NCBI RefSeq assembly: GCF_030384665.1 | Contig: NC_083674.1 | Location: 2,294,001-2,358,000, forward strand | Source: Lodderomyces elongisporus | Taxonomy: Eukaryota; Ascomycota; Pichiomycetes; Serinales; Debaryomycetaceae | Direction: 5' to 3' | Length of the DNA: 64,000 bases | Shown here: positions 1-64,000 of the stretch, in pieces | Layout of the letters: every line of letters begins with the position of its first letter | Position numbering within the stretch: position 1 is the first letter of the stretch | The notes under the pieces: generated by a model | Seen by the model: the letters and a program-made list of their open reading frames with translations, nothing else | Databases searched by the model: none | Told to the model about the DNA's origin: nothing | Program-made: the position numbers and the translations under genes

Positions 1-177
1 TTTGGCAGCACCCATTTGGTTTTTTGTTATGAAGCATTTGGTAGCGTATACAATTGCACACGCCCTTCTGTTCCCCTCACTTCCTCGCGGGTTTTGCAAC
101 CACAATGTATATGGCATAACACAATTTACTTGTTAGTCTCCAACCACAAGGCGTGGCGAGAGGGCTACTTGGTGAAG

Positions 178-185
178 TATAAATA
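178..185 (+). promoter_or_regulatory. TATA box of the left-arm gene
   Basis: TATAAATA lies 150 nt upstream of the ATG at 328. The same octamer in the same context occurs upstream of all sixteen right-hand genes, 173-180 nt from their start codons. Its survival next to a strongly diverged coding region supports a real promoter element. Activity is inferred. Confidence 0.6.
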
Positions 186-214
186 TCCACAAACAAAACC
201 CTTGTGACCTCAAA

Positions 215-245
215 CCTTTTTTTGCCCTTTTCTTCTTCTTTCGCC
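215..245 (+). promoter_or_regulatory. CT-rich tract between TATA box and start codon
   Basis: A pyrimidine-only stretch, broken by single G residues, lies between the TATA box and the ATG. Right-hand units carry a longer version in the same place. CT blocks between TATA and ATG are common in strongly expressed yeast genes and often mark transcription start regions; use in this organism is inferred. Confidence 0.45.
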
Positions 246-327
246 AGAAGTAAACCCACAACCAAAGTCTCACTACGTTTTAAACAAGTCAGACTTTACC
301 TGTTAGTTTACTTAATCAAATTCTAAA

Positions 328-705
328 ATGAAAATTTTTAAGAAGCTTTTTAACACCGCCTCCAAGTCAAAGGAGGCAGAACCAGCCGAACGCAATGTTC
401 GGTATCCAATTCCAGGGGAGACATCAGGCTCACCAGTATCGGTTCCTTCACCGGCTACAGGGTCGGAAACCTTCTACGAGGTAGATTTAGGCGCTGAAGA
501 CGTGGAGGAAAAGAAGCTGGTGAGGAGACAATTCCCCCTGTTTAGACCATTTGGATGGTTTAAAGAGAGGAGAGAGGAGAAGGAGTTAGCTGAAAGGGTT
601 CTTTTGGCTAAGGGGATGGTTGCCGGCATTCGTGCGTTGCATCCCAACAGAAAGAAGAAGAAGAAGATGAATAACAACAACAACAACAACAACAACAACA
701 ACCTC

Positions 706-761
<56 letters not shown>

Positions 762-795
762 CCTCAACAACAACAACAACAACAACAACAACCTC

Positions 796-859
<64 letters not shown>

Positions 860-1707
860 GCTGCAAACCTTTCACATACGGAAAGTTTGTAGCAAACGTA
901 GAGTCATACTGTCCTCGACTGTGTCAGGAAATCAGAGCTTCAATGGGCTTCTCGGATTCCGAATACGTACAGTCCATTTCTCAAGGACTCACAAAACTTG
1001 AGAATGGAAATTACAAATCGGGTGATAGGAAGTTTATTGTACACCGGGTCACAAAGAGAGAATTTGAAAATGTGATCAGGTGGCTCCCTGAAATACTTGG
1101 CGAGGACGAGTATGAGTCGCTACTTATACCTGTCCTTCAATTAGTCGAGATGCAGTTAAAGACGAAAACCAAATACTTCGTTGTAACACGCAATCTCGAC
1201 TATAGGACAGAGTTTTTATTGGAATACAAGTTTTCCCGGAATGGCAAGGAATCTGCTATATCACGTCGCCATCCCAACAATTTCAGGCTCACAGAAACTC
1301 GGAAGTTCCCAGAAAATGAGGCTTGGGATTGGTGGGATAATTATCGCTTTTTAGAAGACGTATCTTTTCTAGCTGCCAAAGAAAGATACGGCTTCAAGTT
1401 TGTAATATGTGCTGCATATGCAGATGATGGGGACCATAGAGTTTGGTATTATATTGATGATTGGTTTAAAGACAGTCCAAGCGGGGTCTCTCGATTAGGT
1501 CAGAGTAGGCGCAAATTGTCTGAGAAGTATGCTCTTTGGATTTACAATCTTTTCAATTTTCATTTGAACCTGGTGGAAGGTCCATTGAAGATGAAGGACT
1601 TTGATCGCATATATCAACGTCCTAGAAAAGAAAAATCCTTTATTCAGAGAAAGTTGGCCGAAATGTTTTGCTGCGATCTGAGACCCTCAAGCTCTGAATC
1701 AATCTGA
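328..1707 (+). CDS. Left-arm paralogue of the array protein, with poly-Asn insert (459 aa)
   Basis: I do not recognise the family. The start at 328 has A at -3, and its first 30 residues align with the start of the array protein (shared pattern FNT-SKSK-PAER-VR-PGE). Homology to the array protein continues after the insert: a block with N-ESY, G-S-Y-QS, YKS-D-KF, I-LP and a final YA-W with H-EG-L-F. There is no signal peptide or membrane segment; the N-terminal third is highly charged. Residues 115-177 are almost pure Asn with three interspersed Leu, preceded by a run of Lys. The insert replaces a short non-repetitive segment of the array protein. Because protein similarity persists where DNA has diverged, this is probably a genuine coding gene. 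The KVRF motif of the array protein reads NVRY here. It is transcribed toward the core. Function unknown. Confidence 0.8.
670..858 (+). repeat. (AAC)n microsatellite encoding poly-Asn
   Basis: A 189-bp run of AAC triplets is interrupted by three CTC codons. It sits in frame inside the left-arm gene, so length changes add or remove whole Asn codons. The right-hand genes have no such run at the equivalent place. Confidence 0.97.
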
Positions 1708-1810
1708 AGGAGTCGAGCTCTTTCTTAGCCCATCTTCTACCCATTCATCTTCAACCTAATCACTGGTGCTAATTGCAGACAAAAAATGAAAAGCAAACCC
1801 GTGTGGCTGA

Positions 1811-1990
1811 TATTCCTACTGCTATTCCTGCTATTCCTGCTATTCCTGCTATTCCTACTGCTATTTCTACTGCTATTTCTACTGCTATTCCTACTGCTAT
1901 TTCTACTGCTATTTCTACTGCTATTTCTACTGCTATTTCTACTGCTATTTCTACTGATATCCCTACTGCTATTCCTGCTGCTTTTTCTGA
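1811..1990. repeat. Pyrimidine-rich 12-bp minisatellite specific to the left arm
   Basis: Tandem copies of a TACTGCTATTTC-like dodecamer, with a shorter CTGCTATTC version at the left edge, lie about 100 bp past the stop codon of the left-arm gene. Right-hand units carry only a single unexpanded segment at the equivalent site, between the poly(A) tract and the spacer. The array is open in several frames, which I treat as a by-product of the 12-bp period. Confidence 0.9.
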
Positions 1991-2000
1991 TGTTACCTCT

Positions 2001-2058
2001 GTTGCTGCTTCACGGATGACTATATCACAAACCCAACCATGATCCCAAAGCAGGGGGA
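2001..2058. repeat. First copy of an internal ~58-bp duplication in the left arm
   Basis: This segment, containing GACTATATCACAAACCCA and a following ATGATCCCAAAG, recurs at 2841-2900 with a few substitutions. In right-hand units it occurs once, next to the spacer. Each left copy abuts one of the two pyrimidine-rich minisatellites, so a segment bearing minisatellite plus boundary was probably duplicated. Confidence 0.8.
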
Positions 2059-2393
2059 GCCCACTGACCTCTGCTACCGTTTCCCATAGCCTACCACAAC
2101 ATTGCACTAGTGTAGCTGCTGACTCACACATTTATTCTGAACTTGGCAGATCCTGCGACAAAATGGCGCCTTTGTCGTATGATCTTGTACGGGGAACGAA
2201 AAATGTCGAGGACGCATATGCACTAGGAGTATCAACAAGGCACAGCGGGATCATATAATCACAGGTTGAGTTGTATAAGTCACCGTGCAAGTTGTTTCAG
2301 ATGGTGCAGAAGTAGAGCTTGCGGAATCTACTTTCGTTTTCGGGATTTGTTTATGTTACATTAAATCATTGTTTGCTCGTGAAGTAATAGTAT

Positions 2394-2427
2394 TACTACC
2401 ACTACTACTACTACTACCACCACCACC

Positions 2428-2486
<59 letters not shown>

Positions 2487-2560
2487 CACCACTACCACCA
2501 CTACCACCACTACCACCACCACCACCACCACCATTACTACGACCGCTACCACCACTAATA
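2394..2560. repeat. (CTA/CCA)n trinucleotide repeat
   Basis: Alternating ACT and ACC triplets run for about 165 bp. Right-hand units carry only a short GGTGGTAGTAGTAGTGG remnant (reverse strand) at this place, so the tract expanded in the left arm or contracted in the array. Confidence 0.9.
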
Positions 2561-2654
2561 TTTATCATATTTATTATACTTAACATATTTATCATAGTGT
2601 GTGCTATCCAATGTCGACCAAACTTAAACCATGCCATTCAAATTTGTCAAGAAT

Positions 2655-2795
2655 GTTTCTGGTGCTACTTCTGGTGTTATTTCTGGTGTTACTTCTGGTG
2701 CTACTTCTGGTGTTATTTCTGGTGTTACTTCTGGTGTTACTTCTGGTGTTATTTCTGGTGTTATTTCTGGTGTTATTTCCGGTGTTATTTCTGGT
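2655..2795. repeat. 12-bp minisatellite at the site of the right-hand 24-bp arrays
   Basis: Tandem TTCTGGTGTTAT/C-type dodecamers. The flank (GTGTGCTATCC, GTCGACCAAACTT, CAAATTTGTCA) matches the flank of the 24-bp arrays of U1-U16, so both occupy the same locus but with different consensus sequences. They have either expanded independently or been homogenised separately. Confidence 0.85.
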
Positions 2796-2840
2796 AGTGT
2801 TGCTGATGCTGTTCCTGCTATTGCTGTTTCTACTATTGAT

Positions 2841-2900
2841 GTTGCTGCTCCATGGCCGACTATATCACAAACCCAGCCATGATCCCAAAGAAGGGGAGCT
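2841..2900. repeat. Second copy of the internal ~58-bp duplication
   Basis: Partner of 2001-2058. The stretch that follows, to about 3070, has no counterpart in the right-hand units and no recognisable gene. Confidence 0.8.
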
Positions 2901-3189
2901 CGCCAAAAAGTGTGCCCGTGTTCATACACCACAAAGGGCCCTGCTACTACTTATTTTATCCGTCACTGGCACGCACACACTTTTGGTATCTCCCATTGCA
3001 CCTGCATCTTCGCTCGTTTAACATATACAGCTTTCACTCGTTTTCAGGAACACATCAAGGTGGGGGACTCGATGACTTTTGCTATTAATCTTTACACTTT
3101 TCTTTCTAATATTAACACACCTTTCTGTTTTTGTATACACTCTGCTATTTGTAAATGAACCATTCTTCTATCTCGCACTCTGCCTACAA

Positions 3190-3564
3190 ATTATTTCTCA
3201 AATTGGACGTTCTGTATATTTCGCGCAATCGCTGTCATTGCAAACTAGAGTATCTCGGGTTGGAGTATGTGTATGTATACGCGCACGTGAGCTGCTGTGA
3301 ACGAGTTAACCTCAGATACACGTAATATACACGTAAGATGGACGCGCGCGGGTGCGTGTGTACTTTACAAAAAACTTTACAAAAAAACACTACAGTGGGC
3401 AGCAGCAGTGATAGGAGCCAGATTCTCCCTATGTTCTGGAAGTGGCGCATTTTTGTAGAACTGACATAGGATCCAGCCTGGGGTTCAACCTAGGGCTCAA
3501 CCTGGGATCCGGCCTATATGATGTAAATGTATGGGGCGGGGAAAGAGGGAGGGAGTAGCTGAGC
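3190..3564 (-). repeat. Near-invariant CpG-rich edge block, left copy
   Basis: Reverse complement of the segment around 12738-13112 in the array. Over the 216 bp at 3235-3450 I find one substitution against the array copy. It contains CACGTG, two TTACGTGTAT repeats and, at 3469-3516, four 12-bp repeats. It includes a 71-codon ORF on the - strand (3235-3450) identical in protein sequence to the array copies. The hydrophobic N-terminus of that ORF (residues 9-28) could be a signal or anchor segment. With one synonymous difference I cannot tell coding constraint from recent exchange. Confidence 0.7.
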
Positions 3565-3565
3565 A

Positions 3566-6500
3566 TGTACTAGTCTGTCGATTTTTCAAGACGGCACCGG
3601 TGAAGAGCTGCATAGTCCATTTTATAGTTGTCCATTATTTCTACAAAGGCAACGAAGTCCCATTCTAAGCAGTTGGTGGGGTACATTTATTTTCATGAAC
3701 TCCTACCCTCTTTTGCACTTGTGACAAAAGTTGAGAAAACAATGTGCACCGCTTCTTCATGTTTGTAAAGCGCGTGTTTGAGATAGAAATTGATGAAAAG
3801 TTCATTAATTAATTAGAAGTAAGTTGAAGCATATTTCTATCTAGATTATTCAAAACCAGTAAAGAGGAAGTACTAGTATCCTTACACACGAAACTGCAAG
3901 GAAAATTCAATGAATAATAGTTCCCTGCACATGACATCACAAAACTACTAAAACCACATGTATCCATAAAGAATAATAGCTAATAATCGAAAGTCATAAA
4001 GACGAGTTCACACAATTACATAGCTTAGATGTCAAGCTTAAATTGCTAACCGTGAAAATGAAGAACAAAGAACACCCATGCAAAAGCAATGAAACAAAGT
4101 TTCAATAAACTTCCTAAATAAAGTTATCAACTAATGCATTAATAACTATTAAACACGAGATATTTTGCTCCCTAGATTCATACATCAGTGAGTGAACCAA
4201 ATTTTGAAACGCTTTTCTCTTTAATCAACTTTCTTCTACAATTGGTAAAATCCTAATACTTTTCAATATCAAAATCGAATCTGAAGGCAATTATTGAAAC
4301 AAATTATTTTTTGTGCGTTAATTCCAGGCACCCAGTAAAAAAGCTCATGAGGGTTAGCGAATGAACTGAAAACATGCTCGAGGGCATTAACTATGACAAG
4401 ACAGAACATATGATGTTACCAGCTAAAACACATGACGTTAGCACTTTACTTTGTAGCTCTACTTCCAAATTTAAGATTAAGTTTATATTACCAACACTGC
4501 TCTCTCAAATAAGTTAATCAAACAAAATAAGAATAAACTTCAGCTAAACTTCCATTTGACTCCAAAAAAGGAATAGATTCCGTATATATTGCATAGATAG
4601 TAGTACATAGCAATACAGAATACAGGAGTATCCTGAGATTTGCGAGCACATTTCGAAGAACATCAACTTGCAAGGTATTATTCAAAGATTATTGAGAAAT
4701 GATCTAAATATTAGATTCCCTACCAGCATGGAGTATAACATCTAACTGACAGCATCTTACATGAATTAATTTATGCAACAAACCAATCTATCTTAAATCT
4801 TTTTCGCACAATACAAAAAGCAAATGACTTGATCAAATACACTATCTTAGCTAACAATTACTTTTATTGTCAAAAACAGATTACCAATTTCGAACGAGCT
4901 ACGTATGTGAGAATCAATAACACTTATAAAAATAATAAAACATTCGCGTACGCTGAAATAAAACAACAATTTGAAAGCATTTGTAATAGAATACCAAATT
5001 GTATTTGAACTACATTTCAGAACCTTTATTGATACAGTAGCGTTGAAAAAAAGGTGTATGACAGAAATTATTGAATCTTACTAATCGTCAATACCAGCTT
5101 TAACAAATAGAGAAATTTTATGAAATTATACAAGAATAAATAGTAATATAAAATGCATAGAAGAAAATAAAAAGCAATAGTTGATTCTTTCAAAAACTAT
5201 GTCTTTACGAAATACGCCACATATAGTAACTTAAGATTTTTTTCAAAAAGTTTATTGTTTGGTTTAACATGCAGTTTCGGAAAGTTACAAAATTTAAACT
5301 AAGAAACGGCTTGATTGTCACTTACCAAAAGCTCGAATTGAATTCAAAATAGCTTAAAAACCAGAAAATAAAAACCTACATCTCTCTTCAAGATGACATA
5401 TACTTCCAAAACCTTTTACTAGAGAGGTAATCTAAAGTACCTTTTATTACAGAATGAATTTTTAAAAACCTACTATTAGAATACAATGTAACTATTGCAA
5501 ATGATAGTAGAGGAGATTGACTTAGATTGCACACTTTAATGGAAATTTCAGTAACGGACCATGTAATTGATAAATTTAGTACTCCAAAAATTCATACTGG
5601 AAGATATGTTGGTTTGATTAAGATGACAATTAGTTCATCATTCAACTGTTACATTAAGCTCTACACAACTCATTCAAGTCGCACTTAACATATTCAATTG
5701 GCCTTTTCGATAGTTTTCTTTCAAATTGTGCCGCGATGCTTTTTAATATTAACATGTTTAGGTTGGTGACTGCTCTATATTAAACACAAAGTGGGTGTAG
5801 TCTAGATTGCCTTTATTGAGTGCTGTAGTTGACAAATAATCACTCTAATTGCGATTTGGATGCGACCTTTTTAAAAAAAATCATATGTCATTATGATTTT
5901 GTCCCACTGGAACAAATAACTATTAAGTTTTGCGGGTGTCAGTTATTGCATTTAGTCATATATGAAATGTTCAAGATAGGACTGAATTTGATCTTAATAG
6001 CCTTTGTAGAGATTTTGGTACTTAAGTTATCATTAAAATTTGTTTTGAGTTTTTTGGGTGAACATAAGAGCCTTAATATCGTACTTTCATTTTTGTTTTT
6101 ATTTCTTCATCTTGAAAGTCCCGCCTGTAGTATACTCTTAGTCGAGACCTTATCCAAGAATATGTTTTTTTCTCGCTATATTATCATTTATCCGTTTAGG
6201 GTTTGCAATAGGTAAAGCATTGGTATTCAAAATTCTTTTGATAGCATATAGGTCTGCCTATGCATTCCTCTCAATTCTCCTGCATTTTAAAGATTGATCG
6301 TTACGAATGCAAAAGGCGTCGCGAAAATGTACAATGTTGTTCAAGCGTTTTTAAAATTTTCTACTTTGGAGCTATTTTTTAATGGTCGACTCGGATTGCT
6401 ATCTTATGTTTTGGTTTATTATTGGCATTCTTGTTATTGGGTTATTAGGCAAAGATATAAGAAAGTTTTACTCATTAGTAATTTAATGCTTTGTTCTTGC

Positions 6501-7396
6501 ATAATTGTCTTTACTAAGTTCCTATTATGGATTATGTTTTGATAGATGAATCCTTTTTTGCGACAGAGTATTGTTAGGTACGGATTGCCATCTGTACCTG
6601 TTAGAATCAACTTTTATTTTCTTGCTTGTAGTGTATGAGGAGTTTTTTCTGCCGTATCATGAAGTAATGCTAAAACGGTCTGGATAAGCACTGCCCTATT
6701 TAGTAATCTTATTTTGAATTGATACTGCTTTTTGCATCGCTCGCGACAGATCATATTGGATTATAAATTACTACGTCCTTTATTTTTTATCAACAGAATA
6801 TTCAGTATTTTGGAGTTAATATGGTATAACTTGCATAATAAATTATTTTTTTTCGCTTTTGGCAAAGCAGGCTGGCTTGTTAGTAAGGTTTTATTTTTTC
6901 GGCTTATGATGCGTCTTGTTTATTATATTCTGATTTGTAATTTAAGCTACGGCTGATTACGAATTTCGTGCTTCGACATTTTGGTAGCTACTGTCGTCTA
7001 TAGTAAAGCAAAGGCTTTGTGGTTAGGAAGACTCATGTCATGTTCTTGAAGTTCAAAAAATGAGCATCATCAATATCGTTTTCTTGGCAGTGTAAGTATT
7101 GTGAAATGTTTGGCAATAATACGTTTAAATTGTTTTCATATTTTCTTGAACCCCCACCCTTTTTTTTGTGATTGCGAAATTTGTTGGTTATTTGTTGCCG
7201 ATCCTGTCCTTGTGTTCTTTTTTTTTGCATGTAAGTGAGTGGCTCTTTTTCTTCCTAATCCTCAAGGTTTGTTTTCTAGTTTGGCTCTAGCATTGCGTCT
7301 TAAATAGTTGATTAATATTACCACCTTGCCATGATGTAAATACATCACTGTGCAACTGGTCATATGCTTCAAAAGTAGCATCTTTTGTAGTTCAAG
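3566..7396. other. AT-rich skewed part of the core, no convincing gene
   Basis: No ORF here looks coding. Longer open frames (5829-6215, 6294-6542, 6732-6956) lie in the T-rich half, where A-containing stop codons are rare, and encode Phe/Leu/Ile-rich sequence. I see no tRNA, tandem repeat or transposon ends. The skew switch lies at about 5.65-5.75 kb. Confidence 0.6.
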
Positions 7397-7853
7397 ATGG
7401 CCTGGCCAATCAGTGCATGGGTTCAGAATTGTGAAGCAGAGACTCGTGTAGATAATGTAGTCAATTTAGACTGTATGACAAGAGAGCAGGTAACTGTTCA
7501 CCTAGCAAGCGATGCAGCTTACAAGTAAGCTAATCAATATGAAATTTCTTATTACCAAACAGACGTAATTTTGGTTGTATATTTGACCATAAGTTGGTAT
7601 TCTCAGATTTAATTCAAGATTAAGACTCTGTGGATAATCTTCTCTGAAGAATTTGAATATCTGGTCACAAAATCTTCACTTTTGATGTATCACCAGACAC
7701 AAGTCTTTTTGATTGAATCTCCTGAAGTCAAAGCATAATAGCTTCTGCTACATGTGAGCAAAACTTTTGTGGGACTGTAATTTTTTTTTTAGAACGACAC
7801 ATGAAGGCACTGGAGCTGGAAAGGTGTTTGAACCGATAGTAGATTATCTTTAA
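7397..7853 (+). CDS. Candidate small two-exon gene (62 codons)
   Basis: Exon 1 runs 7397-7524 from an ATG with A at -3 and ends at a donor GTAAGC. A candidate acceptor, ten T then AG, ends at 7792. Joining to exon 2 (7793-7853, TAA stop) keeps frame and gives a soluble, mixed-composition peptide with GTGAGK near the end of the second exon. Alternatives: an acceptor at 7562 (AAACAG) also keeps frame for 20 codons, and a TTTTGTAG acceptor at 7390 could make exon 1 internal. The candidate sits where the strong strand skew has faded. No family recognised. Splice sites are read by eye, so this is a weak call. Confidence 0.25.
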
Positions 7854-8826
7854 TTGCGACTTTCATATCTCAGAATGAAGAATTGCAAAACGATCTATAA
7901 ACTGTTTGTGCTGTAACTTCATCAGTATTGTTTTTTCTTTCTAGTTCTGAATCTACCTGTGGACAAGCTTCATGATAATTGCAAGTAGGATCCTTTTTCA
8001 TTTCGGAAATAATGGAAAAGACTTGGGGACCTATAGCACGGGGAAGGGCTTGTCCTCGCAATTTTTTGGAAGAGGGTGGGGGGAAGCTAAAAATACCGAT
8101 GGGCAAAGGGAACTACTAAGCAATAGCAATGAAAGTTTGTGATAAGGTGCCGTCTAATTTTGTCTGCTTTTTTGTAAATATTATATATATATATTTTTTT
8201 TGATTGTTACTTGCAAGTTTGGTGTTGGGTGGATGAGAAGTCTCATCTTTCAAAGCAAGAGCCCCCGGCTATTATACCACCCGCTGTTCATCTAGCTCTC
8301 TTGTTTTCGATATTGGTATTATCTCAACCATCCTGTTTATTTATACCCCTTATTATATCCACAACCCAAGAAAAAGACCCACTGAGACTCGCTTCGTCTT
8401 TCCCCGGCATCATTTTTGCATTGCATGTATACAATCTTCGATTTAGTTTGCATAACACTAGCATGATATTTGCATGCATGTCTCTCTTGTTGCTCTCGAT
8501 AAGCTAAATGCTTACTTGATAAATACCATGTACGACACTGGTTAATTTAGCCAATTCGTTAGGCGTCAACTGCCAACACTCTTCCGAGATCAAAGAGACT
8601 GAAAAATTTGATAAGTCTAGAAGAAGTGGAAAGGGACATTTAGCAATATTTTTACGCAAAATTTGAGAAACATGTTATTTCGGTATCCGGTCTCAAATAG
8701 CATTCATGAAAGCAAAATAAACAACATAATTTAATATACAAAACACCAATTCCCAAATTGTATTTTTAGGGCTAGTAGCTGTCCGCTCTTCATTCTAAAG
8801 TGTATTTTGTAGTGGATGCAATGATC
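7854..8826. other. Core segment with no supported gene
   Basis: It contains a 78-codon open frame on the - strand (7870-8106) of unremarkable composition and a 98-codon + strand frame (8211-8507) rich in Leu, Ile and Ser; neither is supported. A short (TA)n followed by T8 lies at about 8182-8202. A TATA-like, then CT-rich, stretch around 8335-8430 could be a promoter, but no good ORF follows it closely. Confidence 0.4.
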
Positions 8827-8923
8827 TCTAACGCATTCAAAAGACCTCCTTGTTGTCAGAGCGCCAGAAATTGAGGTTTTCAATGTCCACGACAACCATC
8901 ATCTCCAATATAATGACTATAGA

Positions 8924-9181
8924 ATGACAACAAAAGCATATTGTGAATTTGGGCTTTTAATGGGTAAAACCAACATAATTCAAAGATATAGCTTGTTAAC
9001 AGTAGAAGAGAGTAGTAACAACTCTCGTTCATTCGTTTCCTCGTGCATGAACAAGTTGATCTCAATTGAACACAGTACCTCAAATGCCAATATATACGGC
9101 ACAGGTGACTTTGGACTTAAACAATATAAGTCGGAAACATCTTATAAATTACAACTCAAGATTCTCTTAAATACCGTTTGA
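8924..9181 (+). CDS. Candidate ORF of unknown function (85 codons; open from 8827)
   Basis: The frame is open from 8827 to the TGA ending at 9181 (about 118 codons), with the first ATG in frame at 8924 and A at -3. Composition is balanced and hydrophilic rather than the Phe/Leu or Asn/Lys bias of chance frames in this core. The upstream in-frame part could belong to an earlier exon, but I found no clean acceptor. No homology to the array protein and no recognised motif. It could still be chance. Confidence 0.25.
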   Translation: MTTKAYCEFGLLMGKTNIIQRYSLLTVEESSNNSRSFVSSCMNKLISIEHSTSNANIYGTGDFGLKQYKSETSYKLQLKILLNTV

Positions 9182-9420
9182 TTAACGACACTTCAAAAGA
9201 AAGTAGTTAGCAACTTTTAACCTATCTGCTCTCTACCATTTTAGTGCATGTATAAAATAACACCAGGGGATATTAAAAATCATTTAGAACCACATAAAAG
9301 TAAATTTCAAATTGCGACCATAGTGTGGCCATCGGGAGTCAAATATATGTAGCTTGCTCCGCATTGAGTGCGTGTAGGAAACGTACCAGTTAATTCATGC
9401 AAAAATTCGAAACATCGATA
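9182..9420. other. Core tail without recognisable features
   Basis: AT-rich; no open frame of note, no repeat, no RNA gene seen. Confidence 0.4.
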
Positions 9421-9488
9421 CCAGAAATGTGAAGCCAATAGTATCCAGTTGCAACGGAAAGTGCACAACTAGAGTTGATGAATAGTGT
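9421..9488 (+). repeat. Degenerate fragment of the repeat unit at the core's right edge
   Basis: Aligned by eye to the promoter-side segment of the array unit at about 12472-12538. Shared runs include GCCAATAGT, GAAAGTG, ACAAC, AGAGT and GATGAAT, with roughly one base in four changed from 9434 on. The next 400 bp of a full unit (hairpin, 12-bp repeats) are missing before U1 starts at 9508. This is therefore an old, decayed end of the array. Confidence 0.65.
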
Positions 9489-9507
9489 CTCAAGATTTAC
9501 TTGATAT

Positions 9508-9670
9508 ACACACCCACCCGCGCGCGTCCATCTTACGTGTATATTACGTGTATCTGAGGTTAACTCGTTCACAGCAGCTCACGTGCGCGTATACATACAC
9601 ATACTCCAACCCGAGATACTCTAGTTTGCAATGACAGCGATTGCGCGAAATATACAGAACGTTCAATTTT
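9508..9670. promoter_or_regulatory. CpG-rich block with CACGTG (U1 copy)
   Basis: Contains CCGCGCGCG, two TTACGTGTAT repeats, the palindrome CACGTG at 9580-9585 and several CG steps, contrasting with the AT-rich core beside it. It is repeated at the start of every unit and in the left arm (within 3190-3370). CACGTG is the core site of bHLH factors such as yeast Cbf1; binding here is not shown. Confidence 0.4.
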
Positions 9671-9779
9671 GTAGGCTGAATGCGAAATAGAAGAATGGTT
9701 CAATTACAAATAGCAGAGTGTTTACATAAACAGAAAAGTGTGTTAATATTAGAAAAAAAAAGTGCAAAGATTAATAGCA

Positions 9780-10075
9780 GGAACAGCAACACCACCAGAC
9801 ATAACATCAGCAACACCATCAGCAACACCATCAGCAACACCACCAGACATAACATCAGTAACACCACCAGACATAACACCAGCAACACAACCAGACATAA
9901 CACCAGCAACACAACCAGACATAACATCAGTAACACCACCAGACATAACACCAGCAACACAACCAGACATAACATCAGCAACACAACCAGACATAACATC
10001 AGCAACACAACCAGCAACACCATCAGCAACACAACCAGCAACACCATCAGCAACGCAACCAGTGACACAACCAGG
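9780..10075. repeat. 12/24-bp tandem array, U1 copy (long form)
   Basis: Built from ACACCACCAGACATAACATC-type 24-mers and ACACCATCAGCA dodecamers. Counterparts: U2 13213-13412, U3 16615-16814, U4 19949-20244, U5 23458-23753, U6 26938-27233, U7 30419-30714, U8 33915-34114, U9 37299-37570, U10 40753-41048, U11 44219-44418, U12 47603-47874, U13 51057-51328, U14 54513-54784, U15 57965-58260, U16 61460-61731. The three length classes differ by 24 or 96 bp. Several frames on both strands stay open because the period is a multiple of three. I do not call a gene: the left arm has a stop codon in the matching - strand frame, and a 4C/5C run shifts the extended frame between units. Confidence 0.92.
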
Positions 10076-10159
10076 AAAAAACACCAGGAATAACACCAAA
10101 AACATTTCTGACAAGTTTGAATGGCATAGTTTGAGTTTGGTCGACGTCGGATAGCACAC

Positions 10160-10225
10160 ACTATAATAAATATGTTGGATATAATAAATATGATAAATAT
10201 GATAAATATTAGTGGTGGTAGTAGT
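10160..10225. repeat. ATAAATATG-type short tandem repeat (U1 copy)
   Basis: Direct copies of a 9-bp AT-rich motif (ATAAATATG) followed by GGTGGTAGTAGTAGTGG. Present in every unit. The left arm has the same AT motif but a large expansion of the trinucleotide part. It could be an unwinding element; no function is shown. Confidence 0.6.
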
Positions 10226-10683
10226 AGTGGTGCTATTCCAACACGAGCAAACAATGATTTTGATGCAACATTAACAAACCCCGGAAGCAGATTCCACAAG
10301 CTTTTCTTCTGCACCATCTGAAACAACTTGCACGGTGACTTACACAACCCAACCTGTGATAATATGATCCCGCTGTGCCTTGTTGATACCCCTAGTGCAT
10401 ATGCATCCTCCACATTTTTCGTTCCCCGTACAAGATCATACGACAAAGGCGCCATTTTGTCGCAGGATCTGCCAAGTTCAGAATAAATGTGTGAGTCGGC
10501 AGCTACACTAGTGCAATGTTGTGGTAGGCTATGGGAAACGGTAGCAGAGGTCGGTGGGCTCCCCCTGCTTTGGGATCATGGTTGGGTTTGTGATATAGTC
10601 ATCCGTGAAGCAGCAACAGAGGTAACATCAGAAATAGCACCAGTGACAGTAACGTGCTTTTTTTTTGTCCGTCTGTTTTTGTA

Positions 10684-10706
10684 TTTTTTTTTTTTTTTTT
10701 TTTTTT
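10684..10706 (-). repeat. Poly(A) tract just downstream of the array gene's stop (U1 copy, 23 nt)
   Basis: On the gene's strand the TAA is followed by TAAAAGG and a pure A run. Lengths by unit: 23 in U1, U4, U15; 22 in U6, U7; 21 in U2, U3, U5, U8, U10, U11, U13; 19 in U9, U12, U14, U16. The left-arm gene has no such run after its stop. It may be a slipped homopolymer or the trace of a reverse-transcribed copy. Confidence 0.85.
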
Positions 10707-10713
10707 CCTTTTA

Positions 10714-12087
10714 TTACTTGGTTGAGACCAGCATTAGACTTTTGATCCTCGCTTTTATGTTTTTTATGCAGCGAGTGAAGCTGGTAGTTGGGGGTAGTGT
10801 TTTGATTTTGAACTTTTCTAGATGTAGTTCCCCCTCGATAACCTCAATGTGCTGATCTAAAGTCTTAATCAACCAAGCAGCGTATTCTTCTGGTGTTTTG
10901 ACATTTGCTCCTCCAAACCTAAAAAACCTAAAAAACCTTCTAAACCCCCTCTCCCTGGTGTATGTCCTGTGGTAGTCGACAATCCGCACTTGGATTCCTG
11001 GTCGACTACCCACTTTTCTCTCCACCCCAACTAGAAGCTTATAGCCTGTTTTGTTTCTGGCTATAAGATGGGTCGTGTCCCTTTGCAATTTGTGAAGGAT
11101 GTCCTCGCGTTCTTTGGTAAGTAAGGGGAAGCGGACATTGCCTGTTGGACAGCCCTGGTCAATGGGGTGGTATAATGGCCTCAGAAATGAGGACTTATGG
11201 ACAACGGAGTTGGTGCAAAGTGTTGCGAAGGTGGGTCTGGGTTCGCCCATGTCACATGCGCGTTTGTTCCTGCGTGTCATGTAATTGTATGTGCGTGTGG
11301 TGTTTGTGTTTGTGTTTGTGTTTGTGTCTGTGTCTGTAAATGTGTATGTGTTTGAGGTATATGTGTTTTTCAGGCTTGTTTCTTGTGTGCCCAAGTAATA
11401 TACCTCAGTTGCTTGGTGCTCGTATGCCGGACTTACTGCATAGATAGTTTCCTCCCCTCCAAAATTCATTTTCAAGAGTTGGAAGTGGGGAAGTATCAAT
11501 GATGCCTCTTTGTAGTGGCTTCCCATTCTGGGAAGCTCTCTCCTGATGTCTTCGGAGTGTTCCTCTGAAATCTTGTAGATGAGAAATTTTCCATCTGTAG
11601 ATTTGTAGGCGGTGCTGCCTATTTTTGTTATGGAGTCTTCCATGGACGCAAATGACTGTAAATAGGTGGATTCCAGGCATCCCCACAGCTTTCTTACTCT
11701 TTGAAACAGCTTTGCATGGTAGGACTCGATATTGGTTGTGTATTCTTGGTGCCTAAGAAAAACACTGAAAGTTTCGTCGTACTTCCAGGTTCTCCTGAGG
11801 CAGTCGGCAATACTTTTGTGTATTCCCTCTACAAGAAGAAACCTTTCGGCCTCTTTCTTGGTAAGCTTTTTAACTGGTGTTTCCAGCAGTGGTGCACCTG
11901 AGGGTGATTTCCCAGGTGTTTGCGAAGGTTTGAATCCCTTCGCCAAAGTTGATTTGAGGTTTTGGAAAACCTGCTTGGTTGATTGGGGTACAGGTTCTCC
12001 GGGAAGTTGAAACCGAACCTTGCGTTCGGCTGGTTTTTCCCCCTTTGACTTGGGGGAGGTGTTAAAAGCGTTTTTAAAAAATGACAT
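10714..12087 (-). CDS. Array protein, unit U1 copy (457 aa), family not recognised
   Basis: An intronless ORF with A at -3 of the ATG. Residues 1-90 are Lys/Pro/Ser-rich and likely disordered. KVRF at 23-26 fits the loose RVxF docking pattern for protein phosphatase 1, a weak motif. Residues 95-235 form a predicted globular part conserved with the left-arm protein (N-ESY at 119-123, YKS-D-KF at 161-168, I--LP at 181-186). Residues 251-264 are a Thr-Asn/Thr-Asp linker encoded by a 6-bp repeat. A C-terminal block, conserved around YAAW (402-405) and EGELHLEKF (418-426), follows a basic aromatic patch at 380-391. There is no signal peptide or membrane helix. It is transcribed toward the core. 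Near-identity of all copies plus similarity to the diverged left protein argues that the frame is maintained. Function unknown. This copy has the shortest linker, shared with U3. Confidence 0.8.
   Translation of the reverse strand: MSFFKNAFNTSPKSKGEKPAERKVRFQLPGEPVPQSTKQVFQNLKSTLAKGFKPSQTPGKSPSGAPLLETPVKKLTKKEAERFLLVEGIHKSIADCLRRTWKYDETFSVFLRHQEYTTNIESYHAKLFQRVRKLWGCLESTYLQSFASMEDSITKIGSTAYKSTDGKFLIYKISEEHSEDIRRELPRMGSHYKEASLILPHFQLLKMNFGGEETIYAVSPAYEHQATEVYYLGTQETSLKNTYTSNTYTFTDTDTNTNTNTNTTRTYNYMTRRNKRACDMGEPRPTFATLCTNSVVHKSSFLRPLYHPIDQGCPTGNVRFPLLTKEREDILHKLQRDTTHLIARNKTGYKLLVGVERKVGSRPGIQVRIVDYHRTYTRERGFRRFFRFFRFGGANVKTPEEYAAWLIKTLDQHIEVIEGELHLEKFKIKTLPPTTSFTRCIKNIKARIKSLMLVSTK
11296..11337 (-). 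repeat. In-frame 6-bp repeat (ACAAAC/ACAGAC) in the array gene (U1 copy)
   Basis: Encodes alternating Thr-Asn and Thr-Asp dipeptides. Copy number varies: proteins are 457 aa (U1, U3), 469 (U5-U13, U16), 473 (U4, U14, U15) and 475 (U2). Two 469-aa versions differ in Asn/Asp order: U5, U6, U10 versus U7-U9, U11-U13, U16. Confidence 0.95.
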
Positions 12088-12189
12088 TATTTAAGATTTA
12101 ATTAAGTAAACTAACTGGTAAAGTCTGACTCGTTTAAACTGTACTAAGTGAGACTTTGGTTGTGGGTTTACTTCTGGCGAAAGAAGAAG

Positions 12190-12232
12190 AAGAAAAAGGA
12201 AAAGAAGAAAAAGAAAAGGGCAAAAAAAGGTT
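12190..12232 (-). promoter_or_regulatory. CT-rich tract upstream of the array gene (U1 copy)
   Basis: On the gene's strand, a run of CTTTT/CTTCTT blocks lies between TATA box and ATG. It is longer than the left-arm version by one internal block. Repeated identically in all units. Confidence 0.45.
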
Positions 12233-12259
12233 TGAGGTCACAAGGGTTTTGTTTGTGGA

Positions 12260-12267
12260 TATTTATA
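12260..12267 (-). promoter_or_regulatory. TATA box of the array gene (U1 copy)
   Basis: TATAAATA on the gene's strand, 173 nt upstream of the ATG. I confirmed the same offset in U2 (15648-15655); other copies share the surrounding sequence. A G/A difference 15-20 bp to the left (AAGGGTTTTG versus AAGGATTTTG) separates U8, U11, U12, U13, U15 and U16 (A) from the rest. Confidence 0.6.
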
Positions 12268-12463
12268 CTTCACCAAGTAGCCCTCTCGCCACGCCTTGTG
12301 GTTGGAGACTAACAAGTAAATTGTGTTATGCCATATACATTTTGGTTGCAAAACCCGCGAGGAAGTGAGGGGAACAGAAGGGCGAGGAAATCCCTTCTGG
12401 TAGCTCAGCAGTGTGTGTGCAATTGTATGCGCTACCAAACGCGTCGTAACAAAAAACCAAATG

Positions 12464-12489
12464 GGTGCTGCCAAATGGGTGCTGCCAAT
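12464..12489. repeat. 14-bp minisatellite AAATGGGTGCTGCC (U1: two copies)
   Basis: Copies per unit: two in U1, U3, U10, U14; four in U4, U7; three in U2, U5, U6, U8, U9, U11, U12, U13, U15. The left window edge begins inside this element's inverted counterpart. Confidence 0.9.
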
Positions 12490-12602
12490 AGTGTGTGGCT
12501 GTAGCAGAAAGTGGACAACCAGAGTGGATGAATTGTGTGTTTGGATGCATGTTGGCTCAACACAATCTACAACCTTATACATCCTGCAATGCATTCTATC
12601 TC

Positions 12603-12660
12603 CACAAACAATTCTCGACGGATTGCCGTCAAGCTTGCAACGAGTCGAGAATTGTTTGTG
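12603..12660. other. Perfect 17-bp inverted repeat with 24-nt loop (hairpin, U1 copy)
   Basis: Stem arms CACAAACAATTCTCGAC (12603-12619) and its exact reverse complement (12644-12660). The loop contains TTGC...GCAA and AAGCTT. Starts of the other copies: 16005, 19339, 22848, 26328, 29809, 33305, 36689, 40143, 43609, 46993, 50447, 53903, 57355, 60850. It lies upstream of the gene's promoter region and is not followed by a T run. It could be a cruciform, a protein site or a structured RNA; nothing decides between them. Confidence 0.85.
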
Positions 12661-12785
12661 TGTGTTGATTATTCCCCTGAGTTTGGTGCGAATTTACAGG
12701 GAAACATTTTTCTACTGAAGTTTGAGGAAAACTGTGGGCTCAGCTACTCCCTCCCTCTTTCCCCGCCCCATACATTTACATCATA

Positions 12786-12833
12786 TAGGCCGGATCCCAG
12801 GTTGAGCCCTAGGTTGAACCCCAGGCTGGATCC
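12786..12833. repeat. Four tandem 12-bp repeats, consensus YAGGYYGRNYCC (U1 copy)
   Basis: TAGGCCGGATCC, CAGGTTGAGCCC, TAGGTTGAACCC and CAGGCTGGATCC in succession. The block recurs in each unit and, inverted, at 3469-3516 in the left arm with no change. The alternating pattern suggests two rounds of duplication or a multi-site binding element. Confidence 0.75.
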
Positions 12834-12851
12834 TATGTCAGTTCTACAAAA

Positions 12852-13067
12852 ATGCGCCACTTCCAGAACATAGGGAGAATCTGGCTCCTATCACTGCTGC
12901 TGCCCACTGTAGTGTTTTTTTGTAAAGTTTTTTGTAAAGTACACACCCACCCGCGCGCGTCCATCTTACGTGTATATTACGTGTATCTGAGGTTAACTCG
13001 TTCACAGCAGCTCACGTGCGCGTATACATACACATACTCCAACCCGAGATACTCTAGTTTGCAATGA
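12852..13067 (+). CDS. Doubtful 71-codon ORF spanning the unit boundary
   Basis: Present at the same place in fifteen units (starts 12852, 16254, 19588, 23097, 26577, 30058, 33554, 36938, 40392, 43858, 47242, 50696, 54152, 57604, 61099) and in the left arm on the opposite strand (3235-3450). The protein is identical in all, with one synonymous difference on the left. Residues 9-28 are hydrophobic, like a signal peptide; the rest is Tyr/Thr/Arg-rich. Its 5' half is missing from U1. Identity may simply reflect DNA homogenisation, so coding status is doubtful. Confidence 0.2.
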   Translation: MRHFQNIGRIWLLSLLLPTVVFFCKVFCKVHTHPRASILRVYYVYLRLTRSQQLTCAYTYTYSNPRYSSLQ

Positions 13068-16000
13068 CAGCGATTGCGCGAAATATACAGAACGTTCAAT
13101 TTTGTAGGCTGAATGCGAAATAGAAGAATGGTTCAATTACAAATAGCAGAGTGTTTACATAAACAGAAAAGTGTGTTAATATTAGAAAAAAAAAGTGCAA
13201 AGATTAATAGCAGGAACAGCAACACCACCAGACATAACATCAGCAACACCACCAGACATAACATCAGTAACACCACCAGACATAACATCAGCAACACAAC
13301 CAGACATAACACCAGCAACACAACCAGACATAACATCAGCAACACAACCAGCAACACCATCAGCAACACAACCAGCAACACCATCAGCAACGCAACCAGT
13401 GACACAACCAGGAAAAAACACCAGGAATAACACCAAAAACATTTCTGACAAGTTTGAATGGCATAGTTTGAGTTTGGTCGACGTCGGATAGCACACACTA
13501 TAATAAATATGTTGGATATAATAAATATGATAAATATGATAAATATTAGTGGTGGTAGTAGTAGTGGTGCTATTCCAACACGAGCAAACAATGATTTTGA
13601 TGCAACATTAACAAACCCCGGAAGCAGATTCCACAAGCTTTTCTTCTGCACCATCTGAAACAACTTGCACGGTGACTTACACAACCCAACCTGTGATAAT
13701 ATGATCCCGCTGTGCCTTGTTGATACCCCTAGTGCATATGCATCCTCCACATTTTTCGTTCCCCGTACAAGATCATACGACAAAGGCGCCATTTTGTCGC
13801 AGGATCTGCCAAGTTCAGAATAAATGTGTGAGTCGGCAGCTACACTAGTGCAATGTTGTGGTAGGCTATGGAAAACGGTAGCAGAGGTCGGTGGGCTCCC
13901 CTGCTTTGGGATCATGGTTGGGTTTGTGATATAGTCGTCCGTGAAGCAGCAACAGAGGTAACATCAGAAATAGCACCAGTGACAGTAACGTGCTTTTTTT
14001 TTGTCCGTCTGTTTTTGTATTTTTTTTTTTTTTTTTTTTTCCTTTTATTACTTGGTTGAGACCAGCATTAGACTTTTGATCCTCGCTTTTATGTTTTTTA
14101 TGCAGCGAGTGAAGCTGGTAGTTGGGGGTAGTGTTTTGATTTTGAACTTTTCTAGATGTAGTTCCCCCTCGATAACCTCAATGTGCTGATCTAAAGTCTT
14201 AATCAACCAAGCAGCGTATTCTTCTGGTGTTTTGACATTTGCTCCTCCAAACCTAAAAAACCTAAAAAACCTTCTAAACCCCCTCTCCCTGGTGTATGTC
14301 CTGTGGTAGTCGACAATCCGCACTTGGATTCCTGGTCGACTACCCACTTTTCTCTCCACCCCAACTAGAAGCTTATAGCCTGTTTTGTTTCTGGCTATAA
14401 GATGGGTCGTGTCCCTTTGCAATTTGTGAAGGATGTCCTCGCGTTCTTTGGTAAGTAAGGGGAAGCGGACATTGCCTGTTGGACAGCCCTGGTCAATGGG
14501 GTGGTATAATGGCCTCAGAAATGAGGACTTATGGACAACGGAGTTGGTGCAAAGTGTTGCGAAGGTGGGTCTGGGTTCGCCCATGTCACATGCGCGTTTG
14601 TTCCTGCGTGTCATGTAATTGTATGTGCGTGTGGTGTTTGTGTTTGTGTCTGTGTCTGTGTTTGTGTCTGTGTTTGTGTTTGTGTCTGTGTTTGTGTTTG
14701 TGTTTGTGTTTGTGTCTGTGTCTGTAAATGTGTATGTGTTTGAGGTATATGTGTTTTTCAGGCTTGTTTCTTGTGTGCCCAAGTAATATACCTCAGTTGC
14801 TTGGTGCTCGTATGCCGGACTTACTGCATAGATAGTTTCCTCCCCTCCAAAATTCATTTTCAAGAGTTGGAAGTGGGGAAGTATCAATGATGCCTCTTTG
14901 TAGTGGCTTCCCATTCTGGGAAGCTCTCTCCTGATGTCTTCGGAGTGTTCCTCTGAAATCTTGTAGATGAGAAATTTTCCATCTGTAGATTTGTAGGCGG
15001 TGCTGCCTATTTTTGTTATGGAGTCTTCCATGGACGCAAATGACTGTAAATAGGTGGATTCCAGGCATCCCCACAGCTTTCTTACTCTTTGAAACAGCTT
15101 TGCATGGTAGGACTCGATATTGGTTGTGTATTCTTGGTGCCTAAGAAAAACACTGAAAGTTTCGTCGTACTTCCAGGTTCTCCTGAGGCAGTCGGCAATA
15201 CTTTTGTGTATTCCCTCTACAAGAAGAAACCTTTCGGCCTCTTTCTTGGTAAGCTTTTTAACTGGTGTTTCCAGCAGTGGTGCACCTGAGGGTGATTTCC
15301 CAGGTGTTTGCGAAGGTTTGAATCCCTTCGCCAAAGTTGATTTGAGGTTTTGGAAAACCTGCTTGGTTGATTGGGGTACAGGTTCTCCGGGAAGTTGAAA
15401 CCGAACCTTGCGTTCGGCTGGTTTTTCCCCCTTTGACTTGGGGGAGGTGTTAAAAGCGTTTTTAAAAAATGACATTATTTAAGATTTAATTAAGTAAACT
15501 AACTGGTAAAGTCTGACTCGTTTAAACTGTACTAAGTGAGACTTTGGTTGTGGGTTTACTTCTGGCGAAAGAAGAAGAAGAAAAAGGAAAAGAAGAAAAA
15601 GAAAAGGGCAAAAAAAGGTTTGAGGTCACAAGGGTTTTGTTTGTGGATATTTATACTTCACCAAGTAGCCCTCTCGCCACGCCTTGTGGTTGGAGACTAA
15701 CAAGTAAATTGTGTTATGCCATATACATTTTGGTTGCAAAACCCGCGAGGAAGTGAGGGGAACAGAAGGGCGAGGAAATCCCTTCTGGTAGCTCAGCAGT
15801 GTGTGTGCAATTGTATGCGCTACCAAACGCGTCGTAACAAAAAACCAAATGGGTGCTGCCAAATGGGTGCTGCCAAATGGGTGCTGCCAATAGTGTGTGG
15901 CTGTAGCAGAAAGTGGACAACCAGAGTGGATGAATTGTGTGTTTGGATGCATGTTGGCTCAACACAATCTACAACCTTATACATCCTGCAATGCATTCTA

Positions 16001-16342
16001 TCTCCACAAACAATTCTCGACGGATTGCCGTCAAGCTTGCAACGAGTCGAGAATTGTTTGTGTGTGTTGATTATTCCCCTGAGTTTGGTGCGAATTTACA
16101 GGGAAACATTTTTCTACTGAAGTTTGAGGAAAACTGTGGGCTCAGCTACTCCCTCCCTCTTTCCCCGCCCCATACATTTACATCATATAGGCCGGATCCC
16201 AGGTTGAGCCCTAGGTTGAACCCCAGGCTGGATCCTATGTCAGTTCTACAAAAATGCGCCACTTCCAGAACATAGGGAGAATCTGGCTCCTATCACTGCT
16301 GCTGCCCACTGTAGTGTTTTTTTGTAAAGTTTTTTGTAAAGT
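12941..16342. repeat. Repeat unit U2
   Basis: 3402 bp. Short 24-bp array (13213-13412), poly(A) 21, 4C run, spacer base reading GTCGTCCG, three 14-bp repeats, hairpin 16005-16062. Confidence 0.95.
14048..15475 (-). CDS. Array protein, unit U2 copy (475 aa)
   Basis: The longest version in the window. The Thr-Asn/Thr-Asp linker is 18 residues longer than in U1, with Asp spaced irregularly. The rest of the protein is identical to U1. Confidence 0.8.
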   Translation of the reverse strand: MSFFKNAFNTSPKSKGEKPAERKVRFQLPGEPVPQSTKQVFQNLKSTLAKGFKPSQTPGKSPSGAPLLETPVKKLTKKEAERFLLVEGIHKSIADCLRRTWKYDETFSVFLRHQEYTTNIESYHAKLFQRVRKLWGCLESTYLQSFASMEDSITKIGSTAYKSTDGKFLIYKISEEHSEDIRRELPRMGSHYKEASLILPHFQLLKMNFGGEETIYAVSPAYEHQATEVYYLGTQETSLKNTYTSNTYTFTDTDTNTNTNTNTDTNTNTDTNTDTDTNTNTTRTYNYMTRRNKRACDMGEPRPTFATLCTNSVVHKSSFLRPLYHPIDQGCPTGNVRFPLLTKEREDILHKLQRDTTHLIARNKTGYKLLVGVERKVGSRPGIQVRIVDYHRTYTRERGFRRFFRFFRFGGANVKTPEEYAAWLIKTLDQHIEVIEGELHLEKFKIKTLPPTTSFTRCIKNIKARIKSLMLVSTK

Positions 16343-19300
16343 ACACACCCACCCGCGCGCGTCCATCTTACGTGTATATTACGTGTATCTGAGGTTAACT
16401 CGTTCACAGCAGCTCACGTGCGCGTATACATACACATACTCCAACCCGAGATACTCTAGTTTGCAATGACAGCGATTGCGCGAAATATACAGAACGTTCA
16501 ATTTTGTAGGCTGAATGCGAAATAGAAGAATGGTTCAATTACAAATAGCAGAGTGTTTACATAAACAGAAAAGTGTGTTAATATTAGAAAAAAAAAGTGC
16601 AAAGATTAATAGCAGGAACAGCAACACCACCAGACATAACATCAGCAACACCACCAGACATAACATCAGTAACACCACCAGACATAACATCAGCAACACA
16701 ACCAGACATAACACCAGCAACACAACCAGACATAACATCAGCAACACAACCAGCAACACCATCAGCAACACAACCAGCAACACCATCAGCAACGCAACCA
16801 GTGACACAACCAGGAAAAAACACCAGGAATAACACCAAAAACATTTCTGACAAGTTTGAATGGCATAGTTTGAGTTTGGTCGACGTCGGATAGCACACAC
16901 TATAATAAATATGTTGGATATAATAAATATGATAAATATGATAAATATTAGTGGTGGTAGTAGTAGTGGTGCTATTCCAACACGAGCAAACAATGATTTT
17001 GATGCAACATTAACAAACCCCGGAAGCAGATTCCACAAGCTTTTCTTCTGCACCATCTGAAACAACTTGCACGGTGACTTACACAACCCAACCTGTGATA
17101 ATATGATCCCGCTGTGCCTTGTTGATACCCCTAGTGCATATGCATCCTCCACATTTTTCGTTCCCCGTACAAGATCATACGACAAAGGCGCCATTTTGTC
17201 GCAGGATCTGCCAAGTTCAGAATAAATGTGTGAGTCGGCAGCTACACTAGTGCAATGTTGTGGTAGGCTATGGAAAACGGTAGCAGAGGTCGGTGGGCTC
17301 CCCTGCTTTGGGATCATGGTTGGGTTTGTGATATAGTCGTCCGTGAAGCAGCAACAGAGGTAACATCAGAAATAGCACCAGTGATAGTAACGTGCTTTTT
17401 TTTTGTCCGTCTGTTTTTGTATTTTTTTTTTTTTTTTTTTTTCCTTTTATTACTTGGTTGAGACCAGCATTAGACTTTTGATCCTCGCTTTTATGTTTTT
17501 TATGCAGCGAGTGAAGCTGGTAGTTGGGGGTAGTGTTTTGATTTTGAACTTTTCTAGATGTAGTTCCCCCTCGATAACCTCAATGTGCTGATCTAAAGTC
17601 TTAATCAACCAAGCAGCGTATTCTTCTGGTGTTTTGACATTTGCTCCTCCAAACCTAAAAAACCTAAAAAACCTTCTAAACCCCCTCTCCCTGGTGTATG
17701 TCCTGTGGTAGTCGACAATCCGCACTTGGATTCCTGGTCGACTACCCACTTTTCTCTCCACCCCAACTAGAAGCTTATAGCCTGTTTTGTTTCTGGCTAT
17801 AAGATGGGTCGTGTCCCTTTGCAATTTGTGAAGGATGTCCTCGCGTTCTTTGGTAAGTAAGGGGAAGCGGACATTGCCTGTTGGACAGCCCTGGTCAATG
17901 GGGTGGTATAATGGCCTCAGAAATGAGGACTTATGGACAACGGAGTTGGTGCAAAGTGTTGCGAAGGTGGGTCTGGGTTCGCCCATGTCACATGCGCGTT
18001 TGTTCCTGCGTGTCATGTAATTGTATGTGCGTGTGGTGTTTGTGTTTGTGTTTGTGTTTGTGTCTGTGTCTGTAAATGTGTATGTGTTTGAGGTATATGT
18101 GTTTTTCAGGCTTGTTTCTTGTGTGCCCAAGTAATATACCTCAGTTGCTTGGTGCTCGTATGCCGGACTTACTGCATAGATAGTTTCCTCCCCTCCAAAA
18201 TTCATTTTCAAGAGTTGGAAGTGGGGAAGTATCAATGATGCCTCTTTGTAGTGGCTTCCCATTCTGGGAAGCTCTCTCCTGATGTCTTCGGAGTGTTCCT
18301 CTGAAATCTTGTAGATGAGAAATTTTCCATCTGTAGATTTGTAGGCGGTGCTGCCTATTTTTGTTATGGAGTCTTCCATGGACGCAAATGACTGTAAATA
18401 GGTGGATTCCAGGCATCCCCACAGCTTTCTTACTCTTTGAAACAGCTTTGCATGGTAGGACTCGATATTGGTTGTGTATTCTTGGTGCCTAAGAAAAACA
18501 CTGAAAGTTTCGTCGTACTTCCAGGTTCTCCTGAGGCAGTCGGCAATACTTTTGTGTATTCCCTCTACAAGAAGAAACCTTTCGGCCTCTTTCTTGGTAA
18601 GCTTTTTAACTGGTGTTTCCAGCAGTGGTGCACCTGAGGGTGATTTCCCAGGTGTTTGCGAAGGTTTGAATCCCTTCGCCAAAGTTGATTTGAGGTTTTG
18701 GAAAACCTGCTTGGTTGATTGGGGTACAGGTTCTCCGGGAAGTTGAAACCGAACCTTGCGTTCGGCTGGTTTTTCCCCCTTTGACTTGGGGGAGGTGTTA
18801 AAAGCGTTTTTAAAAAATGACATTATTTAAGATTTAATTAAGTAAACTAACTGGTAAAGTCTGACTCGTTTAAACTGTACTAAGTGAGACTTTGGTTGTG
18901 GGTTTACTTCTGGCGAAAGAAGAAGAAGAAAAAGGAAAAGAAGAAAAAGAAAAGGGCAAAAAAAGGTTTGAGGTCACAAGGGTTTTGTTTGTGGATATTT
19001 ATACTTCACCAAGTAGCCCTCTCGCCACGCCTTGTGGTTGGAGACTAACAAGTAAATTGTGTTATGCCATATACATTTTGGTTGCAAAACCCGCGAGGAA
19101 GTGAGGGGAACAGAAGGGCGAGGAAATCCCTTCTGGTAGCTCAGCAGTGTGTGTGCAATTGTATGCGCTACCAAACGCGTCGTAACAAAAAACCAAATGG
19201 GTGCTGCCAAATGGGTGCTGCCAATAGTGTGTGGCTGTAGCAGAAAGTGGACAACCAGAGTGGATGAATTGTGTGTTTGGATGCATGTTGGCTCAACACA

Positions 19301-19676
19301 ATCTACAACCTTATACATCCTGCAATGCATTCTATCTCCACAAACAATTCTCGACGGATTGCCGTCAAGCTTGCAACGAGTCGAGAATTGTTTGTGTGTG
19401 TTGATTATTCCCCTGAGTTTGGTGCGAATTTACAGGGAAACATTTTTCTACTGAAGTTTGAGGAAAACTGTGGGCTCAGCTACTCCCTCCCTCTTTCCCC
19501 GCCCCATACATTTACATCATATAGGCCGGATCCCAGGTTGAGCCCTAGGTTGAACCCCAGGCTGGATCCTATGTCAGTTCTACAAAAATGCGCCACTTCC
19601 AGAACATAGGGAGAATCTGGCTCCTATCACTGCTGCTGCCCACTGTAGTGTTTTTTTGTAAAGTTTTTTGTAAAGT
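16343..19676. repeat. Repeat unit U3
   Basis: 3334 bp, the shortest unit. Short 24-bp array, poly(A) 21, 4C run, two 14-bp repeats. A private C-to-T change in the spacer (GTGATAGTAACG near 17383) separates it from U2. Confidence 0.95.
17450..18823 (-). CDS. Array protein, unit U3 copy (457 aa)
   Basis: Same protein as U1, including the shortest linker. Yet its spacer and 24-bp array are those of U2, so U3 combines a U2-like left half with a U1-like gene. Confidence 0.8.
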   Translation of the reverse strand: MSFFKNAFNTSPKSKGEKPAERKVRFQLPGEPVPQSTKQVFQNLKSTLAKGFKPSQTPGKSPSGAPLLETPVKKLTKKEAERFLLVEGIHKSIADCLRRTWKYDETFSVFLRHQEYTTNIESYHAKLFQRVRKLWGCLESTYLQSFASMEDSITKIGSTAYKSTDGKFLIYKISEEHSEDIRRELPRMGSHYKEASLILPHFQLLKMNFGGEETIYAVSPAYEHQATEVYYLGTQETSLKNTYTSNTYTFTDTDTNTNTNTNTTRTYNYMTRRNKRACDMGEPRPTFATLCTNSVVHKSSFLRPLYHPIDQGCPTGNVRFPLLTKEREDILHKLQRDTTHLIARNKTGYKLLVGVERKVGSRPGIQVRIVDYHRTYTRERGFRRFFRFFRFGGANVKTPEEYAAWLIKTLDQHIEVIEGELHLEKFKIKTLPPTTSFTRCIKNIKARIKSLMLVSTK

Positions 19677-22600
19677 ACACACCCACCCGCGCGCGTCCAT
19701 CTTACGTGTATATTACGTGTATCTGAGGTTAACTCGTTCACAGCAGCTCACGTGCGCGTATACATACACATACTCCAACCCGAGATACTCTAGTTTGCAA
19801 TGACAGCGATTGCGCGAAATATACAGAACGTTCAATTTTGTAGGCTGAATGCGAAATAGAAGAATGGTTCAATTACAAATAGCAGAGTGTTTACATAAAC
19901 AGAAAAGTGTGTTAATATTAGAAAAAAAAAGTGCAAAGATTAATAGCAGGAACAGCAACACCACCAGACATAACATCAGCAACACCATCAGCAACACCAT
20001 CAGCAACACCACCAGACATAACATCAGTAACACCACCAGACATAACACCAGCAACACAACCAGACATAACACCAGCAACACAACCAGACATAACATCAGT
20101 AACACCACCAGACATAACACCAGCAACACAACCAGACATAACATCAGCAACACAACCAGACATAACATCAGCAACACAACCAGCAACACCATCAGCAACA
20201 CAACCAGCAACACCATCAGCAACGCAACCAGTGACACAACCAGGAAAAAACACCAGGAATAACACCAAAAACATTTCTGACAAGTTTGAATGGCATAGTT
20301 TGAGTTTGGTCGACGTCGGATAGCACACACTATAATAAATATGTTGGATATAATAAATATGATAAATATGATAAATATTAGTGGTGGTAGTAGTAGTGGT
20401 GCTATTCCAACACGAGCAAACAATGATTTTGATGCAACATTAACAAACCCCGGAAGCAGATTCCACAAGCTTTTCTTCTGCACCATCTGAAACAACTTGC
20501 ACGGTGACTTACACAACCCAACCTGTGATAATATGATCCCGCTGTGCCTTGTTGATACCCCTAGTGCATATGCATCCTCCACATTTTTCGTTCCCCGTAC
20601 AAGATCATACGACAAAGGCGCCATTTTGTCGCAGGATCTGCCAAGTTCAGAATAAATGTGTGAGTCGGCAGCTACACTAGTGCAATGTTGTGGTAGGCTA
20701 TGGGAAACGGTAGCAGAGGTCGGTGGGCTCCCCCTGCTTTGGGATCATGGTTGGGTTTGTGATATAGTCATCCGTGAAGCAGCAACAGAGGTAACATCAG
20801 AAATAGCACCAGTGACAGTAACGTGCTTTTTTTTTGTCCGTCTGTTTTTGTATTTTTTTTTTTTTTTTTTTTTTTCCTTTTATTACTTGGTTGAGACCAG
20901 CATTAGACTTTTGATCCTCGCTTTTATGTTTTTTATGCAGCGAGTGAAGCTGGTAGTTGGGGGTAGTGTTTTGATTTTGAACTTTTCTAGATGTAGTTCC
21001 CCCTCGATAACCTCAATGTGCTGATCTAAAGTCTTAATCAACCAAGCAGCGTATTCTTCTGGTGTTTTGACATTTGCTCCTCCAAACCTAAAAAACCTAA
21101 AAAACCTTCTAAACCCCCTCTCCCTGGTGTATGTCCTGTGGTAGTCGACAATCCGCACTTGGATTCCTGGTCGACTACCCACTTTTCTCTCCACCCCAAC
21201 TAGAAGCTTATAGCCTGTTTTGTTCCTGGCTATAAGATGGGTCGTGTCCCTTTGCAATTTGTGAAGGATGTCCTCGCGTTCTTTGGTAAGTAAGGGGAAG
21301 CGGACATTGCCTGTTGGACAGCCCTGGTCAATGGGGTGGTATAATGGCCTCAGAAATGAGGACTTATGGACAACGGAGTTGGTGCAAAGTGTTGCGAAGG
21401 TGAGTCTGGGTTCGCCCATGTCACATGCGCGTTTGTTCCTGCGTGTCATGTAATTGTATGTGCGTGTGGTGTTTGTGTTTGTGTCTGTGTTTGTGTTTGT
21501 GTTTGTGTTTGTGTTTGTGTTTGTGTTTGTGTTTGTGTTTGTGTCTGTGTCTGTAAATGTGTATGTGTTTGAGGTATATGTGTTTTTCAGGCTTGTTTCT
21601 TGTGTGCCCAAGTAATATACCTCAGTTGCTTGGTGCTCGTATGCCGGACTTACTGCATAGATAGTTTCCTCCCCTCCAAAATTCATTTTCAAGAGTTGGA
21701 AGTGGGGAAGTATCAATGATGCCTCTTTGTAGTGGCTTCCCATTCTGGGAAGCTCTCTCCTGATGTCTTCGGAGTGTTCCTCTGAAATCTTGTAGATGAG
21801 AAATTTTCCATCTGTAGATTTGTAGGCGGTGCTGCCTATTTTTGTTATGGAGTCTTCCATGGACGCAAATGACTGTAAATAGGTGGATTCCAGGCATCCC
21901 CACAGCTTTCTTACTCTTTGAAACAGCTTTGCATGGTAGGACTCGATATTGGTTGTGTATTCTTGGTGCCTAAGAAAAACACTGAAAGTTTCGTCGTACT
22001 TCCAGGTTCTCCTGAGGCAGTCGGCAATACTTTTGTGTATTCCCTCTACAAGAAGAAACCTTTCGGCCTCTTTCTTGGTAAGCTTTTTAACTGGTGTTTC
22101 CAGCAGTGGTGCACCTGAGGGTGATTTCCCAGGTGTTTGCGAAGGTTTGAATCCCTTCGCCAAAGTTGATTTGAGGTTTTGGAAAACCTGCTTGGTTGAT
22201 TGGGGTACAGGTTCTCCGGGAAGTTGAAACCGAACCTTGCGTTCGGCTGGTTTTTCCCCCTTTGACTTGGGGGAGGTGTTAAAAGCGTTTTTAAAAAATG
22301 ACATTATTTAAGATTTAATTAAGTAAACTAACTGGTAAAGTCTGACTCGTTTAAACTGTACTAAGTGAGACTTTGGTTGTGGGTTTACTTCTGGCGAAAG
22401 AAGAAGAAGAAAAAGGAAAAGAAGAAAAAGAAAAGGGCAAAAAAAGGTTTGAGGTCACAAGGGTTTTGTTTGTGGATATTTATACTTCACCAAGTAGCCC
22501 TCTCGCCACGCCTTGTGGTTGGAGACTAACAAGTAAATTGTGTTATGCCATATACATTTTGGTTGCAAAACCCGCGAGGAAGTGAGGGGAACAGAAGGGC

Positions 22601-23185
22601 GAGGAAATCCCTTCTGGTAGCTCAGCAGTGTGTGTGCAATTGTATGCGCTACCAAACGCGTCGTAACAAAAAACCAAATGGGTGCTGCCAAATGGGTGCT
22701 GCCAAATGGGTGCTGCCAAATGGGTGCTGCCAATAGTGTGTGGCTGTAGCAGAAAGTGGACAACCAGAGTGGATGAATTGTGTGTTTGGATGCATGTTGG
22801 CTCAACACAATCTACAACCTTATACATCCTGCAATGCATTCTATCTCCACAAACAATTCTCGACGGATTGCCGTCAAGCTTGCAACGAGTCGAGAATTGT
22901 TTGTGTGTGTTGATTATTCCCCTGAGTTTGGTGCGAATTTACAGGGAAACATTTTTCTACTGAAGTTTGAGGAAAACTGTGGGCTCAGCTACTCCCTCCC
23001 TCTTTCCCCGCCCCATACATTTACATCATATAGGCCGGATCCCAGGTTGAGCCCTAGGTTGAACCCCAGGCTGGATCCTATGTCAGTTCTACAAAAATGC
23101 GCCACTTCCAGAACATAGGGAGAATCTGGCTCCTATCACTGCTGCTGCCCACTGTAGTGTTTTTTTGTAAAGTTTTTTGTAAAGT
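19677..23185. repeat. Repeat unit U4
   Basis: 3509 bp, the longest unit. Long 24-bp array, poly(A) 23, 5C run, four 14-bp repeats. Shares all spacer and gene markers with U15 except the 14-bp count and the G/A site by the TATA box. Confidence 0.95.
20883..22304 (-). CDS. Array protein, unit U4 copy (473 aa)
   Basis: Carries a Pro-to-Leu change just after the linker (residue 285 in U1 numbering) and a synonymous T-to-C nearby. Both are found again only in U15, about 38 kb away. The linker is nearly all Thr-Asn. Confidence 0.8.
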   Translation of the reverse strand: MSFFKNAFNTSPKSKGEKPAERKVRFQLPGEPVPQSTKQVFQNLKSTLAKGFKPSQTPGKSPSGAPLLETPVKKLTKKEAERFLLVEGIHKSIADCLRRTWKYDETFSVFLRHQEYTTNIESYHAKLFQRVRKLWGCLESTYLQSFASMEDSITKIGSTAYKSTDGKFLIYKISEEHSEDIRRELPRMGSHYKEASLILPHFQLLKMNFGGEETIYAVSPAYEHQATEVYYLGTQETSLKNTYTSNTYTFTDTDTNTNTNTNTNTNTNTNTNTDTNTNTTRTYNYMTRRNKRACDMGEPRLTFATLCTNSVVHKSSFLRPLYHPIDQGCPTGNVRFPLLTKEREDILHKLQRDTTHLIARNKTGYKLLVGVERKVGSRPGIQVRIVDYHRTYTRERGFRRFFRFFRFGGANVKTPEEYAAWLIKTLDQHIEVIEGELHLEKFKIKTLPPTTSFTRCIKNIKARIKSLMLVSTK

Positions 23186-26100
23186 ACACACCCACCCGCG
23201 CGCGTCCATCTTACGTGTATATTACGTGTATCTGAGGTTAACTCGTTCACAGCAGCTCACGTGCGCGTATACATACACATACTCCAACCCGAGATACTCT
23301 AGTTTGCAATGACAGCGATTGCGCGAAATATACAGAACGTTCAATTTTGTAGGCTGAATGCGAAATAGAAGAATGGTTCAATTACAAATAGCAGAGTGTT
23401 TACATAAACAGAAAAGTGTGTTAATATTAGAAAAAAAAAGTGCAAAGATTAATAGCAGGAACAGCAACACCACCAGACATAACATCAGCAACACCATCAG
23501 CAACACCATCAGCAACACCACCAGACATAACATCAGTAACACCACCAGACATAACACCAGCAACACAACCAGACATAACACCAGCAACACAACCAGACAT
23601 AACATCAGTAACACCACCAGACATAACACCAGCAACACAACCAGACATAACATCAGCAACACAACCAGACATAACATCAGCAACACAACCAGCAACACCA
23701 TCAGCAACACAACCAGCAACACCATCAGCAACGCAACCAGTGACACAACCAGGAAAAAACACCAGGAATAACACCAAAAACATTTCTGACAAGTTTGAAT
23801 GGCATAGTTTGAGTTTGGTCGACGTCGGATAGCACACACTATAATAAATATGTTGGATATAATAAATATGATAAATATGATAAATATTAGTGGTGGTAGT
23901 AGTAGTGGTGCTATTCCAACACGAGCAAACAATGATTTTGATGCAACATTAACAAACCCCGGAAGCAGATTCCACAAGCTTTTCTTCTGCACCATCTGAA
24001 ACAACTTGCACGGTGACTTACACAACCCAACCTGTGATAATATGATCCCGCTGTGCCTTGTTGATACCCCTAGTGCATATGCATCCTCCACATTTTTCGT
24101 TCCCCGTACAAGATCATACGACAAAGGCGCCATTTTGTCGCAGGATCTGCCAAGTTCAGAATAAATGTGTGAGTCGGCAGCTACACTAGTGCAATGTTGT
24201 GGTAGGCTATGGAAAACGGTAGCAGAGGTCAGTGGGCTCCCCTGCTTTGGGATCATGGTTGGGTTTGTGATATAGTCATCCGTGAAGCAGCAACAGAGGT
24301 AACATCAGAAATAGCACCAGTGACAGTAACGTGCTTTTTTTTTGTCCGTCTGTTTTTGTATTTTTTTTTTTTTTTTTTTTTCCTTTTATTACTTGGTTGA
24401 GACCAGCATTAGACTTTTGATCCTCGCTTTTATGTTTTTTATGCAGCGAGTGAAGCTGGTAGTTGGGGGTAGTGTTTTGATTTTGAACTTTTCTAGATGT
24501 AGTTCCCCCTCGATAACCTCAATGTGCTGATCTAAAGTCTTAATCAACCAAGCAGCGTATTCTTCTGGTGTTTTGACATTTGCTCCTCCAAACCTAAAAA
24601 ACCTAAAAAACCTTCTAAACCCCCTCTCCCTGGTGTATGTCCTGTGGTAGTCGACAATCCGCACTTGGATTCCTGGTCGACTACCCACTTTTCTCTCCAC
24701 CCCAACTAGAAGCTTATAGCCTGTTTTGTTTCTGGCTATAAGATGGGTCGTGTCCCTTTGCAATTTGTGAAGGATGTCCTCGCGTTCTTTGGTAAGTAAG
24801 GGGAAGCGGACATTGCCTGTTGGACAGCCCTGGTCAATGGGGTGGTATAATGGCCTCAGAAATGAGGACTTATGGACAACGGAGTTGGTGCAAAGTGTTG
24901 CGAAGGTGGGTCTGGGTTCGCCCATGTCACATGCGCGTTTGTTCCTGCGTGTCATGTAATTGTATGTGCGTGTGGTGTTTGTGTTTGTGTCTGTGTTTGT
25001 GTTTGTGTTTGTGTTTGTGTTTGTGTTTGTGTTTGTGTCTGTGTCTGTAAATGTGTATGTGTTTGAGGTATATGTGTTTTTCAGGCTTGTTTCTTGTGTG
25101 CCCAAGTAATATACCTCAGTTGCTTGGTGCTCGTATGCCGGACTTACTGCATAGATAGTTTCCTCCCCTCCAAAATTCATTTTCAAGAGTTGGAAGTGGG
25201 GAAGTATCAATGATGCCTCTTTGTAGTGGCTTCCCATTCTGGGAAGCTCTCTCCTGATGTCTTCGGAGTGTTCCTCTGAAATCTTGTAGATGAGAAATTT
25301 TCCATCTGTAGATTTGTAGGCGGTGCTGCCTATTTTTGTTATGGAGTCTTCCATGGACGCAAATGACTGTAAATAGGTGGATTCCAGGCATCCCCACAGC
25401 TTTCTTACTCTTTGAAACAGCTTTGCATGGTAGGACTCGATATTGGTTGTGTATTCTTGGTGCCTAAGAAAAACACTGAAAGTTTCGTCGTACTTCCAGG
25501 TTCTCCTGAGGCAGTCGGCAATACTTTTGTGTATTCCCTCTACAAGAAGAAACCTTTCGGCCTCTTTCTTGGTAAGCTTTTTAACTGGTGTTTCCAGCAG
25601 TGGTGCACCTGAGGGTGATTTCCCAGGTGTTTGCGAAGGTTTGAATCCCTTCGCCAAAGTTGATTTGAGGTTTTGGAAAACCTGCTTGGTTGATTGGGGT
25701 ACAGGTTCTCCGGGAAGTTGAAACCGAACCTTGCGTTCGGCTGGTTTTTCCCCCTTTGACTTGGGGGAGGTGTTAAAAGCGTTTTTAAAAAATGACATTA
25801 TTTAAGATTTAATTAAGTAAACTAACTGGTAAAGTCTGACTCGTTTAAACTGTACTAAGTGAGACTTTGGTTGTGGGTTTACTTCTGGCGAAAGAAGAAG
25901 AAGAAAAAGGAAAAGAAGAAAAAGAAAAGGGCAAAAAAAGGTTTGAGGTCACAAGGGTTTTGTTTGTGGATATTTATACTTCACCAAGTAGCCCTCTCGC
26001 CACGCCTTGTGGTTGGAGACTAACAAGTAAATTGTGTTATGCCATATACATTTTGGTTGCAAAACCCGCGAGGAAGTGAGGGGAACAGAAGGGCGAGGAA

Positions 26101-26665
26101 ATCCCTTCTGGTAGCTCAGCAGTGTGTGTGCAATTGTATGCGCTACCAAACGCGTCGTAACAAAAAACCAAATGGGTGCTGCCAAATGGGTGCTGCCAAA
26201 TGGGTGCTGCCAATAGTGTGTGGCTGTAGCAGAAAGTGGACAACCAGAGTGGATGAATTGTGTGTTTGGATGCATGTTGGCTCAACACAATCTACAACCT
26301 TATACATCCTGCAATGCATTCTATCTCCACAAACAATTCTCGACGGATTGCCGTCAAGCTTGCAACGAGTCGAGAATTGTTTGTGTGTGTTGATTATTCC
26401 CCTGAGTTTGGTGCGAATTTACAGGGAAACATTTTTCTACTGAAGTTTGAGGAAAACTGTGGGCTCAGCTACTCCCTCCCTCTTTCCCCGCCCCATACAT
26501 TTACATCATATAGGCCGGATCCCAGGTTGAGCCCTAGGTTGAACCCCAGGCTGGATCCTATGTCAGTTCTACAAAAATGCGCCACTTCCAGAACATAGGG
26601 AGAATCTGGCTCCTATCACTGCTGCTGCCCACTGTAGTGTTTTTTTGTAAAGTTTTTTGTAAAGT
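23186..26665. repeat. Repeat unit U5
   Basis: 3480 bp. Long 24-bp array, poly(A) 21, 4C run, spacer base GAGGTCAGTGGG, three 14-bp repeats. Nearly the same as U6 and U10. Confidence 0.95.
24389..25798 (-). CDS. Array protein, unit U5 copy (469 aa)
   Basis: Asn-rich form of the 469-aa protein, with one late Asp in the second half of the linker. Identical to U6 and U10. Confidence 0.8.
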   Translation of the reverse strand: MSFFKNAFNTSPKSKGEKPAERKVRFQLPGEPVPQSTKQVFQNLKSTLAKGFKPSQTPGKSPSGAPLLETPVKKLTKKEAERFLLVEGIHKSIADCLRRTWKYDETFSVFLRHQEYTTNIESYHAKLFQRVRKLWGCLESTYLQSFASMEDSITKIGSTAYKSTDGKFLIYKISEEHSEDIRRELPRMGSHYKEASLILPHFQLLKMNFGGEETIYAVSPAYEHQATEVYYLGTQETSLKNTYTSNTYTFTDTDTNTNTNTNTNTNTNTDTNTNTTRTYNYMTRRNKRACDMGEPRPTFATLCTNSVVHKSSFLRPLYHPIDQGCPTGNVRFPLLTKEREDILHKLQRDTTHLIARNKTGYKLLVGVERKVGSRPGIQVRIVDYHRTYTRERGFRRFFRFFRFGGANVKTPEEYAAWLIKTLDQHIEVIEGELHLEKFKIKTLPPTTSFTRCIKNIKARIKSLMLVSTK

Positions 26666-29600
26666 ACACACCCACCCGCGCGCGTCCATCTTACGTGTAT
26701 ATTACGTGTATCTGAGGTTAACTCGTTCACAGCAGCTCACGTGCGCGTATACATACACATACTCCAACCCGAGATACTCTAGTTTGCAATGACAGCGATT
26801 GCGCGAAATATACAGAACGTTCAATTTTGTAGGCTGAATGCGAAATAGAAGAATGGTTCAATTACAAATAGCAGAGTGTTTACATAAACAGAAAAGTGTG
26901 TTAATATTAGAAAAAAAAAGTGCAAAGATTAATAGCAGGAACAGCAACACCACCAGACATAACATCAGCAACACCATCAGCAACACCATCAGCAACACCA
27001 CCAGACATAACATCAGTAACACCACCAGACATAACACCAGCAACACAACCAGACATAACACCAGCAACACAACCAGACATAACATCAGTAACACCACCAG
27101 ACATAACACCAGCAACACAACCAGACATAACATCAGCAACACAACCAGACATAACATCAGCAACACAACCAGCAACACCATCAGCAACACAACCAGCAAC
27201 ACCATCAGCAACGCAACCAGTGACACAACCAGGAAAAAACACCAGGAATAACACCAAAAACATTTCTGACAAGTTTGAATGGCATAGTTTGAGTTTGGTC
27301 GACGTCGGATAGCACACACTATAATAAATATGTTGGATATAATAAATATGATAAATATGATAAATATTAGTGGTGGTAGTAGTAGTGGTGCTATTCCAAC
27401 ACGAGCAAACAATGATTTTGATGCAACATTAACAAACCCCGGAAGCAGATTCCACAAGCTTTTCTTCTGCACCATCTGAAACAACTTGCACGGTGACTTA
27501 CACAACCCAACCTGTGATAATATGATCCCGCTGTGCCTTGTTGATACCCCTAGTGCATATGCATCCTCCACATTTTTCGTTCCCCGTACAAGATCATACG
27601 ACAAAGGCGCCATTTTGTCGCAGGATCTGCCAAGTTCAGAATAAATGTGTGAGTCGGCAGCTACACTAGTGCAATGTTGTGGTAGGCTATGGAAAACGGT
27701 AGCAGAGGTCAGTGGGCTCCCCTGCTTTGGGATCATGGTTGGGTTTGTGATATAGTCATCCGTGAAGCAGCAACAGAGGTAACATCAGAAATAGCACCAG
27801 TGACAGTAACGTGCTTTTTTTTTGTCCGTCTGTTTTTGTATTTTTTTTTTTTTTTTTTTTTTCCTTTTATTACTTGGTTGAGACCAGCATTAGACTTTTG
27901 ATCCTCGCTTTTATGTTTTTTATGCAGCGAGTGAAGCTGGTAGTTGGGGGTAGTGTTTTGATTTTGAACTTTTCTAGATGTAGTTCCCCCTCGATAACCT
28001 CAATGTGCTGATCTAAAGTCTTAATCAACCAAGCAGCGTATTCTTCTGGTGTTTTGACATTTGCTCCTCCAAACCTAAAAAACCTAAAAAACCTTCTAAA
28101 CCCCCTCTCCCTGGTGTATGTCCTGTGGTAGTCGACAATCCGCACTTGGATTCCTGGTCGACTACCCACTTTTCTCTCCACCCCAACTAGAAGCTTATAG
28201 CCTGTTTTGTTTCTGGCTATAAGATGGGTCGTGTCCCTTTGCAATTTGTGAAGGATGTCCTCGCGTTCTTTGGTAAGTAAGGGGAAGCGGACATTGCCTG
28301 TTGGACAGCCCTGGTCAATGGGGTGGTATAATGGCCTCAGAAATGAGGACTTATGGACAACGGAGTTGGTGCAAAGTGTTGCGAAGGTGGGTCTGGGTTC
28401 GCCCATGTCACATGCGCGTTTGTTCCTGCGTGTCATGTAATTGTATGTGCGTGTGGTGTTTGTGTTTGTGTCTGTGTTTGTGTTTGTGTTTGTGTTTGTG
28501 TTTGTGTTTGTGTTTGTGTCTGTGTCTGTAAATGTGTATGTGTTTGAGGTATATGTGTTTTTCAGGCTTGTTTCTTGTGTGCCCAAGTAATATACCTCAG
28601 TTGCTTGGTGCTCGTATGCCGGACTTACTGCATAGATAGTTTCCTCCCCTCCAAAATTCATTTTCAAGAGTTGGAAGTGGGGAAGTATCAATGATGCCTC
28701 TTTGTAGTGGCTTCCCATTCTGGGAAGCTCTCTCCTGATGTCTTCGGAGTGTTCCTCTGAAATCTTGTAGATGAGAAATTTTCCATCTGTAGATTTGTAG
28801 GCGGTGCTGCCTATTTTTGTTATGGAGTCTTCCATGGACGCAAATGACTGTAAATAGGTGGATTCCAGGCATCCCCACAGCTTTCTTACTCTTTGAAACA
28901 GCTTTGCATGGTAGGACTCGATATTGGTTGTGTATTCTTGGTGCCTAAGAAAAACACTGAAAGTTTCGTCGTACTTCCAGGTTCTCCTGAGGCAGTCGGC
29001 AATACTTTTGTGTATTCCCTCTACAAGAAGAAACCTTTCGGCCTCTTTCTTGGTAAGCTTTTTAACTGGTGTTTCCAGCAGTGGTGCACCTGAGGGTGAT
29101 TTCCCAGGTGTTTGCGAAGGTTTGAATCCCTTCGCCAAAGTTGATTTGAGGTTTTGGAAAACCTGCTTGGTTGATTGGGGTACAGGTTCTCCGGGAAGTT
29201 GAAACCGAACCTTGCGTTCGGCTGGTTTTTCCCCCTTTGACTTGGGGGAGGTGTTAAAAGCGTTTTTAAAAAATGACATTATTTAAGATTTAATTAAGTA
29301 AACTAACTGGTAAAGTCTGACTCGTTTAAACTGTACTAAGTGAGACTTTGGTTGTGGGTTTACTTCTGGCGAAAGAAGAAGAAGAAAAAGGAAAAGAAGA
29401 AAAAGAAAAGGGCAAAAAAAGGTTTGAGGTCACAAGGGTTTTGTTTGTGGATATTTATACTTCACCAAGTAGCCCTCTCGCCACGCCTTGTGGTTGGAGA
29501 CTAACAAGTAAATTGTGTTATGCCATATACATTTTGGTTGCAAAACCCGCGAGGAAGTGAGGGGAACAGAAGGGCGAGGAAATCCCTTCTGGTAGCTCAG

Positions 29601-30146
29601 CAGTGTGTGTGCAATTGTATGCGCTACCAAACGCGTCGTAACAAAAAACCAAATGGGTGCTGCCAAATGGGTGCTGCCAAATGGGTGCTGCCAATAGTGT
29701 GTGGCTGTAGCAGAAAGTGGACAACCAGAGTGGATGAATTGTGTGTTTGGATGCATGTTGGCTCAACACAATCTACAACCTTATACATCCTGCAATGCAT
29801 TCTATCTCCACAAACAATTCTCGACGGATTGCCGTCAAGCTTGCAACGAGTCGAGAATTGTTTGTGTGTGTTGATTATTCCCCTGAGTTTGGTGCGAATT
29901 TACAGGGAAACATTTTTCTACTGAAGTTTGAGGAAAACTGTGGGCTCAGCTACTCCCTCCCTCTTTCCCCGCCCCATACATTTACATCATATAGGCCGGA
30001 TCCCAGGTTGAGCCCTAGGTTGAACCCCAGGCTGGATCCTATGTCAGTTCTACAAAAATGCGCCACTTCCAGAACATAGGGAGAATCTGGCTCCTATCAC
30101 TGCTGCTGCCCACTGTAGTGTTTTTTTGTAAAGTTTTTTGTAAAGT
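26666..30146. repeat. Repeat unit U6
   Basis: 3481 bp. As U5, but with one more A in the poly(A) tract (22). Confidence 0.95.
27870..29279 (-). CDS. Array protein, unit U6 copy (469 aa)
   Basis: Same protein as U5. The U5/U6 pair looks like the product of a recent single-unit duplication. Confidence 0.8.
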   Translation of the reverse strand: MSFFKNAFNTSPKSKGEKPAERKVRFQLPGEPVPQSTKQVFQNLKSTLAKGFKPSQTPGKSPSGAPLLETPVKKLTKKEAERFLLVEGIHKSIADCLRRTWKYDETFSVFLRHQEYTTNIESYHAKLFQRVRKLWGCLESTYLQSFASMEDSITKIGSTAYKSTDGKFLIYKISEEHSEDIRRELPRMGSHYKEASLILPHFQLLKMNFGGEETIYAVSPAYEHQATEVYYLGTQETSLKNTYTSNTYTFTDTDTNTNTNTNTNTNTNTDTNTNTTRTYNYMTRRNKRACDMGEPRPTFATLCTNSVVHKSSFLRPLYHPIDQGCPTGNVRFPLLTKEREDILHKLQRDTTHLIARNKTGYKLLVGVERKVGSRPGIQVRIVDYHRTYTRERGFRRFFRFFRFGGANVKTPEEYAAWLIKTLDQHIEVIEGELHLEKFKIKTLPPTTSFTRCIKNIKARIKSLMLVSTK

Positions 30147-33100
30147 ACACACCCACCCGCGCGCGTCCATCTTACGTGTATATTACGTGTATCTGAGGTT
30201 AACTCGTTCACAGCAGCTCACGTGCGCGTATACATACACATACTCCAACCCGAGATACTCTAGTTTGCAATGACAGCGATTGCGCGAAATATACAGAACG
30301 TTCAATTTTGTAGGCTGAATGCGAAATAGAAGAATGGTTCAATTACAAATAGCAGAGTGTTTACATAAACAGAAAAGTGTGTTAATATTAGAAAAAAAAA
30401 GTGCAAAGATTAATAGCAGGAACAGCAACACCACCAGACATAACATCAGCAACACCATCAGCAACACCATCAGCAACACCACCAGACATAACATCAGTAA
30501 CACCACCAGACATAACACCAGCAACACAACCAGACATAACACCAGCAACACAACCAGACATAACATCAGTAACACCACCAGACATAACACCAGCAACACA
30601 ACCAGACATAACATCAGCAACACAACCAGACATAACATCAGCAACACAACCAGCAACACCATCAGCAACACAACCAGCAACACCATCAGCAACGCAACCA
30701 GTGACACAACCAGGAAAAAACACCAGGAATAACACCAAAAACATTTCTGACAAGTTTGAATGGCATAGTTTGAGTTTGGTCGACGTCGGATAGCACACAC
30801 TATAATAAATATGTTGGATATAATAAATATGATAAATATGATAAATATTAGTGGTGGTAGTAGTAGTGGTGCTATTCCAACACGAGCAAACAATGATTTT
30901 GATGCAACATTAACAAACCCCGGAAGCAGATTCCACAAGCTTTTCTTCTGCACCATCTGAAACAACTTGCACGGTGACTTACACAACCCAACCTGTGATA
31001 ATATGATCCCGCTGTGCCTTGTTGATACCCCTAGTGCATATGCATCCTCAACATTTTTCGTCCCCCGTACAAGATCATACGACAAAGGCGCCATTTTGTC
31101 GCAGGATCTGCCAAGTTCAGAATAAATGTGTGAGTCGGCAGCTACACTAGTGCAATGTTGTGGTAGGCTATGGAAAACGGTAGCAGAGGTCAGTGGGCTC
31201 CCCCTGCTTTGGGATCATGGTTGGGTTTGTGATATAGTCATCCGTGAAGCAGCAACAGAGATAACATCAGAAATAGCACCAGTGACAGTAACGTGCTTTT
31301 TTTTTGTCCGTCTGTTTTTGTATTTTTTTTTTTTTTTTTTTTTTCCTTTTATTACTTGGTTGAGACCAGCATTAGACTTTTGATCCTCGCTTTTATGTTT
31401 TTTATGCAGCGAGTGAAGCTGGTAGTTGGGGGTAGTGTTTTGATTTTGAACTTTTCTAGATGTAGTTCCCCCTCGATAACCTCAATGTGCTGATCTAAAG
31501 TCTTAATCAACCAAGCAGCGTATTCTTCTGGTGTTTTGACATTTGCTCCTCCAAACCTAAAAAACCTAAAAAACCTTCTAAACCCCCTCTCCCTGGTGTA
31601 TGTCCTGTGGTAGTCGACAATCCGCACTTGGATTCCTGGTCGACTACCCACTTTTCTCTCCACCCCAACTAGAAGCTTATAGCCTGTTTTGTTTCTGGCT
31701 ATAAGATGGGTCGTGTCCCTTTGCAATTTGTGAAGGATGTCCTCGCGTTCTTTGGTAAGTAAGGGGAAGCGGACATTGCCTGTTGGACAGCCCTGGTCAA
31801 TGGGGTGGTATAATGGCCTCAGAAATGAGGACTTATGGACAACGGAGTTGGTGCAAAGTGTTGCGAAGGTGGGTCTGGGTTCGCACATGTCACATGCGCG
31901 TTTGTTCCTGCGTGTCATGTAATTGTATGTGCGTGTGGTGTTTGTGTTTGTGTCTGTGTTTGTGTTTGTGTCTGTGTTTGTGTTTGTGTTTGTGTTTGTG
32001 TCTGTGTCTGTAAATGTGTATGTGTTTGAGGTATATGTGTTTTTCAGGCTTGTTTCTTGTGTGCCCAAGTAATATACCTCAGTTGCTTGGTGCTCGTATG
32101 CCGGACTTACTGCATAGATAGTTTCCTCCCCTCCAAAATTCATTTTCAAGAGTTGGAAGTGGGGAAGTATCAATGATGCCTCTTTGTAGTGGCTTCCCAT
32201 TCTGGGAAGCTCTCTCCTGATGTCTTCGGAGTGTTCCTCTGAAATCTTGTAGATGAGAAATTTTCCATCTGTAGATTTGTAGGCGGTGCTGCCTATTTTT
32301 GTTATGGAGTCTTCCATGGACGCAAATGACTGTAAATAGGTGGATTCCAGGCATCCCCACAGCTTTCTTACTCTTTGAAACAGCTTTGCATGGTAGGACT
32401 CGATATTGGTTGTGTATTCTTGGTGCCTAAGAAAAACACTGAAAGTTTCGTCGTACTTCCAGGTTCTCCTGAGGCAGTCGGCAATACTTTTGTGTATTCC
32501 CTCTACAAGAAGAAACCTTTCGGCCTCTTTCTTGGTAAGCTTTTTAACTGGTGTTTCCAGCAGTGGTGCACCTGAGGGTGATTTCCCAGGTGTTTGCGAA
32601 GGTTTGAATCCCTTCGCCAAAGTTGATTTGAGGTTTTGGAAAACCTGCTTGGTTGATTGGGGTACAGGTTCTCCGGGAAGTTGAAACCGAACCTTGCGTT
32701 CGGCTGGTTTTTCCCCCTTTGACTTGGGGGAGGTGTTAAAAGCGTTTTTAAAAAATGACATTATTTAAGATTTAATTAAGTAAACTAACTGGTAAAGTCT
32801 GACTCGTTTAAACTGTACTAAGTGAGACTTTGGTTGTGGGTTTACTTCTGGCGAAAGAAGAAGAAGAAAAAGGAAAAGAAGAAAAAGAAAAGGGCAAAAA
32901 AAGGTTTGAGGTCACAAGGGTTTTGTTTGTGGATATTTATACTTCACCAAGTAGCCCTCTCGCCACGCCTTGTGGTTGGAGACTAACAAGTAAATTGTGT
33001 TATGCCATATACATTTTGGTTGCAAAACCCGCGAGGAAGTGAGGGGAACAGAAGGGCGAGGAAATCCCTTCTGGTAGCTCAGCAGTGTGTGTGCAATTGT

Positions 33101-33642
33101 ACGCGCTACCAAACGCGTCGTAACAAAAAACCAAATGGGTGCTGCCAAATGGGTGCTGCCAAATGGGTGCTGCCAAATGGGTGCTGCCAATAGTGTGTGG
33201 CTGTAGCAGAAAGTGGACAACCAGAGTGGATGAATTGTGTGTTTGGATGCATGTTGGCTCAACACAATCTACAACCTTATACATCCTGCAATGCATTCTA
33301 TCTCCACAAACAATTCTCGACGGATTGCCGTCAAGCTTGCAACGAGTCGAGAATTGTTTGTGTGTGTTGATTATTCCCCTGAGTTTGGTGCGAATTTACA
33401 GGGAAACATTTTTCTACTGAAGTTTGAGGAAAACTGTGGGCTCAGCTACTCCCTCCCTCTTTCCCCGCCCCATACATTTACATCATATAGGCCGGATCCC
33501 AGGTTGAGCCCTAGGTTGAACCCCAGGCTGGATCCTATGTCAGTTCTACAAAAATGCGCCACTTCCAGAACATAGGGAGAATCTGGCTCCTATCACTGCT
33601 GCTGCCCACTGTAGTGTTTTTTTGTAAAGTTTTTTGTAAAGT
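30147..33642. repeat. Repeat unit U7
   Basis: 3496 bp. Long 24-bp array, poly(A) 22, 5C run, four 14-bp repeats. It has the most private changes: CCTCAACATT and CGTCCCCCG near 31050-31065, GAGATAACATC near 31260, and GTACGCGC near 33100. Confidence 0.95.
31352..32761 (-). CDS. Array protein, unit U7 copy (469 aa)
   Basis: Asp-containing form of the linker. A private Gly-to-Cys change follows the linker (residue 281 in U1 numbering). The frame is intact. Confidence 0.8.
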   Translation of the reverse strand: MSFFKNAFNTSPKSKGEKPAERKVRFQLPGEPVPQSTKQVFQNLKSTLAKGFKPSQTPGKSPSGAPLLETPVKKLTKKEAERFLLVEGIHKSIADCLRRTWKYDETFSVFLRHQEYTTNIESYHAKLFQRVRKLWGCLESTYLQSFASMEDSITKIGSTAYKSTDGKFLIYKISEEHSEDIRRELPRMGSHYKEASLILPHFQLLKMNFGGEETIYAVSPAYEHQATEVYYLGTQETSLKNTYTSNTYTFTDTDTNTNTNTNTDTNTNTDTNTNTTRTYNYMTRRNKRACDMCEPRPTFATLCTNSVVHKSSFLRPLYHPIDQGCPTGNVRFPLLTKEREDILHKLQRDTTHLIARNKTGYKLLVGVERKVGSRPGIQVRIVDYHRTYTRERGFRRFFRFFRFGGANVKTPEEYAAWLIKTLDQHIEVIEGELHLEKFKIKTLPPTTSFTRCIKNIKARIKSLMLVSTK

Positions 33643-36600
33643 ACACACCCACCCGCGCGCGTCCATCTTACGTGTATATTACGTGTATCTGAGGTTAACT
33701 CGTTCACAGCAGCTCACGTGCGCGTATACATACACATACTCCAACCCGAGATACTCTAGTTTGCAATGACAGCGATTGCGCGAAATATACAGAACGTTCA
33801 ATTTTGTAGGCTGAATGCGAAATAGAAGAATGGTTCAATTACAAATAGCAGAGTGTTTACATAAACAGAAAAGTGTGTTAATATTAGAAAAAAAAAGTGC
33901 AAAGATTAATAGCAGGAACAGCAACACCACCAGACATAACATCAGCAACACCACCAGACATAACATCAGTAACACCACCAGACATAACATCAGCAACACA
34001 ACCAGACATAACACCAGCAACACAACCAGACATAACATCAGCAACACAACCAGCAACACCATCAGCAACACAACCAGCAACACCATCAGCAACGCAACCA
34101 GTGACACAACCAGGAAAAAACACCAGGAATAACACCAAAAACATTTCTGACAAGTTTGAATGGCATAGTTTGAGTTTGGTCGACGTCGGATAGCACACAC
34201 TATAATAAATATGTTGGATATAATAAATATGATAAATATGATAAATATTAGTGGTGGTAGTAGTAGTGGTGCTATTCCAACACGAGCAAACAATGATTTT
34301 GATGCAACATTAACAAACCCCGGAAGCAGATTCCACAAGCTTTTCTTCTGCACCATCTGAAACAACTTGCACGGTGACTTACACAACCCAACCTGTGATA
34401 ATATGATCCCGCTGTGCCTTGTTGATACCCCTAGTGCATATGCATCCTCCACATTTTTCGTTCCCCGTACAAGATCATACGACAAAGGCGCCATTTTGTC
34501 GCAGGATCTGCCAAGTTCAGAATAAATGTGTGAGTCGGCAGCTACACTAGTGCAATGTTGTGGTAGGCTATGGAAAACGGTAGCAGAGGTCGGTGGGCTC
34601 CCCTGCTTTGGGATCATGGTTGGGTTTGTGATATAGTCGTCCGTGAAGCAGCAACAGAGGTAACATCAGAAATAGCACCAGTGACAGTAACGTGCTTTTT
34701 TTTTGTCCGTCTGTTTTTGTATTTTTTTTTTTTTTTTTTTTTCCTTTTATTACTTGGTTGAGACCAGCATTAGACTTTTGATCCTCGCTTTTATGTTTTT
34801 TATGCAGCGAGTGAAGCTGGTAGTTGGGGGTAGTGTTTTGATTTTGAACTTTTCTAGATGTAGTTCCCCCTCGATAACCTCAATGTGCTGATCTAAAGTC
34901 TTAATCAACCAAGCAGCGTATTCTTCTGGTGTTTTGACATTTGCTCCTCCAAACCTAAAAAACCTAAAAAACCTTCTAAACCCCCTCTCCCTGGTGTATG
35001 TCCTGTGGTAGTCGACAATCCGCACTTGGATTCCTGGTCGACTACCCACTTTTCTCTCCACCCCAACTAGAAGCTTATAGCCTGTTTTGTTTCTGGCTAT
35101 AAGATGGGTCGTGTCCCTTTGCAATTTGTGAAGGATGTCCTCGCGTTCTTTGGTAAGTAAGGGGAAGCGGACATTGCCTGTTGGACAGCCCTGGTCAATG
35201 GGGTGGTATAATGGCCTCAGAAATGAGGACTTATGGACAACGGAGTTGGTGCAAAGTGTTGCGAAGGTGGGTCTGGGTTCGCCCATGTCACATGCGCGTT
35301 TGTTCCTGCGTGTCATGTAATTGTATGTGCGTGTGGTGTTTGTGTTTGTGTCTGTGTTTGTGTTTGTGTCTGTGTTTGTGTTTGTGTTTGTGTTTGTGTC
35401 TGTGTCTGTAAATGTGTATGTGTTTGAGGTATATGTGTTTTTCAGGCTTGTTTCTTGTGTGCCCAAGTAATATACCTCAGTTGCTTGGTGCTCGTATGCC
35501 GGACTTACTGCATAGATAGTTTCCTCCCCTCCAAAATTCATTTTCAAGAGTTGGAAGTGGGGAAGTATCAATGATGCCTCTTTGTAGTGGCTTCCCATTC
35601 TGGGAAGCTCTCTCCTGATGTCTTCGGAGTGTTCCTCTGAAATCTTGTAGATGAGAAATTTTCCATCTGTAGATTTGTAGGCGGTGCTGCCTATTTTTGT
35701 TATGGAGTCTTCCATGGACGCAAATGACTGTAAATAGGTGGATTCCAGGCATCCCCACAGCTTTCTTACTCTTTGAAACAGCTTTGCATGGTAGGACTCG
35801 ATATTGGTTGTGTATTCTTGGTGCCTAAGAAAAACACTGAAAGTTTCGTCGTACTTCCAGGTTCTCCTGAGGCAGTCGGCAATACTTTTGTGTATTCCCT
35901 CTACAAGAAGAAACCTTTCGGCCTCTTTCTTGGTAAGCTTTTTAACTGGTGTTTCCAGCAGTGGTGCACCTGAGGGTGATTTCCCAGGTGTTTGCGAAGG
36001 TTTGAATCCCTTCGCCAAAGTTGATTTGAGGTTTTGGAAAACCTGCTTGGTTGATTGGGGTACAGGTTCTCCGGGAAGTTGAAACCGAACCTTGCGTTCG
36101 GCTGGTTTTTCCCCCTTTGACTTGGGGGAGGTGTTAAAAGCGTTTTTAAAAAATGACATTATTTAAGATTTAATTAAGTAAACTAACTGGTAAAGTCTGA
36201 CTCGTTTAAACTGTACTAAGTGAGACTTTGGTTGTGGGTTTACTTCTGGCGAAAGAAGAAGAAGAAAAAGGAAAAGAAGAAAAAGAAAAGGGCAAAAAAA
36301 GGTTTGAGGTCACAAGGATTTTGTTTGTGGATATTTATACTTCACCAAGTAGCCCTCTCGCCACGCCTTGTGGTTGGAGACTAACAAGTAAATTGTGTTA
36401 TGCCATATACATTTTGGTTGCAAAACCCGCGAGGAAGTGAGGGGAACAGAAGGGCGAGGAAATCCCTTCTGGTAGCTCAGCAGTGTGTGTGCAATTGTAT
36501 GCGCTACCAAACGCGTCGTAACAAAAAACCAAATGGGTGCTGCCAAATGGGTGCTGCCAAATGGGTGCTGCCAATAGTGTGTGGCTGTAGCAGAAAGTGG

Positions 36601-37026
36601 ACAACCAGAGTGGATGAATTGTGTGTTTGGATGCATGTTGGCTCAACACAATCTACAACCTTATACATCCTGCAATGCATTCTATCTCCACAAACAATTC
36701 TCGACGGATTGCCGTCAAGCTTGCAACGAGTCGAGAATTGTTTGTGTGTGTTGATTATTCCCCTGAGTTTGGTGCGAATTTACAGGGAAACATTTTTCTA
36801 CTGAAGTTTGAGGAAAACTGTGGGCTCAGCTACTCCCTCCCTCTTTCCCCGCCCCATACATTTACATCATATAGGCCGGATCCCAGGTTGAGCCCTAGGT
36901 TGAACCCCAGGCTGGATCCTATGTCAGTTCTACAAAAATGCGCCACTTCCAGAACATAGGGAGAATCTGGCTCCTATCACTGCTGCTGCCCACTGTAGTG
37001 TTTTTTTGTAAAGTTTTTTGTAAAGT
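33643..37026. repeat. Repeat unit U8
   Basis: 3384 bp. Short 24-bp array, poly(A) 21, 4C run, GTCGTCCG spacer base, A near the TATA box, three 14-bp repeats. Same length and markers as U11. Confidence 0.95.
34750..36159 (-). CDS. Array protein, unit U8 copy (469 aa)
   Basis: Asp-containing linker form, same protein as U11, U12, U13 and U16. Confidence 0.8.
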   Translation of the reverse strand: MSFFKNAFNTSPKSKGEKPAERKVRFQLPGEPVPQSTKQVFQNLKSTLAKGFKPSQTPGKSPSGAPLLETPVKKLTKKEAERFLLVEGIHKSIADCLRRTWKYDETFSVFLRHQEYTTNIESYHAKLFQRVRKLWGCLESTYLQSFASMEDSITKIGSTAYKSTDGKFLIYKISEEHSEDIRRELPRMGSHYKEASLILPHFQLLKMNFGGEETIYAVSPAYEHQATEVYYLGTQETSLKNTYTSNTYTFTDTDTNTNTNTNTDTNTNTDTNTNTTRTYNYMTRRNKRACDMGEPRPTFATLCTNSVVHKSSFLRPLYHPIDQGCPTGNVRFPLLTKEREDILHKLQRDTTHLIARNKTGYKLLVGVERKVGSRPGIQVRIVDYHRTYTRERGFRRFFRFFRFGGANVKTPEEYAAWLIKTLDQHIEVIEGELHLEKFKIKTLPPTTSFTRCIKNIKARIKSLMLVSTK

Positions 37027-40000
37027 ACACACCCACCCGCGCGCGTCCATCTTACGTGTATATTACGTGTATCTGAGGTTAACTCGTTCACAGCAGCTCA
37101 CGTGCGCGTATACATACACATACTCCAACCCGAGATACTCTAGTTTGCAATGACAGCGATTGCGCGAAATATACAGAACGTTCAATTTTGTAGGCTGAAT
37201 GCGAAATAGAAGAATGGTTCAATTACAAATAGCAGAGTGTTTACATAAACAGAAAAGTGTGTTAATATTAGAAAAAAAAAGTGCAAAGATTAATAGCAGG
37301 AACAGCAACACCACCAGACATAACATCAGCAACACCATCAGCAACACCATCAGCAACACCACCAGACATAACACCAGCAACACAACCAGACATAACACCA
37401 GCAACACAACCAGACATAACATCAGTAACACCACCAGACATAACACCAGCAACACAACCAGACATAACATCAGCAACACAACCAGACATAACATCAGCAA
37501 CACAACCAGCAACACCATCAGCAACACAACCAGCAACACCATCAGCAACGCAACCAGTGACACAACCAGGAAAAAACACCAGGAATAACACCAAAAACAT
37601 TTCTGACAAGTTTGAATGGCATAGTTTGAGTTTGGTCGACGTCGGATAGCACACACTATAATAAATATGTTGGATATAATAAATATGATAAATATGATAA
37701 ATATTAGTGGTGGTAGTAGTAGTGGTGCTATTCCAACACGAGCAAACAATGATTTTGATGCAACATTAACAAACCCCGGAAGCAGATTCCACAAGCTTTT
37801 CTTCTGCACCATCTGAAACAACTTGCACGGTGACTTACACAACCCAACCTGTGATAATATGATCCCGCTGTGCCTTGTTGATACCCCTAGTGCATATGCA
37901 TCCTCCACATTTTTCGTTCCCCGTACAAGATCATACGACAAAGGCGCCATTTTGTCGCAGGATCTGCCAAGTTCAGAATAAATGTGTGAGTCGGCAGCTA
38001 CACTAGTGCAATGTTGTGGTAGGCTATGGGAAACGGTAGCAGAGGTCGGTGGGCTCCCCTGCTTTGGGATCATGGTTGGGTTTGTGATATAGTCATCCGT
38101 GAAGCAGCAACAGAGGTAACATCAGAAATAGCACCAGTGACAGTAACGTGCTTTTTTTTTGTCCGTCTGTTTTTGTATTTTTTTTTTTTTTTTTTTCCTT
38201 TTATTACTTGGTTGAGACCAGCATTAGACTTTTGATCCTCGCTTTTATGTTTTTTATGCAGCGAGTGAAGCTGGTAGTTGGGGGTAGTGTTTTGATTTTG
38301 AACTTTTCTAGATGTAGTTCCCCCTCGATAACCTCAATGTGCTGATCTAAAGTCTTAATCAACCAAGCAGCGTATTCTTCTGGTGTTTTGACATTTGCTC
38401 CTCCAAACCTAAAAAACCTAAAAAACCTTCTAAACCCCCTCTCCCTGGTGTATGTCCTGTGGTAGTCGACAATCCGCACTTGGATTCCTGGTCGACTACC
38501 CACTTTTCTCTCCACCCCAACTAGAAGCTTATAGCCTGTTTTGTTTCTGGCTATAAGATGGGTCGTGTCCCTTTGCAATTTGTGAAGGATGTCCTCGCGT
38601 TCTTTGGTAAGTAAGGGGAAGCGGACATTGCCTGTTGGACAGCCCTGGTCAATGGGGTGGTATAATGGCCTCAGAAATGAGGACTTATGGACAACGGAGT
38701 TGGTGCAAAGTGTTGCGAAGGTGGGTCTGGGTTCGCCCATGTCACATGCGCGTTTGTTCCTGCGTGTCATGTAATTGTATGTGCGTGTGGTGTTTGTGTT
38801 TGTGTCTGTGTTTGTGTTTGTGTCTGTGTTTGTGTTTGTGTTTGTGTTTGTGTCTGTGTCTGTAAATGTGTATGTGTTTGAGGTATATGTGTTTTTCAGG
38901 CTTGTTTCTTGTGTGCCCAAGTAATATACCTCAGTTGCTTGGTGCTCGTATGCCGGACTTACTGCATAGATAGTTTCCTCCCCTCCAAAATTCATTTTCA
39001 AGAGTTGGAAGTGGGGAAGTATCAATGATGCCTCTTTGTAGTGGCTTCCCATTCTGGGAAGCTCTCTCCTGATGTCTTCGGAGTGTTCCTCTGAAATCTT
39101 GTAGATGAGAAATTTTCCATCTGTAGATTTGTAGGCGGTGCTGCCTATTTTTGTTATGGAGTCTTCCATGGACGCAAATGACTGTAAATAGGTGGATTCC
39201 AGGCATCCCCACAGCTTTATTACTCTTTGAAACAGCTTTGCATGGTAGGACTCGATATTGGTTGTGTATTCTTGGTGCCTAAGAAAAACACTGAAAGTTT
39301 CGTCGTACTTCCAGGTTCTCCTGAGGCAGTCGGCAATACTTTTGTGTATTCCCTCTACAAGAAGAAACCTTTCGGCCTCTTTCTTGGTAAGCTTTTTAAC
39401 TGGTGTTTCCAGCAGTGGTGCACCTGAGGGTGATTTCCCAGGTGTTTGCGAAGGTTTGAATCCCTTCGCCAAAGTTGATTTGAGGTTTTGGAAAACCTGC
39501 TTGGTTGATTGGGGTACAGGTTCTCCGGGAAGTTGAAACCGAACCTTGCGTTCGGCTGGTTTTTCCCCCTTTGACTTGGGGGAGGTGTTAAAAGCGTTTT
39601 TAAAAAATGACATTATTTAAGATTTAATTAAGTAAACTAACTGGTAAAGTCTGACTCGTTTAAACTGTACTAAGTGAGACTTTGGTTGTGGGTTTACTTC
39701 TGGCGAAAGAAGAAGAAGAAAAAGGAAAAGAAGAAAAAGAAAAGGGCAAAAAAAGGTTTGAGGTCACAAGGGTTTTGTTTGTGGATATTTATACTTCACC
39801 AAGTAGCCCTCTCGCCACGCCTTGTGGTTGGAGACTAACAAGTAAATTGTGTTATGCCATATACATTTTGGTTGCAAAACCCGCGAGGAAGTGAGGGGAA
39901 CAGAAGGGCGAGGAAATCCCTTCTGGTAGCTCAGCAGTGTGTGTGCAATTGTATGCGCTACCAAACGCGTCGTAACAAAAAACCAAATGGGTGCTGCCAA

Positions 40001-40480
40001 ATGGGTGCTGCCAAATGGGTGCTGCCAATAGTGTGTGGCTGTAGCAGAAAGTGGACAACCAGAGTGGATGAATTGTGTGTTTGGATGCATGTTGGCTCAA
40101 CACAATCTACAACCTTATACATCCTGCAATGCATTCTATCTCCACAAACAATTCTCGACGGATTGCCGTCAAGCTTGCAACGAGTCGAGAATTGTTTGTG
40201 TGTGTTGATTATTCCCCTGAGTTTGGTGCGAATTTACAGGGAAACATTTTTCTACTGAAGTTTGAGGAAAACTGTGGGCTCAGCTACTCCCTCCCTCTTT
40301 CCCCGCCCCATACATTTACATCATATAGGCCGGATCCCAGGTTGAGCCCTAGGTTGAACCCCAGGCTGGATCCTATGTCAGTTCTACAAAAATGCGCCAC
40401 TTCCAGAACATAGGGAGAATCTGGCTCCTATCACTGCTGCTGCCCACTGTAGTGTTTTTTTGTAAAGTTTTTTGTAAAGT
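37027..40480. repeat. Repeat unit U9
   Basis: 3454 bp. Medium 24-bp array, poly(A) 19, 4C run, GGCTATGGGAAACGG in the spacer, G near the TATA box, three 14-bp repeats. Confidence 0.95.
38204..39613 (-). CDS. Array protein, unit U9 copy (469 aa)
   Basis: Asp-containing linker form, with a private Arg-to-Ile change at residue 132. Otherwise as U8. Confidence 0.8.
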   Translation of the reverse strand: MSFFKNAFNTSPKSKGEKPAERKVRFQLPGEPVPQSTKQVFQNLKSTLAKGFKPSQTPGKSPSGAPLLETPVKKLTKKEAERFLLVEGIHKSIADCLRRTWKYDETFSVFLRHQEYTTNIESYHAKLFQRVIKLWGCLESTYLQSFASMEDSITKIGSTAYKSTDGKFLIYKISEEHSEDIRRELPRMGSHYKEASLILPHFQLLKMNFGGEETIYAVSPAYEHQATEVYYLGTQETSLKNTYTSNTYTFTDTDTNTNTNTNTDTNTNTDTNTNTTRTYNYMTRRNKRACDMGEPRPTFATLCTNSVVHKSSFLRPLYHPIDQGCPTGNVRFPLLTKEREDILHKLQRDTTHLIARNKTGYKLLVGVERKVGSRPGIQVRIVDYHRTYTRERGFRRFFRFFRFGGANVKTPEEYAAWLIKTLDQHIEVIEGELHLEKFKIKTLPPTTSFTRCIKNIKARIKSLMLVSTK

Positions 40481-43400
40481 ACACACCCACCCGCGCGCGT
40501 CCATCTTACGTGTATATTACGTGTATCTGAGGTTAACTCGTTCACAGCAGCTCACGTGCGCGTATACATACACATACTCCAACCCGAGATACTCTAGTTT
40601 GCAATGACAGCGATTGCGCGAAATATACAGAACGTTCAATTTTGTAGGCTGAATGCGAAATAGAAGAATGGTTCAATTACAAATAGCAGAGTGTTTACAT
40701 AAACAGAAAAGTGTGTTAATATTAGAAAAAAAAAGTGCAAAGATTAATAGCAGGAACAGCAACACCACCAGACATAACATCAGCAACACCATCAGCAACA
40801 CCATCAGCAACACCACCAGACATAACATCAGTAACACCACCAGACATAACACCAGCAACACAACCAGACATAACACCAGCAACACAACCAGACATAACAT
40901 CAGTAACACCACCAGACATAACACCAGCAACACAACCAGACATAACATCAGCAACACAACCAGACATAACATCAGCAACACAACCAGCAACACCATCAGC
41001 AACACAACCAGCAACACCATCAGCAACGCAACCAGTGACACAACCAGGAAAAAACACCAGGAATAACACCAAAAACATTTCTGACAAGTTTGAATGGCAT
41101 AGTTTGAGTTTGGTCGACGTCGGATAGCACACACTATAATAAATATGTTGGATATAATAAATATGATAAATATGATAAATATTAGTGGTGGTAGTAGTAG
41201 TGGTGCTATTCCAACACGAGCAAACAATGATTTTGATGCAACATTAACAAACCCCGGAAGCAGATTCCACAAGCTTTTCTTCTGCACCATCTGAAACAAC
41301 TTGCACGGTGACTTACACAACCCAACCTGTGATAATATGATCCCGCTGTGCCTTGTTGATACCCCTAGTGCATATGCATCCTCCACATTTTTCGTTCCCC
41401 GTACAAGATCATACGACAAAGGCGCCATTTTGTCGCAGGATCTGCCAAGTTCAGAATAAATGTGTGAGTCGGCAGCTACACTAGTGCAATGTTGTGGTAG
41501 GCTATGGAAAACGGTAGCAGAGGTCAGTGGGCTCCCCTGCTTTGGGATCATGGTTGGGTTTGTGATATAGTCATCCGTGAAGCAGCAACAGAGGTAACAT
41601 CAGAAATAGCACCAGTGACAGTAACGTGCTTTTTTTTTGTCCGTCTGTTTTTGTATTTTTTTTTTTTTTTTTTTTTCCTTTTATTACTTGGTTGAGACCA
41701 GCATTAGACTTTTGATCCTCGCTTTTATGTTTTTTATGCAGCGAGTGAAGCTGGTAGTTGGGGGTAGTGTTTTGATTTTGAACTTTTCTAGATGTAGTTC
41801 CCCCTCGATAACCTCAATGTGCTGATCTAAAGTCTTAATCAACCAAGCAGCGTATTCTTCTGGTGTTTTGACATTTGCTCCTCCAAACCTAAAAAACCTA
41901 AAAAACCTTCTAAACCCCCTCTCCCTGGTGTATGTCCTGTGGTAGTCGACAATCCGCACTTGGATTCCTGGTCGACTACCCACTTTTCTCTCCACCCCAA
42001 CTAGAAGCTTATAGCCTGTTTTGTTTCTGGCTATAAGATGGGTCGTGTCCCTTTGCAATTTGTGAAGGATGTCCTCGCGTTCTTTGGTAAGTAAGGGGAA
42101 GCGGACATTGCCTGTTGGACAGCCCTGGTCAATGGGGTGGTATAATGGCCTCAGAAATGAGGACTTATGGACAACGGAGTTGGTGCAAAGTGTTGCGAAG
42201 GTGGGTCTGGGTTCGCCCATGTCACATGCGCGTTTGTTCCTGCGTGTCATGTAATTGTATGTGCGTGTGGTGTTTGTGTTTGTGTCTGTGTTTGTGTTTG
42301 TGTTTGTGTTTGTGTTTGTGTTTGTGTTTGTGTCTGTGTCTGTAAATGTGTATGTGTTTGAGGTATATGTGTTTTTCAGGCTTGTTTCTTGTGTGCCCAA
42401 GTAATATACCTCAGTTGCTTGGTGCTCGTATGCCGGACTTACTGCATAGATAGTTTCCTCCCCTCCAAAATTCATTTTCAAGAGTTGGAAGTGGGGAAGT
42501 ATCAATGATGCCTCTTTGTAGTGGCTTCCCATTCTGGGAAGCTCTCTCCTGATGTCTTCGGAGTGTTCCTCTGAAATCTTGTAGATGAGAAATTTTCCAT
42601 CTGTAGATTTGTAGGCGGTGCTGCCTATTTTTGTTATGGAGTCTTCCATGGACGCAAATGACTGTAAATAGGTGGATTCCAGGCATCCCCACAGCTTTCT
42701 TACTCTTTGAAACAGCTTTGCATGGTAGGACTCGATATTGGTTGTGTATTCTTGGTGCCTAAGAAAAACACTGAAAGTTTCGTCGTACTTCCAGGTTCTC
42801 CTGAGGCAGTCGGCAATACTTTTGTGTATTCCCTCTACAAGAAGAAACCTTTCGGCCTCTTTCTTGGTAAGCTTTTTAACTGGTGTTTCCAGCAGTGGTG
42901 CACCTGAGGGTGATTTCCCAGGTGTTTGCGAAGGTTTGAATCCCTTCGCCAAAGTTGATTTGAGGTTTTGGAAAACCTGCTTGGTTGATTGGGGTACAGG
43001 TTCTCCGGGAAGTTGAAACCGAACCTTGCGTTCGGCTGGTTTTTCCCCCTTTGACTTGGGGGAGGTGTTAAAAGCGTTTTTAAAAAATGACATTATTTAA
43101 GATTTAATTAAGTAAACTAACTGGTAAAGTCTGACTCGTTTAAACTGTACTAAGTGAGACTTTGGTTGTGGGTTTACTTCTGGCGAAAGAAGAAGAAGAA
43201 AAAGGAAAAGAAGAAAAAGAAAAGGGCAAAAAAAGGTTTGAGGTCACAAGGGTTTTGTTTGTGGATATTTATACTTCACCAAGTAGCCCTCTCGCCACGC
43301 CTTGTGGTTGGAGACTAACAAGTAAATTGTGTTATGCCATATACATTTTGGTTGCAAAACCCGCGAGGAAGTGAGGGGAACAGAAGGGCGAGGAAATCCC

Positions 43401-43946
43401 TTCTGGTAGCTCAGCAGTGTGTGTGCAATTGTATGCGCTACCAAACGCGTCGTAACAAAAAACCAAATGGGTGCTGCCAAATGGGTGCTGCCAATAGTGT
43501 GTGGCTGTAGCAGAAAGTGGACAACCAGAGTGGATGAATTGTGTGTTTGGATGCATGTTGGCTCAACACAATCTACAACCTTATACATCCTGCAATGCAT
43601 TCTATCTCCACAAACAATTCTCGACGGATTGCCGTCAAGCTTGCAACGAGTCGAGAATTGTTTGTGTGTGTTGATTATTCCCCTGAGTTTGGTGCGAATT
43701 TACAGGGAAACATTTTTCTACTGAAGTTTGAGGAAAACTGTGGGCTCAGCTACTCCCTCCCTCTTTCCCCGCCCCATACATTTACATCATATAGGCCGGA
43801 TCCCAGGTTGAGCCCTAGGTTGAACCCCAGGCTGGATCCTATGTCAGTTCTACAAAAATGCGCCACTTCCAGAACATAGGGAGAATCTGGCTCCTATCAC
43901 TGCTGCTGCCCACTGTAGTGTTTTTTTGTAAAGTTTTTTGTAAAGT
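40481..43946. repeat. Repeat unit U10
   Basis: 3466 bp. Long 24-bp array, poly(A) 21, 4C run, GAGGTCAGTGGG, two 14-bp repeats. A U5-type unit sitting among units of other types. Confidence 0.95.
41684..43093 (-). CDS. Array protein, unit U10 copy (469 aa)
   Basis: Asn-rich linker form, the same protein as U5 and U6. Confidence 0.8.
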   Translation of the reverse strand: MSFFKNAFNTSPKSKGEKPAERKVRFQLPGEPVPQSTKQVFQNLKSTLAKGFKPSQTPGKSPSGAPLLETPVKKLTKKEAERFLLVEGIHKSIADCLRRTWKYDETFSVFLRHQEYTTNIESYHAKLFQRVRKLWGCLESTYLQSFASMEDSITKIGSTAYKSTDGKFLIYKISEEHSEDIRRELPRMGSHYKEASLILPHFQLLKMNFGGEETIYAVSPAYEHQATEVYYLGTQETSLKNTYTSNTYTFTDTDTNTNTNTNTNTNTNTDTNTNTTRTYNYMTRRNKRACDMGEPRPTFATLCTNSVVHKSSFLRPLYHPIDQGCPTGNVRFPLLTKEREDILHKLQRDTTHLIARNKTGYKLLVGVERKVGSRPGIQVRIVDYHRTYTRERGFRRFFRFFRFGGANVKTPEEYAAWLIKTLDQHIEVIEGELHLEKFKIKTLPPTTSFTRCIKNIKARIKSLMLVSTK

Positions 43947-46900
43947 ACACACCCACCCGCGCGCGTCCATCTTACGTGTATATTACGTGTATCTGAGGTT
44001 AACTCGTTCACAGCAGCTCACGTGCGCGTATACATACACATACTCCAACCCGAGATACTCTAGTTTGCAATGACAGCGATTGCGCGAAATATACAGAACG
44101 TTCAATTTTGTAGGCTGAATGCGAAATAGAAGAATGGTTCAATTACAAATAGCAGAGTGTTTACATAAACAGAAAAGTGTGTTAATATTAGAAAAAAAAA
44201 GTGCAAAGATTAATAGCAGGAACAGCAACACCACCAGACATAACATCAGCAACACCACCAGACATAACATCAGTAACACCACCAGACATAACATCAGCAA
44301 CACAACCAGACATAACACCAGCAACACAACCAGACATAACATCAGCAACACAACCAGCAACACCATCAGCAACACAACCAGCAACACCATCAGCAACGCA
44401 ACCAGTGACACAACCAGGAAAAAACACCAGGAATAACACCAAAAACATTTCTGACAAGTTTGAATGGCATAGTTTGAGTTTGGTCGACGTCGGATAGCAC
44501 ACACTATAATAAATATGTTGGATATAATAAATATGATAAATATGATAAATATTAGTGGTGGTAGTAGTAGTGGTGCTATTCCAACACGAGCAAACAATGA
44601 TTTTGATGCAACATTAACAAACCCCGGAAGCAGATTCCACAAGCTTTTCTTCTGCACCATCTGAAACAACTTGCACGGTGACTTACACAACCCAACCTGT
44701 GATAATATGATCCCGCTGTGCCTTGTTGATACCCCTAGTGCATATGCATCCTCCACATTTTTCGTTCCCCGTACAAGATCATACGACAAAGGCGCCATTT
44801 TGTCGCAGGATCTGCCAAGTTCAGAATAAATGTGTGAGTCGGCAGCTACACTAGTGCAATGTTGTGGTAGGCTATGGAAAACGGTAGCAGAGGTCGGTGG
44901 GCTCCCCTGCTTTGGGATCATGGTTGGGTTTGTGATATAGTCGTCCGTGAAGCAGCAACAGAGGTAACATCAGAAATAGCACCAGTGACAGTAACGTGCT
45001 TTTTTTTTGTCCGTCTGTTTTTGTATTTTTTTTTTTTTTTTTTTTTCCTTTTATTACTTGGTTGAGACCAGCATTAGACTTTTGATCCTCGCTTTTATGT
45101 TTTTTATGCAGCGAGTGAAGCTGGTAGTTGGGGGTAGTGTTTTGATTTTGAACTTTTCTAGATGTAGTTCCCCCTCGATAACCTCAATGTGCTGATCTAA
45201 AGTCTTAATCAACCAAGCAGCGTATTCTTCTGGTGTTTTGACATTTGCTCCTCCAAACCTAAAAAACCTAAAAAACCTTCTAAACCCCCTCTCCCTGGTG
45301 TATGTCCTGTGGTAGTCGACAATCCGCACTTGGATTCCTGGTCGACTACCCACTTTTCTCTCCACCCCAACTAGAAGCTTATAGCCTGTTTTGTTTCTGG
45401 CTATAAGATGGGTCGTGTCCCTTTGCAATTTGTGAAGGATGTCCTCGCGTTCTTTGGTAAGTAAGGGGAAGCGGACATTGCCTGTTGGACAGCCCTGGTC
45501 AATGGGGTGGTATAATGGCCTCAGAAATGAGGACTTATGGACAACGGAGTTGGTGCAAAGTGTTGCGAAGGTGGGTCTGGGTTCGCCCATGTCACATGCG
45601 CGTTTGTTCCTGCGTGTCATGTAATTGTATGTGCGTGTGGTGTTTGTGTTTGTGTCTGTGTTTGTGTTTGTGTCTGTGTTTGTGTTTGTGTTTGTGTTTG
45701 TGTCTGTGTCTGTAAATGTGTATGTGTTTGAGGTATATGTGTTTTTCAGGCTTGTTTCTTGTGTGCCCAAGTAATATACCTCAGTTGCTTGGTGCTCGTA
45801 TGCCGGACTTACTGCATAGATAGTTTCCTCCCCTCCAAAATTCATTTTCAAGAGTTGGAAGTGGGGAAGTATCAATGATGCCTCTTTGTAGTGGCTTCCC
45901 ATTCTGGGAAGCTCTCTCCTGATGTCTTCGGAGTGTTCCTCTGAAATCTTGTAGATGAGAAATTTTCCATCTGTAGATTTGTAGGCGGTGCTGCCTATTT
46001 TTGTTATGGAGTCTTCCATGGACGCAAATGACTGTAAATAGGTGGATTCCAGGCATCCCCACAGCTTTCTTACTCTTTGAAACAGCTTTGCATGGTAGGA
46101 CTCGATATTGGTTGTGTATTCTTGGTGCCTAAGAAAAACACTGAAAGTTTCGTCGTACTTCCAGGTTCTCCTGAGGCAGTCGGCAATACTTTTGTGTATT
46201 CCCTCTACAAGAAGAAACCTTTCGGCCTCTTTCTTGGTAAGCTTTTTAACTGGTGTTTCCAGCAGTGGTGCACCTGAGGGTGATTTCCCAGGTGTTTGCG
46301 AAGGTTTGAATCCCTTCGCCAAAGTTGATTTGAGGTTTTGGAAAACCTGCTTGGTTGATTGGGGTACAGGTTCTCCGGGAAGTTGAAACCGAACCTTGCG
46401 TTCGGCTGGTTTTTCCCCCTTTGACTTGGGGGAGGTGTTAAAAGCGTTTTTAAAAAATGACATTATTTAAGATTTAATTAAGTAAACTAACTGGTAAAGT
46501 CTGACTCGTTTAAACTGTACTAAGTGAGACTTTGGTTGTGGGTTTACTTCTGGCGAAAGAAGAAGAAGAAAAAGGAAAAGAAGAAAAAGAAAAGGGCAAA
46601 AAAAGGTTTGAGGTCACAAGGATTTTGTTTGTGGATATTTATACTTCACCAAGTAGCCCTCTCGCCACGCCTTGTGGTTGGAGACTAACAAGTAAATTGT
46701 GTTATGCCATATACATTTTGGTTGCAAAACCCGCGAGGAAGTGAGGGGAACAGAAGGGCGAGGAAATCCCTTCTGGTAGCTCAGCAGTGTGTGTGCAATT
46801 GTATGCGCTACCAAACGCGTCGTAACAAAAAACCAAATGGGTGCTGCCAAATGGGTGCTGCCAAATGGGTGCTGCCAATAGTGTGTGGCTGTAGCAGAAA

Positions 46901-47330
46901 GTGGACAACCAGAGTGGATGAATTGTGTGTTTGGATGCATGTTGGCTCAACACAATCTACAACCTTATACATCCTGCAATGCATTCTATCTCCACAAACA
47001 ATTCTCGACGGATTGCCGTCAAGCTTGCAACGAGTCGAGAATTGTTTGTGTGTGTTGATTATTCCCCTGAGTTTGGTGCGAATTTACAGGGAAACATTTT
47101 TCTACTGAAGTTTGAGGAAAACTGTGGGCTCAGCTACTCCCTCCCTCTTTCCCCGCCCCATACATTTACATCATATAGGCCGGATCCCAGGTTGAGCCCT
47201 AGGTTGAACCCCAGGCTGGATCCTATGTCAGTTCTACAAAAATGCGCCACTTCCAGAACATAGGGAGAATCTGGCTCCTATCACTGCTGCTGCCCACTGT
47301 AGTGTTTTTTTGTAAAGTTTTTTGTAAAGT
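43947..47330. repeat. Repeat unit U11
   Basis: 3384 bp. Same marker set as U8. Confidence 0.95.
45054..46463 (-). CDS. Array protein, unit U11 copy (469 aa)
   Basis: Same protein as U8. Followed, as U8 is, by a 3454-bp unit of the U9 type. Confidence 0.8.
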   Translation of the reverse strand: MSFFKNAFNTSPKSKGEKPAERKVRFQLPGEPVPQSTKQVFQNLKSTLAKGFKPSQTPGKSPSGAPLLETPVKKLTKKEAERFLLVEGIHKSIADCLRRTWKYDETFSVFLRHQEYTTNIESYHAKLFQRVRKLWGCLESTYLQSFASMEDSITKIGSTAYKSTDGKFLIYKISEEHSEDIRRELPRMGSHYKEASLILPHFQLLKMNFGGEETIYAVSPAYEHQATEVYYLGTQETSLKNTYTSNTYTFTDTDTNTNTNTNTDTNTNTDTNTNTTRTYNYMTRRNKRACDMGEPRPTFATLCTNSVVHKSSFLRPLYHPIDQGCPTGNVRFPLLTKEREDILHKLQRDTTHLIARNKTGYKLLVGVERKVGSRPGIQVRIVDYHRTYTRERGFRRFFRFFRFGGANVKTPEEYAAWLIKTLDQHIEVIEGELHLEKFKIKTLPPTTSFTRCIKNIKARIKSLMLVSTK

Positions 47331-50300
47331 ACACACCCACCCGCGCGCGTCCATCTTACGTGTATATTACGTGTATCTGAGGTTAACTCGTTCACAGCAG
47401 CTCACGTGCGCGTATACATACACATACTCCAACCCGAGATACTCTAGTTTGCAATGACAGCGATTGCGCGAAATATACAGAACGTTCAATTTTGTAGGCT
47501 GAATGCGAAATAGAAGAATGGTTCAATTACAAATAGCAGAGTGTTTACATAAACAGAAAAGTGTGTTAATATTAGAAAAAAAAAGTGCAAAGATTAATAG
47601 CAGGAACAGCAACACCACCAGACATAACATCAGCAACACCATCAGCAACACCATCAGCAACACCACCAGACATAACACCAGCAACACAACCAGACATAAC
47701 ACCAGCAACACAACCAGACATAACATCAGTAACACCACCAGACATAACACCAGCAACACAACCAGACATAACATCAGCAACACAACCAGACATAACATCA
47801 GCAACACAACCAGCAACACCATCAGCAACACAACCAGCAACACCATCAGCAACGCAACCAGTGACACAACCAGGAAAAAACACCAGGAATAACACCAAAA
47901 ACATTTCTGACAAGTTTGAATGGCATAGTTTGAGTTTGGTCGACGTCGGATAGCACACACTATAATAAATATGTTGGATATAATAAATATGATAAATATG
48001 ATAAATATTAGTGGTGGTAGTAGTAGTGGTGCTATTCCAACACGAGCAAACAATGATTTTGATGCAACATTAACAAACCCCGGAAGCAGATTCCACAAGC
48101 TTTTCTTCTGCACCATCTGAAACAACTTGCACGGTGACTTACACAACCCAACCTGTGATAATATGATCCCGCTGTGCCTTGTTGATACCCCTAGTGCATA
48201 TGCATCCTCCACATTTTTCGTTCCCCGTACAAGATCATACGACAAAGGCGCCATTTTGTCGCAGGATCTGCCAAGTTCAGAATAAATGTGTGAGTCGGCA
48301 GCTACACTAGTGCAATGTTGTGGTAGGCTATGGGAAACGGTAGCAGAGGTCGGTGGGCTCCCCTGCTTTGGGATCATGGTTGGGTTTGTGATATAGTCAT
48401 CCGTGAAGCAGCAACAGAGGTAACATCAGAAATAGCACCAGTGACAGTAACGTGCTTTTTTTTTGTCCGTCTGTTTTTGTATTTTTTTTTTTTTTTTTTT
48501 CCTTTTATTACTTGGTTGAGACCAGCATTAGACTTTTGATCCTCGCTTTTATGTTTTTTATGCAGCGAGTGAAGCTGGTAGTTGGGGGTAGTGTTTTGAT
48601 TTTGAACTTTTCTAGATGTAGTTCCCCCTCGATAACCTCAATGTGCTGATCTAAAGTCTTAATCAACCAAGCAGCGTATTCTTCTGGTGTTTTGACATTT
48701 GCTCCTCCAAACCTAAAAAACCTAAAAAACCTTCTAAACCCCCTCTCCCTGGTGTATGTCCTGTGGTAGTCGACAATCCGCACTTGGATTCCTGGTCGAC
48801 TACCCACTTTTCTCTCCACCCCAACTAGAAGCTTATAGCCTGTTTTGTTTCTGGCTATAAGATGGGTCGTGTCCCTTTGCAATTTGTGAAGGATGTCCTC
48901 GCGTTCTTTGGTAAGTAAGGGGAAGCGGACATTGCCTGTTGGACAGCCCTGGTCAATGGGGTGGTATAATGGCCTCAGAAATGAGGACTTATGGACAACG
49001 GAGTTGGTGCAAAGTGTTGCGAAGGTGGGTCTGGGTTCGCCCATGTCACATGCGCGTTTGTTCCTGCGTGTCATGTAATTGTATGTGCGTGTGGTGTTTG
49101 TGTTTGTGTCTGTGTTTGTGTTTGTGTCTGTGTTTGTGTTTGTGTTTGTGTTTGTGTCTGTGTCTGTAAATGTGTATGTGTTTGAGGTATATGTGTTTTT
49201 CAGGCTTGTTTCTTGTGTGCCCAAGTAATATACCTCAGTTGCTTGGTGCTCGTATGCCGGACTTACTGCATAGATAGTTTCCTCCCCTCCAAAATTCATT
49301 TTCAAGAGTTGGAAGTGGGGAAGTATCAATGATGCCTCTTTGTAGTGGCTTCCCATTCTGGGAAGCTCTCTCCTGATGTCTTCGGAGTGTTCCTCTGAAA
49401 TCTTGTAGATGAGAAATTTTCCATCTGTAGATTTGTAGGCGGTGCTGCCTATTTTTGTTATGGAGTCTTCCATGGACGCAAATGACTGTAAATAGGTGGA
49501 TTCCAGGCATCCCCACAGCTTTCTTACTCTTTGAAACAGCTTTGCATGGTAGGACTCGATATTGGTTGTGTATTCTTGGTGCCTAAGAAAAACACTGAAA
49601 GTTTCGTCGTACTTCCAGGTTCTCCTGAGGCAGTCGGCAATACTTTTGTGTATTCCCTCTACAAGAAGAAACCTTTCGGCCTCTTTCTTGGTAAGCTTTT
49701 TAACTGGTGTTTCCAGCAGTGGTGCACCTGAGGGTGATTTCCCAGGTGTTTGCGAAGGTTTGAATCCCTTCGCCAAAGTTGATTTGAGGTTTTGGAAAAC
49801 CTGCTTGGTTGATTGGGGTACAGGTTCTCCGGGAAGTTGAAACCGAACCTTGCGTTCGGCTGGTTTTTCCCCCTTTGACTTGGGGGAGGTGTTAAAAGCG
49901 TTTTTAAAAAATGACATTATTTAAGATTTAATTAAGTAAACTAACTGGTAAAGTCTGACTCGTTTAAACTGTACTAAGTGAGACTTTGGTTGTGGGTTTA
50001 CTTCTGGCGAAAGAAGAAGAAGAAAAAGGAAAAGAAGAAAAAGAAAAGGGCAAAAAAAGGTTTGAGGTCACAAGGATTTTGTTTGTGGATATTTATACTT
50101 CACCAAGTAGCCCTCTCGCCACGCCTTGTGGTTGGAGACTAACAAGTAAATTGTGTTATGCCATATACATTTTGGTTGCAAAACCCGCGAGGAAGTGAGG
50201 GGAACAGAAGGGCGAGGAAATCCCTTCTGGTAGCTCAGCAGTGTGTGTGCAATTGTATGCGCTACCAAACGCGTCGTAACAAAAAACCAAATGGGTGCTG

Positions 50301-50784
50301 CCAAATGGGTGCTGCCAAATGGGTGCTGCCAATAGTGTGTGGCTGTAGCAGAAAGTGGACAACCAGAGTGGATGAATTGTGTGTTTGGATGCATGTTGGC
50401 TCAACACAATCTACAACCTTATACATCCTGCAATGCATTCTATCTCCACAAACAATTCTCGACGGATTGCCGTCAAGCTTGCAACGAGTCGAGAATTGTT
50501 TGTGTGTGTTGATTATTCCCCTGAGTTTGGTGCGAATTTACAGGGAAACATTTTTCTACTGAAGTTTGAGGAAAACTGTGGGCTCAGCTACTCCCTCCCT
50601 CTTTCCCCGCCCCATACATTTACATCATATAGGCCGGATCCCAGGTTGAGCCCTAGGTTGAACCCCAGGCTGGATCCTATGTCAGTTCTACAAAAATGCG
50701 CCACTTCCAGAACATAGGGAGAATCTGGCTCCTATCACTGCTGCTGCCCACTGTAGTGTTTTTTTGTAAAGTTTTTTGTAAAGT
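47331..50784. repeat. Repeat unit U12
   Basis: 3454 bp. U9-type array, spacer and poly(A) (19), but A near the TATA box. Confidence 0.95.
48508..49917 (-). CDS. Array protein, unit U12 copy (469 aa)
   Basis: As U8. Lacks U9's Arg-to-Ile change, so that change arose after the blocks separated or was converted away. Confidence 0.8.
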   Translation of the reverse strand: MSFFKNAFNTSPKSKGEKPAERKVRFQLPGEPVPQSTKQVFQNLKSTLAKGFKPSQTPGKSPSGAPLLETPVKKLTKKEAERFLLVEGIHKSIADCLRRTWKYDETFSVFLRHQEYTTNIESYHAKLFQRVRKLWGCLESTYLQSFASMEDSITKIGSTAYKSTDGKFLIYKISEEHSEDIRRELPRMGSHYKEASLILPHFQLLKMNFGGEETIYAVSPAYEHQATEVYYLGTQETSLKNTYTSNTYTFTDTDTNTNTNTNTDTNTNTDTNTNTTRTYNYMTRRNKRACDMGEPRPTFATLCTNSVVHKSSFLRPLYHPIDQGCPTGNVRFPLLTKEREDILHKLQRDTTHLIARNKTGYKLLVGVERKVGSRPGIQVRIVDYHRTYTRERGFRRFFRFFRFGGANVKTPEEYAAWLIKTLDQHIEVIEGELHLEKFKIKTLPPTTSFTRCIKNIKARIKSLMLVSTK

Positions 50785-53700
50785 ACACACCCACCCGCGC
50801 GCGTCCATCTTACGTGTATATTACGTGTATCTGAGGTTAACTCGTTCACAGCAGCTCACGTGCGCGTATACATACACATACTCCAACCCGAGATACTCTA
50901 GTTTGCAATGACAGCGATTGCGCGAAATATACAGAACGTTCAATTTTGTAGGCTGAATGCGAAATAGAAGAATGGTTCAATTACAAATAGCAGAGTGTTT
51001 ACATAAACAGAAAAGTGTGTTAATATTAGAAAAAAAAAGTGCAAAGATTAATAGCAGGAACAGCAACACCACCAGACATAACATCAGCAACACCATCAGC
51101 AACACCATCAGCAACACCACCAGACATAACACCAGCAACACAACCAGACATAACACCAGCAACACAACCAGACATAACATCAGTAACACCACCAGACATA
51201 ACACCAGCAACACAACCAGACATAACATCAGCAACACAACCAGACATAACATCAGCAACACAACCAGCAACACCATCAGCAACACAACCAGCAACACCAT
51301 CAGCAACGCAACCAGTGACACAACCAGGAAAAAACACCAGGAATAACACCAAAAACATTTCTGACAAGTTTGAATGGCATAGTTTGAGTTTGGTCGACGT
51401 CGGATAGCACACACTATAATAAATATGTTGGATATAATAAATATGATAAATATGATAAATATTAGTGGTGGTAGTAGTAGTGGTGCTATTCCAACACGAG
51501 CAAACAATGATTTTGATGCAACATTAACAAACCCCGGAAGCAGATTCCACAAGCTTTTCTTCTGCACCATCTGAAACAACTTGCACGGTGACTTACACAA
51601 CCCAACCTGTGATAATATGATCCCGCTGTGCCTTGTTGATACCCCTAGTGCATATGCATCCTCCACATTTTTCGTTCCCCGTACAAGATCATACGACAAA
51701 GGCGCCATTTTGTCGCAGGATCTGCCAAGTTCAGAATAAATGTGTGAGTCGGCAGCTACACTAGTGCAATGTTGTGGTAGGCTATGGAAAACGGTAGCAG
51801 AGGTCGGTGGGCTCCCCTGCTTTGGGATCATGGTTGGGTTTGTGATATAGTCGTCCGTGAAGCAGCAACAGAGGTAACATCAGAAATAGCACCAGTGACA
51901 GTAACGTGCTTTTTTTTTGTCCGTCTGTTTTTGTATTTTTTTTTTTTTTTTTTTTTCCTTTTATTACTTGGTTGAGACCAGCATTAGACTTTTGATCCTC
52001 GCTTTTATGTTTTTTATGCAGCGAGTGAAGCTGGTAGTTGGGGGTAGTGTTTTGATTTTGAACTTTTCTAGATGTAGTTCCCCCTCGATAACCTCAATGT
52101 GCTGATCTAAAGTCTTAATCAACCAAGCAGCGTATTCTTCTGGTGTTTTGACATTTGCTCCTCCAAACCTAAAAAACCTAAAAAACCTTCTAAACCCCCT
52201 CTCCCTGGTGTATGTCCTGTGGTAGTCGACAATCCGCACTTGGATTCCTGGTCGACTACCCACTTTTCTCTCCACCCCAACTAGAAGCTTATAGCCTGTT
52301 TTGTTTCTGGCTATAAGATGGGTCGTGTCCCTTTGCAATTTGTGAAGGATGTCCTCGCGTTCTTTGGTAAGTAAGGGGAAGCGGACATTGCCTGTTGGAC
52401 AGCCCTGGTCAATGGGGTGGTATAATGGCCTCAGAAATGAGGACTTATGGACAACGGAGTTGGTGCAAAGTGTTGCGAAGGTGGGTCTGGGTTCGCCCAT
52501 GTCACATGCGCGTTTGTTCCTGCGTGTCATGTAATTGTATGTGCGTGTGGTGTTTGTGTTTGTGTCTGTGTTTGTGTTTGTGTCTGTGTTTGTGTTTGTG
52601 TTTGTGTTTGTGTCTGTGTCTGTAAATGTGTATGTGTTTGAGGTATATGTGTTTTTCAGGCTTGTTTCTTGTGTGCCCAAGTAATATACCTCAGTTGCTT
52701 GGTGCTCGTATGCCGGACTTACTGCATAGATAGTTTCCTCCCCTCCAAAATTCATTTTCAAGAGTTGGAAGTGGGGAAGTATCAATGATGCCTCTTTGTA
52801 GTGGCTTCCCATTCTGGGAAGCTCTCTCCTGATGTCTTCGGAGTGTTCCTCTGAAATCTTGTAGATGAGAAATTTTCCATCTGTAGATTTGTAGGCGGTG
52901 CTGCCTATTTTTGTTATGGAGTCTTCCATGGACGCAAATGACTGTAAATAGGTGGATTCCAGGCATCCCCACAGCTTTCTTACTCTTTGAAACAGCTTTG
53001 CATGGTAGGACTCGATATTGGTTGTGTATTCTTGGTGCCTAAGAAAAACACTGAAAGTTTCGTCGTACTTCCAGGTTCTCCTGAGGCAGTCGGCAATACT
53101 TTTGTGTATTCCCTCTACAAGAAGAAACCTTTCGGCCTCTTTCTTGGTAAGCTTTTTAACTGGTGTTTCCAGCAGTGGTGCACCTGAGGGTGATTTCCCA
53201 GGTGTTTGCGAAGGTTTGAATCCCTTCGCCAAAGTTGATTTGAGGTTTTGGAAAACCTGCTTGGTTGATTGGGGTACAGGTTCTCCGGGAAGTTGAAACC
53301 GAACCTTGCGTTCGGCTGGTTTTTCCCCCTTTGACTTGGGGGAGGTGTTAAAAGCGTTTTTAAAAAATGACATTATTTAAGATTTAATTAAGTAAACTAA
53401 CTGGTAAAGTCTGACTCGTTTAAACTGTACTAAGTGAGACTTTGGTTGTGGGTTTACTTCTGGCGAAAGAAGAAGAAGAAAAAGGAAAAGAAGAAAAAGA
53501 AAAGGGCAAAAAAAGGTTTGAGGTCACAAGGATTTTGTTTGTGGATATTTATACTTCACCAAGTAGCCCTCTCGCCACGCCTTGTGGTTGGAGACTAACA
53601 AGTAAATTGTGTTATGCCATATACATTTTGGTTGCAAAACCCGCGAGGAAGTGAGGGGAACAGAAGGGCGAGGAAATCCCTTCTGGTAGCTCAGCAGTGT

Positions 53701-54240
53701 GTGTGCAATTGTATGCGCTACCAAACGCGTCGTAACAAAAAACCAAATGGGTGCTGCCAAATGGGTGCTGCCAAATGGGTGCTGCCAATAGTGTGTGGCT
53801 GTAGCAGAAAGTGGACAACCAGAGTGGATGAATTGTGTGTTTGGATGCATGTTGGCTCAACACAATCTACAACCTTATACATCCTGCAATGCATTCTATC
53901 TCCACAAACAATTCTCGACGGATTGCCGTCAAGCTTGCAACGAGTCGAGAATTGTTTGTGTGTGTTGATTATTCCCCTGAGTTTGGTGCGAATTTACAGG
54001 GAAACATTTTTCTACTGAAGTTTGAGGAAAACTGTGGGCTCAGCTACTCCCTCCCTCTTTCCCCGCCCCATACATTTACATCATATAGGCCGGATCCCAG
54101 GTTGAGCCCTAGGTTGAACCCCAGGCTGGATCCTATGTCAGTTCTACAAAAATGCGCCACTTCCAGAACATAGGGAGAATCTGGCTCCTATCACTGCTGC
54201 TGCCCACTGTAGTGTTTTTTTGTAAAGTTTTTTGTAAAGT
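50785..54240. repeat. Repeat unit U13 (recombinant)
   Basis: 3456 bp. Medium 24-bp array as in U9/U12, but the spacer (GGAAAACGG, GTCGTCCG) and poly(A) of 21 as in U8/U11. The switch lies between about 51330 and 51786. Confidence 0.9.
51964..53373 (-). CDS. Array protein, unit U13 copy (469 aa)
   Basis: Same protein as U8, U11, U12 and U16. It lies in the U8/U11-like part of the recombinant unit. Confidence 0.8.
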   Translation of the reverse strand: MSFFKNAFNTSPKSKGEKPAERKVRFQLPGEPVPQSTKQVFQNLKSTLAKGFKPSQTPGKSPSGAPLLETPVKKLTKKEAERFLLVEGIHKSIADCLRRTWKYDETFSVFLRHQEYTTNIESYHAKLFQRVRKLWGCLESTYLQSFASMEDSITKIGSTAYKSTDGKFLIYKISEEHSEDIRRELPRMGSHYKEASLILPHFQLLKMNFGGEETIYAVSPAYEHQATEVYYLGTQETSLKNTYTSNTYTFTDTDTNTNTNTNTDTNTNTDTNTNTTRTYNYMTRRNKRACDMGEPRPTFATLCTNSVVHKSSFLRPLYHPIDQGCPTGNVRFPLLTKEREDILHKLQRDTTHLIARNKTGYKLLVGVERKVGSRPGIQVRIVDYHRTYTRERGFRRFFRFFRFGGANVKTPEEYAAWLIKTLDQHIEVIEGELHLEKFKIKTLPPTTSFTRCIKNIKARIKSLMLVSTK

Positions 54241-57200
54241 ACACACCCACCCGCGCGCGTCCATCTTACGTGTATATTACGTGTATCTGAGGTTAACTCG
54301 TTCACAGCAGCTCACGTGCGCGTATACATACACATACTCCAACCCGAGATACTCTAGTTTGCAATGACAGCGATTGCGCGAAATATACAGAACGTTCAAT
54401 TTTGTAGGCTGAATGCGAAATAGAAGAATGGTTCAATTACAAATAGCAGAGTGTTTACATAAACAGAAAAGTGTGTTAATATTAGAAAAAAAAAGTGCAA
54501 AGATTAATAGCAGGAACAGCAACACCACCAGACATAACATCAGCAACACCATCAGCAACACCATCAGCAACACCACCAGACATAACACCAGCAACACAAC
54601 CAGACATAACACCAGCAACACAACCAGACATAACATCAGTAACACCACCAGACATAACACCAGCAACACAACCAGACATAACATCAGCAACACAACCAGA
54701 CATAACATCAGCAACACAACCAGCAACACCATCAGCAACACAACCAGCAACACCATCAGCAACGCAACCAGTGACACAACCAGGAAAAAACACCAGGAAT
54801 AACACCAAAAACATTTCTGACAAGTTTGAATGGCATAGTTTGAGTTTGGTCGACGTCGGATAGCACACACTATAATAAATATGTTGGATATAATAAATAT
54901 GATAAATATGATAAATATTAGTGGTGGTAGTAGTAGTGGTGCTATTCCAACACGAGCAAACAATGATTTTGATGCAACATTAACAAACCCCGGAAGCAGA
55001 TTCCACAAGCTTTTCTTCTGCACCATCTGAAACAACTTGCACGGTGACTTACACAACCCAACCTGTGATAATATGATCCCGCTGTGCCTTGTTGATACCC
55101 CTAGTGCATATGCATCCTCCACATTTTTCGTTCCCCGTACAAGATCATACGACAAAGGCGCCATTTTGTCGCAGGATCTGCCAAGTTCAGAATAAATGTG
55201 TGAGTCGGCAGCTACACTAGTGCAATGTTGTGGTAGGCTATGGGAAACGGTAGCAGAGGTCGGTGGGCTCCCCTGCTTTGGGATCATGGTTGGGTTTGTG
55301 ATATAGTCATCCGTGAAGCAGCAACAGAGGTAACATCAGAAATAGCACCAGTGACAGTAACGTGCTTTTTTTTTGTCCGTCTGTTTTTGTATTTTTTTTT
55401 TTTTTTTTTTCCTTTTATTACTTGGTTGAGACCAGCATTAGACTTTTGATCCTCGCTTTTATGTTTTTTATGCAGCGAGTGAAGCTGGTAGTTGGGGGTA
55501 GTGTTTTGATTTTGAACTTTTCTAGATGTAGTTCCCCCTCGATAACCTCAATGTGCTGATCTAAAGTCTTAATCAACCAAGCAGCGTATTCTTCTGGTGT
55601 TTTGACATTTGCTCCTCCAAACCTAAAAAACCTAAAAAACCTTCTAAACCCCCTCTCCCTGGTGTATGTCCTGTGGTAGTCGACAATCCGCACTTGGATT
55701 CCTGGTCGACTACCCACTTTTCTCTCCACCCCAACTAGAAGCTTATAGCCTGTTTTGTTTCTGGCTATAAGATGGGTCGTGTCCCTTTGCAATTTGTGAA
55801 GGATGTCCTCGCGTTCTTTGGTAAGTAAGGGGAAGCGGACATTGCCTGTTGGACAGCCCTGGTCAATGGGGTGGTATAATGGCCTCAGAAATGAGGACTT
55901 ATGGACAACGGAGTTGGTGCAAAGTGTTGCGAAGGTGGGTCTGGGTTCGCCCATGTCACATGCGCGTTTGTTCCTGCGTGTCATGTAATTGTATGTGCGT
56001 GTGGTGTTTGTGTTTGTGTCTGTGTTTGTGTTTGTGTCTGTGTTTGTGTTTGTGTTTGTGTTTGTGTTTGTGTTTGTGTCTGTGTCTGTAAATGTGTATG
56101 TGTTTGAGGTATATGTGTTTTTCAGGCTTGTTTCTTGTGTGCCCAAGTAATATACCTCAGTTGCTTGGTGCTCGTATGCCGGACTTACTGCATAGATAGT
56201 TTCCTCCCCTCCAAAATTCATTTTCAAGAGTTGGAAGTGGGGAAGTATCAATGATGCCTCTTTGTAGTGGCTTCCCATTCTGGGAAGCTCTCTCCTGATG
56301 TCTTCGGAGTGTTCCTCTGAAATCTTGTAGATGAGAAATTTTCCATCTGTAGATTTGTAGGCGGTGCTGCCTATTTTTGTTATGGAGTCTTCCATGGACG
56401 CAAATGACTGTAAATAGGTGGATTCCAGGCATCCCCACAGCTTTCTTACTCTTTGAAACAGCTTTGCATGGTAGGACTCGATATTGGTTGTGTATTCTTG
56501 GTGCCTAAGAAAAACACTGAAAGTTTCGTCGTACTTCCAGGTTCTCCTGAGGCAGTCGGCAATACTTTTGTGTATTCCCTCTACAAGAAGAAACCTTTCG
56601 GCCTCTTTCTTGGTAAGCTTTTTAACTGGTGTTTCCAGCAGTGGTGCACCTGAGGGTGATTTCCCAGGTGTTTGCGAAGGTTTGAATCCCTTCGCCAAAG
56701 TTGATTTGAGGTTTTGGAAAACCTGCTTGGTTGATTGGGGTACAGGTTCTCCGGGAAGTTGAAACCGAACCTTGCGTTCGGCTGGTTTTTCCCCCTTTGA
56801 CTTGGGGGAGGTGTTAAAAGCGTTTTTAAAAAATGACATTATTTAAGATTTAATTAAGTAAACTAACTGGTAAAGTCTGACTCGTTTAAACTGTACTAAG
56901 TGAGACTTTGGTTGTGGGTTTACTTCTGGCGAAAGAAGAAGAAGAAAAAGGAAAAGAAGAAAAAGAAAAGGGCAAAAAAAGGTTTGAGGTCACAAGGGTT
57001 TTGTTTGTGGATATTTATACTTCACCAAGTAGCCCTCTCGCCACGCCTTGTGGTTGGAGACTAACAAGTAAATTGTGTTATGCCATATACATTTTGGTTG
57101 CAAAACCCGCGAGGAAGTGAGGGGAACAGAAGGGCGAGGAAATCCCTTCTGGTAGCTCAGCAGTGTGTGTGCAATTGTATGCGCTACCAAACGCGTCGTA

Positions 57201-57692
57201 ACAAAAAACCAAATGGGTGCTGCCAAATGGGTGCTGCCAATAGTGTGTGGCTGTAGCAGAAAGTGGACAACCAGAGTGGATGAATTGTGTGTTTGGATGC
57301 ATGTTGGCTCAACACAATCTACAACCTTATACATCCTGCAATGCATTCTATCTCCACAAACAATTCTCGACGGATTGCCGTCAAGCTTGCAACGAGTCGA
57401 GAATTGTTTGTGTGTGTTGATTATTCCCCTGAGTTTGGTGCGAATTTACAGGGAAACATTTTTCTACTGAAGTTTGAGGAAAACTGTGGGCTCAGCTACT
57501 CCCTCCCTCTTTCCCCGCCCCATACATTTACATCATATAGGCCGGATCCCAGGTTGAGCCCTAGGTTGAACCCCAGGCTGGATCCTATGTCAGTTCTACA
57601 AAAATGCGCCACTTCCAGAACATAGGGAGAATCTGGCTCCTATCACTGCTGCTGCCCACTGTAGTGTTTTTTTGTAAAGTTTTTTGTAAAGT
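54241..57692. repeat. Repeat unit U14
   Basis: 3452 bp. U9-type array, spacer and poly(A) (19), two 14-bp repeats, G near the TATA box. Confidence 0.95.
55418..56839 (-). CDS. Array protein, unit U14 copy (473 aa)
   Basis: Linker is four residues longer than the Asp-containing 469-aa form and differs from the equally long U4/U15 linker. It lacks their Pro-to-Leu change. Confidence 0.8.
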   Translation of the reverse strand: MSFFKNAFNTSPKSKGEKPAERKVRFQLPGEPVPQSTKQVFQNLKSTLAKGFKPSQTPGKSPSGAPLLETPVKKLTKKEAERFLLVEGIHKSIADCLRRTWKYDETFSVFLRHQEYTTNIESYHAKLFQRVRKLWGCLESTYLQSFASMEDSITKIGSTAYKSTDGKFLIYKISEEHSEDIRRELPRMGSHYKEASLILPHFQLLKMNFGGEETIYAVSPAYEHQATEVYYLGTQETSLKNTYTSNTYTFTDTDTNTNTNTNTNTNTDTNTNTDTNTNTTRTYNYMTRRNKRACDMGEPRPTFATLCTNSVVHKSSFLRPLYHPIDQGCPTGNVRFPLLTKEREDILHKLQRDTTHLIARNKTGYKLLVGVERKVGSRPGIQVRIVDYHRTYTRERGFRRFFRFFRFGGANVKTPEEYAAWLIKTLDQHIEVIEGELHLEKFKIKTLPPTTSFTRCIKNIKARIKSLMLVSTK

Positions 57693-60600
57693 ACACACCC
57701 ACCCGCGCGCGTCCATCTTACGTGTATATTACGTGTATCTGAGGTTAACTCGTTCACAGCAGCTCACGTGCGCGTATACATACACATACTCCAACCCGAG
57801 ATACTCTAGTTTGCAATGACAGCGATTGCGCGAAATATACAGAACGTTCAATTTTGTAGGCTGAATGCGAAATAGAAGAATGGTTCAATTACAAATAGCA
57901 GAGTGTTTACATAAACAGAAAAGTGTGTTAATATTAGAAAAAAAAAGTGCAAAGATTAATAGCAGGAACAGCAACACCACCAGACATAACATCAGCAACA
58001 CCATCAGCAACACCATCAGCAACACCACCAGACATAACATCAGTAACACCACCAGACATAACACCAGCAACACAACCAGACATAACACCAGCAACACAAC
58101 CAGACATAACATCAGTAACACCACCAGACATAACACCAGCAACACAACCAGACATAACATCAGCAACACAACCAGACATAACATCAGCAACACAACCAGC
58201 AACACCATCAGCAACACAACCAGCAACACCATCAGCAACGCAACCAGTGACACAACCAGGAAAAAACACCAGGAATAACACCAAAAACATTTCTGACAAG
58301 TTTGAATGGCATAGTTTGAGTTTGGTCGACGTCGGATAGCACACACTATAATAAATATGTTGGATATAATAAATATGATAAATATGATAAATATTAGTGG
58401 TGGTAGTAGTAGTGGTGCTATTCCAACACGAGCAAACAATGATTTTGATGCAACATTAACAAACCCCGGAAGCAGATTCCACAAGCTTTTCTTCTGCACC
58501 ATCTGAAACAACTTGCACGGTGACTTACACAACCCAACCTGTGATAATATGATCCCGCTGTGCCTTGTTGATACCCCTAGTGCATATGCATCCTCCACAT
58601 TTTTCGTTCCCCGTACAAGATCATACGACAAAGGCGCCATTTTGTCGCAGGATCTGCCAAGTTCAGAATAAATGTGTGAGTCGGCAGCTACACTAGTGCA
58701 ATGTTGTGGTAGGCTATGGGAAACGGTAGCAGAGGTCGGTGGGCTCCCCCTGCTTTGGGATCATGGTTGGGTTTGTGATATAGTCATCCGTGAAGCAGCA
58801 ACAGAGGTAACATCAGAAATAGCACCAGTGACAGTAACGTGCTTTTTTTTTGTCCGTCTGTTTTTGTATTTTTTTTTTTTTTTTTTTTTTTCCTTTTATT
58901 ACTTGGTTGAGACCAGCATTAGACTTTTGATCCTCGCTTTTATGTTTTTTATGCAGCGAGTGAAGCTGGTAGTTGGGGGTAGTGTTTTGATTTTGAACTT
59001 TTCTAGATGTAGTTCCCCCTCGATAACCTCAATGTGCTGATCTAAAGTCTTAATCAACCAAGCAGCGTATTCTTCTGGTGTTTTGACATTTGCTCCTCCA
59101 AACCTAAAAAACCTAAAAAACCTTCTAAACCCCCTCTCCCTGGTGTATGTCCTGTGGTAGTCGACAATCCGCACTTGGATTCCTGGTCGACTACCCACTT
59201 TTCTCTCCACCCCAACTAGAAGCTTATAGCCTGTTTTGTTCCTGGCTATAAGATGGGTCGTGTCCCTTTGCAATTTGTGAAGGATGTCCTCGCGTTCTTT
59301 GGTAAGTAAGGGGAAGCGGACATTGCCTGTTGGACAGCCCTGGTCAATGGGGTGGTATAATGGCCTCAGAAATGAGGACTTATGGACAACGGAGTTGGTG
59401 CAAAGTGTTGCGAAGGTGAGTCTGGGTTCGCCCATGTCACATGCGCGTTTGTTCCTGCGTGTCATGTAATTGTATGTGCGTGTGGTGTTTGTGTTTGTGT
59501 CTGTGTTTGTGTTTGTGTTTGTGTTTGTGTTTGTGTTTGTGTTTGTGTTTGTGTTTGTGTCTGTGTCTGTAAATGTGTATGTGTTTGAGGTATATGTGTT
59601 TTTCAGGCTTGTTTCTTGTGTGCCCAAGTAATATACCTCAGTTGCTTGGTGCTCGTATGCCGGACTTACTGCATAGATAGTTTCCTCCCCTCCAAAATTC
59701 ATTTTCAAGAGTTGGAAGTGGGGAAGTATCAATGATGCCTCTTTGTAGTGGCTTCCCATTCTGGGAAGCTCTCTCCTGATGTCTTCGGAGTGTTCCTCTG
59801 AAATCTTGTAGATGAGAAATTTTCCATCTGTAGATTTGTAGGCGGTGCTGCCTATTTTTGTTATGGAGTCTTCCATGGACGCAAATGACTGTAAATAGGT
59901 GGATTCCAGGCATCCCCACAGCTTTCTTACTCTTTGAAACAGCTTTGCATGGTAGGACTCGATATTGGTTGTGTATTCTTGGTGCCTAAGAAAAACACTG
60001 AAAGTTTCGTCGTACTTCCAGGTTCTCCTGAGGCAGTCGGCAATACTTTTGTGTATTCCCTCTACAAGAAGAAACCTTTCGGCCTCTTTCTTGGTAAGCT
60101 TTTTAACTGGTGTTTCCAGCAGTGGTGCACCTGAGGGTGATTTCCCAGGTGTTTGCGAAGGTTTGAATCCCTTCGCCAAAGTTGATTTGAGGTTTTGGAA
60201 AACCTGCTTGGTTGATTGGGGTACAGGTTCTCCGGGAAGTTGAAACCGAACCTTGCGTTCGGCTGGTTTTTCCCCCTTTGACTTGGGGGAGGTGTTAAAA
60301 GCGTTTTTAAAAAATGACATTATTTAAGATTTAATTAAGTAAACTAACTGGTAAAGTCTGACTCGTTTAAACTGTACTAAGTGAGACTTTGGTTGTGGGT
60401 TTACTTCTGGCGAAAGAAGAAGAAGAAAAAGGAAAAGAAGAAAAAGAAAAGGGCAAAAAAAGGTTTGAGGTCACAAGGATTTTGTTTGTGGATATTTATA
60501 CTTCACCAAGTAGCCCTCTCGCCACGCCTTGTGGTTGGAGACTAACAAGTAAATTGTGTTATGCCATATACATTTTGGTTGCAAAACCCGCGAGGAAGTG

Positions 60601-61187
60601 AGGGGAACAGAAGGGCGAGGAAATCCCTTCTGGTAGCTCAGCAGTGTGTGTGCAATTGTATGCGCTACCAAACGCGTCGTAACAAAAAACCAAATGGGTG
60701 CTGCCAAATGGGTGCTGCCAAATGGGTGCTGCCAATAGTGTGTGGCTGTAGCAGAAAGTGGACAACCAGAGTGGATGAATTGTGTGTTTGGATGCATGTT
60801 GGCTCAACACAATCTACAACCTTATACATCCTGCAATGCATTCTATCTCCACAAACAATTCTCGACGGATTGCCGTCAAGCTTGCAACGAGTCGAGAATT
60901 GTTTGTGTGTGTTGATTATTCCCCTGAGTTTGGTGCGAATTTACAGGGAAACATTTTTCTACTGAAGTTTGAGGAAAACTGTGGGCTCAGCTACTCCCTC
61001 CCTCTTTCCCCGCCCCATACATTTACATCATATAGGCCGGATCCCAGGTTGAGCCCTAGGTTGAACCCCAGGCTGGATCCTATGTCAGTTCTACAAAAAT
61101 GCGCCACTTCCAGAACATAGGGAGAATCTGGCTCCTATCACTGCTGCTGCCCACTGTAGTGTTTTTTTGTAAAGTTTTTTGTAAAGT
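57693..61187. repeat. Repeat unit U15
   Basis: 3495 bp. Long 24-bp array, poly(A) 23, 5C run. U4-like through the gene, but with A near the TATA box and three 14-bp repeats, as in its neighbour U13. Confidence 0.95.
58899..60320 (-). CDS. Array protein, unit U15 copy (473 aa)
   Basis: Same protein as U4, including the Pro-to-Leu change, pointing to exchange over about eleven units or inheritance from one ancestral block. Confidence 0.8.
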   Translation of the reverse strand: MSFFKNAFNTSPKSKGEKPAERKVRFQLPGEPVPQSTKQVFQNLKSTLAKGFKPSQTPGKSPSGAPLLETPVKKLTKKEAERFLLVEGIHKSIADCLRRTWKYDETFSVFLRHQEYTTNIESYHAKLFQRVRKLWGCLESTYLQSFASMEDSITKIGSTAYKSTDGKFLIYKISEEHSEDIRRELPRMGSHYKEASLILPHFQLLKMNFGGEETIYAVSPAYEHQATEVYYLGTQETSLKNTYTSNTYTFTDTDTNTNTNTNTNTNTNTNTNTDTNTNTTRTYNYMTRRNKRACDMGEPRLTFATLCTNSVVHKSSFLRPLYHPIDQGCPTGNVRFPLLTKEREDILHKLQRDTTHLIARNKTGYKLLVGVERKVGSRPGIQVRIVDYHRTYTRERGFRRFFRFFRFGGANVKTPEEYAAWLIKTLDQHIEVIEGELHLEKFKIKTLPPTTSFTRCIKNIKARIKSLMLVSTK

Positions 61188-64000
61188 ACACACCCACCCG
61201 CGCGCGTCCATCTTACGTGTATATTACGTGTATCTGAGGTTAACTCGTTCACAGCAGCTCACGTGCGCGTATACATACACATACTCCAACCCGAGATACT
61301 CTAGTTTGCAATGACAGCGATTGCGCGAAATATACAGAACGTTCAATTTTGTAGGCTGAATGCGAAATAGAAGAATGGTTCAATTACAAATAGCAGAGTG
61401 TTTACATAAACAGAAAAGTGTGTTAATATTAGAAAAAAAAAGTGCAAAGATTAATAGCAGGAACAGCAACACCACCAGACATAACATCAGCAACACCATC
61501 AGCAACACCATCAGCAACACCACCAGACATAACACCAGCAACACAACCAGACATAACACCAGCAACACAACCAGACATAACATCAGTAACACCACCAGAC
61601 ATAACACCAGCAACACAACCAGACATAACATCAGCAACACAACCAGACATAACATCAGCAACACAACCAGCAACACCATCAGCAACACAACCAGCAACAC
61701 CATCAGCAACGCAACCAGTGACACAACCAGGAAAAAACACCAGGAATAACACCAAAAACATTTCTGACAAGTTTGAATGGCATAGTTTGAGTTTGGTCGA
61801 CGTCGGATAGCACACACTATAATAAATATGTTGGATATAATAAATATGATAAATATGATAAATATTAGTGGTGGTAGTAGTAGTGGTGCTATTCCAACAC
61901 GAGCAAACAATGATTTTGATGCAACATTAACAAACCCCGGAAGCAGATTCCACAAGCTTTTCTTCTGCACCATCTGAAACAACTTGCACGGTGACTTACA
62001 CAACCCAACCTGTGATAATATGATCCCGCTGTGCCTTGTTGATACCCCTAGTGCATATGCATCCTCCACATTTTTCGTTCCCCGTACAAGATCATACGAC
62101 AAAGGCGCCATTTTGTCGCAGGATCTGCCAAGTTCAGAATAAATGTGTGAGTCGGCAGCTACACTAGTGCAATGTTGTGGTAGGCTATGGGAAACGGTAG
62201 CAGAGGTCGGTGGGCTCCCCTGCTTTGGGATCATGGTTGGGTTTGTGATATAGTCATCCGTGAAGCAGCAACAGAGGTAACATCAGAAATAGCACCAGTG
62301 ACAGTAACGTGCTTTTTTTTTGTCCGTCTGTTTTTGTATTTTTTTTTTTTTTTTTTTCCTTTTATTACTTGGTTGAGACCAGCATTAGACTTTTGATCCT
62401 CGCTTTTATGTTTTTTATGCAGCGAGTGAAGCTGGTAGTTGGGGGTAGTGTTTTGATTTTGAACTTTTCTAGATGTAGTTCCCCCTCGATAACCTCAATG
62501 TGCTGATCTAAAGTCTTAATCAACCAAGCAGCGTATTCTTCTGGTGTTTTGACATTTGCTCCTCCAAACCTAAAAAACCTAAAAAACCTTCTAAACCCCC
62601 TCTCCCTGGTGTATGTCCTGTGGTAGTCGACAATCCGCACTTGGATTCCTGGTCGACTACCCACTTTTCTCTCCACCCCAACTAGAAGCTTATAGCCTGT
62701 TTTGTTTCTGGCTATAAGATGGGTCGTGTCCCTTTGCAATTTGTGAAGGATGTCCTCGCGTTCTTTGGTAAGTAAGGGGAAGCGGACATTGCCTGTTGGA
62801 CAGCCCTGGTCAATGGGGTGGTATAATGGCCTCAGAAATGAGGACTTATGGACAACGGAGTTGGTGCAAAGTGTTGCGAAGGTGGGTCTGGGTTCGCCCA
62901 TGTCACATGCGCGTTTGTTCCTGCGTGTCATGTAATTGTATGTGCGTGTGGTGTTTGTGTTTGTGTCTGTGTTTGTGTTTGTGTCTGTGTTTGTGTTTGT
63001 GTTTGTGTTTGTGTCTGTGTCTGTAAATGTGTATGTGTTTGAGGTATATGTGTTTTTCAGGCTTGTTTCTTGTGTGCCCAAGTAATATACCTCAGTTGCT
63101 TGGTGCTCGTATGCCGGACTTACTGCATAGATAGTTTCCTCCCCTCCAAAATTCATTTTCAAGAGTTGGAAGTGGGGAAGTATCAATGATGCCTCTTTGT
63201 AGTGGCTTCCCATTCTGGGAAGCTCTCTCCTGATGTCTTCGGAGTGTTCCTCTGAAATCTTGTAGATGAGAAATTTTCCATCTGTAGATTTGTAGGCGGT
63301 GCTGCCTATTTTTGTTATGGAGTCTTCCATGGACGCAAATGACTGTAAATAGGTGGATTCCAGGCATCCCCACAGCTTTCTTACTCTTTGAAACAGCTTT
63401 GCATGGTAGGACTCGATATTGGTTGTGTATTCTTGGTGCCTAAGAAAAACACTGAAAGTTTCGTCGTACTTCCAGGTTCTCCTGAGGCAGTCGGCAATAC
63501 TTTTGTGTATTCCCTCTACAAGAAGAAACCTTTCGGCCTCTTTCTTGGTAAGCTTTTTAACTGGTGTTTCCAGCAGTGGTGCACCTGAGGGTGATTTCCC
63601 AGGTGTTTGCGAAGGTTTGAATCCCTTCGCCAAAGTTGATTTGAGGTTTTGGAAAACCTGCTTGGTTGATTGGGGTACAGGTTCTCCGGGAAGTTGAAAC
63701 CGAACCTTGCGTTCGGCTGGTTTTTCCCCCTTTGACTTGGGGGAGGTGTTAAAAGCGTTTTTAAAAAATGACATTATTTAAGATTTAATTAAGTAAACTA
63801 ACTGGTAAAGTCTGACTCGTTTAAACTGTACTAAGTGAGACTTTGGTTGTGGGTTTACTTCTGGCGAAAGAAGAAGAAGAAAAAGGAAAAGAAGAAAAAG
63901 AAAAGGGCAAAAAAAGGTTTGAGGTCACAAGGATTTTGTTTGTGGATATTTATACTTCACCAAGTAGCCCTCTCGCCACGCCTTGTGGTTGGAGACTAAC
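61188..64000. repeat. Repeat unit U16 (cut by window end)
   Basis: U9/U12-type array, spacer and poly(A) (19), A near the TATA box. The window ends in the promoter-side region, so the array continues to the right. Confidence 0.95.
62365..63774 (-). CDS. Array protein, unit U16 copy (469 aa)
   Basis: Same protein as U8. Complete, with its TATA box (63947-63954 by offset) still inside the window. Confidence 0.8.
   Translation of the reverse strand: MSFFKNAFNTSPKSKGEKPAERKVRFQLPGEPVPQSTKQVFQNLKSTLAKGFKPSQTPGKSPSGAPLLETPVKKLTKKEAERFLLVEGIHKSIADCLRRTWKYDETFSVFLRHQEYTTNIESYHAKLFQRVRKLWGCLESTYLQSFASMEDSITKIGSTAYKSTDGKFLIYKISEEHSEDIRRELPRMGSHYKEASLILPHFQLLKMNFGGEETIYAVSPAYEHQATEVYYLGTQETSLKNTYTSNTYTFTDTDTNTNTNTNTDTNTNTDTNTNTTRTYNYMTRRNKRACDMGEPRPTFATLCTNSVVHKSSFLRPLYHPIDQGCPTGNVRFPLLTKEREDILHKLQRDTTHLIARNKTGYKLLVGVERKVGSRPGIQVRIVDYHRTYTRERGFRRFFRFFRFGGANVKTPEEYAAWLIKTLDQHIEVIEGELHLEKFKIKTLPPTTSFTRCIKNIKARIKSLMLVSTK

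Follow-up and report, generated by a model that had tools for sequence, protein, structure and literature searches.

We analyzed a 64,000-nucleotide window of the Lodderomyces elongisporus NRRL YB-4239 genome (C2:2294001-2358000) and found two long convergent gene arrays around a core that is free of genes. The left array (C2:~2182.6k-2297.6k) spans ~115 kb with 30 gene copies and lies almost wholly outside the window, entering it with its last, core-proximal unit (1 to 3564, plus strand), which is 97% identical to the preceding unit up to position 3403. The right array spans ~94 kb; units 1 to 16 of its 27 gene-bearing units, each 3.35 to 3.51 kb long, occupy positions 9508 to 64000 on the minus strand, with their genes facing the core. 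Arrays and core together make up a 222-kb block. An earlier note on this DNA had described at least 16 right-hand copies of a repeat that carries a gene, and both points held: each copy contains an open gene, and the 16 copies in the window belong to a series of 27 gene starts. The note had also placed the same repeat on both flanks, which proved wrong: the left flank closes a series of 30 units that are related to the right-hand ones but are 3.7 to 4.0 kb long and carry a different gene.

Both arrays have the structure of gene-bearing macrosatellites, in which a kilobase-scale unit with a gene is repeated head to tail in near-identical copies (27 and 30). The mean copy-to-copy difference was 0.17% over 26 right-hand units and 0.35% over 15 left-hand units. 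One source of unit length variation in the right array is a 24-bp minisatellite (9784 to 10062, plus strand), present in every right-hand unit in 7.6 to 11.6 copies.

The left-array gene in the window (328 to 1707, plus strand) encodes 459 amino acids when CTG is read as serine and belongs to a family, F2, with 30 copies on C2, 7 on C8, and a broken one at C8:825k. The first right-array gene (10714 to 12087, minus strand; 457 amino acids) belongs to a second family, F1, whose further members in the window start, by lower coordinate, at 14048, 17450, 20883, 24389, 27870, 31352, 34750, 38204, 41684, 45054, 48508, 51964, 55418, 58899, and 62365, all on the minus strand. Left- and right-array genes share 24 to 28% identity and are different members of one family; across families, array genes have diverged to 20 to 40% identity.

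PF01504 matched the F2 protein at an E value of 0.0025, the Pfam matches of single proteins falling short of the cut-off, and a profile search against PDB sequences gave a PIP kinase match with an E value of 5e-12. The 50 Foldseek matches listed were all PIP kinases, matching in part (TM 0.24 to 0.30 of the query), with a structure model that is confident only for residues 73 to 222. By sequence profile and predicted fold, the array protein is thus a member of the PIP kinase family (PF01504). The VIK lysine and the aspartate of MDYSLL are catalytic residues of PIP kinases. In the profile alignment with PI5P4K2B, the former is replaced by tyrosine and the latter by glycine in the array protein, so the catalytic residues are not kept; the family is PIP-kinase-like and degenerate. 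Values of dN/dS were 0.25 to 0.44 between four pairs of families, at a dS of 0.96 to 2.4 that is near or beyond saturation, and, on few changes, 0.67 and 0.77 within a family between chromosomes and 1.20 between the two C3 arrays; because of the saturation and the few changes, these values allow no firm statement on selection. The Candida Gene Order Browser (CGOB) records as cluster 280 a tandem, species-specific L. elongisporus family with a PIPKc domain and up to 13 members (PMC2880306). It is very probably the same family, for which the gapless assembly holds at least about 141 gene copies.

The units of the two sides also share non-coding modules. Module A (1975 to 2416, plus strand) is common to units of several gene families and has an inverted copy in the right array (10207 to 10643, minus strand) that is 92% identical to the left one. 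Identity was 94% on C7, 93% at the left edge of the C4 array, 97% to part of a C4 unit, and 99.7% to the C8 units of the F2 family; the C5 edge gave only short, weak matches (66 bp at 86% and 116 bp at 78%). A 34-mer from module A occurs 144 times genome-wide (control, 0). No reading frame was found in module A, and its differences are spread over codon positions. Module B, also non-coding, lies at the core edge (3080 to 3564, plus strand), with inverted copies at 9507 to 9779 (minus strand), where it is truncated by the core border, and at 12738 to 13212. Positions 3080 to 3362 are 92% identical to 9779 to 9507 in inverted orientation, and 3080 to 3564 are 95% identical to later right-hand units. 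A 36-mer from module B occurs 134 times genome-wide (control, 0), and a single-strand DNA fold of this core-edge module gave no signal (z = 0.49). The alignments indicate that the inverted repeat around the core is formed by these shared modules, which flank it directly at 92 to 95% identity, short and discontinuous. The inverted flanking repeat of the earlier note therefore survives for the modules, whereas genes and whole units differ between the sides.

Across the genome, the family comprises at least about 141 copies and ~0.55 Mb on seven of the eight contigs, and the summed spans of the arrays amount to ~3.4% of the genome; for C1, no array was among the matches listed. Together with the window, the sequence read came to about 0.36 Mb of a 16.09-Mb genome, about 0.27 Mb of it on C2. 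The arrays on C4, C5, and C7 were bordered by ordinary genes in the sequence read to either side, and no core-like stretch was seen near the C3, C6, and C8 arrays in the parts read. The comparison with equivalent regions elsewhere, which the earlier note had proposed as a check, gave no parallel in the parts read: these repeats do not surround a core on every chromosome (no listed array on C1, arrays among genes on C4, C5, and C7), and since arrays also sit among ordinary genes on other chromosomes, they are not a general part of the centromere in L. elongisporus. The rule that an array marks the centromere, with the core sought downstream and then upstream of the array genes, was rejected because the flanks read at the C4, C7, C5, C3, and C8 arrays were genic. 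Two samples from C3:628-637k had no frame longer than 169 codons. The interval C3:651-656k, which looked gene-free in two samples, was rejected when the intervening stretch was found to hold a 420-aa frame; by eye, this frame looks like an aspartate aminotransferase.

The core itself (3565 to 9507, C2:2297565-2303507) is 5,943 bp long. Its borders were confirmed, with left-array homology stopping at 3564 and right-hand homology beginning at 9507/9508, as was its single-copy state, the whole 5,943 bp matching only itself in the 16.09-Mb genome. A comparison of the core with itself and all other sequence retrieved gave no result, and neither tRNA nor Rfam matches were found in the window. The longest open reading frame in the core encodes 85 amino acids (53 to 155 in shuffles). 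The claim that the core is AT-rich stood only relative to the arrays (33.6% GC, against 43.4% in the right array), since ordinary intergenes have 32.8% GC; the genome as a whole has 37.2% (PMC10586162). A unique, gene-free core of a few kilobases is also a feature of the inverted-repeat (HIR-type) centromeres of the CUG-Ser1 clade.

At Candida centromeres, GC skew passes from minus to plus and AT skew does the opposite, and this pattern in intergenic DNA was the basis on which Koren et al. (2010) predicted L. elongisporus centromeres (PMC2924309). The core shows it, with a switch near 5.7 to 6.1 kb of the window across which GC skew goes from −0.09 to +0.14 and AT skew from +0.14 to −0.22 (1,400 bp per side). 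The skew-switch score of the core was 0.38, against 0.04 ± 0.06 and a largest value of 0.18 in 200 dinucleotide shuffles. At 1,400 bp per side the core scored 0.59 and five long ordinary intergenes 0.23 at most; when each side was shortened to 1,000 bp, an ordinary intergene, out of six examined, likewise reached 0.59. According to a legend in the same paper, the published L. elongisporus skew sites have high GC, scaffold 7 apart, which the core at 33.6% does not.

We put at about even the chance that the core is the small regional (epigenetic) centromere of C2, with a constitutive replication origin and with the arrays grown around it. The gene-free core would then serve as the site of Cse4 loading; a divergent H3-like frame at C2:2124467-2124805 may be Cse4. 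The core would also hold the origin, whose activity would have left the skew reversal. Macrosatellites of the species-specific, degenerate PIP-kinase family would have grown on either side, probably through unequal exchange, and their shared modules would supply the inverted repeat. The gene-free core, skew reversal, and inverted modules speak for this reading and lend partial support to the centromere-like layout of the earlier note, whereas the arrays without a core elsewhere and the ordinary GC content speak against it. PMC7263194 describes the centromeres of L. elongisporus as free of inverted repeats, which also counts against this reading.

A serious but less probable explanation is that growing macrosatellites trapped a long intergenic spacer of the ordinary kind between them and that the C2 centromere lies elsewhere. 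The GC content of the core equals that of ordinary intergenes, the best of 1,162 ordinary positions all but equaled its skew score (0.380 against 0.381), no centromere-like neighbor was seen beside other arrays in the parts read, and our reading covered about 0.27 Mb of the 2.78-Mb C2. At 5.9 kb, however, such a spacer would exceed every other gene-free stretch seen (4.26 kb at most in 158.7 kb of other sequence measured), with skew well above that of shuffles and a small simple-repeat load, its microsatellite and homopolymer content each lying below that of 25 of 26 other gaps. Moreover, repeat-flanked skewed DNA is on record in this species, on scaffolds 5 and 9, in a statement by Koren et al. 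for which no data were shown (PMC2924309).

An assembly artefact is improbable, whether arrays of two chromosomes were wrongly joined or their copies miscounted. The units differ by just 0.17 to 0.35% on average, and arrays of 94 to 115 kb are far longer than the reads (>20 kb at 25x; PMC10586162), but individual copies have their own variants and length differences and the contig sizes agree with the karyotype (PMC10586162). In addition, relatives of the genes at the outer ends of the 222-kb block, a ZZ-type gene and a glutaredoxin-like gene, are one gene apart in Candida oxycetoniae and Lodderomyces beijingensis, judged by locus number and equal-length contigs, which places the two arrays at a single locus. 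From these gene numbers, we infer that the block grew at one site and is neither a subtelomere nor a misjoin. More improbable still is a core that acts as a strong, constitutive origin of replication and has no centromere function; the skew reversal, an origin footprint in the argument of Koren et al. (PMC2924309), would fit it. Least probable are the two alternatives of the earlier note, taken here as a subtelomeric array shifted to an internal position and a D4Z4-type macrosatellite with one unit inverted by chance: the gene-bearing tandem units with internal minisatellites do make the arrays macrosatellites, but ~384 kb of the 2,781,521-bp C2 separate their right side from the contig end, a telomere 24-mer (up to 3 mismatches) is absent from the window, and the left side is no outlier but a 30-copy array.

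The site shares features with several known systems. In Schizosaccharomyces pombe, a unique central core lies between inverted repeats, and the outer dg/dh repeats are heterochromatic; the L. elongisporus repeats carry an open gene. Human D4Z4-like macrosatellites consist of tandem units of a few kilobases, each with a gene, that are near-identical within an array. The L. elongisporus arrays resemble them in all these respects but, unlike D4Z4, comprise several related gene families with common modules on seven chromosomes of a 16-Mb genome. The S. pombe comparison has also been drawn for the inverted-repeat centromeres of the CUG-Ser1 clade (PMC4741521), to which Candida tropicalis, C. sojae, C. 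viswanathii, and C. parapsilosis belong along with L. elongisporus. Centromeres of these four species likewise have a unique, gene-free core of a few kilobases between inverted repeats, but there each centromere has a single pair of kilobase arms, an arrangement shared by every chromosome or almost every one (PMC4741521, PMC7292649, PMC7263194); the site described here has gene arrays of ~115 and 94 kb, inverted modules of a few hundred base pairs, and coreless arrays elsewhere. The small regional centromeres of C. albicans and the L. elongisporus predictions resemble it in having a unique core without genes across which GC and AT skew reverse; the account of C. albicans in PMC2924309 describes no such long arrays, and the predictions mostly have high GC, with flanking repeats mentioned at two. 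Repeat-flanked skewed DNA (Koren et al., PMC2924309) and the gene family (CGOB, PMC2880306) were thus already known, while our literature searches turned up no publication that places these arrays at a centromere.

We regard as rather unlikely a further possibility, that the modules, which stayed near-identical in ~140 units across seven chromosomes as the genes diverged, frame the centromere, hold it in place, and can seed such framing elsewhere. Pericentromeric repeats would then be supplied by a pseudokinase family that is selfish or species-specific. Centromere type changes fast in the Candida clade, between unique, inverted-repeat, and retrotransposon-linked forms, and L. elongisporus is an outgroup of the C. 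parapsilosis group. The earlier record of no inverted repeats at its centromeres rested on an assembly with 117 gaps, and the gapless assembly offers a concrete, testable candidate site with repeats around a core. If Cse4 is present at the core, convergent gene arrays of great length, ~209 kb in all, would frame a centromere in a budding yeast; if Cse4 is absent, the site would be a clear case in which the growth of macrosatellites by itself produced a centromere-like layout. In both cases the arrays stand out as a large feature, specific to L. elongisporus, that has been little described.

The core (3565-9507, 5943 bp), the candidate centromere of contig C2, matched the genome only once, both whole and as a 1-kb piece, as the earlier note had proposed. 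We searched the whole assembly of Lodderomyces elongisporus NRRL YB-4239 (GCA_030384665.1; 16,086,460 bases in eight contigs, C1 to C8, with an N50 of 2,328,861, the length of C3, and 2,781,521 bases in C2), translating CTG as serine throughout. The core had no ORF longer than 85 amino acids, and since the longest in 100 dinucleotide shuffles ranged from 53 to 155, there was no sign of a gene within it. Scans for tRNAs and Rfam families detected none in the 64-kb window (C2:2294001-2358000). The core was the largest gene-free stretch in the sequence measured, which took in 158.7 kb of other DNA, the second being 4.26 kb. Simple sequence made up less of it (microsatellite, 0.4%; homopolymer, 2.6%) than of other intergenes, with just 1 of 26 other gaps of at least 800 bp containing less on each measure. 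GC content was 33.6% in the core, 32.8% in intergenes (158.7 kb from the flanks and from other contigs), and 43.4% in the right array. The core, a GC dip between GC-rich arrays, is therefore AT rich relative to the arrays alone, and its description as AT rich does not extend to a comparison with ordinary intergenes.

The flanking arrays, tandem sets of degenerate PIP-kinase-like genes, are both oriented toward the core. The left array comprises 30 copies on the plus strand, starting at about C2:2182.6k and preceded by ordinary genes (Pfam). In its fetched part, complete copies have frames of 450 to 527 amino acids, and an Asn-coding (AAC) tract of the left-array gene lies at window positions 673-859 and at homologous places. 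The right array has 27 minus-strand gene starts, in units of 3348 to 3513 bp, and ends near C2:2397.7k; ordinary genes resume at C2:2405113. Between C2:2397.7k and 2405k lie degenerate and inverted right-array pieces, as expected for an old array edge. The 26 whole right-array units differed by a mean of 0.17%, with adjacent units more similar than distant ones (rank correlation, 0.36; the pairs are not independent), whereas the 15 fetched left-array units differed by 0.35%, with a neighbor rank correlation of −0.07. Unequal exchange is therefore supported for the right array only. The proposal that the same repeat borders both sides of the core was right for the noncoding parts of the units, modules A (1975-2416) and B (3080-3564), which have inverted copies across the core. 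It fails for the genes, which are 28% identical over the compared domain and 24 to 25% over their whole length and belong to different members of one family.

A profile of four family members matched PI5P4K2B among PDB sequences (E value, 5e-12), the match covering the N-lobe and the first part of the C-lobe. The predicted fold was fairly confident within residues 73 to 222 only (whole-model mean pLDDT, 48.5), and the 50 Foldseek matches listed were all PIP kinases, partial, with a query TM of 0.24 to 0.30. The VIK Lys and the MDYSLL Asp are catalytic residues of PIP kinases; in the alignment to PI5P4K2B they are replaced by Tyr and Gly, respectively, which suggests that the array-gene product has lost catalysis. 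The genome also carries, on C1 and C2, PIP kinase genes outside this family that pass the Pfam cutoff. One right-array protein is PVL30_002165 of L. elongisporus, and among 5.8 billion proteins searched there were four matches: P0001, encoded by the window; P0002 and P0004, from L. elongisporus; and P0003, a contig protein closely resembling the C5 family. CGOB (PMC2880306) had already described a tandem PIPKc family in L. elongisporus, with up to 13 members, that was missing from the other Candida genomes in its comparison.

Three protein searches of the genome gave at least 150, 138, and 154 matches and placed the family on C2 to C8. Our tally reached at least 141 gene copies covering about 0.55 Mb by summed spans, with lower bounds of 30 + 27 on C2, 13 + 2 + 2 on C3, 9 + 1 on C4, 12 on C5, 12 + 1 on C6, 16 on C7, and 7 + 8 + 1 on C8. 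A module A 34-mer occurred 144 times genome-wide (on C2, C3, C4, C6, and C7 among the 100 matches listed) and a module B 36-mer 134 times (on C2, C3, C4, C5, C6, and C8 among the 100 listed); their reversed controls had no occurrence in the genome. Among the matches listed in the protein and k-mer searches, none to the family or modules fell on C1. Module A of a left-array unit was 92 to 97% identical to that of other families' units on C2, C4, and C7 and 99.7% identical to that of the same family on C8, with no more than short weak matches at the C5 edge. The family proteins compared were 21 to 42% identical to the right-array protein. The sameness of the modules reflects either conversion between arrays or constraint. 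With near-identical noncoding modules on C2 to C8 and diverged genes, the units resemble a constant chassis with changing cargo, and there is about one module copy per unit on several chromosomes. A further array type, at C3:550-614k, C7:488-562k, and C8:897-934k, has open frames of 634 to 1048 codons among the matches listed; it has its N-terminal 33 residues in common with the C5 family (76 to 79%), and its downstream frames are interrupted.

We read stretches to the left and right of the arrays on C4 (9.5 and 7.4 kb), C7 (9.3 and 7.7 kb), and C5 (2.2 and 7.5 kb), together with 9.0 kb of a 50-kb gap on C8, 2.0 kb on C6, and, on C3, 9.0 kb, nine 1.3-kb samples, and 2.2 kb of a 40-kb gap. In the parts read on C4, C5, C7, C8, and C3:619-628k, no equivalent of the C2 layout appeared; there, the arrays have ordinary-gene frames close by. 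Stop-free frames of more than 200 codons were present in three of the nine C3 samples; one 420-amino-acid frame joined two samples at C3:651-656k, and two at C3:630-635k had no frame longer than 169 codons, so a similar core may lie within C3:628-637k. On C6, about 1.4 kb with no 80-amino-acid frame was followed by a frame running on. Among the stretches read, an array pair around a gene-free core was found on C2 only. Since ordinary genes adjoin arrays elsewhere, the presence of an array is an unreliable centromere marker, and the inverted-array part of the centromere analogy is weakened.

Inverted-repeat centromeres are described in PMC4741521 and PMC7292649. L. elongisporus centromeres are given as having no inverted repeats in PMC7263194, a judgment based on the assembly of 2009, in which 117 gaps were present (PMC10586162). 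In the open-access papers searched, we found none on these arrays at a centromere beyond a remark by Koren et al. (PMC2924309) on skewed DNA with flanking repeats on scaffolds 5 and 9.

Near 5.7 to 6.1 kb, GC skew in the core turns from negative to positive, and AT skew does the reverse. At 2500 bp per side, the core scored 0.381, against 0.04 ± 0.06 (maximum, 0.18) in 200 shuffles. The top score among 1162 ordinary positions was 0.380, at a position that did not show all four signs; among the 17 ordinary positions that did, it was 0.364. Coding-strand changes are a possible cause of comparable switches. At 1400 bp per side, the core scored 0.59, against a top score of 0.23 among five long intergenes; at 1000 bp, one of six intergenes also scored 0.59. 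The core skew is thus real and exceeds that of other intergenes at the larger scale, yet it is not unique. Koren et al. report the same skew direction at Candida albicans centromeres and predict L. elongisporus centromeres with skew, at sites that, scaffold 7 apart, go with high GC. In contrast, GC is not raised in the core, which counts against it.

To the left of the block, a glutaredoxin-like gene (C2:2178571-2178918) has relatives in Candida oxycetoniae (KGF56_003223, 53%) and Lodderomyces beijingensis (LODBEIA_P22670, 58%), and to the right, a ZZ-type gene (C2:2405113-2407548) has the relatives KGF56_003221 (40%) and LODBEIA_P22650 (37%). One match in the ZZ-type search, P0023, is filed as an Asgard group archaeon yet groups with sequences of Candida tropicalis; it seems to be fungal contamination of a MAG. 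Both relatives lie on contigs of equal size (143,145 in C. oxycetoniae and 2,306,304 in L. beijingensis) and are one gene apart by locus number, in L. beijingensis if numbering runs in tens. The intervening gene is presumably the counterpart of the GPR1/FUN34-like gene at C2:2181147 (Pfam). This spacing argues that the block, roughly 222 kb long, arose by growth or insertion at a single intergenic site, judging from locus numbers. Such an origin is compatible with a centromere gathering repeats and with a plain array site, and it speaks against the layout being a false join of two chromosomes.

The centromere-like layout described in the earlier note is real, with the AT-richness and the identity of the repeats corrected. 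That the core is the centromere of C2 is plausible, with the chances for and against about balanced. An H3-like histone frame at C2:2124467-2124805 (132.7 bits, where the three top-scoring copies reach about 157) is a possible Cse4. The centromere reading is now tied to a precise, testable site.
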